A DNA stretch of 47,065 nucleotides. It comes from Prevotella sp. (GTDB lineage Bacteria > Bacteroidota > Bacteroidia > Bacteroidales > Bacteroidaceae). Every line of letters starts with the position of its first letter. The stretch's first letter is position 1. A model generated the notes under the pieces. That model made no database searches. It was given only the letters and a program-made list of their open reading frames with translations, and was not told the DNA's origin. Both the position numbers and the translations under genes were made by a program. Below, piece by piece: positions 1 to 47,065 of this stretch. The stretch spans positions 1 through 47,065 of the forward strand of contig JAFSNR010000028.1 in the NCBI GenBank assembly GCA_017443345.1, read 5' to 3'.

Positions 1-375
1 ATCGTGATGGACGGACTCGACATTGGCACGGCGGTGTTCCCACAAGCAGAGCTGAAGGTGTTTGTCACGGCCAGCGCCAAGGTGCGTGCCCAACGGAGGT
101 ACGACGAACTGATGGAAAAAGCGAAGACGCAAGAAGAGAAGGACGCGCTGGATTTTGACGAGATACTGAAGAATGTGGAAGAACGCGACTACATCGACTC
201 TCATCGCGAGGTGGCACCGCTTCGTCAGGCAGACGATGCTTTAGTGCTGGACAACTCGGAATTGACAAGGGAAGAACAGAGCGCGTGGCTGCTGGAAAGA
301 TTTAAGGAGAAGGTTGGCTGTGCTGAACAGGGGGATTGTGCTGCGACACAGTCGCAGCATACACAACAGAAATAG
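1..375 (+). CDS. cmk: Cytidylate kinase, C-terminal part (5' end outside window)
   Basis: The frame is open from the first base, so the start lies upstream. The visible 124 residues begin with the [14 protein letters not shown] stretch of bacterial CMP/dCMP kinases, followed by the [15 protein letters not shown] segment (the lid region with nucleotide-binding arginines) and the [13 protein letters not shown] segment that precedes the C-terminal helix. The enzyme phosphorylates CMP and dCMP with ATP in pyrimidine salvage. The last roughly 19 residues, after the expected end, are Gln/Thr rich and look like a loose tail. ispH starts 8 bases after the stop, so the two are probably cotranscribed; cmk-ispH adjacency is common in Bacteroidetes. 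Confidence 0.93.
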
Positions 376-383
376 ACGGAGCT

Positions 384-1433
384 ATGCTGATAGAGATAGA
401 CGAGGGGTCGGGCTTCTGCTTCGGTGTGACAACCGCCATCAGGAAAGCTGAAGAGGAACTAGCAAAGAACGAGTCCCTCTACTGCTTGGGCGACATCGTG
501 CATAATGGGCGCGAAGTGGAACGACTGAAAAAAATGGGGTTAATCACCGTTGACCATGCTGACCTCGACACCCTGCATGACACGAAGATGTTACTCCGTG
601 CCCACGGCGAGCCTCCCATCACCTACGAAAAGGCCAAATACCACAACATCAGTCTGATAGATGCGACTTGTCCTGTGGTGCTGAACCTTCAGAAGCGCAT
701 CAAGAAGGCATACGAAGAGGGTGGACAGATTGTCATCTATGGCAAGAATGGACACGCCGAAGTGGTGGGGTTGGTAGGACAAACCGAAGGAACTGCTATC
801 GTCATAGAGAATCTGGAGGATGCCAAGAAACTGGATTTCAAGCACGATATTCAGCTTTTCTCGCAAACCACGAAATCGCTGGAGGGTTTTCGCGAAATCG
901 TCAGCTACATCGAACAAAACATGCAGGAAGGAGCACGTTTCAGCTACTTCGACACCATCTGCCGCCGTGTGGCCAACCGCATCCCCAACATCAGGAACTT
1001 TGCCGTACAACACGACGTGATTCTCTTTGTGTGTGGCAGGAAAAGTTCCAACGGGAAAGTGCTCTACAACGAGTGTCTGTCGATGAATCCGCATACATAC
1101 ATGATTGACGACCCTTCCGACATCGACTTTACGTGGTTCGACGGCGTGGAAAGTGTAGGCATCTGTGGTGCGACCAGCACTCTCTCGGAGCGCCAGTATC
1201 AGCGACAGGATGGTACCACGGAGTATTTCAAGAGTCGTGGTTTCGTACTTAAGAGAGGCGGCGATAACATCTATGGAGAACTCACGGGCGAGGCTGCATC
1301 GAAGAATCGCGATACGCAGTATTATCAGAACCAGCCTTATATCGTGAAAGGTTTCTGGAAGCAGCGTGTCTGGGGCGATAACAACGACCGCCACGAGAAT
1401 GTGTTCTACATAACTGACATTCAAACACTGTAA
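384..1433 (+). CDS. ispH: 4-hydroxy-3-methylbut-2-enyl diphosphate reductase with atypical C-terminal tail
   Basis: Last enzyme of the MEP isoprenoid pathway; a 4Fe-4S protein that reduces HMBPP to IPP and DMAPP. The three cluster cysteines are visible at residues 12 (GFCFG), 96 (DATCP) and 193 (DTICRR), with substrate-pocket residues in GDIVHN (His40), RAHGEPP (His74) and KNGHAE (His124, Glu126). I chose ATG 384 because the conserved protein starts there; the frame is open further upstream but overlaps cmk. The conserved core ends at VGICGATST (about residue 266). The family normally continues with a short helix beginning TPxWLM; here about 83 unrelated residues follow (267-349). I do not recognise this tail. 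It ends beside a repeat element, so recombination or a frame change near the 3' end is possible. Confidence 0.9.
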   Translation: MLIEIDEGSGFCFGVTTAIRKAEEELAKNESLYCLGDIVHNGREVERLKKMGLITVDHADLDTLHDTKMLLRAHGEPPITYEKAKYHNISLIDATCPVVLNLQKRIKKAYEEGGQIVIYGKNGHAEVVGLVGQTEGTAIVIENLEDAKKLDFKHDIQLFSQTTKSLEGFREIVSYIEQNMQEGARFSYFDTICRRVANRIPNIRNFAVQHDVILFVCGRKSSNGKVLYNECLSMNPHTYMIDDPSDIDFTWFDGVESVGICGATSTLSERQYQRQDGTTEYFKSRGFVLKRGGDNIYGELTGEAASKNRDTQYYQNQPYIVKGFWKQRVWGDNNDRHENVFYITDIQTL

Positions 1434-1521
1434 CATTAAAGATTCTTGGCGGAGCCAAGCGGCAAAGCCGAGCGAAACATTAAATATTAAACATTGAACA
1501 TTAAACATTAAAAAGGACTGA
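1434..1521. repeat. Hairpin core plus heptad array between ispH and the VirE-like gene
   Basis: The gap holds two consecutive GC-rich hairpins: CTTGGC/GCCAAG at 1445-1459 and CGGC/GCCG at 1460-1470. Five 7-base units follow: CATTAAA, TATTAAA, CATTGAA, CATTAAA, CATTAAA (1478-1512), reaching almost to the next start codon. The hairpins lack a following T-run, so they are not a classical terminator. A related core may lie inside the M15 gene near 4483-4525. Confidence 0.7.
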
Positions 1522-4248
1522 ATGTTTACATACCAAGAAAATACTCATTTCTCTCAGGCACTTCCTTGCACAAAGGAAGTGTTCTGGGAGCAAGTAAAGA
1601 AGCCTAATACGGCTTGGCGCATTGATGCCCGCAGGGCTATTCTTGCGGCTGTGGATGCTTCGAAGACTCAGGGCGTGGCGGCTCTTCAGACTTGGCTTAA
1701 TAATGCTGACTATCAGAAATTTCTGCTGAAAAAGCGGAATCTGAAAAAGGAATCAGCCAAGAAAGCGTGGGCTACTAAATCTGACGCTGAAAAGTTGTTG
1801 GCTTTTGCTCAGGAGATCAAGGACAATTCAACGGCTTTTATATACAGTTGTAGAGAATTTGATGAGACTGAGACGAGCAAGGGGGCACCCTTCCGTCATA
1901 GAAGATTGGCAGATTGTCACCTGAACGGTCTTGTGATGCTCGACATTGATCATGTGGAGAATCCAATGGATATCTGGTACAAGCTACGTGACAATGAAGA
2001 ACTGATGAAGCGCGTGGCTCTTGTACACATAACCAGTAGCGGTTTTGGTGCAAGAATCGTCTTCACGGCTGATATCAAGGATGGTAACTTGGCAGATAAC
2101 CAAATCGTCTTTGCTGAGAAACTGGGCTATCAGCCTGATGAAAGCTGCATCGATGCGACAAGAAACTCTTTTTCTCCAAAGGAGGAGGATATCCTTTACA
2201 TTAACGAAGAACTATTATTTGATTACTATGACGAAGATTTCGACAAGAGATTCACTCCTGAGTACCGTGAGAAGAGGACTCAACCATTATACCATGAGTT
2301 TCCTTCTGTTTATAAAGGCACGGATGCGGAGAATAAATTAGGCACGGATGCAGAGAATAAATTGGGCACGGATTCCACGGATTTACACGGCTTTAAAAAA
2401 GAACCCGAGAATCCTGTTGCAGTTAATAAAAGCAGTGATAATCCGTGTAATCCGTGCCAAAAATTAAAGTGGAGAGGTTATGATATTCAAGGGATTATTG
2501 ATCAGCGTTATGCTGCTAAGCTGCCCTGTGCTGCAGACAGCAACCGTCACAACGAGAGTCTTAAACTCGCAACCGATTTGTTGCTTATGCTCGATGGAGA
2601 TAAGGCCTTGGTACAAAGGATCGTCGAGGCACAATCGTGGGTCAAGGAAATCATTGATGAGCGCGATGAGAATGTTGAACAGACCGTCGCTTCCGCAGCC
2701 GAATGTGTGGCGCAGAAGGAGAAGAAGTATGCCTCTTCGCAGCCGTCAAAGGTGATGCTTGAAGCCATCAAGGCTTTTACAGGAAAGACGTATCAGGAGA
2801 TTGTCAAAGGCGAAAGTGAGCAACAAGGGGCTAATGCACTTTATGGTCAACATAAGATTCAGCAGATGTTGCAAGGATGGGGCGAGGAGATTGAAGCTCT
2901 GTTCCCGGATTTTCCTCTGCTGAAGGATATCTGTGAAGGTCTGAAGAAGAGTCAGTATCCTGCTGCTTTGTTCGTGGGTGGTGGTACAGCCATGACTTTG
3001 ATGACGAGGACTTGGTACAGATTCTATCATCGTCCGCAGCAGGAGCGCAGACTGAATTGCTCGCTGTATATTATTGGCCATCCTGCTTCAAACAAGTCCA
3101 TGGCTGATGATATCTACAAGATTTTGTCAGCACCAATAGCTGCTGCAGATAAGGCAGGAAAGGCTGCTTTGAATCGTTATAAGCAGGACCTGAAGAAGAA
3201 GGCGGCGAATAAGGAGGGTAAAGATAAGCCGCAAGGCATCATCCGTATTCATCCAGCCCGTACTTCGAATGGTCAGTTGATTCAGGATATGCTGAATGCG
3301 AAAGAGACGATTGATGGTAAGGAGATCCAACTCCACATGCTGACTTTTGATACTGAGCTCGACAATGCTACGATGTTGCAGCAGGGTGGTTCATGGATCA
3401 ATAAACAAAGTATGGAGCTGAAAGCCTTTCATAATGAGGAAGATGGTCAGATGTATCAGAACTCTGATTCACCTGTCGATGAATTCAACGTCACATGGAA
3501 CTACATCTACACAGGTACGCCCATCGCCCTTAAAAGAAAGGTGAATGAACGGAACTTCGGGTCAGGACTCTCAACACGTCTGGCGGTGATTCCCATGCCC
3601 AAGACGAATTATGAGATGATAGAACTGGAGGATGTGAACAAGATTGACTGGGCGCGTCTGGATCGTATGAAGACATGGGCTTATAGATTGGATAGCCGCT
3701 ATGGTGAACTGCCATTATGGCCTCTGGTCGTAAAAATGCATGGTTGGGTCAAGAACCGCATGGAGGACTGCGCTGAAGATGACAGTGAGGCGAATGAACT
3801 CATGCTAAAGCGCGTGCCTTATCACGCCCTTAATTATGCGGCTCCCTTCATTGATATGCGCCATTGGGATAGTCTTCATCAGGAGAATAACCACTGGATA
3901 GGCGAGTATGAGGTGGACGAAACAGACTGGAAGCTCTGCGAGTTGATAGCCCGAATTCAGTATGCCACCCAGCAGCATTTCTTCGGGGTGATGGCTGAGA
4001 AGTATTTCGACGACATGAATAATGACGTGCAGATTGTTGGAAAGCGACACCAGCAACGTTCATTGGATGGGTATTACAAACTGCCTGATACATTCACAAG
4101 GGAGGATGTGTTGAAATGCTTTGGCTATGACAATGAGAACTCTGTTAACACCAAATTAAGAAGACTCTTGGAGGGACACCTGATAGAAAAAATATCAGAA
4201 GGGAAAAACAAGGGTTGTTATAAGAAGGTGAATAGGATGGTTATCTAA
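1522..4248 (+). CDS. VirE_N (BT4734-like) / DUF3987 primase-helicase-like protein
   Basis: A 908-residue protein of a type common in Bacteroidetes accessory regions. The N-terminal part (about 30-240) resembles the BT4734-like VirE_N domain; its LMLDIDHV (hDhD) and TSSGFGARIVF segments fit an archaeo-eukaryotic primase fold. The C-terminal half (about 440-800) resembles DUF3987/VirE helicase-like domains: a degenerate P-loop IGHPASNKS near 517-524 (Asn where Gly is usual), a Walker-B-like MLTFDTELD near 607-615, and an arginine segment GLSTRLAVIPMP near 683. A linker around 265-315 carries two copies of GTDAENKL and other repeat-derived residues. Family members are linked with replication of integrated elements or with phage remnants, but their role is not settled. 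The M15 gene lies 35 bases downstream. The motif assignments are my reading; a hidden Markov search would settle them. Confidence 0.75.
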   Translation: MFTYQENTHFSQALPCTKEVFWEQVKKPNTAWRIDARRAILAAVDASKTQGVAALQTWLNNADYQKFLLKKRNLKKESAKKAWATKSDAEKLLAFAQEIKDNSTAFIYSCREFDETETSKGAPFRHRRLADCHLNGLVMLDIDHVENPMDIWYKLRDNEELMKRVALVHITSSGFGARIVFTADIKDGNLADNQIVFAEKLGYQPDESCIDATRNSFSPKEEDILYINEELLFDYYDEDFDKRFTPEYREKRTQPLYHEFPSVYKGTDAENKLGTDAENKLGTDSTDLHGFKKEPENPVAVNKSSDNPCNPCQKLKWRGYDIQGIIDQRYAAKLPCAADSNRHNESLKLATDLLLMLDGDKALVQRIVEAQSWVKEIIDERDENVEQTVASAAECVAQKEKKYASSQPSKVMLEAIKAFTGKTYQEIVKGESEQQGANALYGQHKIQQMLQGWGEEIEALFPDFPLLKDICEGLKKSQYPAALFVGGGTAMTLMTRTWYRFYHRPQQERRLNCSLYIIGHPASNKSMADDIYKILSAPIAAADKAGKAALNRYKQDLKKKAANKEGKDKPQGIIRIHPARTSNGQLIQDMLNAKETIDGKEIQLHMLTFDTELDNATMLQQGGSWINKQSMELKAFHNEEDGQMYQNSDSPVDEFNVTWNYIYTGTPIALKRKVNERNFGSGLSTRLAVIPMPKTNYEMIELEDVNKIDWARLDRMKTWAYRLDSRYGELPLWPLVVKMHGWVKNRMEDCAEDDSEANELMLKRVPYHALNYAAPFIDMRHWDSLHQENNHWIGEYEVDETDWKLCELIARIQYATQQHFFGVMAEKYFDDMNNDVQIVGKRHQQRSLDGYYKLPDTFTREDVLKCFGYDNENSVNTKLRRLLEGHLIEKISEGKNKGCYKKVNRMVI
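2317..2458. repeat. In-frame direct and inverted repeats inside the VirE-like gene
   Basis: Two 24-base direct repeats (2317-2340 and 2341-2364) differ at two positions and encode GTDAENKL twice. A third partial copy begins at 2365 with GGCACGGATTCCACGGAT. The reverse complement of 2441-2458 (ATCCGTGTAATCCGTGCC) matches 2365-2382 at 17 of 18 bases, so the segment also has inverted arms about 58 bases apart. The frame stays open throughout, placing the insert in the linker between the two domains. Confidence 0.8.
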
Positions 4249-4280
4249 ATGTTCAAATATTCAAATGTTCAAAATGTTTT
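4249..4280. repeat. Octamer array between the VirE-like and M15 genes
   Basis: Units ATGTTCAA, ATATTCAA, ATGTTCAA and a decayed AATGTTTT run directly from the stop codon of the VirE-like gene to three bases before the M15 start codon. This is one of several such stop-to-start spacers in the window. Confidence 0.7.
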
Positions 4281-4283
4281 TTT

Positions 4284-4841
4284 ATGAATGAAGTAATTGT
4301 AAATAGTAAGATGAAACTCTCTGAGCATTTCAATTTAGGGGAGTTGACAAAGACCAAGCATCAGACTGCGGATGGGAACATTCCGAGTCATGTGGTGATT
4401 GAGAATTTGAAGCGTATCTGCGAGAATTGGTTAGAAGATCTTCGTTACAGCTATAACACATTATATGTGTGGAATGTGGAAGGTGGCGCTCGGCCGAAGG
4501 ACGCTTGCTACCATCGGGACGCAAGAATGAGGAATGAGAATACTCATGAGGCAGAGGAGGACGAGCCGATTATTATCAACAGCGGTTATCGTTCACCTAC
4601 TGTGAATAAGTTGGCTGGAGGCTCGAATACTTCCAATCATCTGACGGGGTGCGCAGTGGATATCCGCTGCGCGGGTAAAGAGCAGATGATCCGCTATGCA
4701 TCGATATTGTTAGATATCGCTGATGGAACGAAACAGGATTATGATGAATTGCTATTAGAGCAGCATGGCTCAGTCTGTTGGCTCCATTTCGCAGTGAGAC
4801 CTAAGGACAACAGGAGACGTATAGAGTTCCTGAAAGTTTAG
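4284..4841 (+). CDS. M15-family (D-Ala-D-Ala carboxypeptidase-like) peptidase
   Basis: A 185-residue protein matching the Peptidase_M15_3 pattern: an N-terminal LSEHFNLGELTKT segment, INSGYRSPTVNKLAGG, then the metal-site segments SNHLTGCAVDIRC (His and Asp ligands) and WLHFAV (C-terminal His). Such enzymes cut peptidoglycan cross-links or stems and often act as phage or element endolysins; no signal peptide is seen. Residues about 62-90 (after LYVW and before EPIIINSGYRSP) look inserted, because the DNA there is a heptad and hairpin repeat rather than conserved sequence. ATG 4284 is the first start; an internal ATG at MKLSEHF (4311) is also plausible. The stop overlaps that of addB on the opposite strand. 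Confidence 0.8.
   Translation: MNEVIVNSKMKLSEHFNLGELTKTKHQTADGNIPSHVVIENLKRICENWLEDLRYSYNTLYVWNVEGGARPKDACYHRDARMRNENTHEAEEDEPIIINSGYRSPTVNKLAGGSNTSNHLTGCAVDIRCAGKEQMIRYASILLDIADGTKQDYDELLLEQHGSVCWLHFAVRPKDNRRRIEFLKV
4469..4538. repeat. In-frame heptad-core-heptad insertion in the M15 gene
   Basis: GTGGAAT and GTGGAAG (4469-4482) precede a GC-rich core with CTTGC/GCAAG arms (4504-4508 and 4521-4525), then GAATGAG twice (4525-4538). The core shares GCTCGGC, CGCTTG and CAAGAAT blocks, in the same order, with the reverse complement of the ispH-virE hairpin element. GTGGAAT is also the unit of the array in addA. Confidence 0.55.
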
Positions 4842-7528
4842 CGGCGGCCGCAGATGGGGGCGAAGGGGCAGGCGTGACAGCGATCGAGGTCGTCGGTGGG
4901 CGACAGGGCGAGGTCTTCGTTGAAGATCTCGCTTATTGTTTGGTTGAGCAGCTGCATGTATTCGTCGGCGACGGTGGCGATGTCGCGCACGGGTTCGCGT
5001 CCGAGGCAGAGGGTGGGGTCGTAGCCGTCGGTGCCGGCATGCTGGATGAAGAGCAGGGCGGGAGAGACTTCTTTAGATTTTAAAGATTTATCTTTAACGA
5101 TGATGCTGTAGAGGAAGGCCTGGAGATAGTAGTCGCTGTGGTCGGGGATGTTGGCAGGATCGAAGATGGCGGCGACATCGGGGAGGGTTTTCAGACGGCG
5201 GGAGCCGGTCTTGTAGTCGACGACGCGGATGTGCTGGTCGCCTGTCTGGGAGTCGGTGATGCTGTCGAGACGGTCGATGATACCGCCGATTCTTAGTTTA
5301 GACAGATCCATGCTGACGTATTGCTCGAGGCCGAGGATGGTGAAGGGTGTCAGGCGACGGTCGATCTCGACGAGCTGGCGCACGTACTTGATGATGACCT
5401 CACGGTTGATGAGCTGCAGACCGTCGAGGGGCGGCATGGGGCGCGTGGGGTCGTCGAAATGGAAGAACTCGGTCTTGATGGCATCGTCGACGGCCCGCTC
5501 GATGTCGACCACGTCCTTGAGCAGCTTGTCGAGGTCGAAGGCGGTTATCTCCTGACGTCCAAAACGCTGGTAGAGGTTTTGGGCGGCCTTGTGGAAGATG
5601 TTGCCGAAGAGGCGGTTGTCGATGAGCTCTTCATCGTTGTCGACTGCATCTTCAAGGTTGCAGACGTAGCGGTAGAAGAAGCGCAACTGGCAGCGGAGGT
5701 AGTTGCTGATGGCGGTGGGGCTGATGCCGCCTGAGAGGCGCTCGCGGAGGTGCTGCATGACCTCTGGGGTCTTGGTGATGGCGTTGGGTGTGCGCAGCAG
5801 GGTCTTCTGGCCGGATTTCAGGGTTTTGAAGTTTACGGGTGACAGTTTACAGTTTACAGGTGACAGTTTACAGTTTACAGGTGACTGTTTACAGTTTACG
5901 GAGGAACGGTCGACCATGAGCTGGAGCATGAAGCGTGACATCTCGCCTGTCTGTCCGTCGTTGGTGGAGTTGTTGTAGACGATGGTGACATCCTTGGCGC
6001 GCTGGAGCAGTCGGTGAAAGTAGTGCTGGTAGATGGCTACCTTCTGGTCGACGGTGGTGAGTCCGTAAGCCTTGCGGATGGCATAGGGGATGAACGAGGT
6101 GTCGTTGACGCCTCGCGGCATATTGCCTTCGTTACAGGAGAGCAGCAGCACGTGGTCGAAGTCGAGGTTACGTGTCTCGAGCACTCCCATCACCTGGATG
6201 CCCTCGGCGGGCTCACCGTGGAAGGGGATGGTGGTGGACTGTACGAGCTGGGCGACGAGGCGCTGGAGGGTGATCGTGTCGACGGTGAGGACACCGCTGT
6301 CGACGAGGTCGCTGACACGGTTGAGTAGGGTGTACATACGGAAGCAGCTTTCTGCATCGAGCGCGCCACTGGCGCGCTCGTCTGCAGAAGCGATGGTGCG
6401 GATGATGACTAGGAGCCAGCGGAGGAGGGGACCGTTATCGGTATAGCGGTGGTCGGCGTAGTCGTCGGGCAGGAAGGGGGCATAGGGATGGCGGCGCACG
6501 GTGTCGAGCCAGTGGCGGCGGAAGCTGTTGGTCTTGGGCGACCAGCCGTTGACCTGCAGGTTGATGAGCTGGCTGACGAGCGAGGCGATGGAGGTCTGGA
6601 GCAGGGGGTAGCCTGTTGTGACATTGACCTTCTCGACGGTATCGGGGAGGCAGTGGACAGCGGCCTGTAGGAGCCCTTCGTCACAGAGCACGATGGCCGT
6701 TCGGCGCCCGTCGGCGATGCGCTCAGGGGTGAGCCAGTCGCTGATGTAGCGGGCCTGTATGTTCTCCGTAGGGGCTGATATAAAGGTGAGGTCGCGTGGC
6801 GGCTCTTCGTCGGTATCCTGATAGAAGATGGCCCTGCCTGCCTCGTCGAGGCGACGGAAGAGTGCCTGTTCTACCTGATGGAGGTGGTTGAAGCCGATGA
6901 AGGCGTAGGTGTCGTATTCGAACTGTATGTCGGGGTCGCTGACCACCTGGCGGTAGAGGGCTCCCTCGTAGGCGAGCTGTCGGCTGGCGAGCTGGTCGTT
7001 GTAGTGGCGGTAGATGTCGCCGATGTGGCTCCACAGGCGCAGGAATCGCTCCTTGAGTTCGCTGTTATGGTCGTCGGTGAAGTTGCTGAAGAAGCGTCGT
7101 ATCATCTCGCGCTGCTCGTCGGTGAGGTAGGACACATCGTCGAGTTCGTGGATGTCGCGGAGGTTGGCGAAGATCTTATCGGCTGGCCCCATGTTCTTGT
7201 CGAGGTCGTCGAAGTCGGAGAGCAGCAGCTGTCCCCAGCCGTAGAAGTGGTCGAGGGTCTCGTCGATGCCTGTGCAGTGGGTGAAGCTCTTATAGAGTTC
7301 GCAGACGAGGAGTATGGGGTCGGCGACCTTCAGCTGTGAGTGGCTGCGGAAGAGGTCGCTGATGGTGATATAGGCTGGGCTCCAGATGGGGCGTCCAGCG
7401 AGGCGCGCGAGGTGGTCGTTGAGGAAGAGCGAGGCGCGCTTATTGGGGAAGACAACGGCTACCCGGGAGAGGTTGGTTCCATATCGTGAGAGCAGATCTT
7501 CTGCGACGTATTCGAGGAAACTTTTCAT
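4838..7528 (-). CDS. addB: AddB-like helicase/exonuclease subunit with Fe-S nuclease domain
   Basis: An 896-residue protein paired with AddA for double-strand break end resection. The N-terminal part resembles a degenerate UvrD-type helicase without an intact P-loop (VVFPNKRASLFL near residue 25), as expected for AddB. The C-terminal nuclease domain shows GGIIDRLD (about 746) and VVDYKTG (about 770), the PD-(D/E)XK residues. The four cysteines of the AddB iron-sulfur cluster can be assigned: one at YLRCQLRFF (about 612) and three in CHACPFAPICGRR at the very end. A 7-residue repeat (SPVNCKL type) lies between the two domains, encoded by a 21-base repeat. The start codon directly follows a heptad array after addA. 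The gene ends tail-to-tail with the M15 gene, overlapping by 4 bases, so no terminator separates them. Confidence 0.88.
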   Translation of the reverse strand: MKSFLEYVAEDLLSRYGTNLSRVAVVFPNKRASLFLNDHLARLAGRPIWSPAYITISDLFRSHSQLKVADPILLVCELYKSFTHCTGIDETLDHFYGWGQLLLSDFDDLDKNMGPADKIFANLRDIHELDDVSYLTDEQREMIRRFFSNFTDDHNSELKERFLRLWSHIGDIYRHYNDQLASRQLAYEGALYRQVVSDPDIQFEYDTYAFIGFNHLHQVEQALFRRLDEAGRAIFYQDTDEEPPRDLTFISAPTENIQARYISDWLTPERIADGRRTAIVLCDEGLLQAAVHCLPDTVEKVNVTTGYPLLQTSIASLVSQLINLQVNGWSPKTNSFRRHWLDTVRRHPYAPFLPDDYADHRYTDNGPLLRWLLVIIRTIASADERASGALDAESCFRMYTLLNRVSDLVDSGVLTVDTITLQRLVAQLVQSTTIPFHGEPAEGIQVMGVLETRNLDFDHVLLLSCNEGNMPRGVNDTSFIPYAIRKAYGLTTVDQKVAIYQHYFHRLLQRAKDVTIVYNNSTNDGQTGEMSRFMLQLMVDRSSVNCKQSPVNCKLSPVNCKLSPVNFKTLKSGQKTLLRTPNAITKTPEVMQHLRERLSGGISPTAISNYLRCQLRFFYRYVCNLEDAVDNDEELIDNRLFGNIFHKAAQNLYQRFGRQEITAFDLDKLLKDVVDIERAVDDAIKTEFFHFDDPTRPMPPLDGLQLINREVIIKYVRQLVEIDRRLTPFTILGLEQYVSMDLSKLRIGGIIDRLDSITDSQTGDQHIRVVDYKTGSRRLKTLPDVAAIFDPANIPDHSDYYLQAFLYSIIVKDKSLKSKEVSPALLFIQHAGTDGYDPTLCLGREPVRDIATVADEYMQLLNQTISEIFNEDLALSPTDDLDRCHACPFAPICGRR
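5831..5900. repeat. Ten-unit heptad array (three 21-base repeats) in frame within addB
   Basis: On the plus strand the units are GTTTACG, GGTGACA, GTTTACA, GTTTACA, GGTGACA, GTTTACA, GTTTACA, GGTGACT, GTTTACA, GTTTACG, without interruption. They form three 21-base copies (5838-5858, 5859-5879, 5880-5900), which keep the reading frame and give a 7-residue repeat in AddB. Gain or loss of a single 7-base unit would shift the frame. Confidence 0.92.
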
Positions 7529-7534
7529 CTTTGA

Positions 7535-7569
7535 GTTTAAAGTTTATAGTTTAAAGTTTATTGTTTGAT
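7535..7569. repeat. Heptad array at the addA-addB junction
   Basis: Units GTTTAAA, GTTTATA, GTTTAAA, GTTTATT, GTTTGAT (plus-strand reading) cover the last codons of addA and the gap up to the addB start codon at 7528. Confidence 0.8.
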
Positions 7570-10500
7570 CTCTTCGATGCGGTTGGAATAGACGTACCAA
7601 AGGTAGCCGGTGATGTGGTGGTGACCCATCGAGGCGAGGAGCTGCATGTACTCGCGCACCTGGTCGTGATACTCGGGCTTGGGGGAACCAAACTTGAAGT
7701 CGACCACAATCCATTCCTGACCATCAGTCATCACGCGGTCAGGGCGACGCTCCTTCACCTGACCATCCTCAACGGAGAGAATGGTGCATTCGTTGAAGAG
7801 TGTCCAACGTTTTGAGAACCAATCTCGTACACGTGGATGTTCAAGTCGTTTCTTGAGCATACTGGTAATGCGCTCAGCTGAGATCTGTTCGTCGTAGAGC
7901 ACGCCCTCGAACTGGAGTCGCTGGAGGGCATCGGGGATATCATCGACGGTGCGGATGGTGGAGAATATCTCGTGGAGGATGCTACCTGTCTGGATGTACT
8001 GGTGGCGCTGACGGCTATCCTCGTCGTCGCCTTCAACGAACTGTTGGCTGCGGTTGCTCTGGCGGAAATCGACTTTGTTGCTGAAGGTTCGCACAGACAC
8101 GGACAGGGGTTCGGAGGGCTGGAGGAAGGGGTTGGTGGTTGTGGAATGTGGAATGTGGAATGTGGAATGTGGAAGGGTGCCGTAGGTGAAAGTGAGGATG
8201 GTGTCCTCGGATTCCTGGCCTTCGAGGGTAGCGCCTTCGAGTTTGTCGACGATGAGGGGGAGGCACTGCTCGATGAGGGCAGCGCGCGAGTTCTTGGCTC
8301 CTCGACGGCCGATGACGTGGAGGCTCTTGCGGGCACGGGTGAAGGCGACATAGAGCAGGTTGAGGTTGTCGACCGTGTTCTGCAGGTGTTCGTGCAGGTA
8401 GTCGGCTTCGTAGATGGTGCCCGTCATCTGTTTCTGACTGTAGTCGATGGGGGCGATGGGCAGGTCGCTGAAGGGTTGCTCTGTGGGGGTGCACCAGAGG
8501 ATGTTGCCGATCTGCTTCTCGAGCTGCCAGTCGCAGAAGGGGCAGACGACGTGGTCGTACTCGAGTCCCTTCGACTTATGGATGCTGAAAATGCGCACAC
8601 CCTCAGTCTCGTCGCTCTGGATGGTCTTGGCGCAGAGGGTCTCGTCCCACTCGACGAGGAAGGCGCTGATATCCGTAGCGTTCTCGCTGACGTAGTCGGA
8701 CAGACGGTCGTAGAAGGCGCTGACGTAGGCACTCTGGTCCTGTAGGCGCTCCAGCTCGAAGATGGCATAGAGGCGCTCCACGAGGTCGTAGAGTGGGAGA
8801 GTGAGCAGTTCGCTGAAGTGGGCGGTATAGTCTTCGGGCAGCTGGCTGTCGAGCTCGACAGGTGACATCAGCAGTTCGTTGTTGTCGTCGTGCTTACCCA
8901 ATACGTCGCACTGGTAGCTCTTGACGAGGGCTGCCTTCGTGAGCATGTCGTCGGGATGGATGAGGAGCCTCAGGGCGCCTACGAGGAGGCAGACGGCATC
9001 GGAGGCATCGAGGCGGAAGGCTTCGTCGGAGACGATGGTCACCTCAGGCATCTGCTGCATGAAGTAGTTGGCAATCTGGGGGATGACGCCGTTGGTACGC
9101 ACGAGGATGGCGATCTTCTGTTGGGGGATTCCCTGGGCGATGAGGTCGCCGATGGTCTGGGCGAGAAGCTGGTAGGTCTGTGCCTGATAATCGTCGGCAG
9201 GCAACAGGCGGATGTCTACATAGCCGCTGTCCTCACGATGATCGGGAATGAGCTGCTCGACGTCGGCATAGGCGCGCTGGAGCTGTTCGGCCTCCATGCT
9301 GTTGAGTTCCTTCTGAGCCGCGTATTCGAGCTGGGCGGCATGGCGGAAGAACACGTTGTTGAAGGTGATGATGCGACGGTCGGAGCGGTAGTTGGTCTTC
9401 AGGGGCAGCGTCTCGATCTGTCCTTGTCGGAATTGGTGCTCGATATCGTTGAGCAGCCGCCAGTCGCCTGAGCGCCAGCGGTAGATGCTTTGCTTCACGT
9501 CGCCCACGATAAGGTTGGATGTGTTCTCGTGACTCATGGCCTCGGCGAGAAGCACGCGGAAGTTCTGCCACTGGACGGTGGAGGTGTCCTGGAACTCGTC
9601 GATCATGATGTGCTCGAGCTGGGTGCCGATCTTCTCGAAGATGAAGGGTGAGTCGCTCTCGCCGATGAGGGAGTGGAGCAGCTGCTGGGTGTCGCTCAGC
9701 AGGAAGCGGTTGGCGTTGGCATTGAGCTCGTGCACCTTCTGTTCGATGCTGCTGAGCAGGCGTAGCTGGTTGAGGTGGCGCAGGGTGAGGTCGGCACTCT
9801 TATAGAGTTTCCACTGACGTGGACGCTCCTCGACGGCATAGCGGAGGATGTCGCTCAGCGTGGTTTCTGTGAGTGAGACGATGAGTTCGCGACGGGGATG
9901 GGTCTTGGCGCACCATTTCTCAGGATTTTCCAGACAGTTGGCTACGGTGGCATTCTCGATGCCAGGGTCGAAGACGCCTTTCTGCAGCTTGAGGAAGAAG
10001 CCTGCGATGCCTCTGTTCTTGTTGGCGAGGTCGTCGATGGTGAGCCCCTCGCCGTCGAGGGTGTCGAAGAAGCTCTCTGCAATCTCCTTCATATGTTCGA
10101 GAGCCATCTGACGGAGTTCGCGCAGACGGCGGGTGTAGTCGTCGAAGAAGCCTTCTTCCTGCATCTTCTGTTCGAGGTCTCGGCTGACGGCCTTGTAGTC
10201 ATCGCGGAAGATGGTGTGGCCAAAGTTCTTGATCTGGTAGATGATGTTCCAGGCCTTGTCCTCGGAGATGTTCTCCATGATGTACTTCAGGATCCACTGG
10301 AGCATGATGTCGGTGGTGCTGAGGTCGGCGATGAGCTGGTCGACAGCCAGTTCCTCGACCTGGTAGTCGTTGAGTCCGATGCGGAGGTTGGTGGTGAGGT
10401 CGAGCTCACGGGCCATGTTGCGCAGCACACTCTGGAAGAAGGTGTCGATGGTCTCGACGCGGAAATAGTTGTAGTTGTGGAGGAGGTTAGCCAGTGCGAT

Positions 10501-10776
10501 GCCTGCGCGCTCACTGATGAGGCGTGGCTCGAAGCCCGTCTTCCTGCGGATGGCCTCGAGGTAGTCGTCGGAGTCGGGCAGCTGTTTCCAGATGCCATAG
10601 AGTTGACTGAGGATACGCATCTTCATCTCCTCGGTGGCCTTGTTGGTGAAGGTGACGGCGAGGATGCTGCGATAGCTGAGTGGGTTTTCCACGAGCAGGC
10701 GAATATACTCGGTTGCGAGTGTGAAGGTCTTGCCGCTGCCTGCGCTGGCTTTGTAGACTGTCAGGGGTTTTACCAT
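7558..10776 (-). CDS. addA: AddA-like UvrD/REP helicase-nuclease
   Basis: A 1072-residue superfamily 1 helicase with a C-terminal nuclease. Motifs in order: Walker A ASAGSGKT (10-17), NKATEEMKMRI, Walker B IDEFQDTS (about 392), GDVKQSIYRWRSGD (about 425-437), TNYRSDRRI, SIHKSKGLEYDHV, and NLLYVAFTRARKSL. The nuclease shows GSILHEIF (about 930) and RPDRVM followed by VVDFKFG (about 1010-1025). With AddB it should unwind and degrade broken DNA ends for RecA loading. A heptad array encodes an LPHSTFHIPHSTTTN linker just before the nuclease domain. The start overlaps the stop of the upstream barrel gene in ATGGTAA, suggesting translational coupling. Confidence 0.9.
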   Translation of the reverse strand: MVKPLTVYKASAGSGKTFTLATEYIRLLVENPLSYRSILAVTFTNKATEEMKMRILSQLYGIWKQLPDSDDYLEAIRRKTGFEPRLISERAGIALANLLHNYNYFRVETIDTFFQSVLRNMARELDLTTNLRIGLNDYQVEELAVDQLIADLSTTDIMLQWILKYIMENISEDKAWNIIYQIKNFGHTIFRDDYKAVSRDLEQKMQEEGFFDDYTRRLRELRQMALEHMKEIAESFFDTLDGEGLTIDDLANKNRGIAGFFLKLQKGVFDPGIENATVANCLENPEKWCAKTHPRRELIVSLTETTLSDILRYAVEERPRQWKLYKSADLTLRHLNQLRLLSSIEQKVHELNANANRFLLSDTQQLLHSLIGESDSPFIFEKIGTQLEHIMIDEFQDTSTVQWQNFRVLLAEAMSHENTSNLIVGDVKQSIYRWRSGDWRLLNDIEHQFRQGQIETLPLKTNYRSDRRIITFNNVFFRHAAQLEYAAQKELNSMEAEQLQRAYADVEQLIPDHREDSGYVDIRLLPADDYQAQTYQLLAQTIGDLIAQGIPQQKIAILVRTNGVIPQIANYFMQQMPEVTIVSDEAFRLDASDAVCLLVGALRLLIHPDDMLTKAALVKSYQCDVLGKHDDNNELLMSPVELDSQLPEDYTAHFSELLTLPLYDLVERLYAIFELERLQDQSAYVSAFYDRLSDYVSENATDISAFLVEWDETLCAKTIQSDETEGVRIFSIHKSKGLEYDHVVCPFCDWQLEKQIGNILWCTPTEQPFSDLPIAPIDYSQKQMTGTIYEADYLHEHLQNTVDNLNLLYVAFTRARKSLHVIGRRGAKNSRAALIEQCLPLIVDKLEGATLEGQESEDTILTFTYGTLPHSTFHIPHSTTTNPFLQPSEPLSVSVRTFSNKVDFRQSNRSQQFVEGDDEDSRQRHQYIQTGSILHEIFSTIRTVDDIPDALQRLQFEGVLYDEQISAERITSMLKKRLEHPRVRDWFSKRWTLFNECTILSVEDGQVKERRPDRVMTDGQEWIVVDFKFGSPKPEYHDQVREYMQLLASMGHHHITGYLWYVYSNRIEEIKQ
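8141..8175. repeat. Five-unit GTGGAAT heptad array in frame within addA
   Basis: GTGGAAT occurs four times in a row and GTGGAAG once (8141-8175). It encodes a His/Ser/Thr/Pro-rich linker between the helicase and nuclease parts of AddA. The near-perfect units make slippage plausible, and 7 bases is not a multiple of 3. Confidence 0.92.
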
Positions 10777-12797
10777 CGTTTAAAGAGTTCAAAATCACAT
10801 GCTATGCCGAAGCTTTGGAAGCTGATGTTATGGAAGCTGGCGAAGATTCCGACTGAGATGTAGCGGTTGGTGAAACCGTAGCCGAGCTCGAAATAGGGGC
10901 GTGTGTGCTGCACGTTGACGGCACTGACATAGAGACGCTCTTTCTCGATGTATTTGCCGAGATAGGGCGTCCAGGTGGCGAACAACATGGGTGTCTCGTA
11001 AGAGACGTTGGCACGGATATAGTAGTCGGACTCGTTATAGAGTCGGCTGTCGAGCAACTGGAAATCGCCGCTCCAGTCGTCGTCCCAGCCCTCAGGCAGG
11101 TTGTTGTCGCGGAAGTTGGCGTAGTCGAGGAAGTAGTTGTCGGACCTTTCGGTATAGAATCCGCCTCCCGCCCTGAGGTTAAGGACGCGCAGTCCCGGGA
11201 TGCGATGCTTCCACGAGGCATCGAGCTCCCAACGCTCGTAGCTGATGTTGGAGCCGTTGACACCCTTGATACCCCGCTCCCAGTCGAGTGAGATGAGGGG
11301 GCCTTTGTCGAGCCAGGGGAGGAACTTCAGACCGATCATCGGGGCGAAGCTCCTGTAGACCTCGGGCATTCCGTACTGTCGCATGATCTCGCGGTTGACG
11401 GCGGTACGCTTGTGTATGACAAGACCCGTCTCGATGTCGAACCAGTCGAAGAGCATGATGTTGTTGAACACGCGGAGGTAGTTGTCCTTGAACATGTCGA
11501 TGTCCGTATTGTCGAAGTCGAGCGTGTCGCCGTGTTCGTGGTTGATGAGATCGGCCACTGTGGAGTTGCTGATATGGTTGTCGTTACCGTAGATGATCTC
11601 TGCATAGCCGTTACGCTTCGGGTTGTAGGTCATACGGAGGGGCAAGTCGAAGAAGAACTGATTCAGTTTGAAGTTATAACCCAGGGTGGGCTCGAAGGTG
11701 AGGTAGCGGTATTGGTTGAAGCTGACGGTAGTGTAGAGGCGCATCTTGTAGGAGATGCCCTTGCTGCCGCTGTATCTGAGGTAGAGGGGGTTGATGATGG
11801 GCGTCAGGTAGAAGTCGAATCGGCCTGCCTCAGCAGCAATAGGTGTGACGAGGTTGTCGCCCGTTTGCCACAGGAACTGCCTGAATGTCTTCTTCTGAGG
11901 CACGGTGTCGGACTGCACGCTGTCGGGCTGGTGGGTCTTGTCGTACTCTTGATAGATGCGTTTGTCAGTCTCTGAGAGGGGGATGGGACGGATAGAGTCC
12001 ATCATCTCGCGACTGGTGGTATGTGAAATGCTGTCGGGCAGTGTGAGCGGACAGTTATAGGCGGCATCGAACAGGGCTGAGATGCGGTTTCCCATGAATC
12101 GGAAGGAGGCTGCTGTGGTGCATTTGGAGGGCATGATGGAGCGTGCGCCCTCATCGCCCTGCGTAATCTCCGTTCGGAAGGAGAGCATGTCGTACTCGCC
12201 GTTGAGCAGTGTGCGGATGATGCGCCCCGTACCTGTCTCCACGATGGCATAGCCGTTGAGCAGCTGCGTGTTGTAGTGTTTCGGACGGAAATCGAGGCGC
12301 GTGATGCTGTCGTTCTGCTGTTTCTGCGTGAAATAGTAATAGCGGCGGTTCACCTTGTTGAAGGGCGAGAGCATGTGCCCCTCATAGAGGGCGACGCTGT
12401 AGATGTTAGGTGTCGCGAAGTCGATCAGCGTGGGCAGCGCCTTGCGGTTTCTCTTGATGGTGCCTGAGAGCACCTGGCTGTTGATGTCGAAGTCGTGGGC
12501 AGAGTTGAAGGTCACCTTGTTGTACGACTCGCGGATATACTCCCGTGGATCCTTGCAGAGCACGTCCATCGTGGGGATGAGCCATAGGGTGGCGTTGCGT
12601 CTCTCGACATTGAAGCGGAACTTGGCATAGACATTGTCCTGGATGCCCTTGATGGCGGCATTGTGGGCTTGCTGATACTCATAGATACGACCAAGGATGA
12701 GCGTGTCCTTCTTGGCAGCTAAGACACCAATCGCCACACTGAAGAGGAGTATGGCTGAGAGGATGGTTCGTTGGCTGAATAGTTGATCGTATTTCAA
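10770..12797 (-). CDS. Outer-membrane beta-barrel protein, DUF5686-like
   Basis: About 675 residues with a signal peptide (hydrophobic TILSAILLFSVAIGVLAA), a periplasmic N-terminal part, and a long C-terminal region of alternating aromatic strands ending FELFKRW, typical of outer-membrane barrels. It resembles DUF5686-type proteins but lacks an obvious carboxypeptidase-regulatory N-domain. The start is uncertain: TTG 12797 lies just after the uvrA stop and gives a normal signal peptide; the only upstream in-frame ATG (12857) overlaps uvrA by 49 bases and gives an overlong N-region. I prefer TTG. The stop overlaps the addA start. Its role beside repair genes is unknown. Confidence 0.72.
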   Translation of the reverse strand: MKYDQLFSQRTILSAILLFSVAIGVLAAKKDTLILGRIYEYQQAHNAAIKGIQDNVYAKFRFNVERRNATLWLIPTMDVLCKDPREYIRESYNKVTFNSAHDFDINSQVLSGTIKRNRKALPTLIDFATPNIYSVALYEGHMLSPFNKVNRRYYYFTQKQQNDSITRLDFRPKHYNTQLLNGYAIVETGTGRIIRTLLNGEYDMLSFRTEITQGDEGARSIMPSKCTTAASFRFMGNRISALFDAAYNCPLTLPDSISHTTSREMMDSIRPIPLSETDKRIYQEYDKTHQPDSVQSDTVPQKKTFRQFLWQTGDNLVTPIAAEAGRFDFYLTPIINPLYLRYSGSKGISYKMRLYTTVSFNQYRYLTFEPTLGYNFKLNQFFFDLPLRMTYNPKRNGYAEIIYGNDNHISNSTVADLINHEHGDTLDFDNTDIDMFKDNYLRVFNNIMLFDWFDIETGLVIHKRTAVNREIMRQYGMPEVYRSFAPMIGLKFLPWLDKGPLISLDWERGIKGVNGSNISYERWELDASWKHRIPGLRVLNLRAGGGFYTERSDNYFLDYANFRDNNLPEGWDDDWSGDFQLLDSRLYNESDYYIRANVSYETPMLFATWTPYLGKYIEKERLYVSAVNVQHTRPYFELGYGFTNRYISVGIFASFHNISFQSFGIACDFELFKRW

Positions 12798-12808
12798 TGT
12801 CGTATGTC

Positions 12809-15622
12809 TTATGTCAGTTTGTCCTTGAGATATTGTCCCGTGAGACTGTCCCCGCATCGTGCCACCTCTTCAGGTGTGCCTGCAATCACGAGGTTGCCGC
12901 CCTTGTCGCCTCCATCAGGTCCGAGGTCGATCACGTGGTCGGCACACTTGATGATCTCCATGTTGTGCTCTATCACGAGGATGGTGTGTCCTCGGGATAT
13001 CAGGGCATCGAAAGCGTGGAGCAGCTTCTGGATATCATGGAAGTGGAGACCAGTAGTCGGCTCGTCGAAGATGAAGAGGGTGGGCTCTTGTTGCTCGCGG
13101 CCGATGAAGTAGGCGAGCTTCACGCGCTGGTTCTCACCACCAGAGAGCGATGAGCTGTTCTGCCCTAGTTTGATATAGCCCAGTCCCACGTCCTCGAGCG
13201 TCTTGAGGCGCTTGACGATGGTGTCGCAGCCCTCGAAGAAGGTGATGGCCTCAGAGATGGTCATATTGAGGACGTCGTCGATGTTCTTCTGATGGTATCT
13301 CACCTCGAGGATATCGTGCTTGAAACGGTGTCCGTGACAGGCTTCGCATTCGAGCACGAGATCGGCCATGAACTGCATCTCGACGGTGATGGTGCCAGCA
13401 CCCTTGCACTCCTCGCAGCGGCCTCCGTCGGCATTAAAGGAGAAGTACTGCGACGTGAAACCCATCTGCTGGGATAATGGCTGCTCGGCATAGAGGTCTC
13501 GGATGGCATCGTAGGCCTTCACGTAGGTGGCGGGATTGGAGCGCGTGCTCTTGCCGATGGGATTCTGGTCGACGAACTCCACATGCTTCACGGCATCGAT
13601 GTCGCCCTGCAGCCCCAGGTATTCGCCTGGTGCATCGCACACCTCACCGAGATGACGCTTGAGGGAAGGGTAGAGGATGCCCTTGATGAGACTCGACTTA
13701 CCTGAGCCAGAAACACCAGTGACCACCGTCATCACGTTCAGCGGAATCTGGACATCGATGCCTCGCAGGTTGTTCATACGGGCACCCTTGATGTCGATAT
13801 GTCTGTTCCAAGGCCTGCGGCTTTGAGGCACAGGGATCTCCTCGTTGTGGAGCAGGTACTTGACGGTATAGCTGTTGGGGTGTTTCTTCAGCGATGATTT
13901 GGTAATCTCGCTCGCATCACCATCGAAGACAATCTCGCCTCCCAGACGACCTGCATCTGGGCCGATATCTATCAGATGGTCGGCAGCACGCATGATCTCC
14001 TCGTCGTGCTCAACGACTACCACCGTATTGCCCAATGCCTGTAGTTCCTTCAGTACATGAATGAGGCGATCAGTATCTCGAGAGTGGAGTCCGATGCTGG
14101 GTTCATCGAGGATGTAGAGGGAGCCCACGAGGGAGCTTCCGAGACTTGTACAGAGGTTGATACGCTGACTCTCACCACCAGATAGGGTGTTCGAGAGACG
14201 GTTTAATGTCAGATAGCCAAGTCCCACATCCAGAAGGAATTGCAGACGATTATTAATCTCCGTCAGAAGACGTTTTCCCACTTCTGCCTCATGGGGCTCA
14301 AGTTCCAAACGTGAGAACCATTCCTTCAGTCGGACTACAGGCATCTGTACGAGATCTGTGATGCTGCGGCCACCGATTTTTACATATTCGGCTTCAGGTT
14401 TCAGACGTGTCCCATGACACTTCGGACAGGTCGTCTTGCCCCTGTAGCGGGCCATCATCACACGATACTGAATCTTGTATTGATTCTCCTTCACCATTTC
14501 GAAGAACGAGTCGATGCAGGGTTTCTCCTTCGTCCCTTTATCAGAGGGCAGGCCGTGCCACAGCCAGTCCTTCTGCTTCTGGGTCAGGTTCATGTAGGGT
14601 TCAAAGATGGGGAAATCATCCTTGGCGGCATGACGACAGAACCACTCGAGCCACTCCTTCATCTTATCACCATGCCAGCAGACCACACAGCCGTCATAGA
14701 CGGAGAGCGTCGTATTAGGGATGACAAGCTTCTCATCGATACCGATGATACGTCCGAACCCCTGGCACTCAGGACAGGCGCCTGCGGGGGAGTTAAACGA
14801 GAATAGCTGGTCGCTGGGTTCTTCGAACACGATGCCATCAGCCTCAAAGCGGGTGGAGAAGTCGTAGCAGATATTCGATGGCGGGAACATCAGACGGAGT
14901 TCGCCATGTCCCTCGAAGAAAGCTGTCTCAGCAGAATCTACCAGACGAGCGATGGCATCCTTCGAATCGTCGACGCTCAAACGGTCGATGACCAGATAGA
15001 CCTCACCAGGCTCCTCGGATAGAGGGGCATCGAGTACATCGTCGATCCGCACGATCTCTCCTCCCTGGGAAGGGCTGGGGGAGAGCCAGATGCGGGCATA
15101 GCCTTCCAACTGATAGGCCTTCAGCTGTTGCTCCAATGTGCGACCTTCAGGCAGATGGATGGGGGCCATCACCAGGAAACGTGTACCCTTCGAGTATTCG
15201 AGTACCTTCTGGACCACGTCCTCGGTGGAGTGCTTCTTCACCTCCGCACCACTGATGGGGCTATACGTGCGCCCTATGCGTGCGTAAAGCAATCGGAGAT
15301 ACTCGTATATCTCCGTTGAGGTGCCCACCGTACTACGCGGATTGCGCGATATCACCTTCTGTTCGATGGCGATAGCTGGTGGGATGCCGCGTATGAAGTC
15401 GCACTCGGGTTTATTCATACGCCCAAGGAACTGTCGGGCATAGCTCGAGAGCGACTCCACATAACGGCGTTGGCCCTCGGCATACAACGTGTCGAAGGCC
15501 AAAGAAGATTTGCCGGAGCCACTGACTCCGGCAATTACTACGAACTGGTTTCGGGGTATCTTGACATCAACACTCTTCAGGTTGTTGACTCGCGCCCCCT
15601 TGATTTCAATGCAATCGCTCAA
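12809..15622 (-). CDS. uvrA: Excinuclease ABC subunit A
   Basis: A full-length (937 residues) damage-recognition ATPase of nucleotide excision repair. Two ABC modules are clear: Walker A GVSGSGKSS at 32-40 and again in the second half; signatures LSGGESQRI and LSGGENQRV; Walker B ILDEPSIGLH and IFDEPTTGLH. Zinc fingers: CPEC with CPKC in the first half, and CEEC with CEAC in the second. Translation appears to start at TTG 15622, as no in-frame ATG precedes the conserved CIEIKGARVNNLK. That TTG lies 3 bases after the uxaB stop, so uvrA may be read from the upstream hexuronate transcripts as well as any internal promoter. Confidence 0.97.
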   Translation of the reverse strand: MSDCIEIKGARVNNLKSVDVKIPRNQFVVIAGVSGSGKSSLAFDTLYAEGQRRYVESLSSYARQFLGRMNKPECDFIRGIPPAIAIEQKVISRNPRSTVGTSTEIYEYLRLLYARIGRTYSPISGAEVKKHSTEDVVQKVLEYSKGTRFLVMAPIHLPEGRTLEQQLKAYQLEGYARIWLSPSPSQGGEIVRIDDVLDAPLSEEPGEVYLVIDRLSVDDSKDAIARLVDSAETAFFEGHGELRLMFPPSNICYDFSTRFEADGIVFEEPSDQLFSFNSPAGACPECQGFGRIIGIDEKLVIPNTTLSVYDGCVVCWHGDKMKEWLEWFCRHAAKDDFPIFEPYMNLTQKQKDWLWHGLPSDKGTKEKPCIDSFFEMVKENQYKIQYRVMMARYRGKTTCPKCHGTRLKPEAEYVKIGGRSITDLVQMPVVRLKEWFSRLELEPHEAEVGKRLLTEINNRLQFLLDVGLGYLTLNRLSNTLSGGESQRINLCTSLGSSLVGSLYILDEPSIGLHSRDTDRLIHVLKELQALGNTVVVVEHDEEIMRAADHLIDIGPDAGRLGGEIVFDGDASEITKSSLKKHPNSYTVKYLLHNEEIPVPQSRRPWNRHIDIKGARMNNLRGIDVQIPLNVMTVVTGVSGSGKSSLIKGILYPSLKRHLGEVCDAPGEYLGLQGDIDAVKHVEFVDQNPIGKSTRSNPATYVKAYDAIRDLYAEQPLSQQMGFTSQYFSFNADGGRCEECKGAGTITVEMQFMADLVLECEACHGHRFKHDILEVRYHQKNIDDVLNMTISEAITFFEGCDTIVKRLKTLEDVGLGYIKLGQNSSSLSGGENQRVKLAYFIGREQQEPTLFIFDEPTTGLHFHDIQKLLHAFDALISRGHTILVIEHNMEIIKCADHVIDLGPDGGDKGGNLVIAGTPEEVARCGDSLTGQYLKDKLT

Positions 15623-15625
15623 TTC

Positions 15626-17065
15626 TTACAAAATTGACTTTACGGCCTCGAGCATACCTACGCTCTGGATGAGGTCGAGATCCTGCTTGATCATCGCATT
15701 CAGACCTGGGATCTTGTTCAGGTTCTCCTGCCAGATGAACTCAGCACCGAGTACACCATCAGCAACCTTCTGAGTGTCACCAGTAGCCCAGAGCTCCTTC
15801 AGCAGATCCATGATCTTCTGGTCATCGTTAGGTACGATCTCTACACCGTCCTCACGCTTGCCACCCTTGTAGTAAGTGATGATAGCAGCCAGTCCGAATA
15901 CGAGACCCTTTGGCAGCTCACCCTTACGCTCGAGATAAGTCTTCACTCCTGGGAGGTCACGAGCCTGGAACTTCGGGAATGAGTTAAGCATGATAGAAGT
16001 AACCTGATGGTCAACGTATGGGTTGTCGAAACGCTCCAGTACATCGCCAGCAAACTTCTCCAACTCGTCCATTGGGAGGTCGAGGGTCTGCATCAGCTCA
16101 TCAAACTGTACCTTGTGGATATACTTTGAGATGACCTCATGGTTGCAGGCATCACGAACGATATTCACGCCACTGAGGAATGCTACAGGAGAGAGAACGG
16201 TGTGAGGACCATTCAGCAGTGTAACCTTACGCTTGTGGTATGGCTCCTCTGATGGAACGAACAGTACGTGCAGTCCTGCCTTGTCTGCTGGGAACTCGTT
16301 AGCTACCTCCTTTGGAGCCTCGATAACCCAGAGGTGGAATGTTTCTGCCTGTACAACGAGGTTGTCGCGGTAAGAGATCTTCTCCTGAATCTCAGCAATC
16401 TCCTTGCGTGGGAAGCCCGGAACGATGCGGTCTACGAGAGTAGCGTAAACACCACAAGCCTCCTCGAACCACTTCTTGAAGTCGGCACCAAGGTTCCACA
16501 GCTCGATATACTTATAGATACAATCCTTCAACACGTGACCATTGAGGAAAATCAGCTCACATGGGAAGATGATAAGACCCTTTGTAGGATCACCGTTGAA
16601 TGTCTGATAACGACGATACAGCAGCTGAACCAGTTTGCCTGGATAAGAGCTTGCAGGAGCATCCTCGAGCTTACAAGCAGGATCGAAAGCGATACCAGCC
16701 TCTGTGGTGTTAGAGATTACGAAACGAATCTCAGGCTGATCAGCAAGAGCCATGAAGGCTGCGTTCTGTGTATAGGGGTTCAGTGCACGGCTGATAACAT
16801 CGATACGCTCGAGAGTATTTACAGGCTTACCGTTCTCACGACCCTGAAGGTTTACGTGATAGAGACAATCCTGGGCATTGAGCCAGTCAACCATACCCTT
16901 TTCGATAGGCTGTACAACGACTACAGAACCATTGAAGTCTGTCTTCTGGTCCATGTTCCAAATAATCCAATCTACGAATGCGCGGAGGAAGTTACCTTCA
17001 CCGAACTGAATAACCTTTTCAGGCATAACGCTCTTAGGAGCGAACTGTTTGTTTAGTGGTTTCAT
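15626..17065 (-). CDS. uxaB: Tagaturonate reductase (altronate oxidoreductase)
   Basis: A 479-residue long-chain mannitol-dehydrogenase-family enzyme that reduces D-tagaturonate to D-altronate with NADH in galacturonate catabolism. The start IQFGEGNFLRAFVDW is the nucleotide-binding segment, and KVTLLNGPHT (near 279) carries the Lys, Asn and His catalytic set. Length agrees with the E. coli enzyme (about 480). UxaB rather than UxuB is preferred because of the QFGEGNFLRAF start and the separate UxuB candidate upstream. It has its own promoter (17104-17135) downstream of the uxuB terminator, so it can be expressed apart from uxuAB. Confidence 0.88.
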   Translation of the reverse strand: MKPLNKQFAPKSVMPEKVIQFGEGNFLRAFVDWIIWNMDQKTDFNGSVVVVQPIEKGMVDWLNAQDCLYHVNLQGRENGKPVNTLERIDVISRALNPYTQNAAFMALADQPEIRFVISNTTEAGIAFDPACKLEDAPASSYPGKLVQLLYRRYQTFNGDPTKGLIIFPCELIFLNGHVLKDCIYKYIELWNLGADFKKWFEEACGVYATLVDRIVPGFPRKEIAEIQEKISYRDNLVVQAETFHLWVIEAPKEVANEFPADKAGLHVLFVPSEEPYHKRKVTLLNGPHTVLSPVAFLSGVNIVRDACNHEVISKYIHKVQFDELMQTLDLPMDELEKFAGDVLERFDNPYVDHQVTSIMLNSFPKFQARDLPGVKTYLERKGELPKGLVFGLAAIITYYKGGKREDGVEIVPNDDQKIMDLLKELWATGDTQKVADGVLGAEFIWQENLNKIPGLNAMIKQDLDLIQSVGMLEAVKSIL

Positions 17066-17103
17066 CTTTAAATAATGTTTTTATCGTTCATATTTTGCGA
17101 GTG

Positions 17104-17135
17104 CAAAGATAAGGGAAAAAATTGAATCTTCCAAA
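17104..17135 (-). promoter_or_regulatory. Bacteroidetes-type promoter of uxaB
   Basis: On the minus strand a TTTG (17132-17135) is followed after 20 bases by TATCTTTG (17104-17111), matching the TTTG/TAnnTTTG consensus; the uxaB ATG lies about 40 bases downstream. Confidence 0.75.
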
Positions 17136-17154
17136 TCTAAAGTGTCATATAACG

Positions 17155-17194
17155 TTAAAAATCCACGAAAACCTTTGCGAAAGATTTTCGTGGA
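17155..17194 (-). terminator. Rho-independent terminator after uxuB
   Basis: TCCACGAAAA (17162-17171) pairs perfectly with TTTTCGTGGA (17185-17194); CTTT/AAAG inside the loop can extend the stem. On the minus strand the stem runs into ATTTTTA. Confidence 0.8.
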
Positions 17195-17235
17195 AGTTAT
17201 AAATGAGACCCTCCGCCAAGGGCAGGGGAGAGATA

Positions 17236-18822
17236 TTATCTTGCTGATACGTACTTATGGAGTGTCTTTCGGACTGCTCCTGTGCCAGCATAGAGTTCTT
17301 TCACATAGCCCTCTATCTGTTCTCCGAGACCAGCCTCATAGAGGTCGAGTCCAAAGACATCAGCACGAGAATAAAGCTTCTTCAGCGGGCTCCAGTCCTG
17401 ATCAGCCTTTCCAATCTCGAGAGGAGCTACGATAGCCTGCAGTTCTGCGAGCATTGGGTCTGGAGAAGGCTCGAATGAAGTACCATCATCCTTGATGCCC
17501 TTCAGATAACGGGCATATCCAGCGAGAGTGAGAGGAATCAGCACGAGGTTCGTCTTGTCGAGACCACGAGCGAGATACTTCTTTATTGTCTCACCGAAAC
17601 GGATAGGCAGTTTCTGAGAGGTGTCCATCGCGATACGCTGAGGAGCATCGGGCATGAAAGGATTGGGCAGACGACGATTGATGACGGCACCAATAAACTC
17701 GTATGGATTCAGCACACCTGGATCTACGACTACGGGCATCGCTTCCATGTAACCTATCTTTTGGATGAATGCACGCAGGTCGTTATCAGCCATCTCTGCA
17801 GAGATCAGTGTATATCCCAGCATGCAGCCATAGATAGACATTGCCGTATGCAGAGGGTTCAGACAGGTGGTAACCTTCATGGTCTCAACCTTATCTACAG
17901 TCTCACGGGTAGTATAGAGAGCACCTCCGAGATCGAGTGGGGGACGACCATTGGTATAGTTGTCCTCGATAACGAGATACTGTACCTCCTCAGCATTCAC
18001 GAAAGGAGCAGTGAAGGTATGTTTCTCTGTCTCGATATAATCGTTATCCTCGAAACCATCAACAGCGAGCAGCTCCTTCACCTTCTCATGTGGACGAGGA
18101 GTGATCTTGTCGATCATAGACCAAGGGAAGGTAATCTTCTTCTCATCCTTCAGGTAAGCGAGGAAAGCCTCTGGCACGAGACCGTCCTTCACCCAGCGCT
18201 CAGCATAGGCGAAGACACCAGCCTTTACCTTGTCACCGTTATGCGAGCAGTTGTCCATACTCTGAACAGTCAGTGGCAGTTGTCCTGCATTGAAACGCTC
18301 GAATAGCAGCGCACAAACCTTACCCATTGCAAAGAGAGGACTCATGCCACGAGCGAGGTCTGCCTCATTATAGGTATAACCCTTCTCGGTGATGGTGAAA
18401 GAGATCATCTGCAGTGATGGGTTCTTGAAGATCTCTACAAGACGATTCCAGTCAGGGAACTGGGGATCAGCCTTAAGAGCTTCAGTAACAGATGCAATCA
18501 CCTTCTTCTCGATACTACCGTCAGAACAGAGGTTTACACACAGCGAGAGGTTGTTATAAGGAGCGTATGCCTTATCCACCACTTCGAAGTCGAATGTCTC
18601 TGCCACGATGACACCACGATCATATTTACCTGTGTTCAGCGCATCATTGAGGATGGCAGCTGGGAAGGCACGGAAGATGTTTCCTCCACCGAAATGTACC
18701 CATGTAGGTTCTTTGGCAGTCTTCTCGCGCAAGGTCTTGATGTCAAACTTCGGAAGCTCATAGCCTTTGGCTTCCCATTCTGCGGCATTGAAACTGCCGC
18801 TTAAAATATCATTCAGTTTCAT
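17236..18822 (-). CDS. uxuB: Mannitol dehydrogenase family protein, probable fructuronate reductase
   Basis: A 528-residue polyol-dehydrogenase-family enzyme, most likely reducing D-fructuronate to D-mannonate, the substrate of UxuA encoded just upstream. HFGGGNIFRAFPAAIL is the nucleotide-binding start and KVTTCLNPLHTAMSIYG (near 314) holds the catalytic Lys, Asn and His. I chose ATG 18822, one base after the uxuA stop; a TTG at 18831 would add three residues and overlap uxuA. The tight spacing points to co-translation with uxuA. Other polyol or uronate substrates cannot be excluded from sequence alone. Confidence 0.85.
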   Translation of the reverse strand: MKLNDILSGSFNAAEWEAKGYELPKFDIKTLREKTAKEPTWVHFGGGNIFRAFPAAILNDALNTGKYDRGVIVAETFDFEVVDKAYAPYNNLSLCVNLCSDGSIEKKVIASVTEALKADPQFPDWNRLVEIFKNPSLQMISFTITEKGYTYNEADLARGMSPLFAMGKVCALLFERFNAGQLPLTVQSMDNCSHNGDKVKAGVFAYAERWVKDGLVPEAFLAYLKDEKKITFPWSMIDKITPRPHEKVKELLAVDGFEDNDYIETEKHTFTAPFVNAEEVQYLVIEDNYTNGRPPLDLGGALYTTRETVDKVETMKVTTCLNPLHTAMSIYGCMLGYTLISAEMADNDLRAFIQKIGYMEAMPVVVDPGVLNPYEFIGAVINRRLPNPFMPDAPQRIAMDTSQKLPIRFGETIKKYLARGLDKTNLVLIPLTLAGYARYLKGIKDDGTSFEPSPDPMLAELQAIVAPLEIGKADQDWSPLKKLYSRADVFGLDLYEAGLGEQIEGYVKELYAGTGAVRKTLHKYVSAR

Positions 18823-18823
18823 A

Positions 18824-20077
18824 TTAATCAAAGAATCCGGGTTGTTTGTATTCTATTCCTAACTCACGATCGACAGTAGCGAGGATACCCTGTACCTGTC
18901 CGAGAGCGAACATACGTCCGAGGAGAGTGTAGCCAGCATTATGTCCATGACTTGACTCATCCATGATACCTCCAGGCTGGTCTGTGAAGGTCATACCATG
19001 ATCTACGCGCATTGGGAGATTGGGATTCTCCTTCTCGAAGATACGGCAGAGTTCAACGATGTCTGCACGTCCTCCCAGGTGTGATGCCTCTGTGAAGTCA
19101 CCATTGGGGAAGATATGGCAAGAGCGCAAGTGAACGAAGTGAGTGCGTGATGCAAACTTCTTCGCCATCTCCACAACATTATTATAAGCACCTGCAGAGA
19201 GACTTCCTGCGCAGAATGTCAGACCATTATGCTTGTTGGGCACTGCATCGAGGAACCACTGGATATCCTCTTCAGTACGTACGATACGTGGTAAGCCCAA
19301 TACCTCAATTGGTGGATCATCAGGATGTACACACATGTTCATACCGTATTCCTCACATGTAGGCATGATAGCCTCGAGGAAATACTTCATGTTGGCTCTC
19401 AGCTGAGCCTTGTCGATACCCTTATAGAGATCGAGGAACTCACGGAACTTCTGAACAGGAGCCTCGTCGTTCTCGCTGAAGTTACCTGATACGAATCCCT
19501 GAGTCTTGATAACGATGTTCTCCACCAGCTTGTGATCCTTTTCAGGAGTCATCGTCTTTGCCAGCTCGTCGCACTCTTCGATAACGCTGCGGCCTTCGCC
19601 CCAGCCCTCTGGGAATTGGAACTTTTCCCATTCCTCACGTGCGCCCTCGCGCTTAAGGATATAGATGTCGAAATATGCGAATTCGGCATAGTTGAAATAC
19701 AGATTCGTAGAACCGTTTGGATTAGTATGGAACAGGTCTGTACGCGCCCAGTCCAATACTGGCATGAAGTTATAGCAGATGCAGTGTATGCCCTCGGCAG
19801 AGAGGTTGCGCAGACTCTCCTTATAGACCTCAATCTGATGGTCTCTGTCAGGACCGCCATATTTAATTGTCTCAACTACAGGCAGACTCTCTACCACGCT
19901 CCAACGCATACCATAGCTCTCGATATACGTCTTCAGGTCGTGAATCTTCTCACGTGTCCATACTTCACCTAAGGGCACATCATGAAGGGCTGTTACGATA
20001 CCCTCTACTCCGATCTGCCTCAACATGGCAAGTGTGATCTTGTCTTTCTTGCCAAACCATCTCCAAGTTCTTTCCAT
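18824..20077 (-). CDS. uxuA: Mannonate dehydratase
   Basis: A 417-residue TIM-barrel enzyme dehydrating D-mannonate to 2-keto-3-deoxygluconate. It starts METWRW-like (MERTWRWFG) and shows VTALHDVPLGEVW, then the metal-site segments CVHPDDPP (His), LTFCAGS (Cys), HFVHLRSC (His; preceded here by SRT) and RVDHG (Asp). With UxuB and UxaB this covers part of the hexuronate route from pectin or glucuronoxylan; isomerase, kinase and aldolase genes are not in the window. Confidence 0.96.
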   Translation of the reverse strand: MERTWRWFGKKDKITLAMLRQIGVEGIVTALHDVPLGEVWTREKIHDLKTYIESYGMRWSVVESLPVVETIKYGGPDRDHQIEVYKESLRNLSAEGIHCICYNFMPVLDWARTDLFHTNPNGSTNLYFNYAEFAYFDIYILKREGAREEWEKFQFPEGWGEGRSVIEECDELAKTMTPEKDHKLVENIVIKTQGFVSGNFSENDEAPVQKFREFLDLYKGIDKAQLRANMKYFLEAIMPTCEEYGMNMCVHPDDPPIEVLGLPRIVRTEEDIQWFLDAVPNKHNGLTFCAGSLSAGAYNNVVEMAKKFASRTHFVHLRSCHIFPNGDFTEASHLGGRADIVELCRIFEKENPNLPMRVDHGMTFTDQPGGIMDESSHGHNAGYTLLGRMFALGQVQGILATVDRELGIEYKQPGFFD

Positions 20078-20109
20078 ATAGTTTGTCTTAAATTGTTAGA
20101 TTGATTTTG

Positions 20110-20133
20110 CAAAAGTAGTCATTTTAGGCGAAA
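20110..20133 (-). promoter_or_regulatory. Probable promoter of uxuA-uxuB (-7 element clear)
   Basis: On the minus strand TACTTTTG (20110-20117) matches TAnnTTTG, about 33 bases before the uxuA start. The upstream element is weak (a TTTC near 20129-20132). The same 85-base gap separates uxuA from the gene upstream. Confidence 0.55.
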
Positions 20134-20163
20134 TATGTTTGTTTTTTCCGCTCAAAAATTTGT

Positions 20164-21615
20164 CTATTTGTACTTTTTTAGCTTATTACCCATCATCAGC
20201 TGCCTGAAATCGATCGGTTTGCGACTTCCGGATAACGTATTTCTCGTCATTGTGGGGTTGCTCTCATTACCATAGCGGTCGGTTGTGGTTACGGCATAGT
20301 GCAGCGTTTTTCCCTTGTGGGGCACGGAGAGTGCCTGACCCTGCAGACGGGTGGCTATCAGGTTTCGTGAATCACGAGTGTCCACAGGATAGGTGTCCGA
20401 GGCATAGACATTATATAAAAGATAGTCGCCTGTCGTACTGCTCCTGCTCCCTGTCCAAGTGAGCAGATCGCTGTTCATGCTTCGGCTGATATTCAGTCTC
20501 CCGACGGCAGCAGGCTGTCGTCTTGATACCCAGGTCATCGGGGGGATGAGGGCTGGATACTGGTTAAAGTCTTGCGTGAAGGTGTATAGTCCTTTTGTAT
20601 TGTCTGTGAAGAACTTACTGCGGAAGAAAGTTACACCAAGACCCAATTCGCGAAGTACATTCATCTCACGGGTTACGACATCGAGACTCCAGTTCTTCTC
20701 TCGCGGATGGAGCATGTAGGCAGCCAGTCCTGGGGCGATGATGCGTCCATAGCTGTGCTGCTTCCAGTCCACTGCGAAGGGGTAGAAGTTGTTGCCCTGG
20801 AAGTACATCATCGGAAAGAGGGCGTCCATCAGTCCGTCGCGCAGCCATCCTTGGGCATCCTGACAAACGGCTGTATAGGCGTTCCATCCACCACTGCGGT
20901 AGCGACTCAGGTCATCGAACTTGCCGATGGGTGAGCAAGAGATCATCACCCAGGGCTTCACACTCTTCACCGCTTGGTGGATCTTACGAACGATGGCCGT
21001 GATATTCCTTCTGCCCTCACTACGGCTCACCTTCAGCTTCCAGGTCTCAGGATAGCGGATATAGTCGAGGTGGATGCCATCGATGTCATAACGGTGGGTC
21101 ACCTCTTCACACATTCGGGCAATATAGTCGCCCGTCTGGGGATTCTCAGGGTCCATATAGCCTTCCTCACCGACCTTCTTGATGAGCTTTGGCAGTTTCT
21201 GACGGATCTTCTTACAGCCGTCGGTATTCCATTTGCCCACGGGGATGGTTACCATCCATGCGTGACATTGCATACCGCGCTTGTGGCACTCGTCGATGCA
21301 GAACTGCAGCGGGTCGTAGCCTGGCGACTGCCCTCCGATGCCTGTCATACAAACGTCCCAAGGCTCGATGGCCGAGGGATAGATGGTCGATGCCCTCACT
21401 CGAGTCTGCAGCAGCACGGTATTGATATTGGCCTTCTGCAGTTGGTCGAGGATGCTGACCAGTTCCTGCTTCTGCTGATAGACGGAGCGCGAACGTGGCC
21501 AGTCGAGATTCTGGATGGTCGTGAGCCATACGGCTCTTACTTCGTGTTTCGGTGACTGGGCTGAGAGGTTCAAAGCCAGTCCTAATAAGAGGAAAATCCT
21601 TATAATTGTTTTCAA
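20164..21615 (-). CDS. Secreted glycosyl hydrolase-like protein (GHL10/DUF187, YddW-type)
   Basis: A 483-residue protein with a signal peptide (IFLLLGLALNLSAQ) followed by the family start EVRAVWLTTIQNLDWP. Further family segments are NTVLLQTRVRASTIYPS, PWDVCMTG, and DGIHLDYIRYPE, which carries likely catalytic-site acids of the TIM barrel. A C-terminal fibronectin-like region (about 390-470) ends the protein. Family members are linked to cell-wall or exopolysaccharide turnover, but no substrate can be named. The start appears to be TTG 21615, because the signal peptide begins there and no in-frame ATG precedes it. It has its own promoter and lies upstream of the uxu genes. Confidence 0.85.
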   Translation of the reverse strand: MKTIIRIFLLLGLALNLSAQSPKHEVRAVWLTTIQNLDWPRSRSVYQQKQELVSILDQLQKANINTVLLQTRVRASTIYPSAIEPWDVCMTGIGGQSPGYDPLQFCIDECHKRGMQCHAWMVTIPVGKWNTDGCKKIRQKLPKLIKKVGEEGYMDPENPQTGDYIARMCEEVTHRYDIDGIHLDYIRYPETWKLKVSRSEGRRNITAIVRKIHQAVKSVKPWVMISCSPIGKFDDLSRYRSGGWNAYTAVCQDAQGWLRDGLMDALFPMMYFQGNNFYPFAVDWKQHSYGRIIAPGLAAYMLHPREKNWSLDVVTREMNVLRELGLGVTFFRSKFFTDNTKGLYTFTQDFNQYPALIPPMTWVSRRQPAAVGRLNISRSMNSDLLTWTGSRSSTTGDYLLYNVYASDTYPVDTRDSRNLIATRLQGQALSVPHKGKTLHYAVTTTDRYGNESNPTMTRNTLSGSRKPIDFRQLMMGNKLKKYK

Positions 21616-21643
21616 AATGTTGCTATTTTAGAAAAATTTGCTG

Positions 21644-21674
21644 CAAAGTTAGCATATTTTTTTCATTTCTCAAA
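21644..21674 (-). promoter_or_regulatory. Promoter of the GHL10-type gene
   Basis: Minus strand: TTTG (21671-21674), 19 bases, TAACTTTG (21644-21651), then the TTG start 28 bases on. Confidence 0.75.
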
Positions 21675-21691
21675 TAAAAACACTACTTTTG
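21661..21691 (+). promoter_or_regulatory. Promoter of the cstA-like gene, overlapping the divergent promoter
   Basis: TACTTTTG at 21684-21691 fits the -7 consensus; a TTTC at 21661-21664 lies 19 bases upstream. The upstream part overlaps the -33 region of the opposite promoter. Confidence 0.65.
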
Positions 21692-21721
21692 CATCAAAAT
21701 TCATTCAAAAACATTTAGAAT

Positions 21722-23188
21722 ATGATTTCATTCTTGGTGAGCTTAGTAGCTCTTGTTTTGGGTTATCTGCTTTACGGACGCTTTGTAGAGCGTGTCTTTG
21801 GACCAGATGACCGTCCGACTCCTGCCTTGGCAAAGGCTGATGGACTCGACTATATTGTTCTTCCCAGTTGGAAGATTTTCATGATCCAGTTCCTGAACAT
21901 TGCAGGAACGGGACCCATCTTCGGTGCTATCATGGGTGCGAAGTTCGGTCCTGTGGCTTATCTTTGGATTGTCTTTGGCTGTATCTTTGCTGGAGCAGTT
22001 CATGATTATTTCTCAGGCATGCTCTCCATGCGTCACGATGGTGCAGGTCTGCCCGAGATGATTGGTCGATATCTGGGTAATACCACAAAGAGTGTGATGC
22101 TTGTCTTCACGGTTCTTCTGCTGATCATGGTTGGAACGGTGTTTGTCTATTCACCCGCTGAGATTCTCCATTCTATCGGTGGCGAGACGATGATGTGGGT
22201 GGCCATTATCTTCGTCTATTATGTTATCGCCACGATGCTGCCCATCGATAAGATTATCGGTAAGGTCTATCCGCTTTTCGCCTTCTCGCTGCTCTTCATG
22301 GCAGGTGCCCTGATGGTTTGGCTTTTCCTCCACTGGCCTACATTGCCCGAAGTTTGGACGGACTTCTATAATATGGGAGCCGCTACGGAACCTGGCAAAT
22401 GGACTGATAGTATCTTCCCCGCACTCTTTATCACAGTCGCCTGTGGTGCCATCTCAGGCTTCCACGGTACACAGAGTCCACTGATGGCCCGCTGCGTGAA
22501 AAGCGAGAAGATGGGTCGCCCCATTTTCTATGGTGCGATGATTACCGAAGGCGTGGTAGCCCTCATCTGGGCAACCGTTTCTTCATGGTTCTTCTACGGC
22601 AATCCTGCTCCTGGTTATGAACTCATTCAGAATGCGACGGCAGGCTTCCATACCTCAGCCCCCGCTGTGGTGAACCTCGTCTGCAACGAATGGTTGGGTG
22701 TTGCAGGTGCCATCCTCGCTATGTTGGGTGTGGTCGCTGCGCCTATTACTTCTGGTGATACCGCCTTCCGCTCAGGTCGTCTGATCGTAGCTGAGTGGCT
22801 GAAGCTCAACCAGCGTCCCATCATCAACCGTCTCTACATCTGTATCCCGATGTTTGCCTGCTCTATTGCGATGCTTATCTGGCAGGTAGAGAATCCCGAT
22901 GGCTTCAATACCATCTGGCAGTACTTCGGCTTCTCTAATCAGGCACTCAGCGTCTTCACGCTCTGGACGATTACCGTCTATCTCGTGCGCAACAAGAAGC
23001 CTTATTGGATCACGCTGATTCCCGCTCTCTTTATGACGACAGTCTGCTCTACTTTCTTCTTCGTCTCGAAGCAGACGCTCCATCTGCCCGAGAACGTGGG
23101 CTATCCCTTGGGAATCGTCTGCCTCGTGATTGCCATCGCGTGGTTCTGCATCTGGTATAGGAAAGAAACAAAAACATTAAAATCATAA
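21722..23188 (+). CDS. cstA: CstA-family carbon starvation / peptide transporter
   Basis: A 488-residue membrane protein with about a dozen hydrophobic helices. The conserved CstA core is clear: QFLNIAGTGPIFGAIMGAKFGP, FAGAVHDYFSGMLSMRHDGAG, HGTQSPLMARC and APITSGDTAFRSGR. E. coli CstA and BtsT are about 700 residues; this is the short form common in Bacteroidetes. E. coli relatives move peptides or pyruvate across the inner membrane, so uptake of small nitrogen or carbon sources is likely, but the substrate is not known. A small barrel gene follows after 14 bases, probably in the same transcript. Confidence 0.93.
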   Translation: MISFLVSLVALVLGYLLYGRFVERVFGPDDRPTPALAKADGLDYIVLPSWKIFMIQFLNIAGTGPIFGAIMGAKFGPVAYLWIVFGCIFAGAVHDYFSGMLSMRHDGAGLPEMIGRYLGNTTKSVMLVFTVLLLIMVGTVFVYSPAEILHSIGGETMMWVAIIFVYYVIATMLPIDKIIGKVYPLFAFSLLFMAGALMVWLFLHWPTLPEVWTDFYNMGAATEPGKWTDSIFPALFITVACGAISGFHGTQSPLMARCVKSEKMGRPIFYGAMITEGVVALIWATVSSWFFYGNPAPGYELIQNATAGFHTSAPAVVNLVCNEWLGVAGAILAMLGVVAAPITSGDTAFRSGRLIVAEWLKLNQRPIINRLYICIPMFACSIAMLIWQVENPDGFNTIWQYFGFSNQALSVFTLWTITVYLVRNKKPYWITLIPALFMTTVCSTFFFVSKQTLHLPENVGYPLGIVCLVIAIAWFCIWYRKETKTLKS

Positions 23189-23202
23189 AACCAATTACGA
23201 AT

Positions 23203-23718
23203 ATGAAAAAACTAATGATGACTTTCGCCGCTCTTTTCATGGCGGTCAGTGTGAATGCACAGAAGTACCTCAACGATTCTGGTACCCCGTTCGAACAGAA
23301 CAAGATGTATGTGGCAGCCTCTGTTTCAAGCGCCTCTCTTTCTTATTCCAAGTCTACCGATTTTAGTATCGGCATCGGTGGTAAGGTGGGTTACTTCTTC
23401 ATCGACAACCTGATGGGATTGGGCGAGGTCAGCTTCATGAGCCTGAAAAGCGGTGATCAGTCAAACGTTGAGTTGGGTGCCGGTGCCCGCTATTATTTCG
23501 ACCAGGTTGGCATCTTTGTAGGTGCCTTGGCCAAGTATGCTCACATGAAAGCCTACGACACTACTGTCAACGATTTCCAGCCCGAGATCCACGCAGGCTA
23601 TGCCTTCTTCCTCGGCCGTCATGTGACCATTGAGCCCGAGGCTTACTACAAGCACAGCTTCAAGGACAGCGACTACTCAGGATTCGGACTCCGTGTCGGT
23701 GTTGGTATCTATTTTTAG
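23203..23718 (+). CDS. Small outer-membrane beta-barrel protein
   Basis: A 171-residue protein with signal peptide MKKLMMTFAALFMAVSVNAQ and about eight alternating amphipathic strands (for example GGKVGYFFIDN, AGARYYFDQVGIFVGALAKY), ending GVGIYF with a terminal Phe. This fits an OmpX/OmpW-size barrel with porin-like or structural function. It lies between the transporter gene and nadC. Confidence 0.8.
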   Translation: MKKLMMTFAALFMAVSVNAQKYLNDSGTPFEQNKMYVAASVSSASLSYSKSTDFSIGIGGKVGYFFIDNLMGLGEVSFMSLKSGDQSNVELGAGARYYFDQVGIFVGALAKYAHMKAYDTTVNDFQPEIHAGYAFFLGRHVTIEPEAYYKHSFKDSDYSGFGLRVGVGIYF

Positions 23719-23759
23719 TTTATAGTTTAAAGTTTACAGTTTATAGTTTAAAGTTTAGA
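23718..23759. repeat. Six-unit heptad array before nadC
   Basis: GTTTATA, GTTTAAA, GTTTACA, GTTTATA, GTTTAAA, GTTTAGA run from the last base of the barrel-gene stop codon to four bases before the nadC ATG. Confidence 0.92.
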
Positions 23760-23763
23760 TGAT

Positions 23764-24612
23764 ATGCTAAGCGTTGACGAACTCGTTGACAGACTGATTG
23801 ATCTGTCGTTTGCCGAGGATATCGGCGATGGCGACCATACCACCCTCTGCTGTATTCCTGAGGATGCGATGGGACGTTCCCGTCTGCTCATCAAGGAGGA
23901 TGGCATCCTTGCTGGTGTGGAGATTGCCAAGGAGGTGTTCCGCCGTTTCGACCCTGAGATGAAGGTCGAAGTGCTCATGCAGGACGGTACCCACGTGAAG
24001 AAGGGCGATATCGCGATGATTGTCAGCGGACGCATCCGTTCGCTGTTGCAGACCGAGCGCCTCATGCTCAACATCATGCAGCGCATGAGTGGCATTGCCA
24101 CGATGACTGCCCGCTACGTGGAGCGTCTGAAGGGTACTCACACCCGTGTGCTCGACACCCGCAAGACCACCCCGGGCATGCGTATGCTCGAGAAGCAGGC
24201 CGTGAAGATCGGTGGTGGCTGTAACCACCGCATCGGACTCTTCGACATGATCCTCCTCAAGGATAACCACGTCGATTTCGCCGGAGGTATTGTCAATGCC
24301 ATCGACCGCTGTCATGCCTACCTGAAGGAGAAAGGGCTCGACCTGAAGATCGAGATCGAGGTACGCTCTTTCGACGAGCTCCAGCAGGTGCTCGATCATG
24401 GAGGTGTCGACCGTATCATGCTCGACAACTTCTCGGTACCCGATACGAAGAAGGCCGTTGATATCATCGCAGGTCGTTTCGAGACCGAGTCGAGTGGGGG
24501 AATCACCTTCGATACCATCCGCGACTATGCCGAACAGGGTGTCGACTTCATTTCCGTAGGAGCCCTGACGCACTCCGTCAAGGGTCTCGACATGTCGTTC
24601 AAGGCCTGCTAA
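23764..24612 (+). CDS. nadC: Nicotinate-nucleotide pyrophosphorylase (carboxylating)
   Basis: A 282-residue quinolinate phosphoribosyltransferase making NaMN in NAD synthesis. Family motifs: EDIGDGDHTT near the start, LNIMQRMSGIAT, TRVLDTRKTTPGMRMLEKQAV, GGGCNHRIGLFDMILLKDNH, and a terminal FISVGALTHS. nadA and nadB are not adjacent. It lies directly after a heptad array and 13 bases before the dipeptidase gene. Confidence 0.96.
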   Translation: MLSVDELVDRLIDLSFAEDIGDGDHTTLCCIPEDAMGRSRLLIKEDGILAGVEIAKEVFRRFDPEMKVEVLMQDGTHVKKGDIAMIVSGRIRSLLQTERLMLNIMQRMSGIATMTARYVERLKGTHTRVLDTRKTTPGMRMLEKQAVKIGGGCNHRIGLFDMILLKDNHVDFAGGIVNAIDRCHAYLKEKGLDLKIEIEVRSFDELQQVLDHGGVDRIMLDNFSVPDTKKAVDIIAGRFETESSGGITFDTIRDYAEQGVDFISVGALTHSVKGLDMSFKAC

Positions 24613-24625
24613 TATATAATAAGGT

Positions 24626-26353
24626 ATGAAAAGGAAACTGATATTATCCGTTATGCTCATTGCAGCGACAGCTGCAATGGCATGCACCAACTTCATCGTA
24701 GGCAAGAAAGCTTCTGCCGACGGTTCGGTGTTCGTGACCTATAATGCCGACTCCTATGGCGCCTTTATGCCACTTGCCCACTATCCTGCTGCCACCCATC
24801 AGCCGGGTGAGATGCGGAAAGTCTATGAATGGGACACCTACAAGTACCTCGGCGAGATTGCTGAGGCTCCACAGACCTATAACGTCATCGGCAACTCCAA
24901 CGAGTGGCAGGTGACCATCGGTGAGACCACGTTCGGAGGCCGTCATGAGATGGCCGACTCAACGGGTATCATCGACTACGGTTCACTCATCTATATCGCC
25001 CTCCAGCGCTCAAAGACCGCCCGTGAGGCCTTGCAGATCATGACCTCGCTCGTCGAGCAGTACGGCTACTGTTCCGAGGGTGAGACCTTCTCTGTGGCCG
25101 ATAAGGATGAGGCTTGGATGCTCGAGATGATGGGCTGTGGCCCTGATCGCACGAAGGAGGCAGGGCGCACTGTCTGGGTGGCTATACGCATCCCCGACGA
25201 GGCGATTGCCGCCCATGCCAATCAGAGTCGTATCACGAAGTTCCTCGACGGCCGTTACGTGAAGGTGAAGATGAAGGACCTGATGAACCCCAAGTTCAAT
25301 GCCCAGAACCCTAAATTCAAGGGTAAGAGCATCGTGCTCTGCTCCGACAATGTGGTGAGCTACGCCCGTACGATGGGCTGGTTCGAGGGCAAGGATGCCG
25401 ACTTCTCCTACAATGCCGCCTATGCAGCCCCCGACTTCTCAGGTCGCCGTTACTGCGAGGCTCGCGTGTGGAGTTTCTTCAACCGCTTTGCCGACGACTT
25501 CTCAGAGTATGTCCCCTATGCTGCCGGTCTTGAGAACGACGCCAAGGAGATGCCCCTCTGGATCATCCCCAACAAGCTTGTGACACTTCAGGATCTGCGC
25601 GATGCGATGCGCGACCACTACGAGGGCACTCCCTTCGCTCTCGATAGCGATATCGGTGGTGGCATCTTCCAGATGCCTTACCGTCCCTCACCGCTCTCCT
25701 TCAAGATCGACGGTGTGGAGTACTTCAACGAGCGCCCCATCTCTACCCAGCAGACTGCCTGGTCGTTTATCTCACAGATGCGCGCTCAGCTGCCTCGTGA
25801 GATAGGTGCCTGCTTCTGGTTTGGCAACGACGATGGCAATATGGTCGCCTATACGCCGATGTACTCCTGTATGACGCGCCGTCCGAAGTGCTTCTCGGGC
25901 GAGGGTGCCGATGATGTTACCTTCTCGATGGACAATGCCTTCTGGGTGTGCAACTGGGTGTCCAACATGGTCTATCCACGTTACTCGATTATGTTCCCCA
26001 CGCTGAAGGCCGTTCGCGACTCGCTCGACGCCTCCTATTCACAGCTGCAGCCCGAGATTGAGGCCAAAGCACTCGCTCTGCCCACCGCCGAGGAGCGCAT
26101 CAAGCTGCTCACCGACTACAGCTGTCAGAAGGGTAACGAGATGATCAGCCGTTGGCAGCAGCTCGCCTTCTTCCTCATCGTGAAGTTCAACGACATCGTC
26201 GTGAAGCCCACCGACGAGAACGGCACGTTCCTCCGCACGCCTAACGGCCTCGGAGCCCGCGTCCAGCGTCCAGGCTTCCCCGAGTCCTATGCCAAGGATC
26301 TCATCAAGCAAACCGGCAACAAATTCCTTGTTCCCCAAGAAGAGAAAAAGTAG
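24626..26353 (+). CDS. C69-family dipeptidase (PepD-like, secreted)
   Basis: A 575-residue Ntn-hydrolase of peptidase family C69. The leader MKRKLILSVMLIAATAAMA ends just before Cys20 in ACTNFIVGKKAS; removal of the leader would expose this Cys as the N-terminal nucleophile. ADGSVFVTYNADS and GNSNEWQVTIGETTFGG are further family segments. It probably cuts dipeptides in the periplasm; the CstA-type transporter upstream could import products, though this link is inference. Confidence 0.9.
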   Translation: MKRKLILSVMLIAATAAMACTNFIVGKKASADGSVFVTYNADSYGAFMPLAHYPAATHQPGEMRKVYEWDTYKYLGEIAEAPQTYNVIGNSNEWQVTIGETTFGGRHEMADSTGIIDYGSLIYIALQRSKTAREALQIMTSLVEQYGYCSEGETFSVADKDEAWMLEMMGCGPDRTKEAGRTVWVAIRIPDEAIAAHANQSRITKFLDGRYVKVKMKDLMNPKFNAQNPKFKGKSIVLCSDNVVSYARTMGWFEGKDADFSYNAAYAAPDFSGRRYCEARVWSFFNRFADDFSEYVPYAAGLENDAKEMPLWIIPNKLVTLQDLRDAMRDHYEGTPFALDSDIGGGIFQMPYRPSPLSFKIDGVEYFNERPISTQQTAWSFISQMRAQLPREIGACFWFGNDDGNMVAYTPMYSCMTRRPKCFSGEGADDVTFSMDNAFWVCNWVSNMVYPRYSIMFPTLKAVRDSLDASYSQLQPEIEAKALALPTAEERIKLLTDYSCQKGNEMISRWQQLAFFLIVKFNDIVVKPTDENGTFLRTPNGLGARVQRPGFPESYAKDLIKQTGNKFLVPQEEKK

Positions 26354-26373
26354 TTTGTAACGTGTAACATAAA
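26353..26373. repeat. GTAACGT/GTAACAT heptad element after the dipeptidase gene
   Basis: The stop codon is followed by TTTGTAACGTGTAACATAAA. The reverse complement of 28218-28246 has the same sequence with one extra GTAACAT unit, again directly after a stop codon and before a hairpin. Confidence 0.85.
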
Positions 26374-26399
26374 GGGGGCGGTTGATGACGACCGTCCCC
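26374..26399 (+). terminator. Probable terminator after the dipeptidase gene
   Basis: GGGGGCGGT (26374-26382) pairs with ACCGTCCCC (26391-26399) with one G-U pair and an 8-base loop. No strong T-run follows. Confidence 0.55.
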
Positions 26400-26436
26400 T
26401 CATCTGTTATAAATTATTAAAAGATGAGCGGATTTC

Positions 26437-26467
26437 TTGGTTCATAAGAAAATGTTTCATATCTTTG
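26437..26467 (+). promoter_or_regulatory. Promoter of the SPFH gene
   Basis: TTGG (26437-26440), 19 bases, TATCTTTG (26460-26467). Just downstream are two GATATC palindromes five bases apart (26469-26474 and 26480-26485), a possible site for a symmetric regulator such as the nearby ribbon-helix-helix protein. Confidence 0.65.
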
Positions 26468-26517
26468 CGATATCATTTTGATATCACATTAACTGTAACA
26501 ATTAAAATCTTATAACG

Positions 26518-27483
26518 ATGGAGAATCAAGAGTTCAATTTCAAAGGTTCAGTACTCAACGGCTTCCTGATGCTGTTTGTCAACTTCGCAGTACTGGTTTT
26601 AGCATTCGTAGGTATCGTCTATAGCATTATCCAGCTCGACGGCAGCGATGGAGCCCAGGGCGGCTGGCTGTTGGGAGGCAGCATCCTGTTGCTCATCATC
26701 AATATCTTTATGTGGTTCGGACTGCTGCAACTGGAACCCAACGAGGCTCGTGTCACCACTTGGTTTGGCAAGTACGACGGCACTTTCTCTCAGACCGGTT
26801 TCTACTGGATTAACCCGCTCTACACCACCAAGAAGGTATCGCTGCGCGCTCGCAATCTCGATGCCGAGCCTATCAAAGTGAACGACAAGACGGGTAACCC
26901 CGTGATGATCGGACTCGTGCTCGTGTGGAAGCTGAAGGACACCTACAAGGCCCTCTTCGAGGTCGACTCTCAGACGATGGCCTCCAATCCCAATGCCATC
27001 GGGAGCGACACCAAGGGTTTGATGAATGCGCTGGAGAACTTCGTCCGCGTTCAGAGCGACGCAGCCCTGCGTCAGGTGGCTGGCCAGTATGCTTACGACG
27101 ATGAGGACACGAAGGAAGGTGAGCCCACGCTGCGCTCGAGTGCCGATGAGATCAACCAGCAGTTGGAGGAGAAACTCGACGAGCGTCTGGCTCTGGCAGG
27201 TATCGAGGTCGTAGAGGCTCGCATCAACTATCTGGCCTATGCTCCGGAGATTGCCGCTGTGATGCTGCGTCGCCAGCAGGCTTCGGCCATCATCACCGCC
27301 CGCGAGAAGATCGTGGAGGGAGCCGTCTCGATGGTAAAGATGGCACTCGACAAGCTTTCGAGCGAGGAGATCGTAGAACTCGACGACGACAAGAAGGCCG
27401 CTATGGTGTCGAATCTGCTCGTGGTGCTCTGCGGCGACGAAAGTGCCCAGCCCGTTGTCAATACAGGAACGCTGAATCATTAA
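26518..27483 (+). CDS. SPFH/band-7 domain membrane protein
   Basis: A 321-residue protein with two N-terminal membrane helices (about 12-38 and 48-67), then a band-7 domain: EARVTTWFGKYDGTFSQTGFYWINPLY, SLRARNLDAEPIKVNDKTGNPVMIG and VWKLKDTYKALFEV are typical. A long helical part follows (about 195-290), including an EVVEARINYLAYAPEIAAVMLRR stretch of the kind that drives oligomer formation. Related proteins form scaffold rings or membrane microdomains. The next gene encodes a ribbon-helix-helix protein; I recall the same pairing in other phyla, which suggests a working partnership of unknown purpose. Confidence 0.9.
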   Translation: MENQEFNFKGSVLNGFLMLFVNFAVLVLAFVGIVYSIIQLDGSDGAQGGWLLGGSILLLIINIFMWFGLLQLEPNEARVTTWFGKYDGTFSQTGFYWINPLYTTKKVSLRARNLDAEPIKVNDKTGNPVMIGLVLVWKLKDTYKALFEVDSQTMASNPNAIGSDTKGLMNALENFVRVQSDAALRQVAGQYAYDDEDTKEGEPTLRSSADEINQQLEEKLDERLALAGIEVVEARINYLAYAPEIAAVMLRRQQASAIITAREKIVEGAVSMVKMALDKLSSEEIVELDDDKKAAMVSNLLVVLCGDESAQPVVNTGTLNH

Positions 27484-27524
27484 GACATAGTATTAAAAAG
27501 ACTTTGTCTTTAAACCATGTTAAT

Positions 27525-27716
27525 ATGGCTGAAAAGAAGACCAAAAGTTTTATCCTGCGCGTCGATGCTGAGACGATGGACGCTATAGAGGCCTGGGCTG
27601 CCGACGAGTTTCGCAGCACTAATGGCCAGCTGCAGTGGATTATCACCGAGGCTCTGCGCAAGGCCAAGCGCCTACCTAAAAAGAAGAAAGACAATGGAAC
27701 AGAAGAAAGAGTTTGA
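27525..27716 (+). CDS. Small ribbon-helix-helix (Arc-like) protein
   Basis: A 63-residue protein. KSFILRVDAETMDAIEAWA gives the beta-strand and first helix, and STNGQLQWIITEALRKAKR the second helix, of an Arc/MetJ-type fold, followed by a basic tail. ATG 27525 is preferred over an upstream in-frame TTG (27504). Its end overlaps the next gene by 23 bases. Such proteins bind DNA as dimers, often as repressors of their own operon. A catalogue match would probably be 'Arc family DNA-binding protein'. Confidence 0.82.
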   Translation: MAEKKTKSFILRVDAETMDAIEAWAADEFRSTNGQLQWIITEALRKAKRLPKKKKDNGTEERV

Positions 27717-28179
27717 CATCAAGACCATCAAGGTCTATCGCACCACCGAAGGCACGCTGTTCGAAGTAGCCTTCGCCATCGTGGCCATCATCGTCTGGGG
27801 GATTGTTGCCTGGATGCTCTATCGTGCACCGGCGATTGTGGCCACCCATTTCGACGCGTCGGGGCATCCGAATGCATACGGATCGCCCATACCGCCCGTT
27901 CTCATCGCAGGCATCATCACCACGGTGGTGGGCATCGCCATGATGGTGACGGCCTATTATCCCCGCTGGATCAATATGCCGGTTGAGATTACCAACATCC
28001 GTCAGGTCAAGCTTCTTGTCCGCAGTGTACGTGTGGCTGCTATCACCATATTGTTGATACCCCTGATGATAGCCTACATGTTGCTGGTCCATCTGTCGAC
28101 GTTGCCCGTTTTCCTGTTCATCGCAGTCCTCTTCGCAGAGATCATCGTGTTCTGCATTCTCATCAACAAGGCAAGATGA
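27694..28179 (+). CDS. DUF1648-domain membrane protein (SdpI-like)
   Basis: A 161-residue protein with about four membrane helices (near 22-42, 69-90, 108-128, 132-155). The segment VATHFDASGHPNAYGSP is the DUF1648 signature found at the start of SdpI-type immunity proteins and related membrane proteins. ATG 27694 is chosen because it precedes the first conserved segment; the frame is open upstream only within the RHH gene. Coupling to that gene through overlap suggests a common unit with the SPFH protein. No toxin partner is visible. Confidence 0.8.
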   Translation: MEQKKEFDIKTIKVYRTTEGTLFEVAFAIVAIIVWGIVAWMLYRAPAIVATHFDASGHPNAYGSPIPPVLIAGIITTVVGIAMMVTAYYPRWINMPVEITNIRQVKLLVRSVRVAAITILLIPLMIAYMLLVHLSTLPVFLFIAVLFAEIIVFCILINKAR

Positions 28180-28193
28180 GGCATCTAACAAGA

Positions 28194-28220
28194 AAATCTC
28201 CCGCTGATTGCGGGAGATTT
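28194..28220. terminator. Bidirectional terminator between convergent genes
   Basis: AAATCTCCCGC (28194-28204) and GCGGGAGATTT (28210-28220) form a perfect 11-bp stem with loop TGATT. A and T ends allow termination for both the DUF1648 gene and the lipoprotein gene. Confidence 0.85.
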
Positions 28221-28246
28221 ATGTTACATGTTACACGTTACAAACT
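28218..28246. repeat. Inverted second copy of the GTAAC(A/G)T heptad element
   Basis: ATGTTAC, ATGTTAC, ACGTTAC (28221-28241) read on the minus strand as GTAACGT, GTAACAT, GTAACAT directly after the lipoprotein stop. It matches 26353-26373 in reverse orientation. Confidence 0.85.
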
Positions 28247-28796
28247 ACTTCTCTCTGACGAACCTTCTTGGCTTCTCTACAGTCTTGCTGCTGTCGTTGC
28301 CCTCGCCGCGAGTCCAGCCGTAGTAGCCGTTCCAGCTGTCGTAGCCCCAGCGGTAGCTGTTGTAGTTCGGGCGGCTGACGTTATAGAGCTCGAACTCCAC
28401 TTCGTTTCCGTGATCGTAGATATAGCCCGTGAAGCGATTGCTGTTCAGGCGATAATCGCGAATCTGGAGCGAAGTCCCTTCCTCAACGAAGTGCACGTAG
28501 ATCGTACGGTTGTTAACCTCCCAGTTGATGTGGTTGGCCACATAGTCCCAAGGCGCTCCGCTGTAGTAGTCTACCCAGTAGCCCGTTCCGCTGGAGTAGT
28601 AGTAGGGATCCTTCGAGAATGTGATCTCGGTGGCTGTTGAATTGTAGTACCTGCCATCCCACTCTGAAGTGATGTACATATTACCCCTCCATGTGCCCTC
28701 GAGTGTGTAAGCGATCTGCTCGTCCTCGCAGGAGGTCAGCGATACTGCCATCAGGCCCATCATCGCCATCATCATCAGTGTATACAGCTTCTTCAT
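28245..28796 (-). CDS. Tyr/Trp-rich lipoprotein of unknown function
   Basis: A 183-residue protein starting at ATG 28796 with a lipoprotein signal MKKLYTLMMMAMMGLMAVSLTSC; LTSC is the lipobox. The mature part is rich in Tyr, Trp and Asn, with short beta-type segments (EGTWRGNMYITSEWDG, NRFTGYIYDHGNEVEFELY) that resemble a small lipocalin-like or barrel fold. I do not recognise a family. It has its own promoter and converges on the DUF1648 gene. Confidence 0.75.
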   Translation of the reverse strand: MKKLYTLMMMAMMGLMAVSLTSCEDEQIAYTLEGTWRGNMYITSEWDGRYYNSTATEITFSKDPYYYSSGTGYWVDYYSGAPWDYVANHINWEVNNRTIYVHFVEEGTSLQIRDYRLNSNRFTGYIYDHGNEVEFELYNVSRPNYNSYRWGYDSWNGYYGWTRGEGNDSSKTVEKPRRFVREK

Positions 28797-28844
28797 AACT
28801 TTACCCTTTCCTTTATTAATTGGTTCGACTTTTGTTTTCTGGTG

Positions 28845-28876
28845 CAAAGTTAGGAAGATTATTGCATATCCGCAAG
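28845..28876 (-). promoter_or_regulatory. Promoter of the lipoprotein gene
   Basis: Minus strand TAACTTTG (28845-28852) with a TTG-containing element about 20 bases upstream (near 28873-28876); the ATG is 48 bases downstream. Confidence 0.65.
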
Positions 28877-28932
28877 GGGAAAACCCATAAACCGGTGTAG
28901 GGTTTTCCCTAAATCGAAAATATATCAATAAA

Positions 28933-28964
28933 TTTGGATTTTCACTTACTTATTTGTACCTTTG
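28933..28964 (+). promoter_or_regulatory. Promoter of map
   Basis: TTTG (28933-28936), 20 bases, TACCTTTG (28957-28964); the map ATG is about 41 bases downstream. Confidence 0.8.
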
Positions 28965-29005
28965 CAGCGGATTTCGGAAGGAGTCCTATATTATATATAA
29001 GGTAC

Positions 29006-29872
29006 ATGAGCGTTTTTAAGAAGAAAAGAAGATGGCACTGCCTGTCGGGGCAGGAGCCGACGGAAATGGATAAGACCATCATGTTCTGGGAGAACAAGGG
29101 CAAGCTGGTGCCTACGCGCGAGCTGATCAAGACCCCGGAGCAGATTGAGGGCATCCGCAAGGCGGGTGTCGTGAATACCGGTGTGCTCGACGAGGTGGCC
29201 AAGCAGATCCATGCGGGTATGAACACGCTGGAGATCGACCAGATCTGTCGCAAGTACTGTGAGGACCACGGGGCTATTCCCGCCTGTCTCGACTACGAGG
29301 GGTTCCCGATGTCGGTCTGCACGAGCATCAACGAGGTGGTGTGTCACGGTATCCCCAAGGAGGAGGATGTGCTCGAGGAGGGCGACATCATCAACGTGGA
29401 CTTCACGACGATTCTTGACGGCTACTATGCCGACGCGAGTCGTATGTTCATCATCGGCAAGACCTCGCCTGAGAAGGAGCAGCTGGTGCGTGTGGCTAAG
29501 GAGTGTCTGGAGATTGGTATGGAGGCTGCCAAGCCTTATAGTTTTGTGGGCGATATCGGTCATGCGATAGAGAAGCATTGCAAGAAATACGGCTATGGCA
29601 TCGTGCGCGACCTGGCTGGCCATGGGGTAGGGTTGAAGTTCCATGAGGAGCCCGACGTGAACCACTATGGCCATCGCGGAACGGGCATGCTGCTCGTGCC
29701 GGGCATGGTGTTCACCATCGAGCCGATGATCAACATGGGTACGTGGAAGGTGTTTATCGATGCCGACGATCCATACGGATGGGAGGTCATCACCGAGGAC
29801 GAGCAGCCGAGTGCCCAGTGGGAGCATACGCTCGTGATGACGGAACATGGAGTGGAAGTGTTGACTTACTAG
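29006..29872 (+). CDS. map: Methionine aminopeptidase, type I, with N-terminal extension
   Basis: Removes the initiator Met from new proteins. The 288-residue protein has an N-terminal extension of about 43 residues (KKKRRWHCLSGQEPTEMDK) before the catalytic domain begins at LIKTPEQIEGIRKAG. Metal and active-site residues are in VCHGIP (His), VDFTTILDGYYADASRM (two Asp), GHGVGLKFHEEPD (His), FTIEPMI (Glu) and WEHTLVMTEHGVEVLTY (Glu and the terminal segment). The extension is seen in one subfamily of Bacteroidetes and Firmicutes enzymes. tsaD follows after a 28-base repeat spacer. Confidence 0.95.
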   Translation: MSVFKKKRRWHCLSGQEPTEMDKTIMFWENKGKLVPTRELIKTPEQIEGIRKAGVVNTGVLDEVAKQIHAGMNTLEIDQICRKYCEDHGAIPACLDYEGFPMSVCTSINEVVCHGIPKEEDVLEEGDIINVDFTTILDGYYADASRMFIIGKTSPEKEQLVRVAKECLEIGMEAAKPYSFVGDIGHAIEKHCKKYGYGIVRDLAGHGVGLKFHEEPDVNHYGHRGTGMLLVPGMVFTIEPMINMGTWKVFIDADDPYGWEVITEDEQPSAQWEHTLVMTEHGVEVLTY

Positions 29873-29899
29873 TTTATAGTTTAAAGTTTATAGTTTATA
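29872..29899. repeat. Four-unit heptad array between map and tsaD
   Basis: GTTTATA, GTTTAAA, GTTTATA, GTTTATA, from the last base of the map stop to one base before the tsaD start. The final units plus start (GTTTATAGATGATTACT) are identical to those at the batD start. Confidence 0.92.
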
Positions 29900-29900
29900 G

Positions 29901-30938
29901 ATGATTACTCAGGAGGGTGATATTTATATATTAGGTATAGAGTCGAGTTGCGACGATACGTCGGCGGCTGTGCTGAAGAACGGCGTGCTGCTGTCGAACG
30001 TGACGGCCTCACAGGCTGTGCACGAGGCGTATGGTGGTGTGGTGCCCGAACTGGCTTCGAGAGCCCATCAGCAGAATGTGGTCCCTGTGGTCCACGAGGC
30101 CATCAAGCGTGCTGGTATCACGAAGGAGCAACTGTCCGCCATCGCCTTTACGAGAGGTCCCGGACTGATGGGGTCGCTGCTCGTGGGCGTGAGCTTTGCC
30201 AAGGGGTTTGCCCGTTCGTTGGGTATCCCCCTGATCGACGTGAATCACCTGCAGGGACATGTGATGGCGCACTTTATCCGTGAGACTGAGGACGATCAGC
30301 ATCAGCCCCCGCTGCCGTTCCTCTGCCTGTTGGTATCGGGCGGCAATTCGCAGATCGTGAAGGTGAATGCCTACAACGATATGGAGGTGCTGGGTCAGAC
30401 GATCGACGATGCGGCTGGAGAGGCTATCGACAAGTGTTCGAAGGTGATGGGACTGGGTTATCCCGGTGGTCCGATCATCGACCGGTTGGCGCGTCAGGGT
30501 AATCCGAAGGCCTTTACCTTCGCCGAGCCTCATATCCCCGACCTCGACTACAGTTTCTCGGGTCTGAAGACCTCGTTCCTCTACTCGCTGCAGAAGTGGG
30601 TGGCCGAGGATCCCGACTTCATCGAGAAACACAAGGAGGACATCGCAGCCTCGTTGGAGAGGACCATCGTGGACATCCTGATGAAGAAGCTGAAGAAGGC
30701 TGTGAAGCAGACGGGTATCAAACATGTGGCCGTGGCTGGTGGCGTGAGTGCGAACAACGGACTGCGCAATGCGTTCTACGATGCTCAGAAGCGGTATGGA
30801 TGGACCATCTACATCCCGAAGTTCAGCTATACGACGGACAATGCGGCGATGATCGGTATCGTTGGCTACTATAAGTATCTCGATGGTGAATTCTGCTCGA
30901 TCGATGCCCCTGCATTCTCGAAAGTGACGTTTAAGTAA
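29901..30938 (+). CDS. tsaD: tRNA N6-adenosine threonylcarbamoyltransferase
   Basis: A 345-residue Kae1/TsaD protein, part of the complex making t6A37 in ANN-decoding tRNAs. Clear motifs: GIESSCDDTSAAVL, GGVVPELASRAHQQN, TRGPGLMGSLLVG, VNHLQGHVMAHF (two metal-binding His), LVSGGNSQI and VAVAGGVSANNGLR. Full length. Confidence 0.98.
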   Translation: MITQEGDIYILGIESSCDDTSAAVLKNGVLLSNVTASQAVHEAYGGVVPELASRAHQQNVVPVVHEAIKRAGITKEQLSAIAFTRGPGLMGSLLVGVSFAKGFARSLGIPLIDVNHLQGHVMAHFIRETEDDQHQPPLPFLCLLVSGGNSQIVKVNAYNDMEVLGQTIDDAAGEAIDKCSKVMGLGYPGGPIIDRLARQGNPKAFTFAEPHIPDLDYSFSGLKTSFLYSLQKWVAEDPDFIEKHKEDIAASLERTIVDILMKKLKKAVKQTGIKHVAVAGGVSANNGLRNAFYDAQKRYGWTIYIPKFSYTTDNAAMIGIVGYYKYLDGEFCSIDAPAFSKVTFK

Positions 30939-30973
30939 TCATGAAGATGTAAGCAATAAATAAAAAGATAGAT

Positions 30974-31489
30974 ATGGATTTTGAAAGTAAGGTAATTAGC
31001 AGGGATGTCAGTGAGATTCTCTGGGAGACAGAAAAGACGGTCAGTACGGCAGAGAGTTGTACGGGCGGACGTATCGGTGAGGCAATGATCGCTGTGCCTG
31101 GTGCATCGAAGTATTTCAAGGGTGGCATCATCTCGTATGTGAACGAGGTGAAGGAGAGTCTGCTGGGTGTAGACCATCAGTTGCTCGAAGAGAAAACGGC
31201 TGTGTGTGAGGAGGTTGCTGTGGCTATGGTGAAGGGAGCTTGCAAGGCCCTGAATACCGACTATGCCATCTCGGCAACAGGTATCGCGGGTCCTGGTGGT
31301 GGTACGAAAGAGATCCCTGTGGGCACCATCTGGTTGGCTTGTGGAAGTCTGAATAGAGTGGTGACCTTGAAGTTGGAAGAAGACCAGGGTCGCGACCTGA
31401 ATCTGACCACTGCCACATACAAGGCGATGGAGCTCTTTTTGAACTTCCTGAAGGAAGAAAATGAGCCAAGACCCGTCTATGAAGGTTAA
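30974..31489 (+). CDS. pncC: CinA C-terminal-domain protein (nicotinamide-nucleotide amidase)
   Basis: A 171-residue stand-alone CinA C-terminal domain, which in E. coli (PncC) deamidates NMN to NaMN. Motifs: TAESCTGGRIGEAM, FKGGIISYVNEVKESLLGV and SATGIAGPGGGTKEIPVGT. The N-terminal MoCF-like domain of long CinA proteins is absent. It lies 35 bases after tsaD and may share its transcript. Confidence 0.9.
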   Translation: MDFESKVISRDVSEILWETEKTVSTAESCTGGRIGEAMIAVPGASKYFKGGIISYVNEVKESLLGVDHQLLEEKTAVCEEVAVAMVKGACKALNTDYAISATGIAGPGGGTKEIPVGTIWLACGSLNRVVTLKLEEDQGRDLNLTTATYKAMELFLNFLKEENEPRPVYEG

Positions 31490-31526
31490 AAAATATTAAT
31501 TCTTCATTTTTCAGTTGGTGCAATGA

Positions 31527-31556
31527 TTTGAATCTCAATTAAAATGTGTACCTTTG
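31527..31556 (+). promoter_or_regulatory. Promoter of the rpmB operon
   Basis: TTTG (31527-31530), 18 bases, TACCTTTG (31549-31556); rpmB starts about 52 bases downstream. Confidence 0.82.
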
Positions 31557-31608
31557 CACCCTGTTTGGAATAAGTAAGTGTAAATCACAAGTAAAAAAGT
31601 AGATAGAA

Positions 31609-31872
31609 ATGTCTAAAGTTTGTCAAATTACAGGAAAGAAGGCACAGACAGGTTGCAATGTGTCTCACTCAAAGCACCGCACTAAGAGAAGCTTTGACGT
31701 TAACCTCTTCAGCAAGAAATTCTACTATGTAGAGGAGGGTTGCTGGATTCAGTTGAAGATCAGCGCTGCTGGCCTTCGTATGATTAACAAGGTAGGTCTG
31801 GACGCTGCCCTGAAGCAGGCTGTTGCCAAGGGTTTTGTGGATTGGAAGGACATTAAAGTGATAGGAGACTAA
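31609..31872 (+). CDS. rpmB: 50S ribosomal protein L28
   Basis: An 87-residue protein with the L28 pattern [33 protein letters not shown] and [13 protein letters not shown]. It is first in the rpmB-rpmG-DUF4295 cluster of Bacteroidetes. Confidence 0.98.
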
Positions 31873-31876
31873 GAAG

Positions 31877-32068
31877 ATGGCAAGCAAGAAAGCAAAAGGT
31901 AATCGCGTACAGGTGATTCTGGAGTGCACTGAGCACAAGAACAGTGGCATGCCTGGAACAAGCCGCTACGTGACCACAAAGAACCGCAAGAATACGCCTG
32001 AGCGTATGGAGCTGATGAAGTATAACCCCATCCTGAAGAAGATGACTCTTCACAAGGAAATAAAATAA
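31877..32068 (+). CDS. rpmG: 50S ribosomal protein L33
   Basis: 63 residues; [35 protein letters not shown] and a terminal LHKEIK are typical. Only one Cys is seen in the usual first pair region, consistent with the form lacking the zinc ribbon. Confidence 0.97.
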
Positions 32069-32080
32069 TACGACTGAAGT

Positions 32081-32239
32081 ATGGCAAAGAAAACCGTCGC
32101 TACCCTCCACGAAGGCTCAAAGGATGGTCGCGCTTACACAAAGGTTATTAAGATGGTAAAGAGCCCCAAGACTGGTGCTTACATCTTCGATGAGCAGATG
32201 GTTCCCAACGAGGCCGTTAAGGATTTCTTCAAGAACTAA
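32081..32239 (+). CDS. DUF4295 small protein
   Basis: A 52-residue basic protein, MAKKTVATLHEGSKDGRAYT at the start and VPNEAVKDFFKN at the end. It sits directly after rpmG, as DUF4295 genes do in Bacteroidetes. Placement and charge suggest a ribosome-linked role; none is established that I know of. The terminator follows 15 bases later, so it closes the operon. Confidence 0.85.
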   Translation: MAKKTVATLHEGSKDGRAYTKVIKMVKSPKTGAYIFDEQMVPNEAVKDFFKN

Positions 32240-32253
32240 TTTTAATTTTACAT

Positions 32254-32294
32254 AAAAAAGAGAGGTTGCACGTTAAAATGCAGCCTCTTTTTTT
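32254..32294 (+). terminator. Rho-independent terminator of the rpmB operon
   Basis: AGAGGTTGCA (32261-32270) pairs with TGCAGCCTCT (32279-32288) with one wobble, flanked by an A-run upstream and a 7-base T-run downstream. Confidence 0.9.
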
Positions 32295-32322
32295 GCGGTT
32301 TCATCGGAATTTTGTAATTTTG
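32292..32322 (+). promoter_or_regulatory. Promoter of ftsY
   Basis: TTTG (32292-32295), 19 bases, TAATTTTG (32315-32322). The -33 element overlaps the T-run of the preceding terminator. Confidence 0.7.
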
Positions 32323-32364
32323 TCCCCAGAATTGCGCGCGTGCGCAAATAATGATAAAGAAAGT

Positions 32365-33318
32365 ATGGGAATATTTGGATTTTTTAATAAGGATAAGAAG
32401 GAGACGCTTGATAAGGGTTTGGAGAAGACCAAGACCAGCGTTTTCGATAAACTGGCTCGTGCCGTTGCCGGAAAGTCGAAGGTGGACGACGATGTACTCG
32501 ACAACCTCGAGGAAGTGCTGATCACGAGTGATGTGGGTGTCGACACGACGCTGAAAATCATCGAACGCATCGAGGAGCGTGTGGCTCGCGACAAGTATGT
32601 CAGCACTTCGGAGTTGAATCGCATCCTTCGCGATGAAATTGCGGAATTGCTCGCTGAGAACAATTCGGAGGATAATGACAACTGGGACCTGCCTGGCGAT
32701 CATAAGCCCTACGTGATCCTCGTAGTGGGAGTGAACGGAGTAGGTAAGACCACGACGATAGGTAAGCTAGCCTGGCAGTTCAAACAGGCTGGTAAGAAGG
32801 TTTATCTGGGTGCTGCCGATACGTTCCGTGCTGCTGCCGTTGAGCAGCTCTGCATCTGGGGAGAACGCGTTGGGGTGCCTGTTGTAAAGCAGCAGATGGG
32901 TTCCGATCCTGCCTCGGTGGCTTTCGATACCCTGCAGAGTGCGAAGGCAAATGGGGCTGATGTGGTGCTGATTGATACCGCAGGCCGTCTGCATAACAAG
33001 GTAGGTCTGATGAACGAACTCAAGAAGATCAAGGACGTGATGAAGAAGGTACTGCCCGAGGCTCCCGATGAGGTGATGCTCGTGCTGGATGGTTCTACGG
33101 GACAGAATGCCTTTGAGCAGGCCAAGCAGTTTGCTGCCGTTACTCAGATTACCTCTCTGGCCATCACGAAGCTCGATGGTACAGCGAAGGGTGGCGTAGT
33201 GATCGGTATCTCTGACCAGTTGAAAGTACCTGTGAAGTACATCGGACTGGGCGAGGGTATGCAGGATCTGCAGCTCTTCAACAAGAAACAATTTGTAGAC
33301 TCTCTCTTCAATGAATAA
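32365..33318 (+). CDS. ftsY: Signal recognition particle receptor FtsY
   Basis: A 317-residue SRP GTPase receptor for co-translational membrane targeting. It has a short N-terminal region, the helical N domain, then G-domain motifs VVGVNGVGKTTTIGKLAW, GAADTFRAAAVEQL, VLIDTAGRLHNK and TKLDGTAKGGV, ending YIGLGEGMQDLQLF. ATG 32365 fits the usual MGIFGFF start; the open frame upstream has no support. The stop overlaps the rimO start. Confidence 0.98.
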   Translation: MGIFGFFNKDKKETLDKGLEKTKTSVFDKLARAVAGKSKVDDDVLDNLEEVLITSDVGVDTTLKIIERIEERVARDKYVSTSELNRILRDEIAELLAENNSEDNDNWDLPGDHKPYVILVVGVNGVGKTTTIGKLAWQFKQAGKKVYLGAADTFRAAAVEQLCIWGERVGVPVVKQQMGSDPASVAFDTLQSAKANGADVVLIDTAGRLHNKVGLMNELKKIKDVMKKVLPEAPDEVMLVLDGSTGQNAFEQAKQFAAVTQITSLAITKLDGTAKGGVVIGISDQLKVPVKYIGLGEGMQDLQLFNKKQFVDSLFNE

Positions 33319-34618
33319 GACCATAGATATCATATCACTCGGATGCTCGAAGAACCTCGTTGACAGTGAGGTTCTGATGGGTTTGATGGAGGCTAACGGC
33401 TATCAGTGTACGCACGATAGTGACGATCCCCAGGGTGATATTGTCGTGGTAAATACCTGCGGTTTCATCGCAGATGCCAAGGAGGAAAGTATCAATACCA
33501 TCCTTGAGTTTGCGCAGGCCAAGACGGAAGGAAGAATTAAAAGACTTTTCGTAATGGGCTGCCTCTCAGAGAGATATCTTGCTGAACTTGAAGCAGAGAT
33601 TCCAGAAGTTGATGGTTGGTATGGTAAGTTCAACTATAAGCAGCTGCTGAAAGATCTGGAGGGTTCTGACTATCAGGTTTGTGAGGGAAAGCGTCATATC
33701 ACCACGCCTTCGCATTATGCCTATCTGAAGATCAGTGAGGGTTGCGACCGCCATTGTGCCTATTGTGCCATTCCATTGATTACAGGCAAGCATCAGAGTC
33801 GTCCGATGCAGGAGATTCTCGACGAGGTACGTCAGTTGGTGAAGGACGGAACGAAGGAGTTTAACGTCATTGCCCAGGAGCTGACCTACTACGGACTGGA
33901 TATCGACGGCCAGCAACATATTGCCGAACTCATCGAAGAAATGGCGGATATTCCCGGTGTGGAATGGATTCGTCTGCATTACGCTTATCCGACGCATTTC
34001 CCCTGGGATCTGTTGCGGGTGATGCGTGAGAAGAAGAACGTCTGCAAGTACCTCGACATCGCATTGCAGCATATCTCGGACAATATGCTCTCGAGGATGC
34101 ATCGTCATGTGACGAAGGAAGAGACTTATGAACTGGTGCGTCGTCTGCGTGAGGATGTGCCAGGTATCCATATCCGTACCACGCTGATGGTGGGATTCCC
34201 CGGAGAGACCGATGAGGACTTCGAGGAGTTGAAGGCCTTCGTGAAATGGGCGAGATTCGAAAGAATGGGCGCTTTTGCCTATTCTGAGGAGGAGGGAACC
34301 TACTCTGAGCAGCATTACGATGACGATGTGCCCGAGGAGGTGAAGCAATCCCGTCTCGACAAGCTGATGCGCATCCAGCAGAATATCAGTGCGGAACTCG
34401 AGGCCGAGAAGGTGGGGCAGACGCTGAAGGTGATTATCGACCGCAGGGAAGGTGACTACTATATCGGTCGTACGGAATATTGCTCGCCAGAAGTGGATCC
34501 CGAGGTGCTCATCCCTGCCGCAGAACGCAAGCTGACAATAGGCGAGTTCTACGATGTACACATCACCGACTCGGAAGAATTTGATTTATACGGAACAACC
34601 ATATACGACAAAATATGA
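33311..34618 (+). CDS. rimO: Ribosomal protein S12 methylthiotransferase
   Basis: A 435-residue radical-SAM methylthiotransferase acting on an Asp of uS12. First cluster cysteines in SLGCSKNLVDSE, VVNTCGF and MGCLSER; radical-SAM motif CDRHCAYCAIP; C-terminal TRAM domain. It overlaps ftsY by 8 bases and the HU gene by 4 (ATGA), so these form one unit. Confidence 0.97.
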   Translation: MNKTIDIISLGCSKNLVDSEVLMGLMEANGYQCTHDSDDPQGDIVVVNTCGFIADAKEESINTILEFAQAKTEGRIKRLFVMGCLSERYLAELEAEIPEVDGWYGKFNYKQLLKDLEGSDYQVCEGKRHITTPSHYAYLKISEGCDRHCAYCAIPLITGKHQSRPMQEILDEVRQLVKDGTKEFNVIAQELTYYGLDIDGQQHIAELIEEMADIPGVEWIRLHYAYPTHFPWDLLRVMREKKNVCKYLDIALQHISDNMLSRMHRHVTKEETYELVRRLREDVPGIHIRTTLMVGFPGETDEDFEELKAFVKWARFERMGAFAYSEEEGTYSEQHYDDDVPEEVKQSRLDKLMRIQQNISAELEAEKVGQTLKVIIDRREGDYYIGRTEYCSPEVDPEVLIPAAERKLTIGEFYDVHITDSEEFDLYGTTIYDKI

Positions 34619-34902
34619 ACAACAAAGACTTTATCGCAGAATTAGCACAGCGTATGGGGTATTCAGCCGACGATACCCAGAAGTATGTGAACAGCGTTGT
34701 CGAGGCGATGGGTGACCATTTCCAGGAAGGCGACTCAGTGCTTATTCCCACCTTTGGGACTTTCGAAGTGAAGAAGAAGATGGAGCGCGTCATGGTGAAT
34801 CCCTCAACGGGACTCCGTATGCTTGTTCCACCGAAGCTCGTCTTGAACTTCAAGCCGAATATCAGTTGGAAAGAACGCGTAAAGAATGGAGGAGCTGAGT
34901 GA
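34615..34902 (+). CDS. HU/IHF-family DNA-binding protein
   Basis: A 95-residue protein of the HU fold: N-terminal helices (NKDFIAELAQRMGYS), the FGTFEVKKK strand and a DNA-binding arm containing MVNPSTGLRM. Overlaps rimO at ATGA and the next HU-like gene at TGATG, so the three are translated together. It could pair with the HU domain of the following protein as a heterodimer. Confidence 0.93.
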   Translation: MNNKDFIAELAQRMGYSADDTQKYVNSVVEAMGDHFQEGDSVLIPTFGTFEVKKKMERVMVNPSTGLRMLVPPKLVLNFKPNISWKERVKNGGAE

Positions 34903-36245
34903 TGGGAAAGATTTCGATACAGGATTTGAGCTCTGTACTCGTCGATAAGAGGGGGCTGAGCAAGAAGGAGGCTTCTAACTTCATCAGTGAGATGTTCGAC
35001 ATCGTCCAGCAGGAGTTGGAGAAGGAAAAGCTCGTGAAAATCAAGGGACTCGGAACCTTTAAGATTATCGATGTCGACGATCGTGAGAGTGTGAATGTCA
35101 ATACCGGTGAACGCGTTTTGATCGAGGGTCACGGTAAGATTACCTTTACTCCCGACTCGTTGATGAAGGAACTTGTCAATAAGCCTTTCTCACAGTTTGA
35201 GACCGTCGTGCTGAACGATGGTGTGGAGTTTGAGGAAGAAGAACTCAGGGAGGAGGTCTCAGAGTCTCAGGAAACCGATGGCGATCCCTCTACGATGGCA
35301 TTGGTAGATTTCGGTCTGGGCAATGTGAAAGCCGATCTCTCGAGTTTCCCCGTCATTGAGGATCATATCAAGAAGGACGATGAAATCGTAGAGGAACCTG
35401 TTGCAGAGGAGCCTGTTGTTAAGGAACCCATTGCGGAGAAACCTGTTGTCAAGGAGCCTGTAGTGGCAGAACCTATTGTCGATGAAATCGCAGAGGAAGA
35501 GCCTGTTGCTGAGGAACCCGCTAAAGAATCTGCTAAAGAGCCCACAGCAGAGGAACCTGCAACAGAAGAACCCATCGAGGAGGAACCTGCAGCAGAAGAA
35601 CCTACCCCCGATGAAATCGAGGAGGAAGATGTGGTTTATGACGATGAAGAGGAGAATTCTGGTAGTAAGTCCTGGCTTTGGGCACTGATAGGTTGTGTGG
35701 TTGGTCTGGCTTGTGGTTATCTCTTGGGTAATTACTTCCCATTCGGAGCATCGCCACAGACACCCGAGGCTCCTCAGCAGGAGCAGACAGCTACCGCTAA
35801 GCCCGCCGCAGAACAGAAAGAAAATATCGTTTCCATCGATAGTCTGGAGGCCGTCAAAGATTCCACAGAAAAGGCTGCAACAGCTCAAAAACCTGCAAAG
35901 CCAGAAACACCTAAGGCAGAACCCGCTAAGGAGGCTCCCAAGACAGAACCAGCCAAGCCTGCTGCTGATGCAACGGAAACCCTCTCGGCCAAGTATGCTG
36001 AAAAGGATGCACGCGTACGTCTGGGTGCTTATCATATCGTAGGTACGGATAAAGTCGTCAAGGCCAAGGAAGGACAGACGCTGAAGCAGATTTCGCGTAC
36101 CTATCTGGGACCCGATATGGAGTGCTACATGGAGGTCTACAACGACATGAAGGCCAACGACGTGTTGAAGGCCGGACAGGAAGTGAAGATCCCCAAGCTT
36201 GTGTGGAAGAAGGCTGTAAGGGCAAAGTCTAAGTCGGCCAAATAA
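34902..36245 (+). CDS. Membrane-anchored HU domain protein with LysM-like C-terminus
   Basis: A 447-residue fusion. Residues 1-105 are an HU/IHF domain (SNFISEMFDIVQQEL, IKGLGTFKIIDV, and an arm with VNVNTGERV). Residues about 164-241 are Pro/Glu/Val repeats (EEPVAEEPVVKEP type), strongly acidic. A single membrane helix follows (about 256-281, WLWALIGCVVGLACGYLL), then an Ala/Pro/Lys/Glu linker (285-360) and a C-terminal LysM-like domain: VKAKEGQTLKQISRTYLG, then VLKAGQEVKIPKL. The order suggests DNA binding inside the cell and peptidoglycan contact outside. The HU arm residues look intact. I know no established function; the arrangement after rimO and an HU gene seems common in Bacteroidales. 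Confidence 0.88.
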   Translation: MGKISIQDLSSVLVDKRGLSKKEASNFISEMFDIVQQELEKEKLVKIKGLGTFKIIDVDDRESVNVNTGERVLIEGHGKITFTPDSLMKELVNKPFSQFETVVLNDGVEFEEEELREEVSESQETDGDPSTMALVDFGLGNVKADLSSFPVIEDHIKKDDEIVEEPVAEEPVVKEPIAEKPVVKEPVVAEPIVDEIAEEEPVAEEPAKESAKEPTAEEPATEEPIEEEPAAEEPTPDEIEEEDVVYDDEEENSGSKSWLWALIGCVVGLACGYLLGNYFPFGASPQTPEAPQQEQTATAKPAAEQKENIVSIDSLEAVKDSTEKAATAQKPAKPETPKAEPAKEAPKTEPAKPAADATETLSAKYAEKDARVRLGAYHIVGTDKVVKAKEGQTLKQISRTYLGPDMECYMEVYNDMKANDVLKAGQEVKIPKLVWKKAVRAKSKSAK

Positions 36246-36287
36246 TAGAAATAGATTGAGATAACAAAATAAAACGAAAAGAATATT

Positions 36288-37283
36288 ATGGCAGAAGCTA
36301 TTGACATCCGTGAGTTGAATATTCGGATTGAACAACAAAGCGCATTTGTGACGAATCTTGTAAGCGGTATGGACCGCGTGATTGTGGGGCAGAAGCATCT
36401 TGTCGACTCGCTCCTCATCGGACTGTTGAGTGATGGACATATCCTGCTCGAAGGTGTTCCTGGATTGGCTAAGACATTGGCTATCAAGACACTGTCGCAG
36501 TTGATTGATGCGGATTATAGCCGTATCCAGTTTACCCCCGACCTCTTGCCTGCCGATGTCATCGGTACGATGATCTATTCGCAGAAGGACGAGAAGTTCC
36601 AGGTGAAGAAGGGTCCGGTGTTTGCTAACTTCGTACTGGCAGATGAAATCAACCGTGCCCCGGCAAAGGTACAGAGTGCCTTGCTCGAGGCCATGCAGGA
36701 GAAGCAGGTAACGATCGGCAGTGAAACCTTCCAGTTGCCAAACCCCTTCCTCGTGATGGCTACTCAAAACCCCATCGAGCAGGAGGGTACCTATCCGCTC
36801 CCCGAGGCACAGGTAGATCGTTTCATGCTGAAGGTGGTGATCGACTATCCCTCACTCGACGAGGAGAAGAAGATTATCCGTGAGAATATCGTCGGTGAGA
36901 TACCTGAGGTAACACCAGTGACTACGGCCGAGGCCATCCTGAGGGCTCGTAGTGTGGTGCGCGAGGTTTATCTCGACGAGAAGATCGAGCAGTATATTGC
37001 TGACATTGTCTTTGCTACCCGCTATCCCGATCGCTATGGACTGAAGGACCTGAAGGATATGATCTCATTCGGCGGTTCTCCACGTGCCAGCATCAATCTG
37101 GCTAAGGCAGCCCGAGCCTACGCTTTCATCAAGCGTCGTGGCTATGTAGTGCCTGAGGATGTACGTGCCGTAGCCCATGATGTGCTTCGTCATCGTATTG
37201 GACTCACTTATGAGGCAGAGGCTAGCAACATCACCAGTGAGGAGATTGTATCGAAGATCATCAATAAGGTCGAAGTGCCCTAA
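36288..37283 (+). CDS. MoxR-family AAA ATPase
   Basis: A 331-residue AAA+ ATPase opening the bat operon. Walker A GVPGLAKT, Walker B VLADEINRAP, sensor TQNPIEQEGTYPLPEAQ(V)DRF. MoxR ATPases act as chaperones for von Willebrand A proteins, here encoded downstream (batA, batB). No promoter was clear in the 42-base gap upstream. Confidence 0.95.
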   Translation: MAEAIDIRELNIRIEQQSAFVTNLVSGMDRVIVGQKHLVDSLLIGLLSDGHILLEGVPGLAKTLAIKTLSQLIDADYSRIQFTPDLLPADVIGTMIYSQKDEKFQVKKGPVFANFVLADEINRAPAKVQSALLEAMQEKQVTIGSETFQLPNPFLVMATQNPIEQEGTYPLPEAQVDRFMLKVVIDYPSLDEEKKIIRENIVGEIPEVTPVTTAEAILRARSVVREVYLDEKIEQYIADIVFATRYPDRYGLKDLKDMISFGGSPRASINLAKAARAYAFIKRRGYVVPEDVRAVAHDVLRHRIGLTYEAEASNITSEEIVSKIINKVEVP

Positions 37284-37285
37284 TC

Positions 37286-37313
37286 GTTTACAGTTTACGG
37301 TTTACAGTTTACA
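37286..37313. repeat. Four-unit heptad array between moxR and the DUF58 gene
   Basis: GTTTACA, GTTTACG, GTTTACA, GTTTACA, then GG and the ATG at 37316. Confidence 0.92.
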
Positions 37314-37315
37314 GG

Positions 37316-38185
37316 ATGGAGACATCTGAAATCATAAAGAAAGTCCGTAAGATTGAGATCAAGACGCGCGGTCTGAGCTCAAACATCTTCGCAGGCCAGT
37401 ACCACTCAGCCTTCAAGGGTAGGGGTATGGCTTTCAGTGAGGTGCGCGAGTATCAGTTCGGCGATGATGTGCGTGATATCGACTGGAACGTAACGGCCCG
37501 ATTCCATCGGCCTTATGTGAAGGTGTTCGAGGAGGAGCGCGAGCTGACGGTAATGCTGCTGATTGATGTCAGCGGCTCGTTGGATTTCGGAACCCAGAAG
37601 CAGATGAAGCGTGACATGGTGACGGAGATTGCTGCCACCATCGCCTTCAGTGCTATCCAGAACAACGATAAAATCGGCGTTATTTTCTTCTCCGACAAGA
37701 TCGAGAAATATATTCCGCCGAAGAAAGGTCGCAAGCACATCCTCTATATTATCCGCGAGATGCTCGATTTCCAGCCCGAGTCGAAGCGTACCGACGTGAA
37801 GCAGGCCGTAGAGTTCCTCTCCAGCGTGCAGAAGCGTCGTACGACGGCTTTCATTCTCAGTGACTTCTATGTGCGTAACGACTTCCAGCAGTCGCTGCAG
37901 ATTGCCAGTCGTAAGCACGATGTGGTGGCTATCCAGGTCTACGATGTACGGGCTCGTGAGTTGCCAGATGTAGGCTTGATGAAGGTGGTGGATGCCGAGA
38001 CAGGCTTCGAGCAGTATATCGATACCAGTTCGAAGAGTCTGCGCACAGCTTACCAACGTTACTGGACAGGGCGTCAGAATCAGTTACAGGAGACATTCAA
38101 TAAAAGCAACGTCGACAATGTGAGCATTGCCACTAACGAGGACTTCGTAAAGGCTTTGCTGATGTTGTTCAAACAGAGAAGTTGA
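37316..38185 (+). CDS. DUF58 domain protein
   Basis: A 289-residue cytoplasmic protein with the DUF58 core GRGMAFSEVREYQFGDDVRDIDW followed by a vWA-like part: LLIDVSGSLDFG supplies a DxSxS metal site. DUF58 and MoxR genes are regular partners. The stop overlaps the next start (TGATG). Confidence 0.93.
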   Translation: METSEIIKKVRKIEIKTRGLSSNIFAGQYHSAFKGRGMAFSEVREYQFGDDVRDIDWNVTARFHRPYVKVFEEERELTVMLLIDVSGSLDFGTQKQMKRDMVTEIAATIAFSAIQNNDKIGVIFFSDKIEKYIPPKKGRKHILYIIREMLDFQPESKRTDVKQAVEFLSSVQKRRTTAFILSDFYVRNDFQQSLQIASRKHDVVAIQVYDVRARELPDVGLMKVVDAETGFEQYIDTSSKSLRTAYQRYWTGRQNQLQETFNKSNVDNVSIATNEDFVKALLMLFKQRS

Positions 38186-39255
38186 TGAAGAGATTTGTGT
38201 TTCTTATTGCGTTGATTACTAGTGTGCTGCAAATATCTGCACAAGTACAGGTAGAGGCTTCCATTGACTCTATCCAGATCTTTGTGGGTGAGCAGGTACA
38301 CGTCACGCTGTCAGCTACGGCGAAGGAGCAGTCTAAGGTCGAGTTCCCGCAGTTCAAGCCTACTGAGTATATCACCCCCGGCATTGAGGTGCTGGGTGCT
38401 GAGGAGCTCGAGTCGAAGCAGCAGGACAACGGCTTTGTGACTCGACGGATGGTCTATACGATGACCTCCTTCGACGATACGCTCTATTATATTCCCCCGA
38501 TGAAGGTAAAGATCGACGGGAAGCCCTACGAGAGCAAGAGTCTTGCCCTGAAAGTGCTTAGCATCGAGGTCGATACGACGAATGTCGATCAGTTCTTCGG
38601 TCCCAAGGACGTACAGGATAATCCCTTCCAGTGGAGCGACTGGAGTCTGTCGTTCTGGCTCAGCGTGCTCTTCCTGCTATTGCTGGCTGTGGTCTACTAC
38701 CTCTATCTGCGTCTGCGCGACAACAAGCCCATCATCACTCATATCCGTATCGTGAAGCGGCTGTTGCCCCATCAGAAGGCCCTGCAGCAGATTGAGCAGA
38801 TCAAGGCTGACAAGATGGTTTCATCGGAGAACTCGAAGGAGTACTACACGAAGTTGACGGATACCCTCCGCAAGTATATCGAGGAGCGTTATGGCTTCAG
38901 TGCGATGGAGATGACCAGTAGTGAGATTATCGACCATCTGATGGCTACCCAGGACGAGAGTGCCCTCAGTGAGCTGCGCCATCTGTTCCTGACTGCCGAC
39001 CTGGTGAAGTTTGCCAAGTACTCCACGCTGATCAATGAGAACGATGCGAACCTCGTGAACGCCATCGACTTCATCAATCAGACGAAACTCGAGAACGAAC
39101 CTCAGGAGGAGACGGTGAAACCCCAGCTCACGGAGGAGGACCAGCGTTCACAGAAAGCCCGTCGCGTGCTGAAATCGGTGATTGCCGCCATCTCTGTGGT
39201 GTGCCTAGCCTTGTTCTGCTACGTGCTCTATACACTCTATCTGTTACTGAATTAA
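38185..39255 (+). CDS. BatD-like membrane protein of the bat operon
   Basis: A 356-residue protein with a signal peptide (FVFLIALITSVLQISAQ), a beta-rich periplasmic domain (about 22-150), a membrane helix (about 158-180), a cytoplasmic helical part with KEYYTKLTDTLRKYIEERYGF (a segment shared with BatD and DUF4381-type proteins), and a last membrane helix near the C-terminus. It takes the place between DUF58 and batA seen in other Bacteroidetes. Function unknown; probably part of the envelope complex. Confidence 0.78.
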   Translation: MKRFVFLIALITSVLQISAQVQVEASIDSIQIFVGEQVHVTLSATAKEQSKVEFPQFKPTEYITPGIEVLGAEELESKQQDNGFVTRRMVYTMTSFDDTLYYIPPMKVKIDGKPYESKSLALKVLSIEVDTTNVDQFFGPKDVQDNPFQWSDWSLSFWLSVLFLLLLAVVYYLYLRLRDNKPIITHIRIVKRLLPHQKALQQIEQIKADKMVSSENSKEYYTKLTDTLRKYIEERYGFSAMEMTSSEIIDHLMATQDESALSELRHLFLTADLVKFAKYSTLINENDANLVNAIDFINQTKLENEPQEETVKPQLTEEDQRSQKARRVLKSVIAAISVVCLALFCYVLYTLYLLLN

Positions 39256-39287
39256 AGGTAAAAAGATAAAAAAGTAAAAAGGTAAGA
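39256..39287. repeat. Four-unit octamer array before batA
   Basis: AGGTAAAA, AGATAAAA, AAGTAAAA, AGGTAAGA fill exactly the gap between the stop codon (ends 39255) and the batA ATG (39288). Confidence 0.88.
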
Positions 39288-40286
39288 ATGGAATTTGCCA
39301 ATAAAGAATATCTGTTGCTGCTCCTGCTCATCATACCTTATATTATCTGGTATGTGATGTACAGGAAGAAGTCGGAGCCCACGATGCGGATGAGCGATAC
39401 ATTTGCTTTCCGTTTCGCGCCACGCAGCTGGAAGGTCACGCTGATGCCCCTCTCGCTGATACTCCGGTTGCTGGCCTTCGTGATGATCGTACTCGTGCTG
39501 GCACGTCCGCAGACCTCCAACTCTTGGAAGAGTGAGACTGTCGAGGGTATCGACATCATGCTGGCGATGGACGTCTCTACCAGTATGCTGGCAGAGGACC
39601 TGCGTCCTAACCGCATCGAGGCCGCCAAGCAGGTGGCAGCAGAGTTTATCATCGGGCGTCCCAACGACAATATAGGCCTCTGCATCTTTGCAGGCGAGTC
39701 GTTTACCCAGTGTCCGATGACTACCGATCACACCTCGCTGCTCAATCTGTTGCAGAATGTCCGTACGGATATCGCAGCCCGCGGACTCATCGAGGATGGT
39801 ACCGCCATCGGTATGGGACTCGCCAATGCCGTCAGCCGTCTGAAGGACTCTAAGGCGAAGAGTAAGGTGGTGATTCTGCTGACGGATGGTAGTAACAACC
39901 GAGGTGACATCTCACCGATGACGGCTGCCGAGATTGCTAAGAGCATGGGTATCCGCGTGTATACCATCGGTGTGGGAACCAACAAGGTGGCACCTTATCC
40001 GATGCCTGTGGCTGGTGGTGTGCAGTATGTGAACATCCCCGTGGAGATCGACACGAAGACACTGAGTTCTATTGCCAGTGTGACGGAAGGTGACTTCTAT
40101 CGTGCGACGAACACCAAGGAGTTGCGTAATATCTACAAGGAGATCGACAAACTCGAGAAGAGCAAGCTCAACGTCAAGAAGTTCAGTAAGCGCTATGAGG
40201 CCTACCAGCCCTTTGCCCTTGCTGCCGTCCTGGCCTTGCTGCTCGAGGTTCTGTTGCGAATTACGATATTCCGTCGCATCCCCTAA
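39288..40286 (+). CDS. batA: BatA, von Willebrand factor A membrane protein
   Basis: A 332-residue protein: two N-terminal membrane helices (about 8-24 and 51-72), a vWA domain with the MIDAS motif AMDVSTSMLAEDL and the ILLTDGSNNRG loop, and a C-terminal membrane helix. BatA belongs to the Bacteroides aerotolerance operon, where the proteins form an envelope complex with MoxR; the biochemical task is unclear. Confidence 0.93.
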   Translation: MEFANKEYLLLLLLIIPYIIWYVMYRKKSEPTMRMSDTFAFRFAPRSWKVTLMPLSLILRLLAFVMIVLVLARPQTSNSWKSETVEGIDIMLAMDVSTSMLAEDLRPNRIEAAKQVAAEFIIGRPNDNIGLCIFAGESFTQCPMTTDHTSLLNLLQNVRTDIAARGLIEDGTAIGMGLANAVSRLKDSKAKSKVVILLTDGSNNRGDISPMTAAEIAKSMGIRVYTIGVGTNKVAPYPMPVAGGVQYVNIPVEIDTKTLSSIASVTEGDFYRATNTKELRNIYKEIDKLEKSKLNVKKFSKRYEAYQPFALAAVLALLLEVLLRITIFRRIP

Positions 40287-40319
40287 ATTGTAAAATAGGT
40301 AAATAAGAAAAAGGAAAAA

Positions 40320-42059
40320 ATGTTCAGATTCGAAGACCCCATATATCTCTGGCTGCTGGTGCTGATTCCCATATTGGCACTCATTCGTTTCATCTCCTAC
40401 AGGAATCAGAAGAAACGGCTGCGTAAGTTTGGTGAACCCGATTTGCTCAAGGCACTTATGCCCGATGTGTCGCGCTTCCGTCCTTCCGTGAAGTTCTGGA
40501 TCCTCGAGGGCGCCCTGGCGCTGCTCGTGCTGATGCTGGCCCGTCCGCAGATGGGAACGAAGATCAGCCAGGAGAAGCGTGTCGGCATCGAGACCATCAT
40601 CTGTATGGACATCAGTAACTCCATGCGGGCAGAGGATATCGTGCCGAGTCGTCTCGATCGCAGTAAGATGATGATTGAGAACCTCGTCGACCACTTTACG
40701 AACGATAAGATCGGACTCATCGTCTTTGCAGGTGATGCCTTCGTCCAGCTGCCTATCACCAGCGACTATGTATCGGCTAAGATGTTCCTCTCGAGCATCG
40801 ATCCCTCGATGATGGCAACGCAGGGTACCGATATCGGACGCGCCATCGATATGGCTATGCATAGCTTTACCCCTGAGGAGGGCATCGGACGCGCCATCAT
40901 TGTCATTACCGACGGTGAGAACCACGAGGGTGGGGCAGTAGAGGCTGCTGAGGCAGCGAAGGATGCCGGTATGCGGGTCTATGTGTTGGGTGTCGGTTCC
41001 TCAAAGGGCGCACCGATCCCCATCCCTGGCACAGGCGACTATATGAAGGACAACACGGGCAATACCGTCATGTCGGCCCTCAACGAGCAGATGTGTAAGG
41101 AACTGGCACAGGCCGGTGGTGGTGCCTATATCCATGTGGAGAACAACTCTGCGGCACAGGAGCAGCTCGACAACGAGCTCGACAAACTCTCAAAGAAAGA
41201 GACTACAACGACGCTTTACAGCGAGTTTGACGAACAGTTCCAGGCCTTCGGACTTCTGGCTATTCTGCTCCTCATTGTCGAGATCTGTATCCTCGACCGC
41301 CGCAACCCGCTGTTGAAGAATATCTCCCTGTTTAAACGTCGTGCCAAAGTGAGCAGTAACGTGATGATGAAGGTGTTGCTGATACTTTTCACCTTTCATC
41401 TTTCTCCTCTCACCTCTTATGCCCAGATGACGGACCGTCAGTATATTCGTCAGGGGAATAAGCAGTTCCGCTCAGGCGATTATGCCAATGCCGAGGTGTC
41501 TTACCGCAAGGCTATCGAGAAGAACGCCAAGAACCCGCAGGCTGCCTTCAACCTGGGCAACGCCCTGATGGCACAGAAAAAGGACTCTGCCGCTGTCGAG
41601 CAGTTCGAGGGTGCAGCCCGTCTTGAAACCAATCCTCTGCGCAAGGCACAGGCCTATCATAACATGGGAGTCATCTGTCAGACCCATAAGATGTACGGAG
41701 AGGCTATCGAGGCCTATAAGAACGCTCTGAGACTGAATCCGAAGGACGACGAGACCCGTTACAACCTCGTGCTCTGCAAGCATCAGAAGCAGAAACAGGA
41801 TCAGCAGCAACAGAACCAGCAGGGGGGCGGTGACGACGACAAGAAACAGGACGACAAACAGAAGGATCAGCAGCAGCCTGACCAGCAGAAAGACAAGCAG
41901 GACGACAAGCAGCAGAAGGAACAGCCCAAGCCCCAGATGAGCAAGGACAATGCCGAACAGCTGCTGAACGCTGCCATCCAGAACGAGAAGCAGACGCAGG
42001 AGAAGCTGAAGCAACAGCAGCAACAGCCCCAGCGACGCAATATTCAGAAAAACTGGTAA
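40320..42059 (+). CDS. batB: BatB-BatC fusion: vWA domain joined to TPR protein
   Basis: A 579-residue protein. Residues 1-340 are BatB: two N-terminal membrane helices, vWA domain with CMDISNSMRAED (MIDAS), VITDGENHEG, and a closing helix. Residues 349-370 (MMKVLLILFTFHL and following, ending SYAQ) form a complete signal-peptide-like segment. After it come TPR repeats (about 373-490) and a Gln/Lys/Asp-rich tail, together typical of BatC. The frame is unbroken, so the two usual genes are fused and the old signal peptide now sits inside. Translation from ATG 41364 or 41367 could still make free BatC. Confidence 0.88.
   Translation: MFRFEDPIYLWLLVLIPILALIRFISYRNQKKRLRKFGEPDLLKALMPDVSRFRPSVKFWILEGALALLVLMLARPQMGTKISQEKRVGIETIICMDISNSMRAEDIVPSRLDRSKMMIENLVDHFTNDKIGLIVFAGDAFVQLPITSDYVSAKMFLSSIDPSMMATQGTDIGRAIDMAMHSFTPEEGIGRAIIVITDGENHEGGAVEAAEAAKDAGMRVYVLGVGSSKGAPIPIPGTGDYMKDNTGNTVMSALNEQMCKELAQAGGGAYIHVENNSAAQEQLDNELDKLSKKETTTTLYSEFDEQFQAFGLLAILLLIVEICILDRRNPLLKNISLFKRRAKVSSNVMMKVLLILFTFHLSPLTSYAQMTDRQYIRQGNKQFRSGDYANAEVSYRKAIEKNAKNPQAAFNLGNALMAQKKDSAAVEQFEGAARLETNPLRKAQAYHNMGVICQTHKMYGEAIEAYKNALRLNPKDDETRYNLVLCKHQKQKQDQQQQNQQGGGDDDKKQDDKQKDQQQPDQQKDKQDDKQQKEQPKPQMSKDNAEQLLNAAIQNEKQTQEKLKQQQQQPQRRNIQKNW
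41385..41419. repeat. Heptad array forming the internal BatC signal peptide
   Basis: CTTTTCA, CCTTTCA, TCTTTCT, CCTCTCA, CCTCTTA encode the hydrophobic FTFHLSPLTS part of the internal signal peptide. Confidence 0.8.
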
Positions 42060-42070
42060 TGAGTTTTAAA

Positions 42071-42098
42071 GTTTAGAGTTTAAAGTTTATAGTTTATA
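42071..42098. repeat. Four-unit heptad array before the batD-batE gene
   Basis: GTTTAGA, GTTTAAA, GTTTATA, GTTTATA, then G and ATG 42100. The last two units and the first bases of the gene match the tsaD start. Confidence 0.92.
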
Positions 42099-42099
42099 G

Positions 42100-44703
42100 A
42101 TGATTACTATACATGAATTGCAAAGTCGGAAGTGGATGGTGAAAGTACTGCTGATACTTTTCACTTTTCACCTTTCACTTATCACTTCTTTAGCTCAGAC
42201 TCTGACCGGTTCTGCACCATCGCATGTGGCGGTGGGTGAGCAGTTCCGTCTGTCGTATACGGTCAATACACAGGACGTCAGTGATTTCCGAGCTGGCGAC
42301 ATCCCTGAGGAACTCGACGTGCTCATAGGGCCTAACCGCTCCATGCAGTCGAGCTATCAGATGATCAATGGCCACACGAGCTCCACCTCGTCCATCACCT
42401 ATACCTATATCGTCTGTGCCACGAAGAACGGCACGTTTACCATCTCACCGGCCCACGTGGTGGTGAATGGCAAAAGCATCGCCTCCAATTCACTGACGAT
42501 CAAGGTATCGGGAACGGCACAGAGCGGCAGCAGTCGCCAGCGTCAGAATGACGATGAGGGAGGGGAGATGCGCGATGCAGGCAGCCATATCTCGGGTTCC
42601 GACCTCTTCATCAAGGTCAGCGCCAACAAGAAACGCGTCCACGAACAGGAGCCTATCCTGCTCACCTATAAGGTCTACACCCTCGTATCGCTTACCCAGC
42701 TACGAGGCGACATGCCCGACCTGAAGAGCTTCTACACTCAGGAGGTCGACCTGCCCCAGCAGAAGAGTTTCTCGGTAGAGACCGTCAACGGACGACCTTA
42801 CCGCACGTGTACATGGAGTCAGTATGTCATGTTCCCGCAGATGACGGGTAAGCTCCAGATTCCCAGTATCACCTTCGAGGGTATCGTCGTACAGCAGAAC
42901 CGCAACATCGACCCCTTCGAGGCCTTCTTCAACGGTGGCTCAGGCTATATAGAGGTCAAGAAGAAGATCGTGGCTCCAGGCATCGAGATCCAGGTCGATC
43001 CGTTGCCAGAACGTCCGGCCAACTTCTCGGGTGGAGTGGGGCAGTTCAATATCTCTGCCCAGCTCGACAAGACGGCTACGAAGGCCAACGACCCTGTGTC
43101 GCTGCGGATTATCGTCAGTGGTGTGGGTAACCTCAAGCTGATCAAGCAGCCTGTCATCAACATCCCGAAGGATTTCGACCAGTATGATCCGAAGATTACC
43201 GACCAGACGAAGCTGACCAACAACGGGCTCGAGGGTTCGAAGATCTACGACTTCCTCATTGTGCCCCGTCATCAGGGCAAGTACGAGATACCGCCAGTGG
43301 AGTTCACCTACTTCGACACCAGCTCAGGTAGCTACAAGACTGCCCGTAGCGAGGGCTTTACCCTCGACGTGGCTAAGGGCTCAGGGGCTGGTGCAGTCAA
43401 CGACTTCACTGATCAGGCAGGACTGAAGGAACTCAACAAGGATATCCGCTACATCAAGACAGGCGATGTCCGCACACAGGGCATCGACAACTTCTTCTAC
43501 GGTTCTGTGGCCTACTGGGTAACCCTCATTGTCCTCGCCCTCATCTTCATCTCGCTCTTCATCGTCTTCCGTCAGCGGGCCATCGACAATGCCAACGTGA
43601 CGAAGATGCGCGGCAAGAAAGCCAACAAGGTGGCTACGAAGCGACTGAAGAAGGCAGCTAAGCTGATGGCTGATAACAAGCCTGGCGAGTTCTACGACGA
43701 GGTGCTGCGTGCCCTCTGGGGTTACGTCGGCGACAAGCTGAACATCCCCGTCGAGCAGCTCTCCCACGATAATATCAGTCAGCGACTTGCCGAGCGTCAG
43801 GTTGATACTGAGACTGTCAGCCAGTTTATCGAGGCTCTCGACGAGTGCGAGTTCGAACGCTATGCCCCGGGCGATCCTAAGGGTAATATGAATAAGGTAT
43901 ACGAAAAAGCCATGACAGCTATCGAGAAGATTGAAGAGACGATGAAGAAACGTCGTTCGGCAAAGACGGTGACTGCCGTCCTGCTAATGCTCCTGCTGCC
44001 GCTGGGTGCACAGGCCGTGACGAAGGCTGAGGCCGACTCTGCCTATGCACAGGGCCACTATCAGCAGGCCATCAACGACTATCAAGCCCTCCTGAAGCAG
44101 GGTGCCTCTGCCGACCTCTATTATAACCTCGGCAACGCCTACTACCGTTCCGAGAACATCACGCAGGCTGTGCTCAACTACGAGCGGGCCCTGTTGCTCT
44201 CGCCAGGCGATCGCGACATCCGCTTCAACCTCCAGCTGGCCCGCAGCAAGACGATCGATAAGATTGTGCCCGAGTCAGAGATGTTCTTCATCACCTGGTA
44301 CCACGCCCTCGTCAATCTCATGAGTGTCGACGGCTGGGCGCGCACCGCCATCTTCTCCTTGGCACTGGTCATTGTGCTCTCGCTGGTCTACCTCTTCTCT
44401 CAGCCCGTGTGGCTGCGAAAGATAGGCTTCTTTGGTGGCATCACGCTGCTCGTGGTCTTCGTGCTGGCCAATGTCTTCGCCTCTCAGCAGAAGCAGTCGC
44501 TCATCCACCGCAAGGGGGCTATCGTCATGTCGCCCTCCGTCACGGTGAAGAGCACACCCGCAGCCAACGGCACCGACCTCTTCATCCTCCACGAGGGTAC
44601 GAAGGTCACCATCACTGACGGTTCGATGCGTGACTGGAAGGAGATCCGTCTGGCCGATGGCAAGGAGGGCTGGATTGAAAGTAAGAAGATTGAACTGATA
44701 TAA
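42100..44703 (+). CDS. batD: BatD-BatE fusion protein
   Basis: An 867-residue protein. A signal peptide (VKVLLILFTFHLS and on to SLAQ) precedes a BatD-type part with several beta-domains (about 35-440), a membrane helix (about 468-488) and a cytoplasmic helical segment (GEFYDEVLRALWGYVGDKL). A second signal-like segment (TVTAVLLMLLLPLGAQA, about 625-643) then opens a BatE-type part: TPR repeats (ADSAYAQGHYQQAINDYQALL, YYNLGNAYYRSENITQAVLNY), two membrane helices, and a C-terminal SH3-like domain (TVKSTPAANGTDLFILHEGTK). The frame is continuous, so two usual genes are joined. ATG 42100 gives a 12-residue leader before the signal; ATG 42136 is also possible. Confidence 0.87.
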   Translation: MITIHELQSRKWMVKVLLILFTFHLSLITSLAQTLTGSAPSHVAVGEQFRLSYTVNTQDVSDFRAGDIPEELDVLIGPNRSMQSSYQMINGHTSSTSSITYTYIVCATKNGTFTISPAHVVVNGKSIASNSLTIKVSGTAQSGSSRQRQNDDEGGEMRDAGSHISGSDLFIKVSANKKRVHEQEPILLTYKVYTLVSLTQLRGDMPDLKSFYTQEVDLPQQKSFSVETVNGRPYRTCTWSQYVMFPQMTGKLQIPSITFEGIVVQQNRNIDPFEAFFNGGSGYIEVKKKIVAPGIEIQVDPLPERPANFSGGVGQFNISAQLDKTATKANDPVSLRIIVSGVGNLKLIKQPVINIPKDFDQYDPKITDQTKLTNNGLEGSKIYDFLIVPRHQGKYEIPPVEFTYFDTSSGSYKTARSEGFTLDVAKGSGAGAVNDFTDQAGLKELNKDIRYIKTGDVRTQGIDNFFYGSVAYWVTLIVLALIFISLFIVFRQRAIDNANVTKMRGKKANKVATKRLKKAAKLMADNKPGEFYDEVLRALWGYVGDKLNIPVEQLSHDNISQRLAERQVDTETVSQFIEALDECEFERYAPGDPKGNMNKVYEKAMTAIEKIEETMKKRRSAKTVTAVLLMLLLPLGAQAVTKAEADSAYAQGHYQQAINDYQALLKQGASADLYYNLGNAYYRSENITQAVLNYERALLLSPGDRDIRFNLQLARSKTIDKIVPESEMFFITWYHALVNLMSVDGWARTAIFSLALVIVLSLVYLFSQPVWLRKIGFFGGITLLVVFVLANVFASQQKQSLIHRKGAIVMSPSVTVKSTPAANGTDLFILHEGTKVTITDGSMRDWKEIRLADGKEGWIESKKIELI
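42157..42191. repeat. Heptad array forming the BatD signal peptide
   Basis: CTTTTCA, CTTTTCA, CCTTTCA, CTTATCA, CTTCTTT encode FTFHLSLITS. The surrounding DNA and peptide resemble the BatC signal at 41364-41425. Confidence 0.8.
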
Positions 44704-44716
44704 TCCCGCTACCCGT

Positions 44717-45442
44717 ATGATTACTGATCTGTTACTCTCAGGCGAGGGCTTTGGCGCCCTGATCGAGGCCTACGACAAGCAGCTGCTCCTGTCGGTCAAC
44801 GGCAGCGATTCGCTCTTCCTCGACCGGTTGGTACGTACCCTGACCAATGCCTTCACGTGGGTACCATTCTATATCAGTATGCTGTGGATCGTCATTCGCA
44901 ACAACGAGACGATGCGCAATGTGCTCTATGTGCTCCTTGGTGTCGCCATCTGCGTGGTGCTTGCTGGCACTGTCGACGACTTGATTGTGAAGCCCACAGT
45001 GGCCCGCTGGCGACCTACACACGACCCTGAGATCGGTATGCTGGTCGATATTGTCGACGGCTATCGCGGAGGGCGGTTCGGCTTCTTCTCGGCCCATGCG
45101 GCTAATACGTTCAGCCTCGCCACTTTCTTCTGTTGGCTGGTGCGCAGTCGGGTGCTCTCCATCGCAGTGGTCATCTGGTCGTTCACCAACTGCTGGACGC
45201 GACTCTATCTGGGTGTCCACTTCCCCGGCGACATCCTCGTGGGACTCCTTTGGGGCTTCCTCGTCGGCTGTTTCGCCTACTTTGTCTATCATCGTCTGAC
45301 GCGCCACATGACGGTCAGCAAGAACCATCTTTTCTCATCCCATTACACGGACACAGGCTACGACAAGAAGGATGTCAACGTGCCCCTCACGGTGCTGTGC
45401 TTCACCTTTCTCTTTGCCCTGATTAAAGCCACATTGATATGA
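44717..45442 (+). CDS. PAP2-family membrane phosphatase
   Basis: A 241-residue membrane protein with about five or six helices and the three phosphatase motifs: KPTVARWRP, SAHAANTFSLA (SAHA in place of the usual PSGH), and TRLYLGVHFPGDILVG. Family members remove phosphate from lipids such as undecaprenyl diphosphate or phosphatidylglycerophosphate; the substrate here is unknown. It closes the bat gene run and overlaps queA at ATGA. Confidence 0.9.
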   Translation: MITDLLLSGEGFGALIEAYDKQLLLSVNGSDSLFLDRLVRTLTNAFTWVPFYISMLWIVIRNNETMRNVLYVLLGVAICVVLAGTVDDLIVKPTVARWRPTHDPEIGMLVDIVDGYRGGRFGFFSAHAANTFSLATFFCWLVRSRVLSIAVVIWSFTNCWTRLYLGVHFPGDILVGLLWGFLVGCFAYFVYHRLTRHMTVSKNHLFSSHYTDTGYDKKDVNVPLTVLCFTFLFALIKATLI

Positions 45443-46692
45443 TTTCCGATCCCCGACATATCCGTATCAGCGATTATAACTATCCGCTGCCCGACGAGCG
45501 TATCGCCAAGTTCCCTATTGCCCGTCGCGACCACTCCAAGCTGCTCGTCTATCGTCATGGCGAGGTCAGCGACGATGTGTTCTATCACCTGCCCGAGTAC
45601 CTGCCGAAGGGTGCGCTGATGGTCTTCAACAACACGAAGGTCATCCAGGCGCGCATGCACTTCCGCAAAGATACTGGTGCGCTGATCGAGGTGTTCCTGC
45701 TCGAACCTGCCGAGCCCTCCGACTATGAGCTGATGTTCCAGACCACAGGTCGCTGCTCGTGGTACTGTCTTGTGGGCAACTTGAAGAAGTGGAAGGAAGG
45801 CACGCTGACGAGGGAATTAAGAATTGGGGATCTGGAATTAAGAGTTTCTGCGACCCGAGGCCCGATCCACGGAACTTCTCACAGAATCGATTTCTCCTGG
45901 GAGGTAATCTCTAACCCCTCACCTCTAACCCCTAACCCCTCGAAGATTTCCTTTGCCGAGATCATCGACGCCATGGGCGAGCTCCCCATTCCGCCATATC
46001 TGAACCGCGAGACCCAGGAGAGCGATAAGACCACCTATCAGACCGTCTATTCCAAGATTAAAGGTTCGGTGGCAGCTCCCACGGCAGGACTTCACTTCAC
46101 CCCCGAGGTACTCGCTGATCTCGATGCCCACGGCATAGAGCGCGAGGAACTGACGCTGCACGTCGGCGCCGGCACCTTCAAGCCCGTCAAGAGCGAGGAG
46201 ATCGAAGGTCACGAGATGCATACCGAATATATCAGCGTGCGTCGCGACACCATCCGCAAACTCCTTGAACATGGCGGGGAGGCCATCGCAGTAGGCACCA
46301 CCAGTGTCCGCACCCTCGAGAGCCTCTATTACATGGGTCTCAAGGTCATGCAGAACCCCGACCTCTCTGAAGAGCAGCTCCACGTCGCTCAATGGGAGCC
46401 TTATTCTGTTTTTAAAGAAGCAACGGCAGTCTCTTCATTAAAGTGTTTGTTAGATTGGATGACCTCTCATGGTCTGGAGGTATTGCATAGTAGTACCCAG
46501 ATCATCATCGCCCCCGGCTACGACTACAAGATTGTGAAGATGCTGGTAACCAACTTCCACCAGCCCCAGTCTACGCTGCTCCTCCTCGTCAGCGCCTTTG
46601 TCAAGGGCGACTGGCACAAGATCTACGACTACGCCCTCGCTCACGACTTCCGTTTCCTCAGCTACGGCGATTCTTCCTTGCTGATACCATAG
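45439..46692 (+). CDS. queA: S-adenosylmethionine:tRNA ribosyltransferase-isomerase
   Basis: A 417-residue enzyme making epoxyqueuosine at wobble position 34. Motifs: YPLPDERIAKFPIARRDHSKL, MVFNNTKVIQAR, KIKGSVAAPTAGLHFTPE, LHVGAGTFKPV, HEMHTEYI and TNFHQPQSTLLLLVSAF. It is longer than the roughly 350-residue classical form. Part of the excess (residues about 125-170) is encoded by heptad-repeat DNA. A terminator follows. Confidence 0.95.
   Translation: MISDPRHIRISDYNYPLPDERIAKFPIARRDHSKLLVYRHGEVSDDVFYHLPEYLPKGALMVFNNTKVIQARMHFRKDTGALIEVFLLEPAEPSDYELMFQTTGRCSWYCLVGNLKKWKEGTLTRELRIGDLELRVSATRGPIHGTSHRIDFSWEVISNPSPLTPNPSKISFAEIIDAMGELPIPPYLNRETQESDKTTYQTVYSKIKGSVAAPTAGLHFTPEVLADLDAHGIEREELTLHVGAGTFKPVKSEEIEGHEMHTEYISVRRDTIRKLLEHGGEAIAVGTTSVRTLESLYYMGLKVMQNPDLSEEQLHVAQWEPYSVFKEATAVSSLKCLLDWMTSHGLEVLHSSTQIIIAPGYDYKIVKMLVTNFHQPQSTLLLLVSAFVKGDWHKIYDYALAHDFRFLSYGDSSLLIP
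45813..45943. repeat. Two in-frame heptad arrays in queA
   Basis: First array: GAATTAA, GAATTGG, GGATCTG, GAATTAA (45814-45841). Second: CTCTAAC, CCCTCAC, CTCTAAC, CCCTAAC, CCCTCGA (45909-45943), encoding SNPSPLTPNPSK. Both lie in a poorly conserved part of the protein. Confidence 0.8.
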
Positions 46693-46764
46693 TGCCGCAA
46701 GAAAAAGCTTCAATCCTCCTGCATGGTCGCTGTATCCATGAGAGATATTGTCATTGCCAATAGT

Positions 46765-46800
46765 AAATCCCCGTTAGTGAAAATGCTAACGGGGATTTTT
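46765..46800. terminator. Strong terminator after queA, usable from both sides
   Basis: AAATCCCCGTTAG (46765-46777) and CTAACGGGGATTT (46786-46798) form a perfect 13-bp stem with an 8-base loop, followed by further T on the plus strand. The smalltalk-like gene ends just beyond it on the minus strand. Confidence 0.92.
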
Positions 46801-46804
46801 CAGG

Positions 46805-46906
46805 CTACACTCCCATGCACGAGGTCGTGCCGAGGGCGGTGAGTACTGCTGAGATAATCGAAGCCAGTATCTGCAGCGACCACTTAAGCGTTTCCTTCTT
46901 CGTCAT
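46805..46906 (-). CDS. Smalltalk-like 33-residue small protein
   Basis: The minus strand encodes MTKKETLKWSLQILASIISA then VLTALGTTSCMGV and stop. A basic start, one hydrophobic helix and a GTTSCMG end fit the tiny 'smalltalk protein' family of Bacteroidales, usually found beside HU-like, VirE and amidase genes. Here a gene end lies upstream on the same strand. The ATG is preceded by AAAGGAGGTG (46911-46920), a near-ideal Shine-Dalgarno site, which strongly supports translation. Function unknown; membrane insertion or a short lipoprotein-like fate is possible. Confidence 0.85.
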   Translation of the reverse strand: MTKKETLKWSLQILASIISAVLTALGTTSCMGV

Positions 46907-46910
46907 AGTT

Positions 46911-46920
46911 CACCTCCTTT
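46911..46920 (-). promoter_or_regulatory. Strong Shine-Dalgarno site of the smalltalk-like gene
   Basis: AAAGGAGGTG on the minus strand, with GGAGG six bases before the ATG. No other gene in the window that I inspected shows a comparable site. Confidence 0.9.
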
Positions 46921-46936
46921 TCTTAATTCAGAATTC

Positions 46937-46968
46937 TTCAATTTTTCAATTCTTCAATTCTTCATTTA
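46937..46968. repeat. Octamer array downstream of the right-end gene
   Basis: TTCAATTT, TTCAATTC, TTCAATTC, TTCATTTA; the array ends exactly at the stop codon of the minus-strand gene at 46966. Confidence 0.82.
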
Positions 46969-47065
46969 GTTCCCAAGATCAAACCCGCCGCTTTCGCCAC
47001 TCTTGGTGAAGGTCTTGCTGGCTACCTCAGAGGTCTCACCGTCGAGGATGGCAATGGCCTTGATG
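46966..47065 (-). CDS. C-terminal end of a minus-strand gene, possibly HU-like
   Basis: Open to the window edge; the last 32 residues read IKAIAILDGETSEVASKTFT and end GGFDLGN. The gene before smalltalk is often an HU-like DNA-binding protein in Bacteroidales, which is the only reason to suggest that identity. The fragment alone does not allow a firm call. Confidence 0.5.
   Translation of the reverse strand, partial: IKAIAILDGETSEVASKTFTKSGESGGFDLGN

Follow-up and report, generated by a model that had tools for sequence, protein, structure and literature searches.

Tandem 7- and 8-nt arrays at gene junctions of a Prevotella genome are probably solo arms of small S23-type elements resembling rRNA intervening sequences

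Tandem arrays of short units at the stop-to-start junctions of a 47 065 nt stretch of Prevotella sp. DNA (the whole stretch analysed, referred to as the window) are probably the solo arms of small dispersed elements of S23 type that resemble the intervening sequences (IVSs) of 23S rRNA genes. We know of no function assigned so far to S23 proteins or to IVSs. Catalogues of heptamer repeats exist for cyanobacteria, Xanthomonas, Beggiatoaceae, and Bacteroidetes, and no agreed origin is given in the available parts of the reports. S23 proteins and heptamer repeats are tied here by a testable rule: the clade of the S23 protein goes with the unit length of the arms.

Repeat arrays had been placed at nine positions in the initial annotation, and all nine were returned by Tandem Repeats Finder (Table 1). 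Genes were called with our own simple hexamer finder. The arrays had been described as filling the gaps from stop to start codon; six (29870, 39254, 37286, 23712, 4247, and 42065) do fill or nearly fill their gap, but the description does not carry over to the array at 7534, which overlaps the stop of 7558–10776 and runs in a sense opposite to both neighbours, to that at 1475, which covers just part of an 88 nt gap (1434–1521), or to 46932–46964, the flanks of which are not judgeable because it lies 239 nt beyond the last called gene. The exact fit claimed for 39256–39287 was reproduced (32 nt, 4×8), and the gap 29873–29900 measures 28 nt (4×7), four AGTTTAN units reaching the ATG of tsaD. The gap at the 42065 array is 42060–42099, provided that ATG 42100 is the start of the gene; position 42232 was favoured by the gene finder. 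Arrays within coding sequence at 5830–5899, 8140–8174, and 41387–41415 had been overlooked, as had one at 42156–42187, which is also coding if the gene starts at 42100. Most window arrays were without an inverted partner, and a genome-wide search placed no S23 gene in the window.

Table 1. Repeat arrays and inner motifs in the window.
Feature	Position	Strand	Period [nt]	Context
Heptad array ATTAAAC/ATTGAAC	1475–1512	+	7	ATG 1522 9 nt downstream
Octad array AATGTTCA	4247–4278	+	8	From stop of 1522–4248 to 5 nt before ATG 4284
AGTTTAN heptad array	7534–7566	+	7	Between two minus-strand genes, 4838–7528 and 7558–10776
AGTTTAN array, six units	23712–23757	+	7	Between stop of 23215–23718 and nadC (23764); followed by ATGAT
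ATGTTAC ×3, gap array absent from the initial annotation	28221–28242	+		Between convergent genes; immediately after a stem-like stretch
AGTTTAN array, probable solo arm	29870–29900	+	7	Takes in TAG stop of methionyl aminopeptidase
Inner motif AGATGATTAC	29899–29908	+		Holds tsaD start codon; common to paired AGTTTAN elements
AGTTTAC/GGTTTAC array	37286–37314	+	7	2 nt past TAA, 1 nt ahead of ATG 37316
Octad array RGTAAAAA	39254–39285	+	8	Occupies 32 nt gap before ATG 39288
AGTTTAN array, probable solo arm	42065–42099 (Tandem Repeats Finder: 42065–42096)	+	7	Precedes ATG 42100
Inner motif AGATGATTAC	42098–42107	+		Start codon of 42100–44703 if that start is used
Octad array AATTCTTC	46932–46964	+	8	Near window end

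Abundance was compared with chance expectation in a 442 kb sample of this genome (the window and loci L001–L020; 258 gaps, 38.5 kb) at an array score of at least 14. Arrays of periods 7, 8, and 9 numbered 33, 8, and 6, versus 0.25, 0, and 0 after dinucleotide shuffling of the gaps, so that the excess over shuffled gaps proposed as a check was found; periods 3–6 gave no array and periods 10–13 gave one. At a score of at least 13, an array was present in 51 of the 258 gaps and in 14 of 55 same-strand gaps of 20–59 nt. The corresponding numbers for 80 related loci (1092 gaps) were 61, 16, and 7, versus 0.8, 0, and 0.2. Multiple-of-three periods dominated the coding DNA of the related loci, in which 16 arrays of period 7 were found in 1.16 Mb, compared with 61 in 0.17 Mb of gaps. 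The sharing of period and placement between loci was supported. Like the repeats termed STRRs or heptamer SSRs, the arrays are degenerate, dispersed intergenic heptads in head-to-tail order; CTAG cores apart, their units are mostly non-palindromic, unlike the palindromic unit that marks REP/RAYT elements.

The units had also been said to differ from locus to locus, and this had to be revised. They are not private to a locus: each species uses a few unit families, each at many loci, and the families differ between species. AGTTTAN gave 118 matches in this genome (reversed control: 0), and the stretches retrieved from it contained 60 AGTTTAN arrays, which are not independent because the stretches were partly chosen for holding arrays and both arms of pairs were counted. 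Three exact ATTRAAN units occurred in this genome solely at 1475–1512. Reversed controls elsewhere were 0 or low (up to 13 in genome G015 for one family set, 3 in G009 for another); the AGTGAAN control is overlapped by AAGTGAR and so is not a neutral one. At orthologous junctions, sister species could have a different unit or copy number, or lack the array; the gap table covers 78 of the 80 related loci. Relative to locus L058, the window has six units rather than about three at 23718, a solo arm with clean edges at 29872 that is absent from L058, and AGTTTAC/GGTTTAC at 37286 where L058 has an AAGTGAR-type array, and the octad array 39254–39285 is nearly unchanged. A whole array was likewise present or absent with clean edges in the sister-species pair L036/L037. 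Neither a target-site duplication nor a transposition event was seen, nor any strain-level polymorphism, the comparisons being between species; the pairs of empty and filled junctions were too strongly diverged for a duplication to be called.

These comparisons bear on a rival explanation, which we regard as rather doubtful: polymerase slippage favouring 7–9 nt loops would build arrays in tolerated spacers, and S23 elements and hairpins would merely grow or adopt arms likewise. The fast turnover of unit and copy number agrees with it, as does the dominance of multiple-of-three periods in coding DNA, which tolerance predicts; the available text of PMC4692102 also reports a heptamer excess in many bacteria and a proposed polymerase-footprint idea. 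Slippage at each gap alone would, however, give unrelated units, and one family recurs at tens to hundreds of loci, with different families in sister species; the presence or absence of arrays as blocks also speaks against it.

The arrays proved unexpectedly to be linked with S23 genes. At 37 of 46 chromosomal loci (33 of 38 within the genus), a gene for S23 (PF05635, 23S rRNA intervening-sequence protein) was enclosed by inverted arms that are complementary and consist mostly of tandem arrays; an inverted-arm score above all 200 shuffles was taken as significant. The chromosomal set consisted of 26 of the first 33 loci and 20 further above-cut-off genus places, the remaining genus places not being fetched. 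L148 was dropped for internal stops, L157 as the same gene as L135, and L150–L153 and L159 as falling below the Pfam cut-off, although L159 passes that of TIGR02436. The median arm score of the first 26 loci was 19.5, and 21 of them lay above 12.5, the 99th percentile for 1777 ordinary genes, about 1% of which scored as high as S23 loci. On plasmids (16 of 29 records fetched), inverted arms were found at 14 of 16 loci, with hosts from five phyla (Bacteroidota, Cyanobacteriota, Spirochaetota, Bacillota, and Chloroflexota); scores of 36 and 34.5 were obtained for the two S23 genes of two Nostoc plasmid stretches, in which the other 66 genes reached at most 10.5. Significant inverted arms were lacking at nine of the 46 chromosomal loci (five in the genus, four outside) and two of the 16 plasmid loci, and at L245 strong heptad arrays flank S23 on both sides in the same sense. 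The flanks are mostly long open frames, at junctions such as leuC–leuD, hcp–hcp, and pta–ackA, and no rRNA was detected at the Rfam gathering score within about 0.35–1.5 kb on each side of the 46 chromosomal and 16 plasmid loci. TTAC as a general inner motif of all S23 arms was borderline (10 of 58 versus 4.4 shuffled; maximum of 500 shuffles, 10) and was not retained.

Unit length followed the S23 clade. The tree test, which asks solely whether period is clustered, was run with chromosomal S23 proteins, plasmid ones being excluded, on the 39 of 46 rows with a clear period (33 after same-site duplicates had been dropped). Seven changes were counted versus 16.3 after shuffling, and six versus 13.3 after duplicate removal; in neither case were any of 200 shuffles as low. 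Unit sequences differ although the period follows the clade, and S23 proteins that are 80% alike and lie at different sites have the same period (12 for L154/L131, 7 for L241/L245). Since clade goes with unit length, S23 probably has a part in making or spreading the arms, perhaps together with a partner enzyme; the link also counts against slippage, as does the S23-specific inverted pairing. A bolder proposal can be put forward only tentatively: S23 proteins may be the missing factor behind bacterial heptamer satellites and, with a partner enzyme, may write or copy arrays at gene ends by a clade-specific ruler (7, 8, or 9–12 nt), so that IVS-like elements, their derivatives without S23, and solo arms would have spread among the operon junctions of several phyla. 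PF05635 is said to resemble Avd of diversity-generating retroelements, according to the available part of PMC10053308.

Both full-length S23 genes of this genome sit between arms, one at leuC–S23–leuD (PF05635, 1.8e-24; TIGR02436, 9.8e-28) and one at C146:15936–16247, with TTAGNGG arms. Five of six strict TTAGNGG arrays in the 442 kb sample fall within the 20 kb stretch that holds the latter gene, and two of these five are the arms of that gene. The leuC–leuD junction, readable in 12 of 21 cases, contains a 465 nt element here and a solo heptad array in G015, and is empty (0 nt) in G013, G014, and G007. The end of the leuC gene forms part of the arm match; arm sequence can thus follow the host gene end, which suggests that local slippage also shapes arms and is a further point in favour of the slippage account. 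In G001, the S23-less pairs L116 and L117 and the S23 element L249 share the [AGTGAAG]n arm and the inner motif AATTTAAGTTAC, that is, terminal inverted repeats in common with a larger coding element, as in MITEs; for AGTTTAN no such S23 counterpart was found. None of the S23 genes found carried AGTTTAN arms, the two full-length ones of this genome having other units, and G010 and G018 contain arrays yet gave no S23 match.

Paired AGTTTAN elements have a core common to G000 and G018. The idea that one G000-wide element lies behind every AGTTTAN array was rejected: the paired core GATTACCTGGCAAGCC occurs at six places in the genome (at most two mismatches), three of them between AGTTTAN arms, and a fourth AGTTTAN pair, in L020, has a core with three mismatches to it. 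The motif ATGATTAC follows nine of the 60 AGTTTAN arrays, including only two of the five in the window, compared with 0.09% of all ATGs; it is found at two of 277 called ATG starts, one being tsaD. A tail-motif search was discarded for its many chance matches.

Under the preferred reading, the elements would settle where a gene ends, mostly in the interval from its stop codon to the following start. In its complete form an element would comprise a forward 7–12-mer array directly behind the upstream stop, a short inner motif, the gene for the S23 (PF05635) four-helix bundle, and, ahead of the next gene, the inverse motif and array; a second form would have inverted arms around a short core of a few tens to about 110 nt; and the third, to which most of the window would belong, would be a single arm, possibly descended from a full element. 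A few such mobile lineages per species would explain its unit vocabulary. In RNA, the arms of the first two forms are expected to pair into a long stem, like the ends of 23S rRNA IVSs, and RNase III could therefore excise the element from operon mRNA. A linker rich in A/U and mostly unstructured would be all that a solo arm adds, and the start codon of the next gene could come from the inner motif of that arm (AGATGATTAC in the case of tsaD). The elements could rewrite operon junctions, start codons included, and so may change the coupling between neighbouring genes.

Folding agreed with this distinction. The leuC–S23–leuD RNA gave z=−4.87 and three short inverted pairs −5.5 to −8.5, whereas the A/T-rich solo arrays folded no better than shuffled ones (five window arrays, z=−0.51 to 0.79). 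Inverted ends that could pair into a long stem, as in a 23S rRNA IVS, are present at S23 loci (37/46 and 14/16), in line with these folds, and not in the solo arrays of the window. The unstructured solo arrays, their stop-to-start placement, and the copy-number difference at 23718 are compatible with the initial annotation's proposal that the arrays are selected A/U-rich, unstructured translation leaders or spacers, used without Shine–Dalgarno pairing and varying in length by slippage. As the main account this is unlikely. Unit families recur across loci and whole arrays come and go with clean edges; arrays also occur between divergent genes (22/165), in the rpmB promoter spacer, and inside genes; and a leader role predicts neither the inverted pairs around S23 in five phyla nor a period that tracks the S23 clade. 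Stop-adjacent arrays do show a G>C sense skew (73 to 19), but its value as proof of leader function is weakened by a similar, weaker skew in short array-less junctions (131 to 68). A secondary leader function of the arrays is possible. The skew of array-less junctions is in itself what an unstructured-leader model would allow.

Tandem stop cassettes, in which stop-bearing units of period 7 or 8 would place a stop in each of the three frames downstream of a gene, were rejected as very improbable. In arrays next to a stop codon, 2.6 of 3 frames contain a stop (2.5 if the array starts after the stop), but unit-shuffled arrays already reach 2.3, so that base composition explains most of the effect and the excess is small; stop-free AGTTTAC arrays also exist, for example at 37286.

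Degenerate, intergenic, genome-wide heptad arrays are known as the heptanucleotide STRRs of heterocystous cyanobacteria. To our knowledge these have no S23 link, whereas the Nostoc plasmid S23 genes examined here carry such arms. Calothrix repeats are mentioned in the available text of PMC4692102, where the GGGAATC repeats of Xanthomonas and GGGGATT repeats of Nostoc are studied as G-quadruplexes, with 70 and 75 convergent heptamer pairs in two Xanthomonas genomes; a search of that text found no mention of S23. Like the present arrays, these repeats are heptads with variable positions, have mostly four units, lie near the preceding ORF, and differ in length and sequence between species; the units here, in contrast, are rich in A/T and come in many kinds within one genome. 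TAACTGA repeats, described in the available part of PMC4679880 from Beggiatoaceae, cyanobacteria, and five Bacteroidetes with a proposed role in translational regulation, are similarly intergenic heptads just before starts, mostly in one orientation and absent from a close relative, but a single unit spans phyla there and units are lineage-specific here. No TAACTGA array (TAACTGATAACTGA) was present in 267 loci searched or among the window arrays.

Apart from Coxiella heptamers beside S23, no publication joining S23 and heptamer repeats was found in a search without subscription papers. According to the available text of PMC4990558, the Coxiella 23S IVS has strain-variable tandem heptamers before the S23 ORF and a 28 bp end stem and is cut by RNase III. 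The elements described here differ in lying between protein genes with no rRNA match in the flanks rather than inside a 23S rRNA gene, in that both arms are tandem arrays, and in the abundance of S23-less pairs and solo arms. They are alike in that the larger elements contain an S23 ORF between stem-forming terminal inverted repeats with heptamers ahead of it, and in size, the Coxiella IVS measuring 428 nt and the leuC–leuD element 465 nt.

The initial annotation had reported nine arrays of 7- or 8-base units between the genes of the window, and each was detected by Tandem Repeats Finder. They fill stop-to-start gaps in general, but one occupies only part of its gap, and another, although present, is oriented opposite to its genes (see table). 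The proposed excess of period 7 over shuffled gaps was borne out: in a 442-kb sample of the same genome (the window plus twenty further stretches; 258 gaps), periods 7, 8 and 9 accounted for 33, 8 and 6 arrays, against 0.25, 0 and 0 after dinucleotide shuffling, and periods 3–6 for none. An array with a score of at least 13 was present in 51 of these gaps. Eighty loci of related species (1092 gaps) gave 61, 16 and 7 arrays against 0.8, 0 and 0.2; their coding DNA (1.16 Mb) is dominated by periods divisible by three and holds 16 arrays of period 7. Two heptad arrays of the window lie within long minus-strand genes, one having turned into a 21-base repeat with the reading frame kept.

Inverted pairs of arrays recur, and some of them flank genes for the 23S rRNA intervening-sequence protein (PF05635, S23). 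The genome of the window carries two full-length S23 genes and one partial match; the second full-length gene is flanked by TTAGNGG arms, and five of the six strict TTAGNGG arrays of the sample, these two arms included, lie within a 20-kb stretch around it. PF05635 was matched in 27 of 35 genomes at E 0.001 (23 of them above the cut-off). Arms were scored by aligning the 155 nt upstream of each gene locally against the reverse-complemented 160 nt downstream of it. The median for 26 S23 loci was 19.5, and 21 exceeded 12.5, the 99th percentile of 1777 ordinary genes. With 20 loci added, 37 of 46 (33 of 38 within the genus) scored above all 200 shuffles, and 34 of these 37 carried a tandem arm, mostly of period 7 or 8, on at least one side. 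Nine of the 46 loci, five from the genus and four from elsewhere, gave no significant inverted arms; among them, L245 has heptad arrays on both sides in the same sense. Plasmid S23 genes were drawn from 16 of 29 records, representing Nostoc, Dolichospermum, Treponema, Monoglobus, Bernardetia, Chlorohelix and other taxa; 14 of the 16 have inverted arms, nearly all heptads. Within 96 kb of two Nostoc plasmids, scores of 36 and 34.5 were obtained for the two S23 genes, and none of the remaining 66 genes exceeded 10.5. No rRNA gene was found in the stretch examined at any chromosomal or plasmid S23 locus. Some plasmid S23 genes (L253, L259, L260, L266) lie in or next to defence genes, namely HsdS-HsdR, cas2-cas1 and helicase-methylase, with BREX nearby.

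Arm period follows the S23 clade. In a tree built from the 46 chromosomal proteins (classes 7, 8 and 9–12; 39 rows with a clear period) 7 changes were counted against a shuffled mean of 16.3, and after removal of same-site duplicates (33 rows) 6 against 13.3; none of 200 shuffles was as low in either case. Period is kept between 80%-alike proteins at different sites (L154/L131, L241/L245), and unit sequences vary inside one clade (octads AAAGGTGA, AGAAAATG, AGGTGAGA, AATTGAAG, AATTAAAG). The same junctions are reused across species, pta-ackA holding S23 of different clades.

The units form families and are not accidents of single loci. Three tandem copies of AGTTTAN occur 118 times in the genome of the window (reversed control 0); the pattern was also seen in 10 of the 35 further genomes of the genus and in a single one of 24 from other families of the order. 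The favoured unit differs by genome (35 searched per unit, 21 of the genus): ATTRAAN in G008 (167 matches; control 5), RGTAAAAA in G019 (64; control 0), CTAGN5 in G009 (189; control 3) and AGTGAAN in G001 (65, its control being non-neutral). Several genomes of the genus (G002, G003, G016) contain none of the five families. Repetition of CTAG at 9-base intervals, with five variable bases separating the copies, was seen in the genome of the window (G000) and in G007, G009, G010 and G017 (52–189 matches per genome; reversed control 0 except in G009); because a fixed core alternates with a free spacer, these arrays look unlike plain slippage. In G010, CTAG and GAGAGTT arrays cluster within about 30 kb.

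Short pairs lacking S23 in G001 share arm and inner motif with an S23 element (L249), and paired AGTTTAN elements of G000 and G018 have some 40 nt of core in common. ATGATTAC directly follows 9 of 60 AGTTTAN arrays, the 60 being non-independent; across the sample, the motif accounts for 0.09% of ATGs overall and for 2 of the 277 ATGs called as starts, that of tsaD among them. The nine include two solo arrays of the window, one preceding tsaD and the other the ATG at 42100. Against the reading of window arrays as solo arms of S23 elements stand four points: none of the S23 genes found has AGTTTAN arms, arrays occur in G010 and G018 with no S23 match there, arm units can look like the host gene end, and no transposition was observed.

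In leuC-S23-leuD RNA the arms pair into a stem enclosing the ORF (fold z −4.87); strong folding is also obtained for short pairs (z −5.5 to −8.5), but not for the solo arrays of the window. Since paired arms around an S23 ORF are the architecture of 23S rRNA intervening sequences (IVSs), we infer that junction elements act IVS-like in mRNA: the arms would pair in the operon transcript, and the element would behave there as IVSs do. IVSs carrying S23 are already known; that of Coxiella is described as having strain-variable tandem heptamers 5' of the S23 ORF and as being cut by RNase III (PMC4990558). PF05635 reportedly resembles Avd of retroelements (PMC10053308). Heptamer arrays are likewise reported from bacteria (PMC4679880, PMC4692102); in Xanthomonas some form convergent pairs, and they lie close to stops (PMC4692102). 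A general S23–array connection, junction elements and the clade–period rule were not found in the literature searched.

Junctions turn over rapidly between species. The leuC-leuD junction (12 of 21 loci readable) holds the S23 element in the genome of the window, is empty in three species and carries a solo array in another; between methionyl aminopeptidase and tsaD, related species have a wide variety of units, or the stop overlaps the start directly. One junction is an array in one and TGATGG in the other of two loci 92.9% identical (L036, L037). Compared with the window, L058 (85.5% identical) lacks one array, has another of changed family and a third with about half as many units, and keeps one octad array nearly unchanged. 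In many species the rpmB promoter spacer has a total length close to 118 nt, whereas its unit varies, and L060 and L072 differ in array between near-identical flanks. In the rpmB leader the array adjoins the −7 box TAnnTTTG. Of the suggestion that the arrays are slippage-tuned translation leaders, slippage clearly survives as a shaping force, but the units belong to families used at many loci.

Among stop-adjacent arrays whose G and C counts differ, 73 of 92 have more G than C on the gene strand, and so do 131 of 199 short gaps without an array. The ratio of G-rich to C-rich arrays is 27 to 5 close to a stop alone and 6 to 9 close to a start alone (p = 0.005). Stops in several frames were mostly accounted for by base composition.

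Positions of individual arrays and array-bearing regions
Sequence	Position	Feature
Window	1475-1512	Array occupying part of its gap
Window	7534-7566	Array opposite to its genes
Window	5830-5899	Heptad array within gene, now 21-base repeat
Window	8140-8174	Heptad array within gene
Window	31490-31608	rpmB leader
Window	41387-41415	TTCACTT-type array
Window	42156-42187	TTCACTT-type array
L012	17422-17452	TTCACTT-type array
G010, C3	1.599-1.630 Mb	CTAG and GAGAGTT cluster

TTCACTT-type arrays, the inverse of AAGTGAR, lie in stop-free frames in which they encode the hydrophobic part of sequences resembling signal peptides (LFTFHLS..., judged by eye); to go by these translations, inverted arms may give rise to signal peptides.
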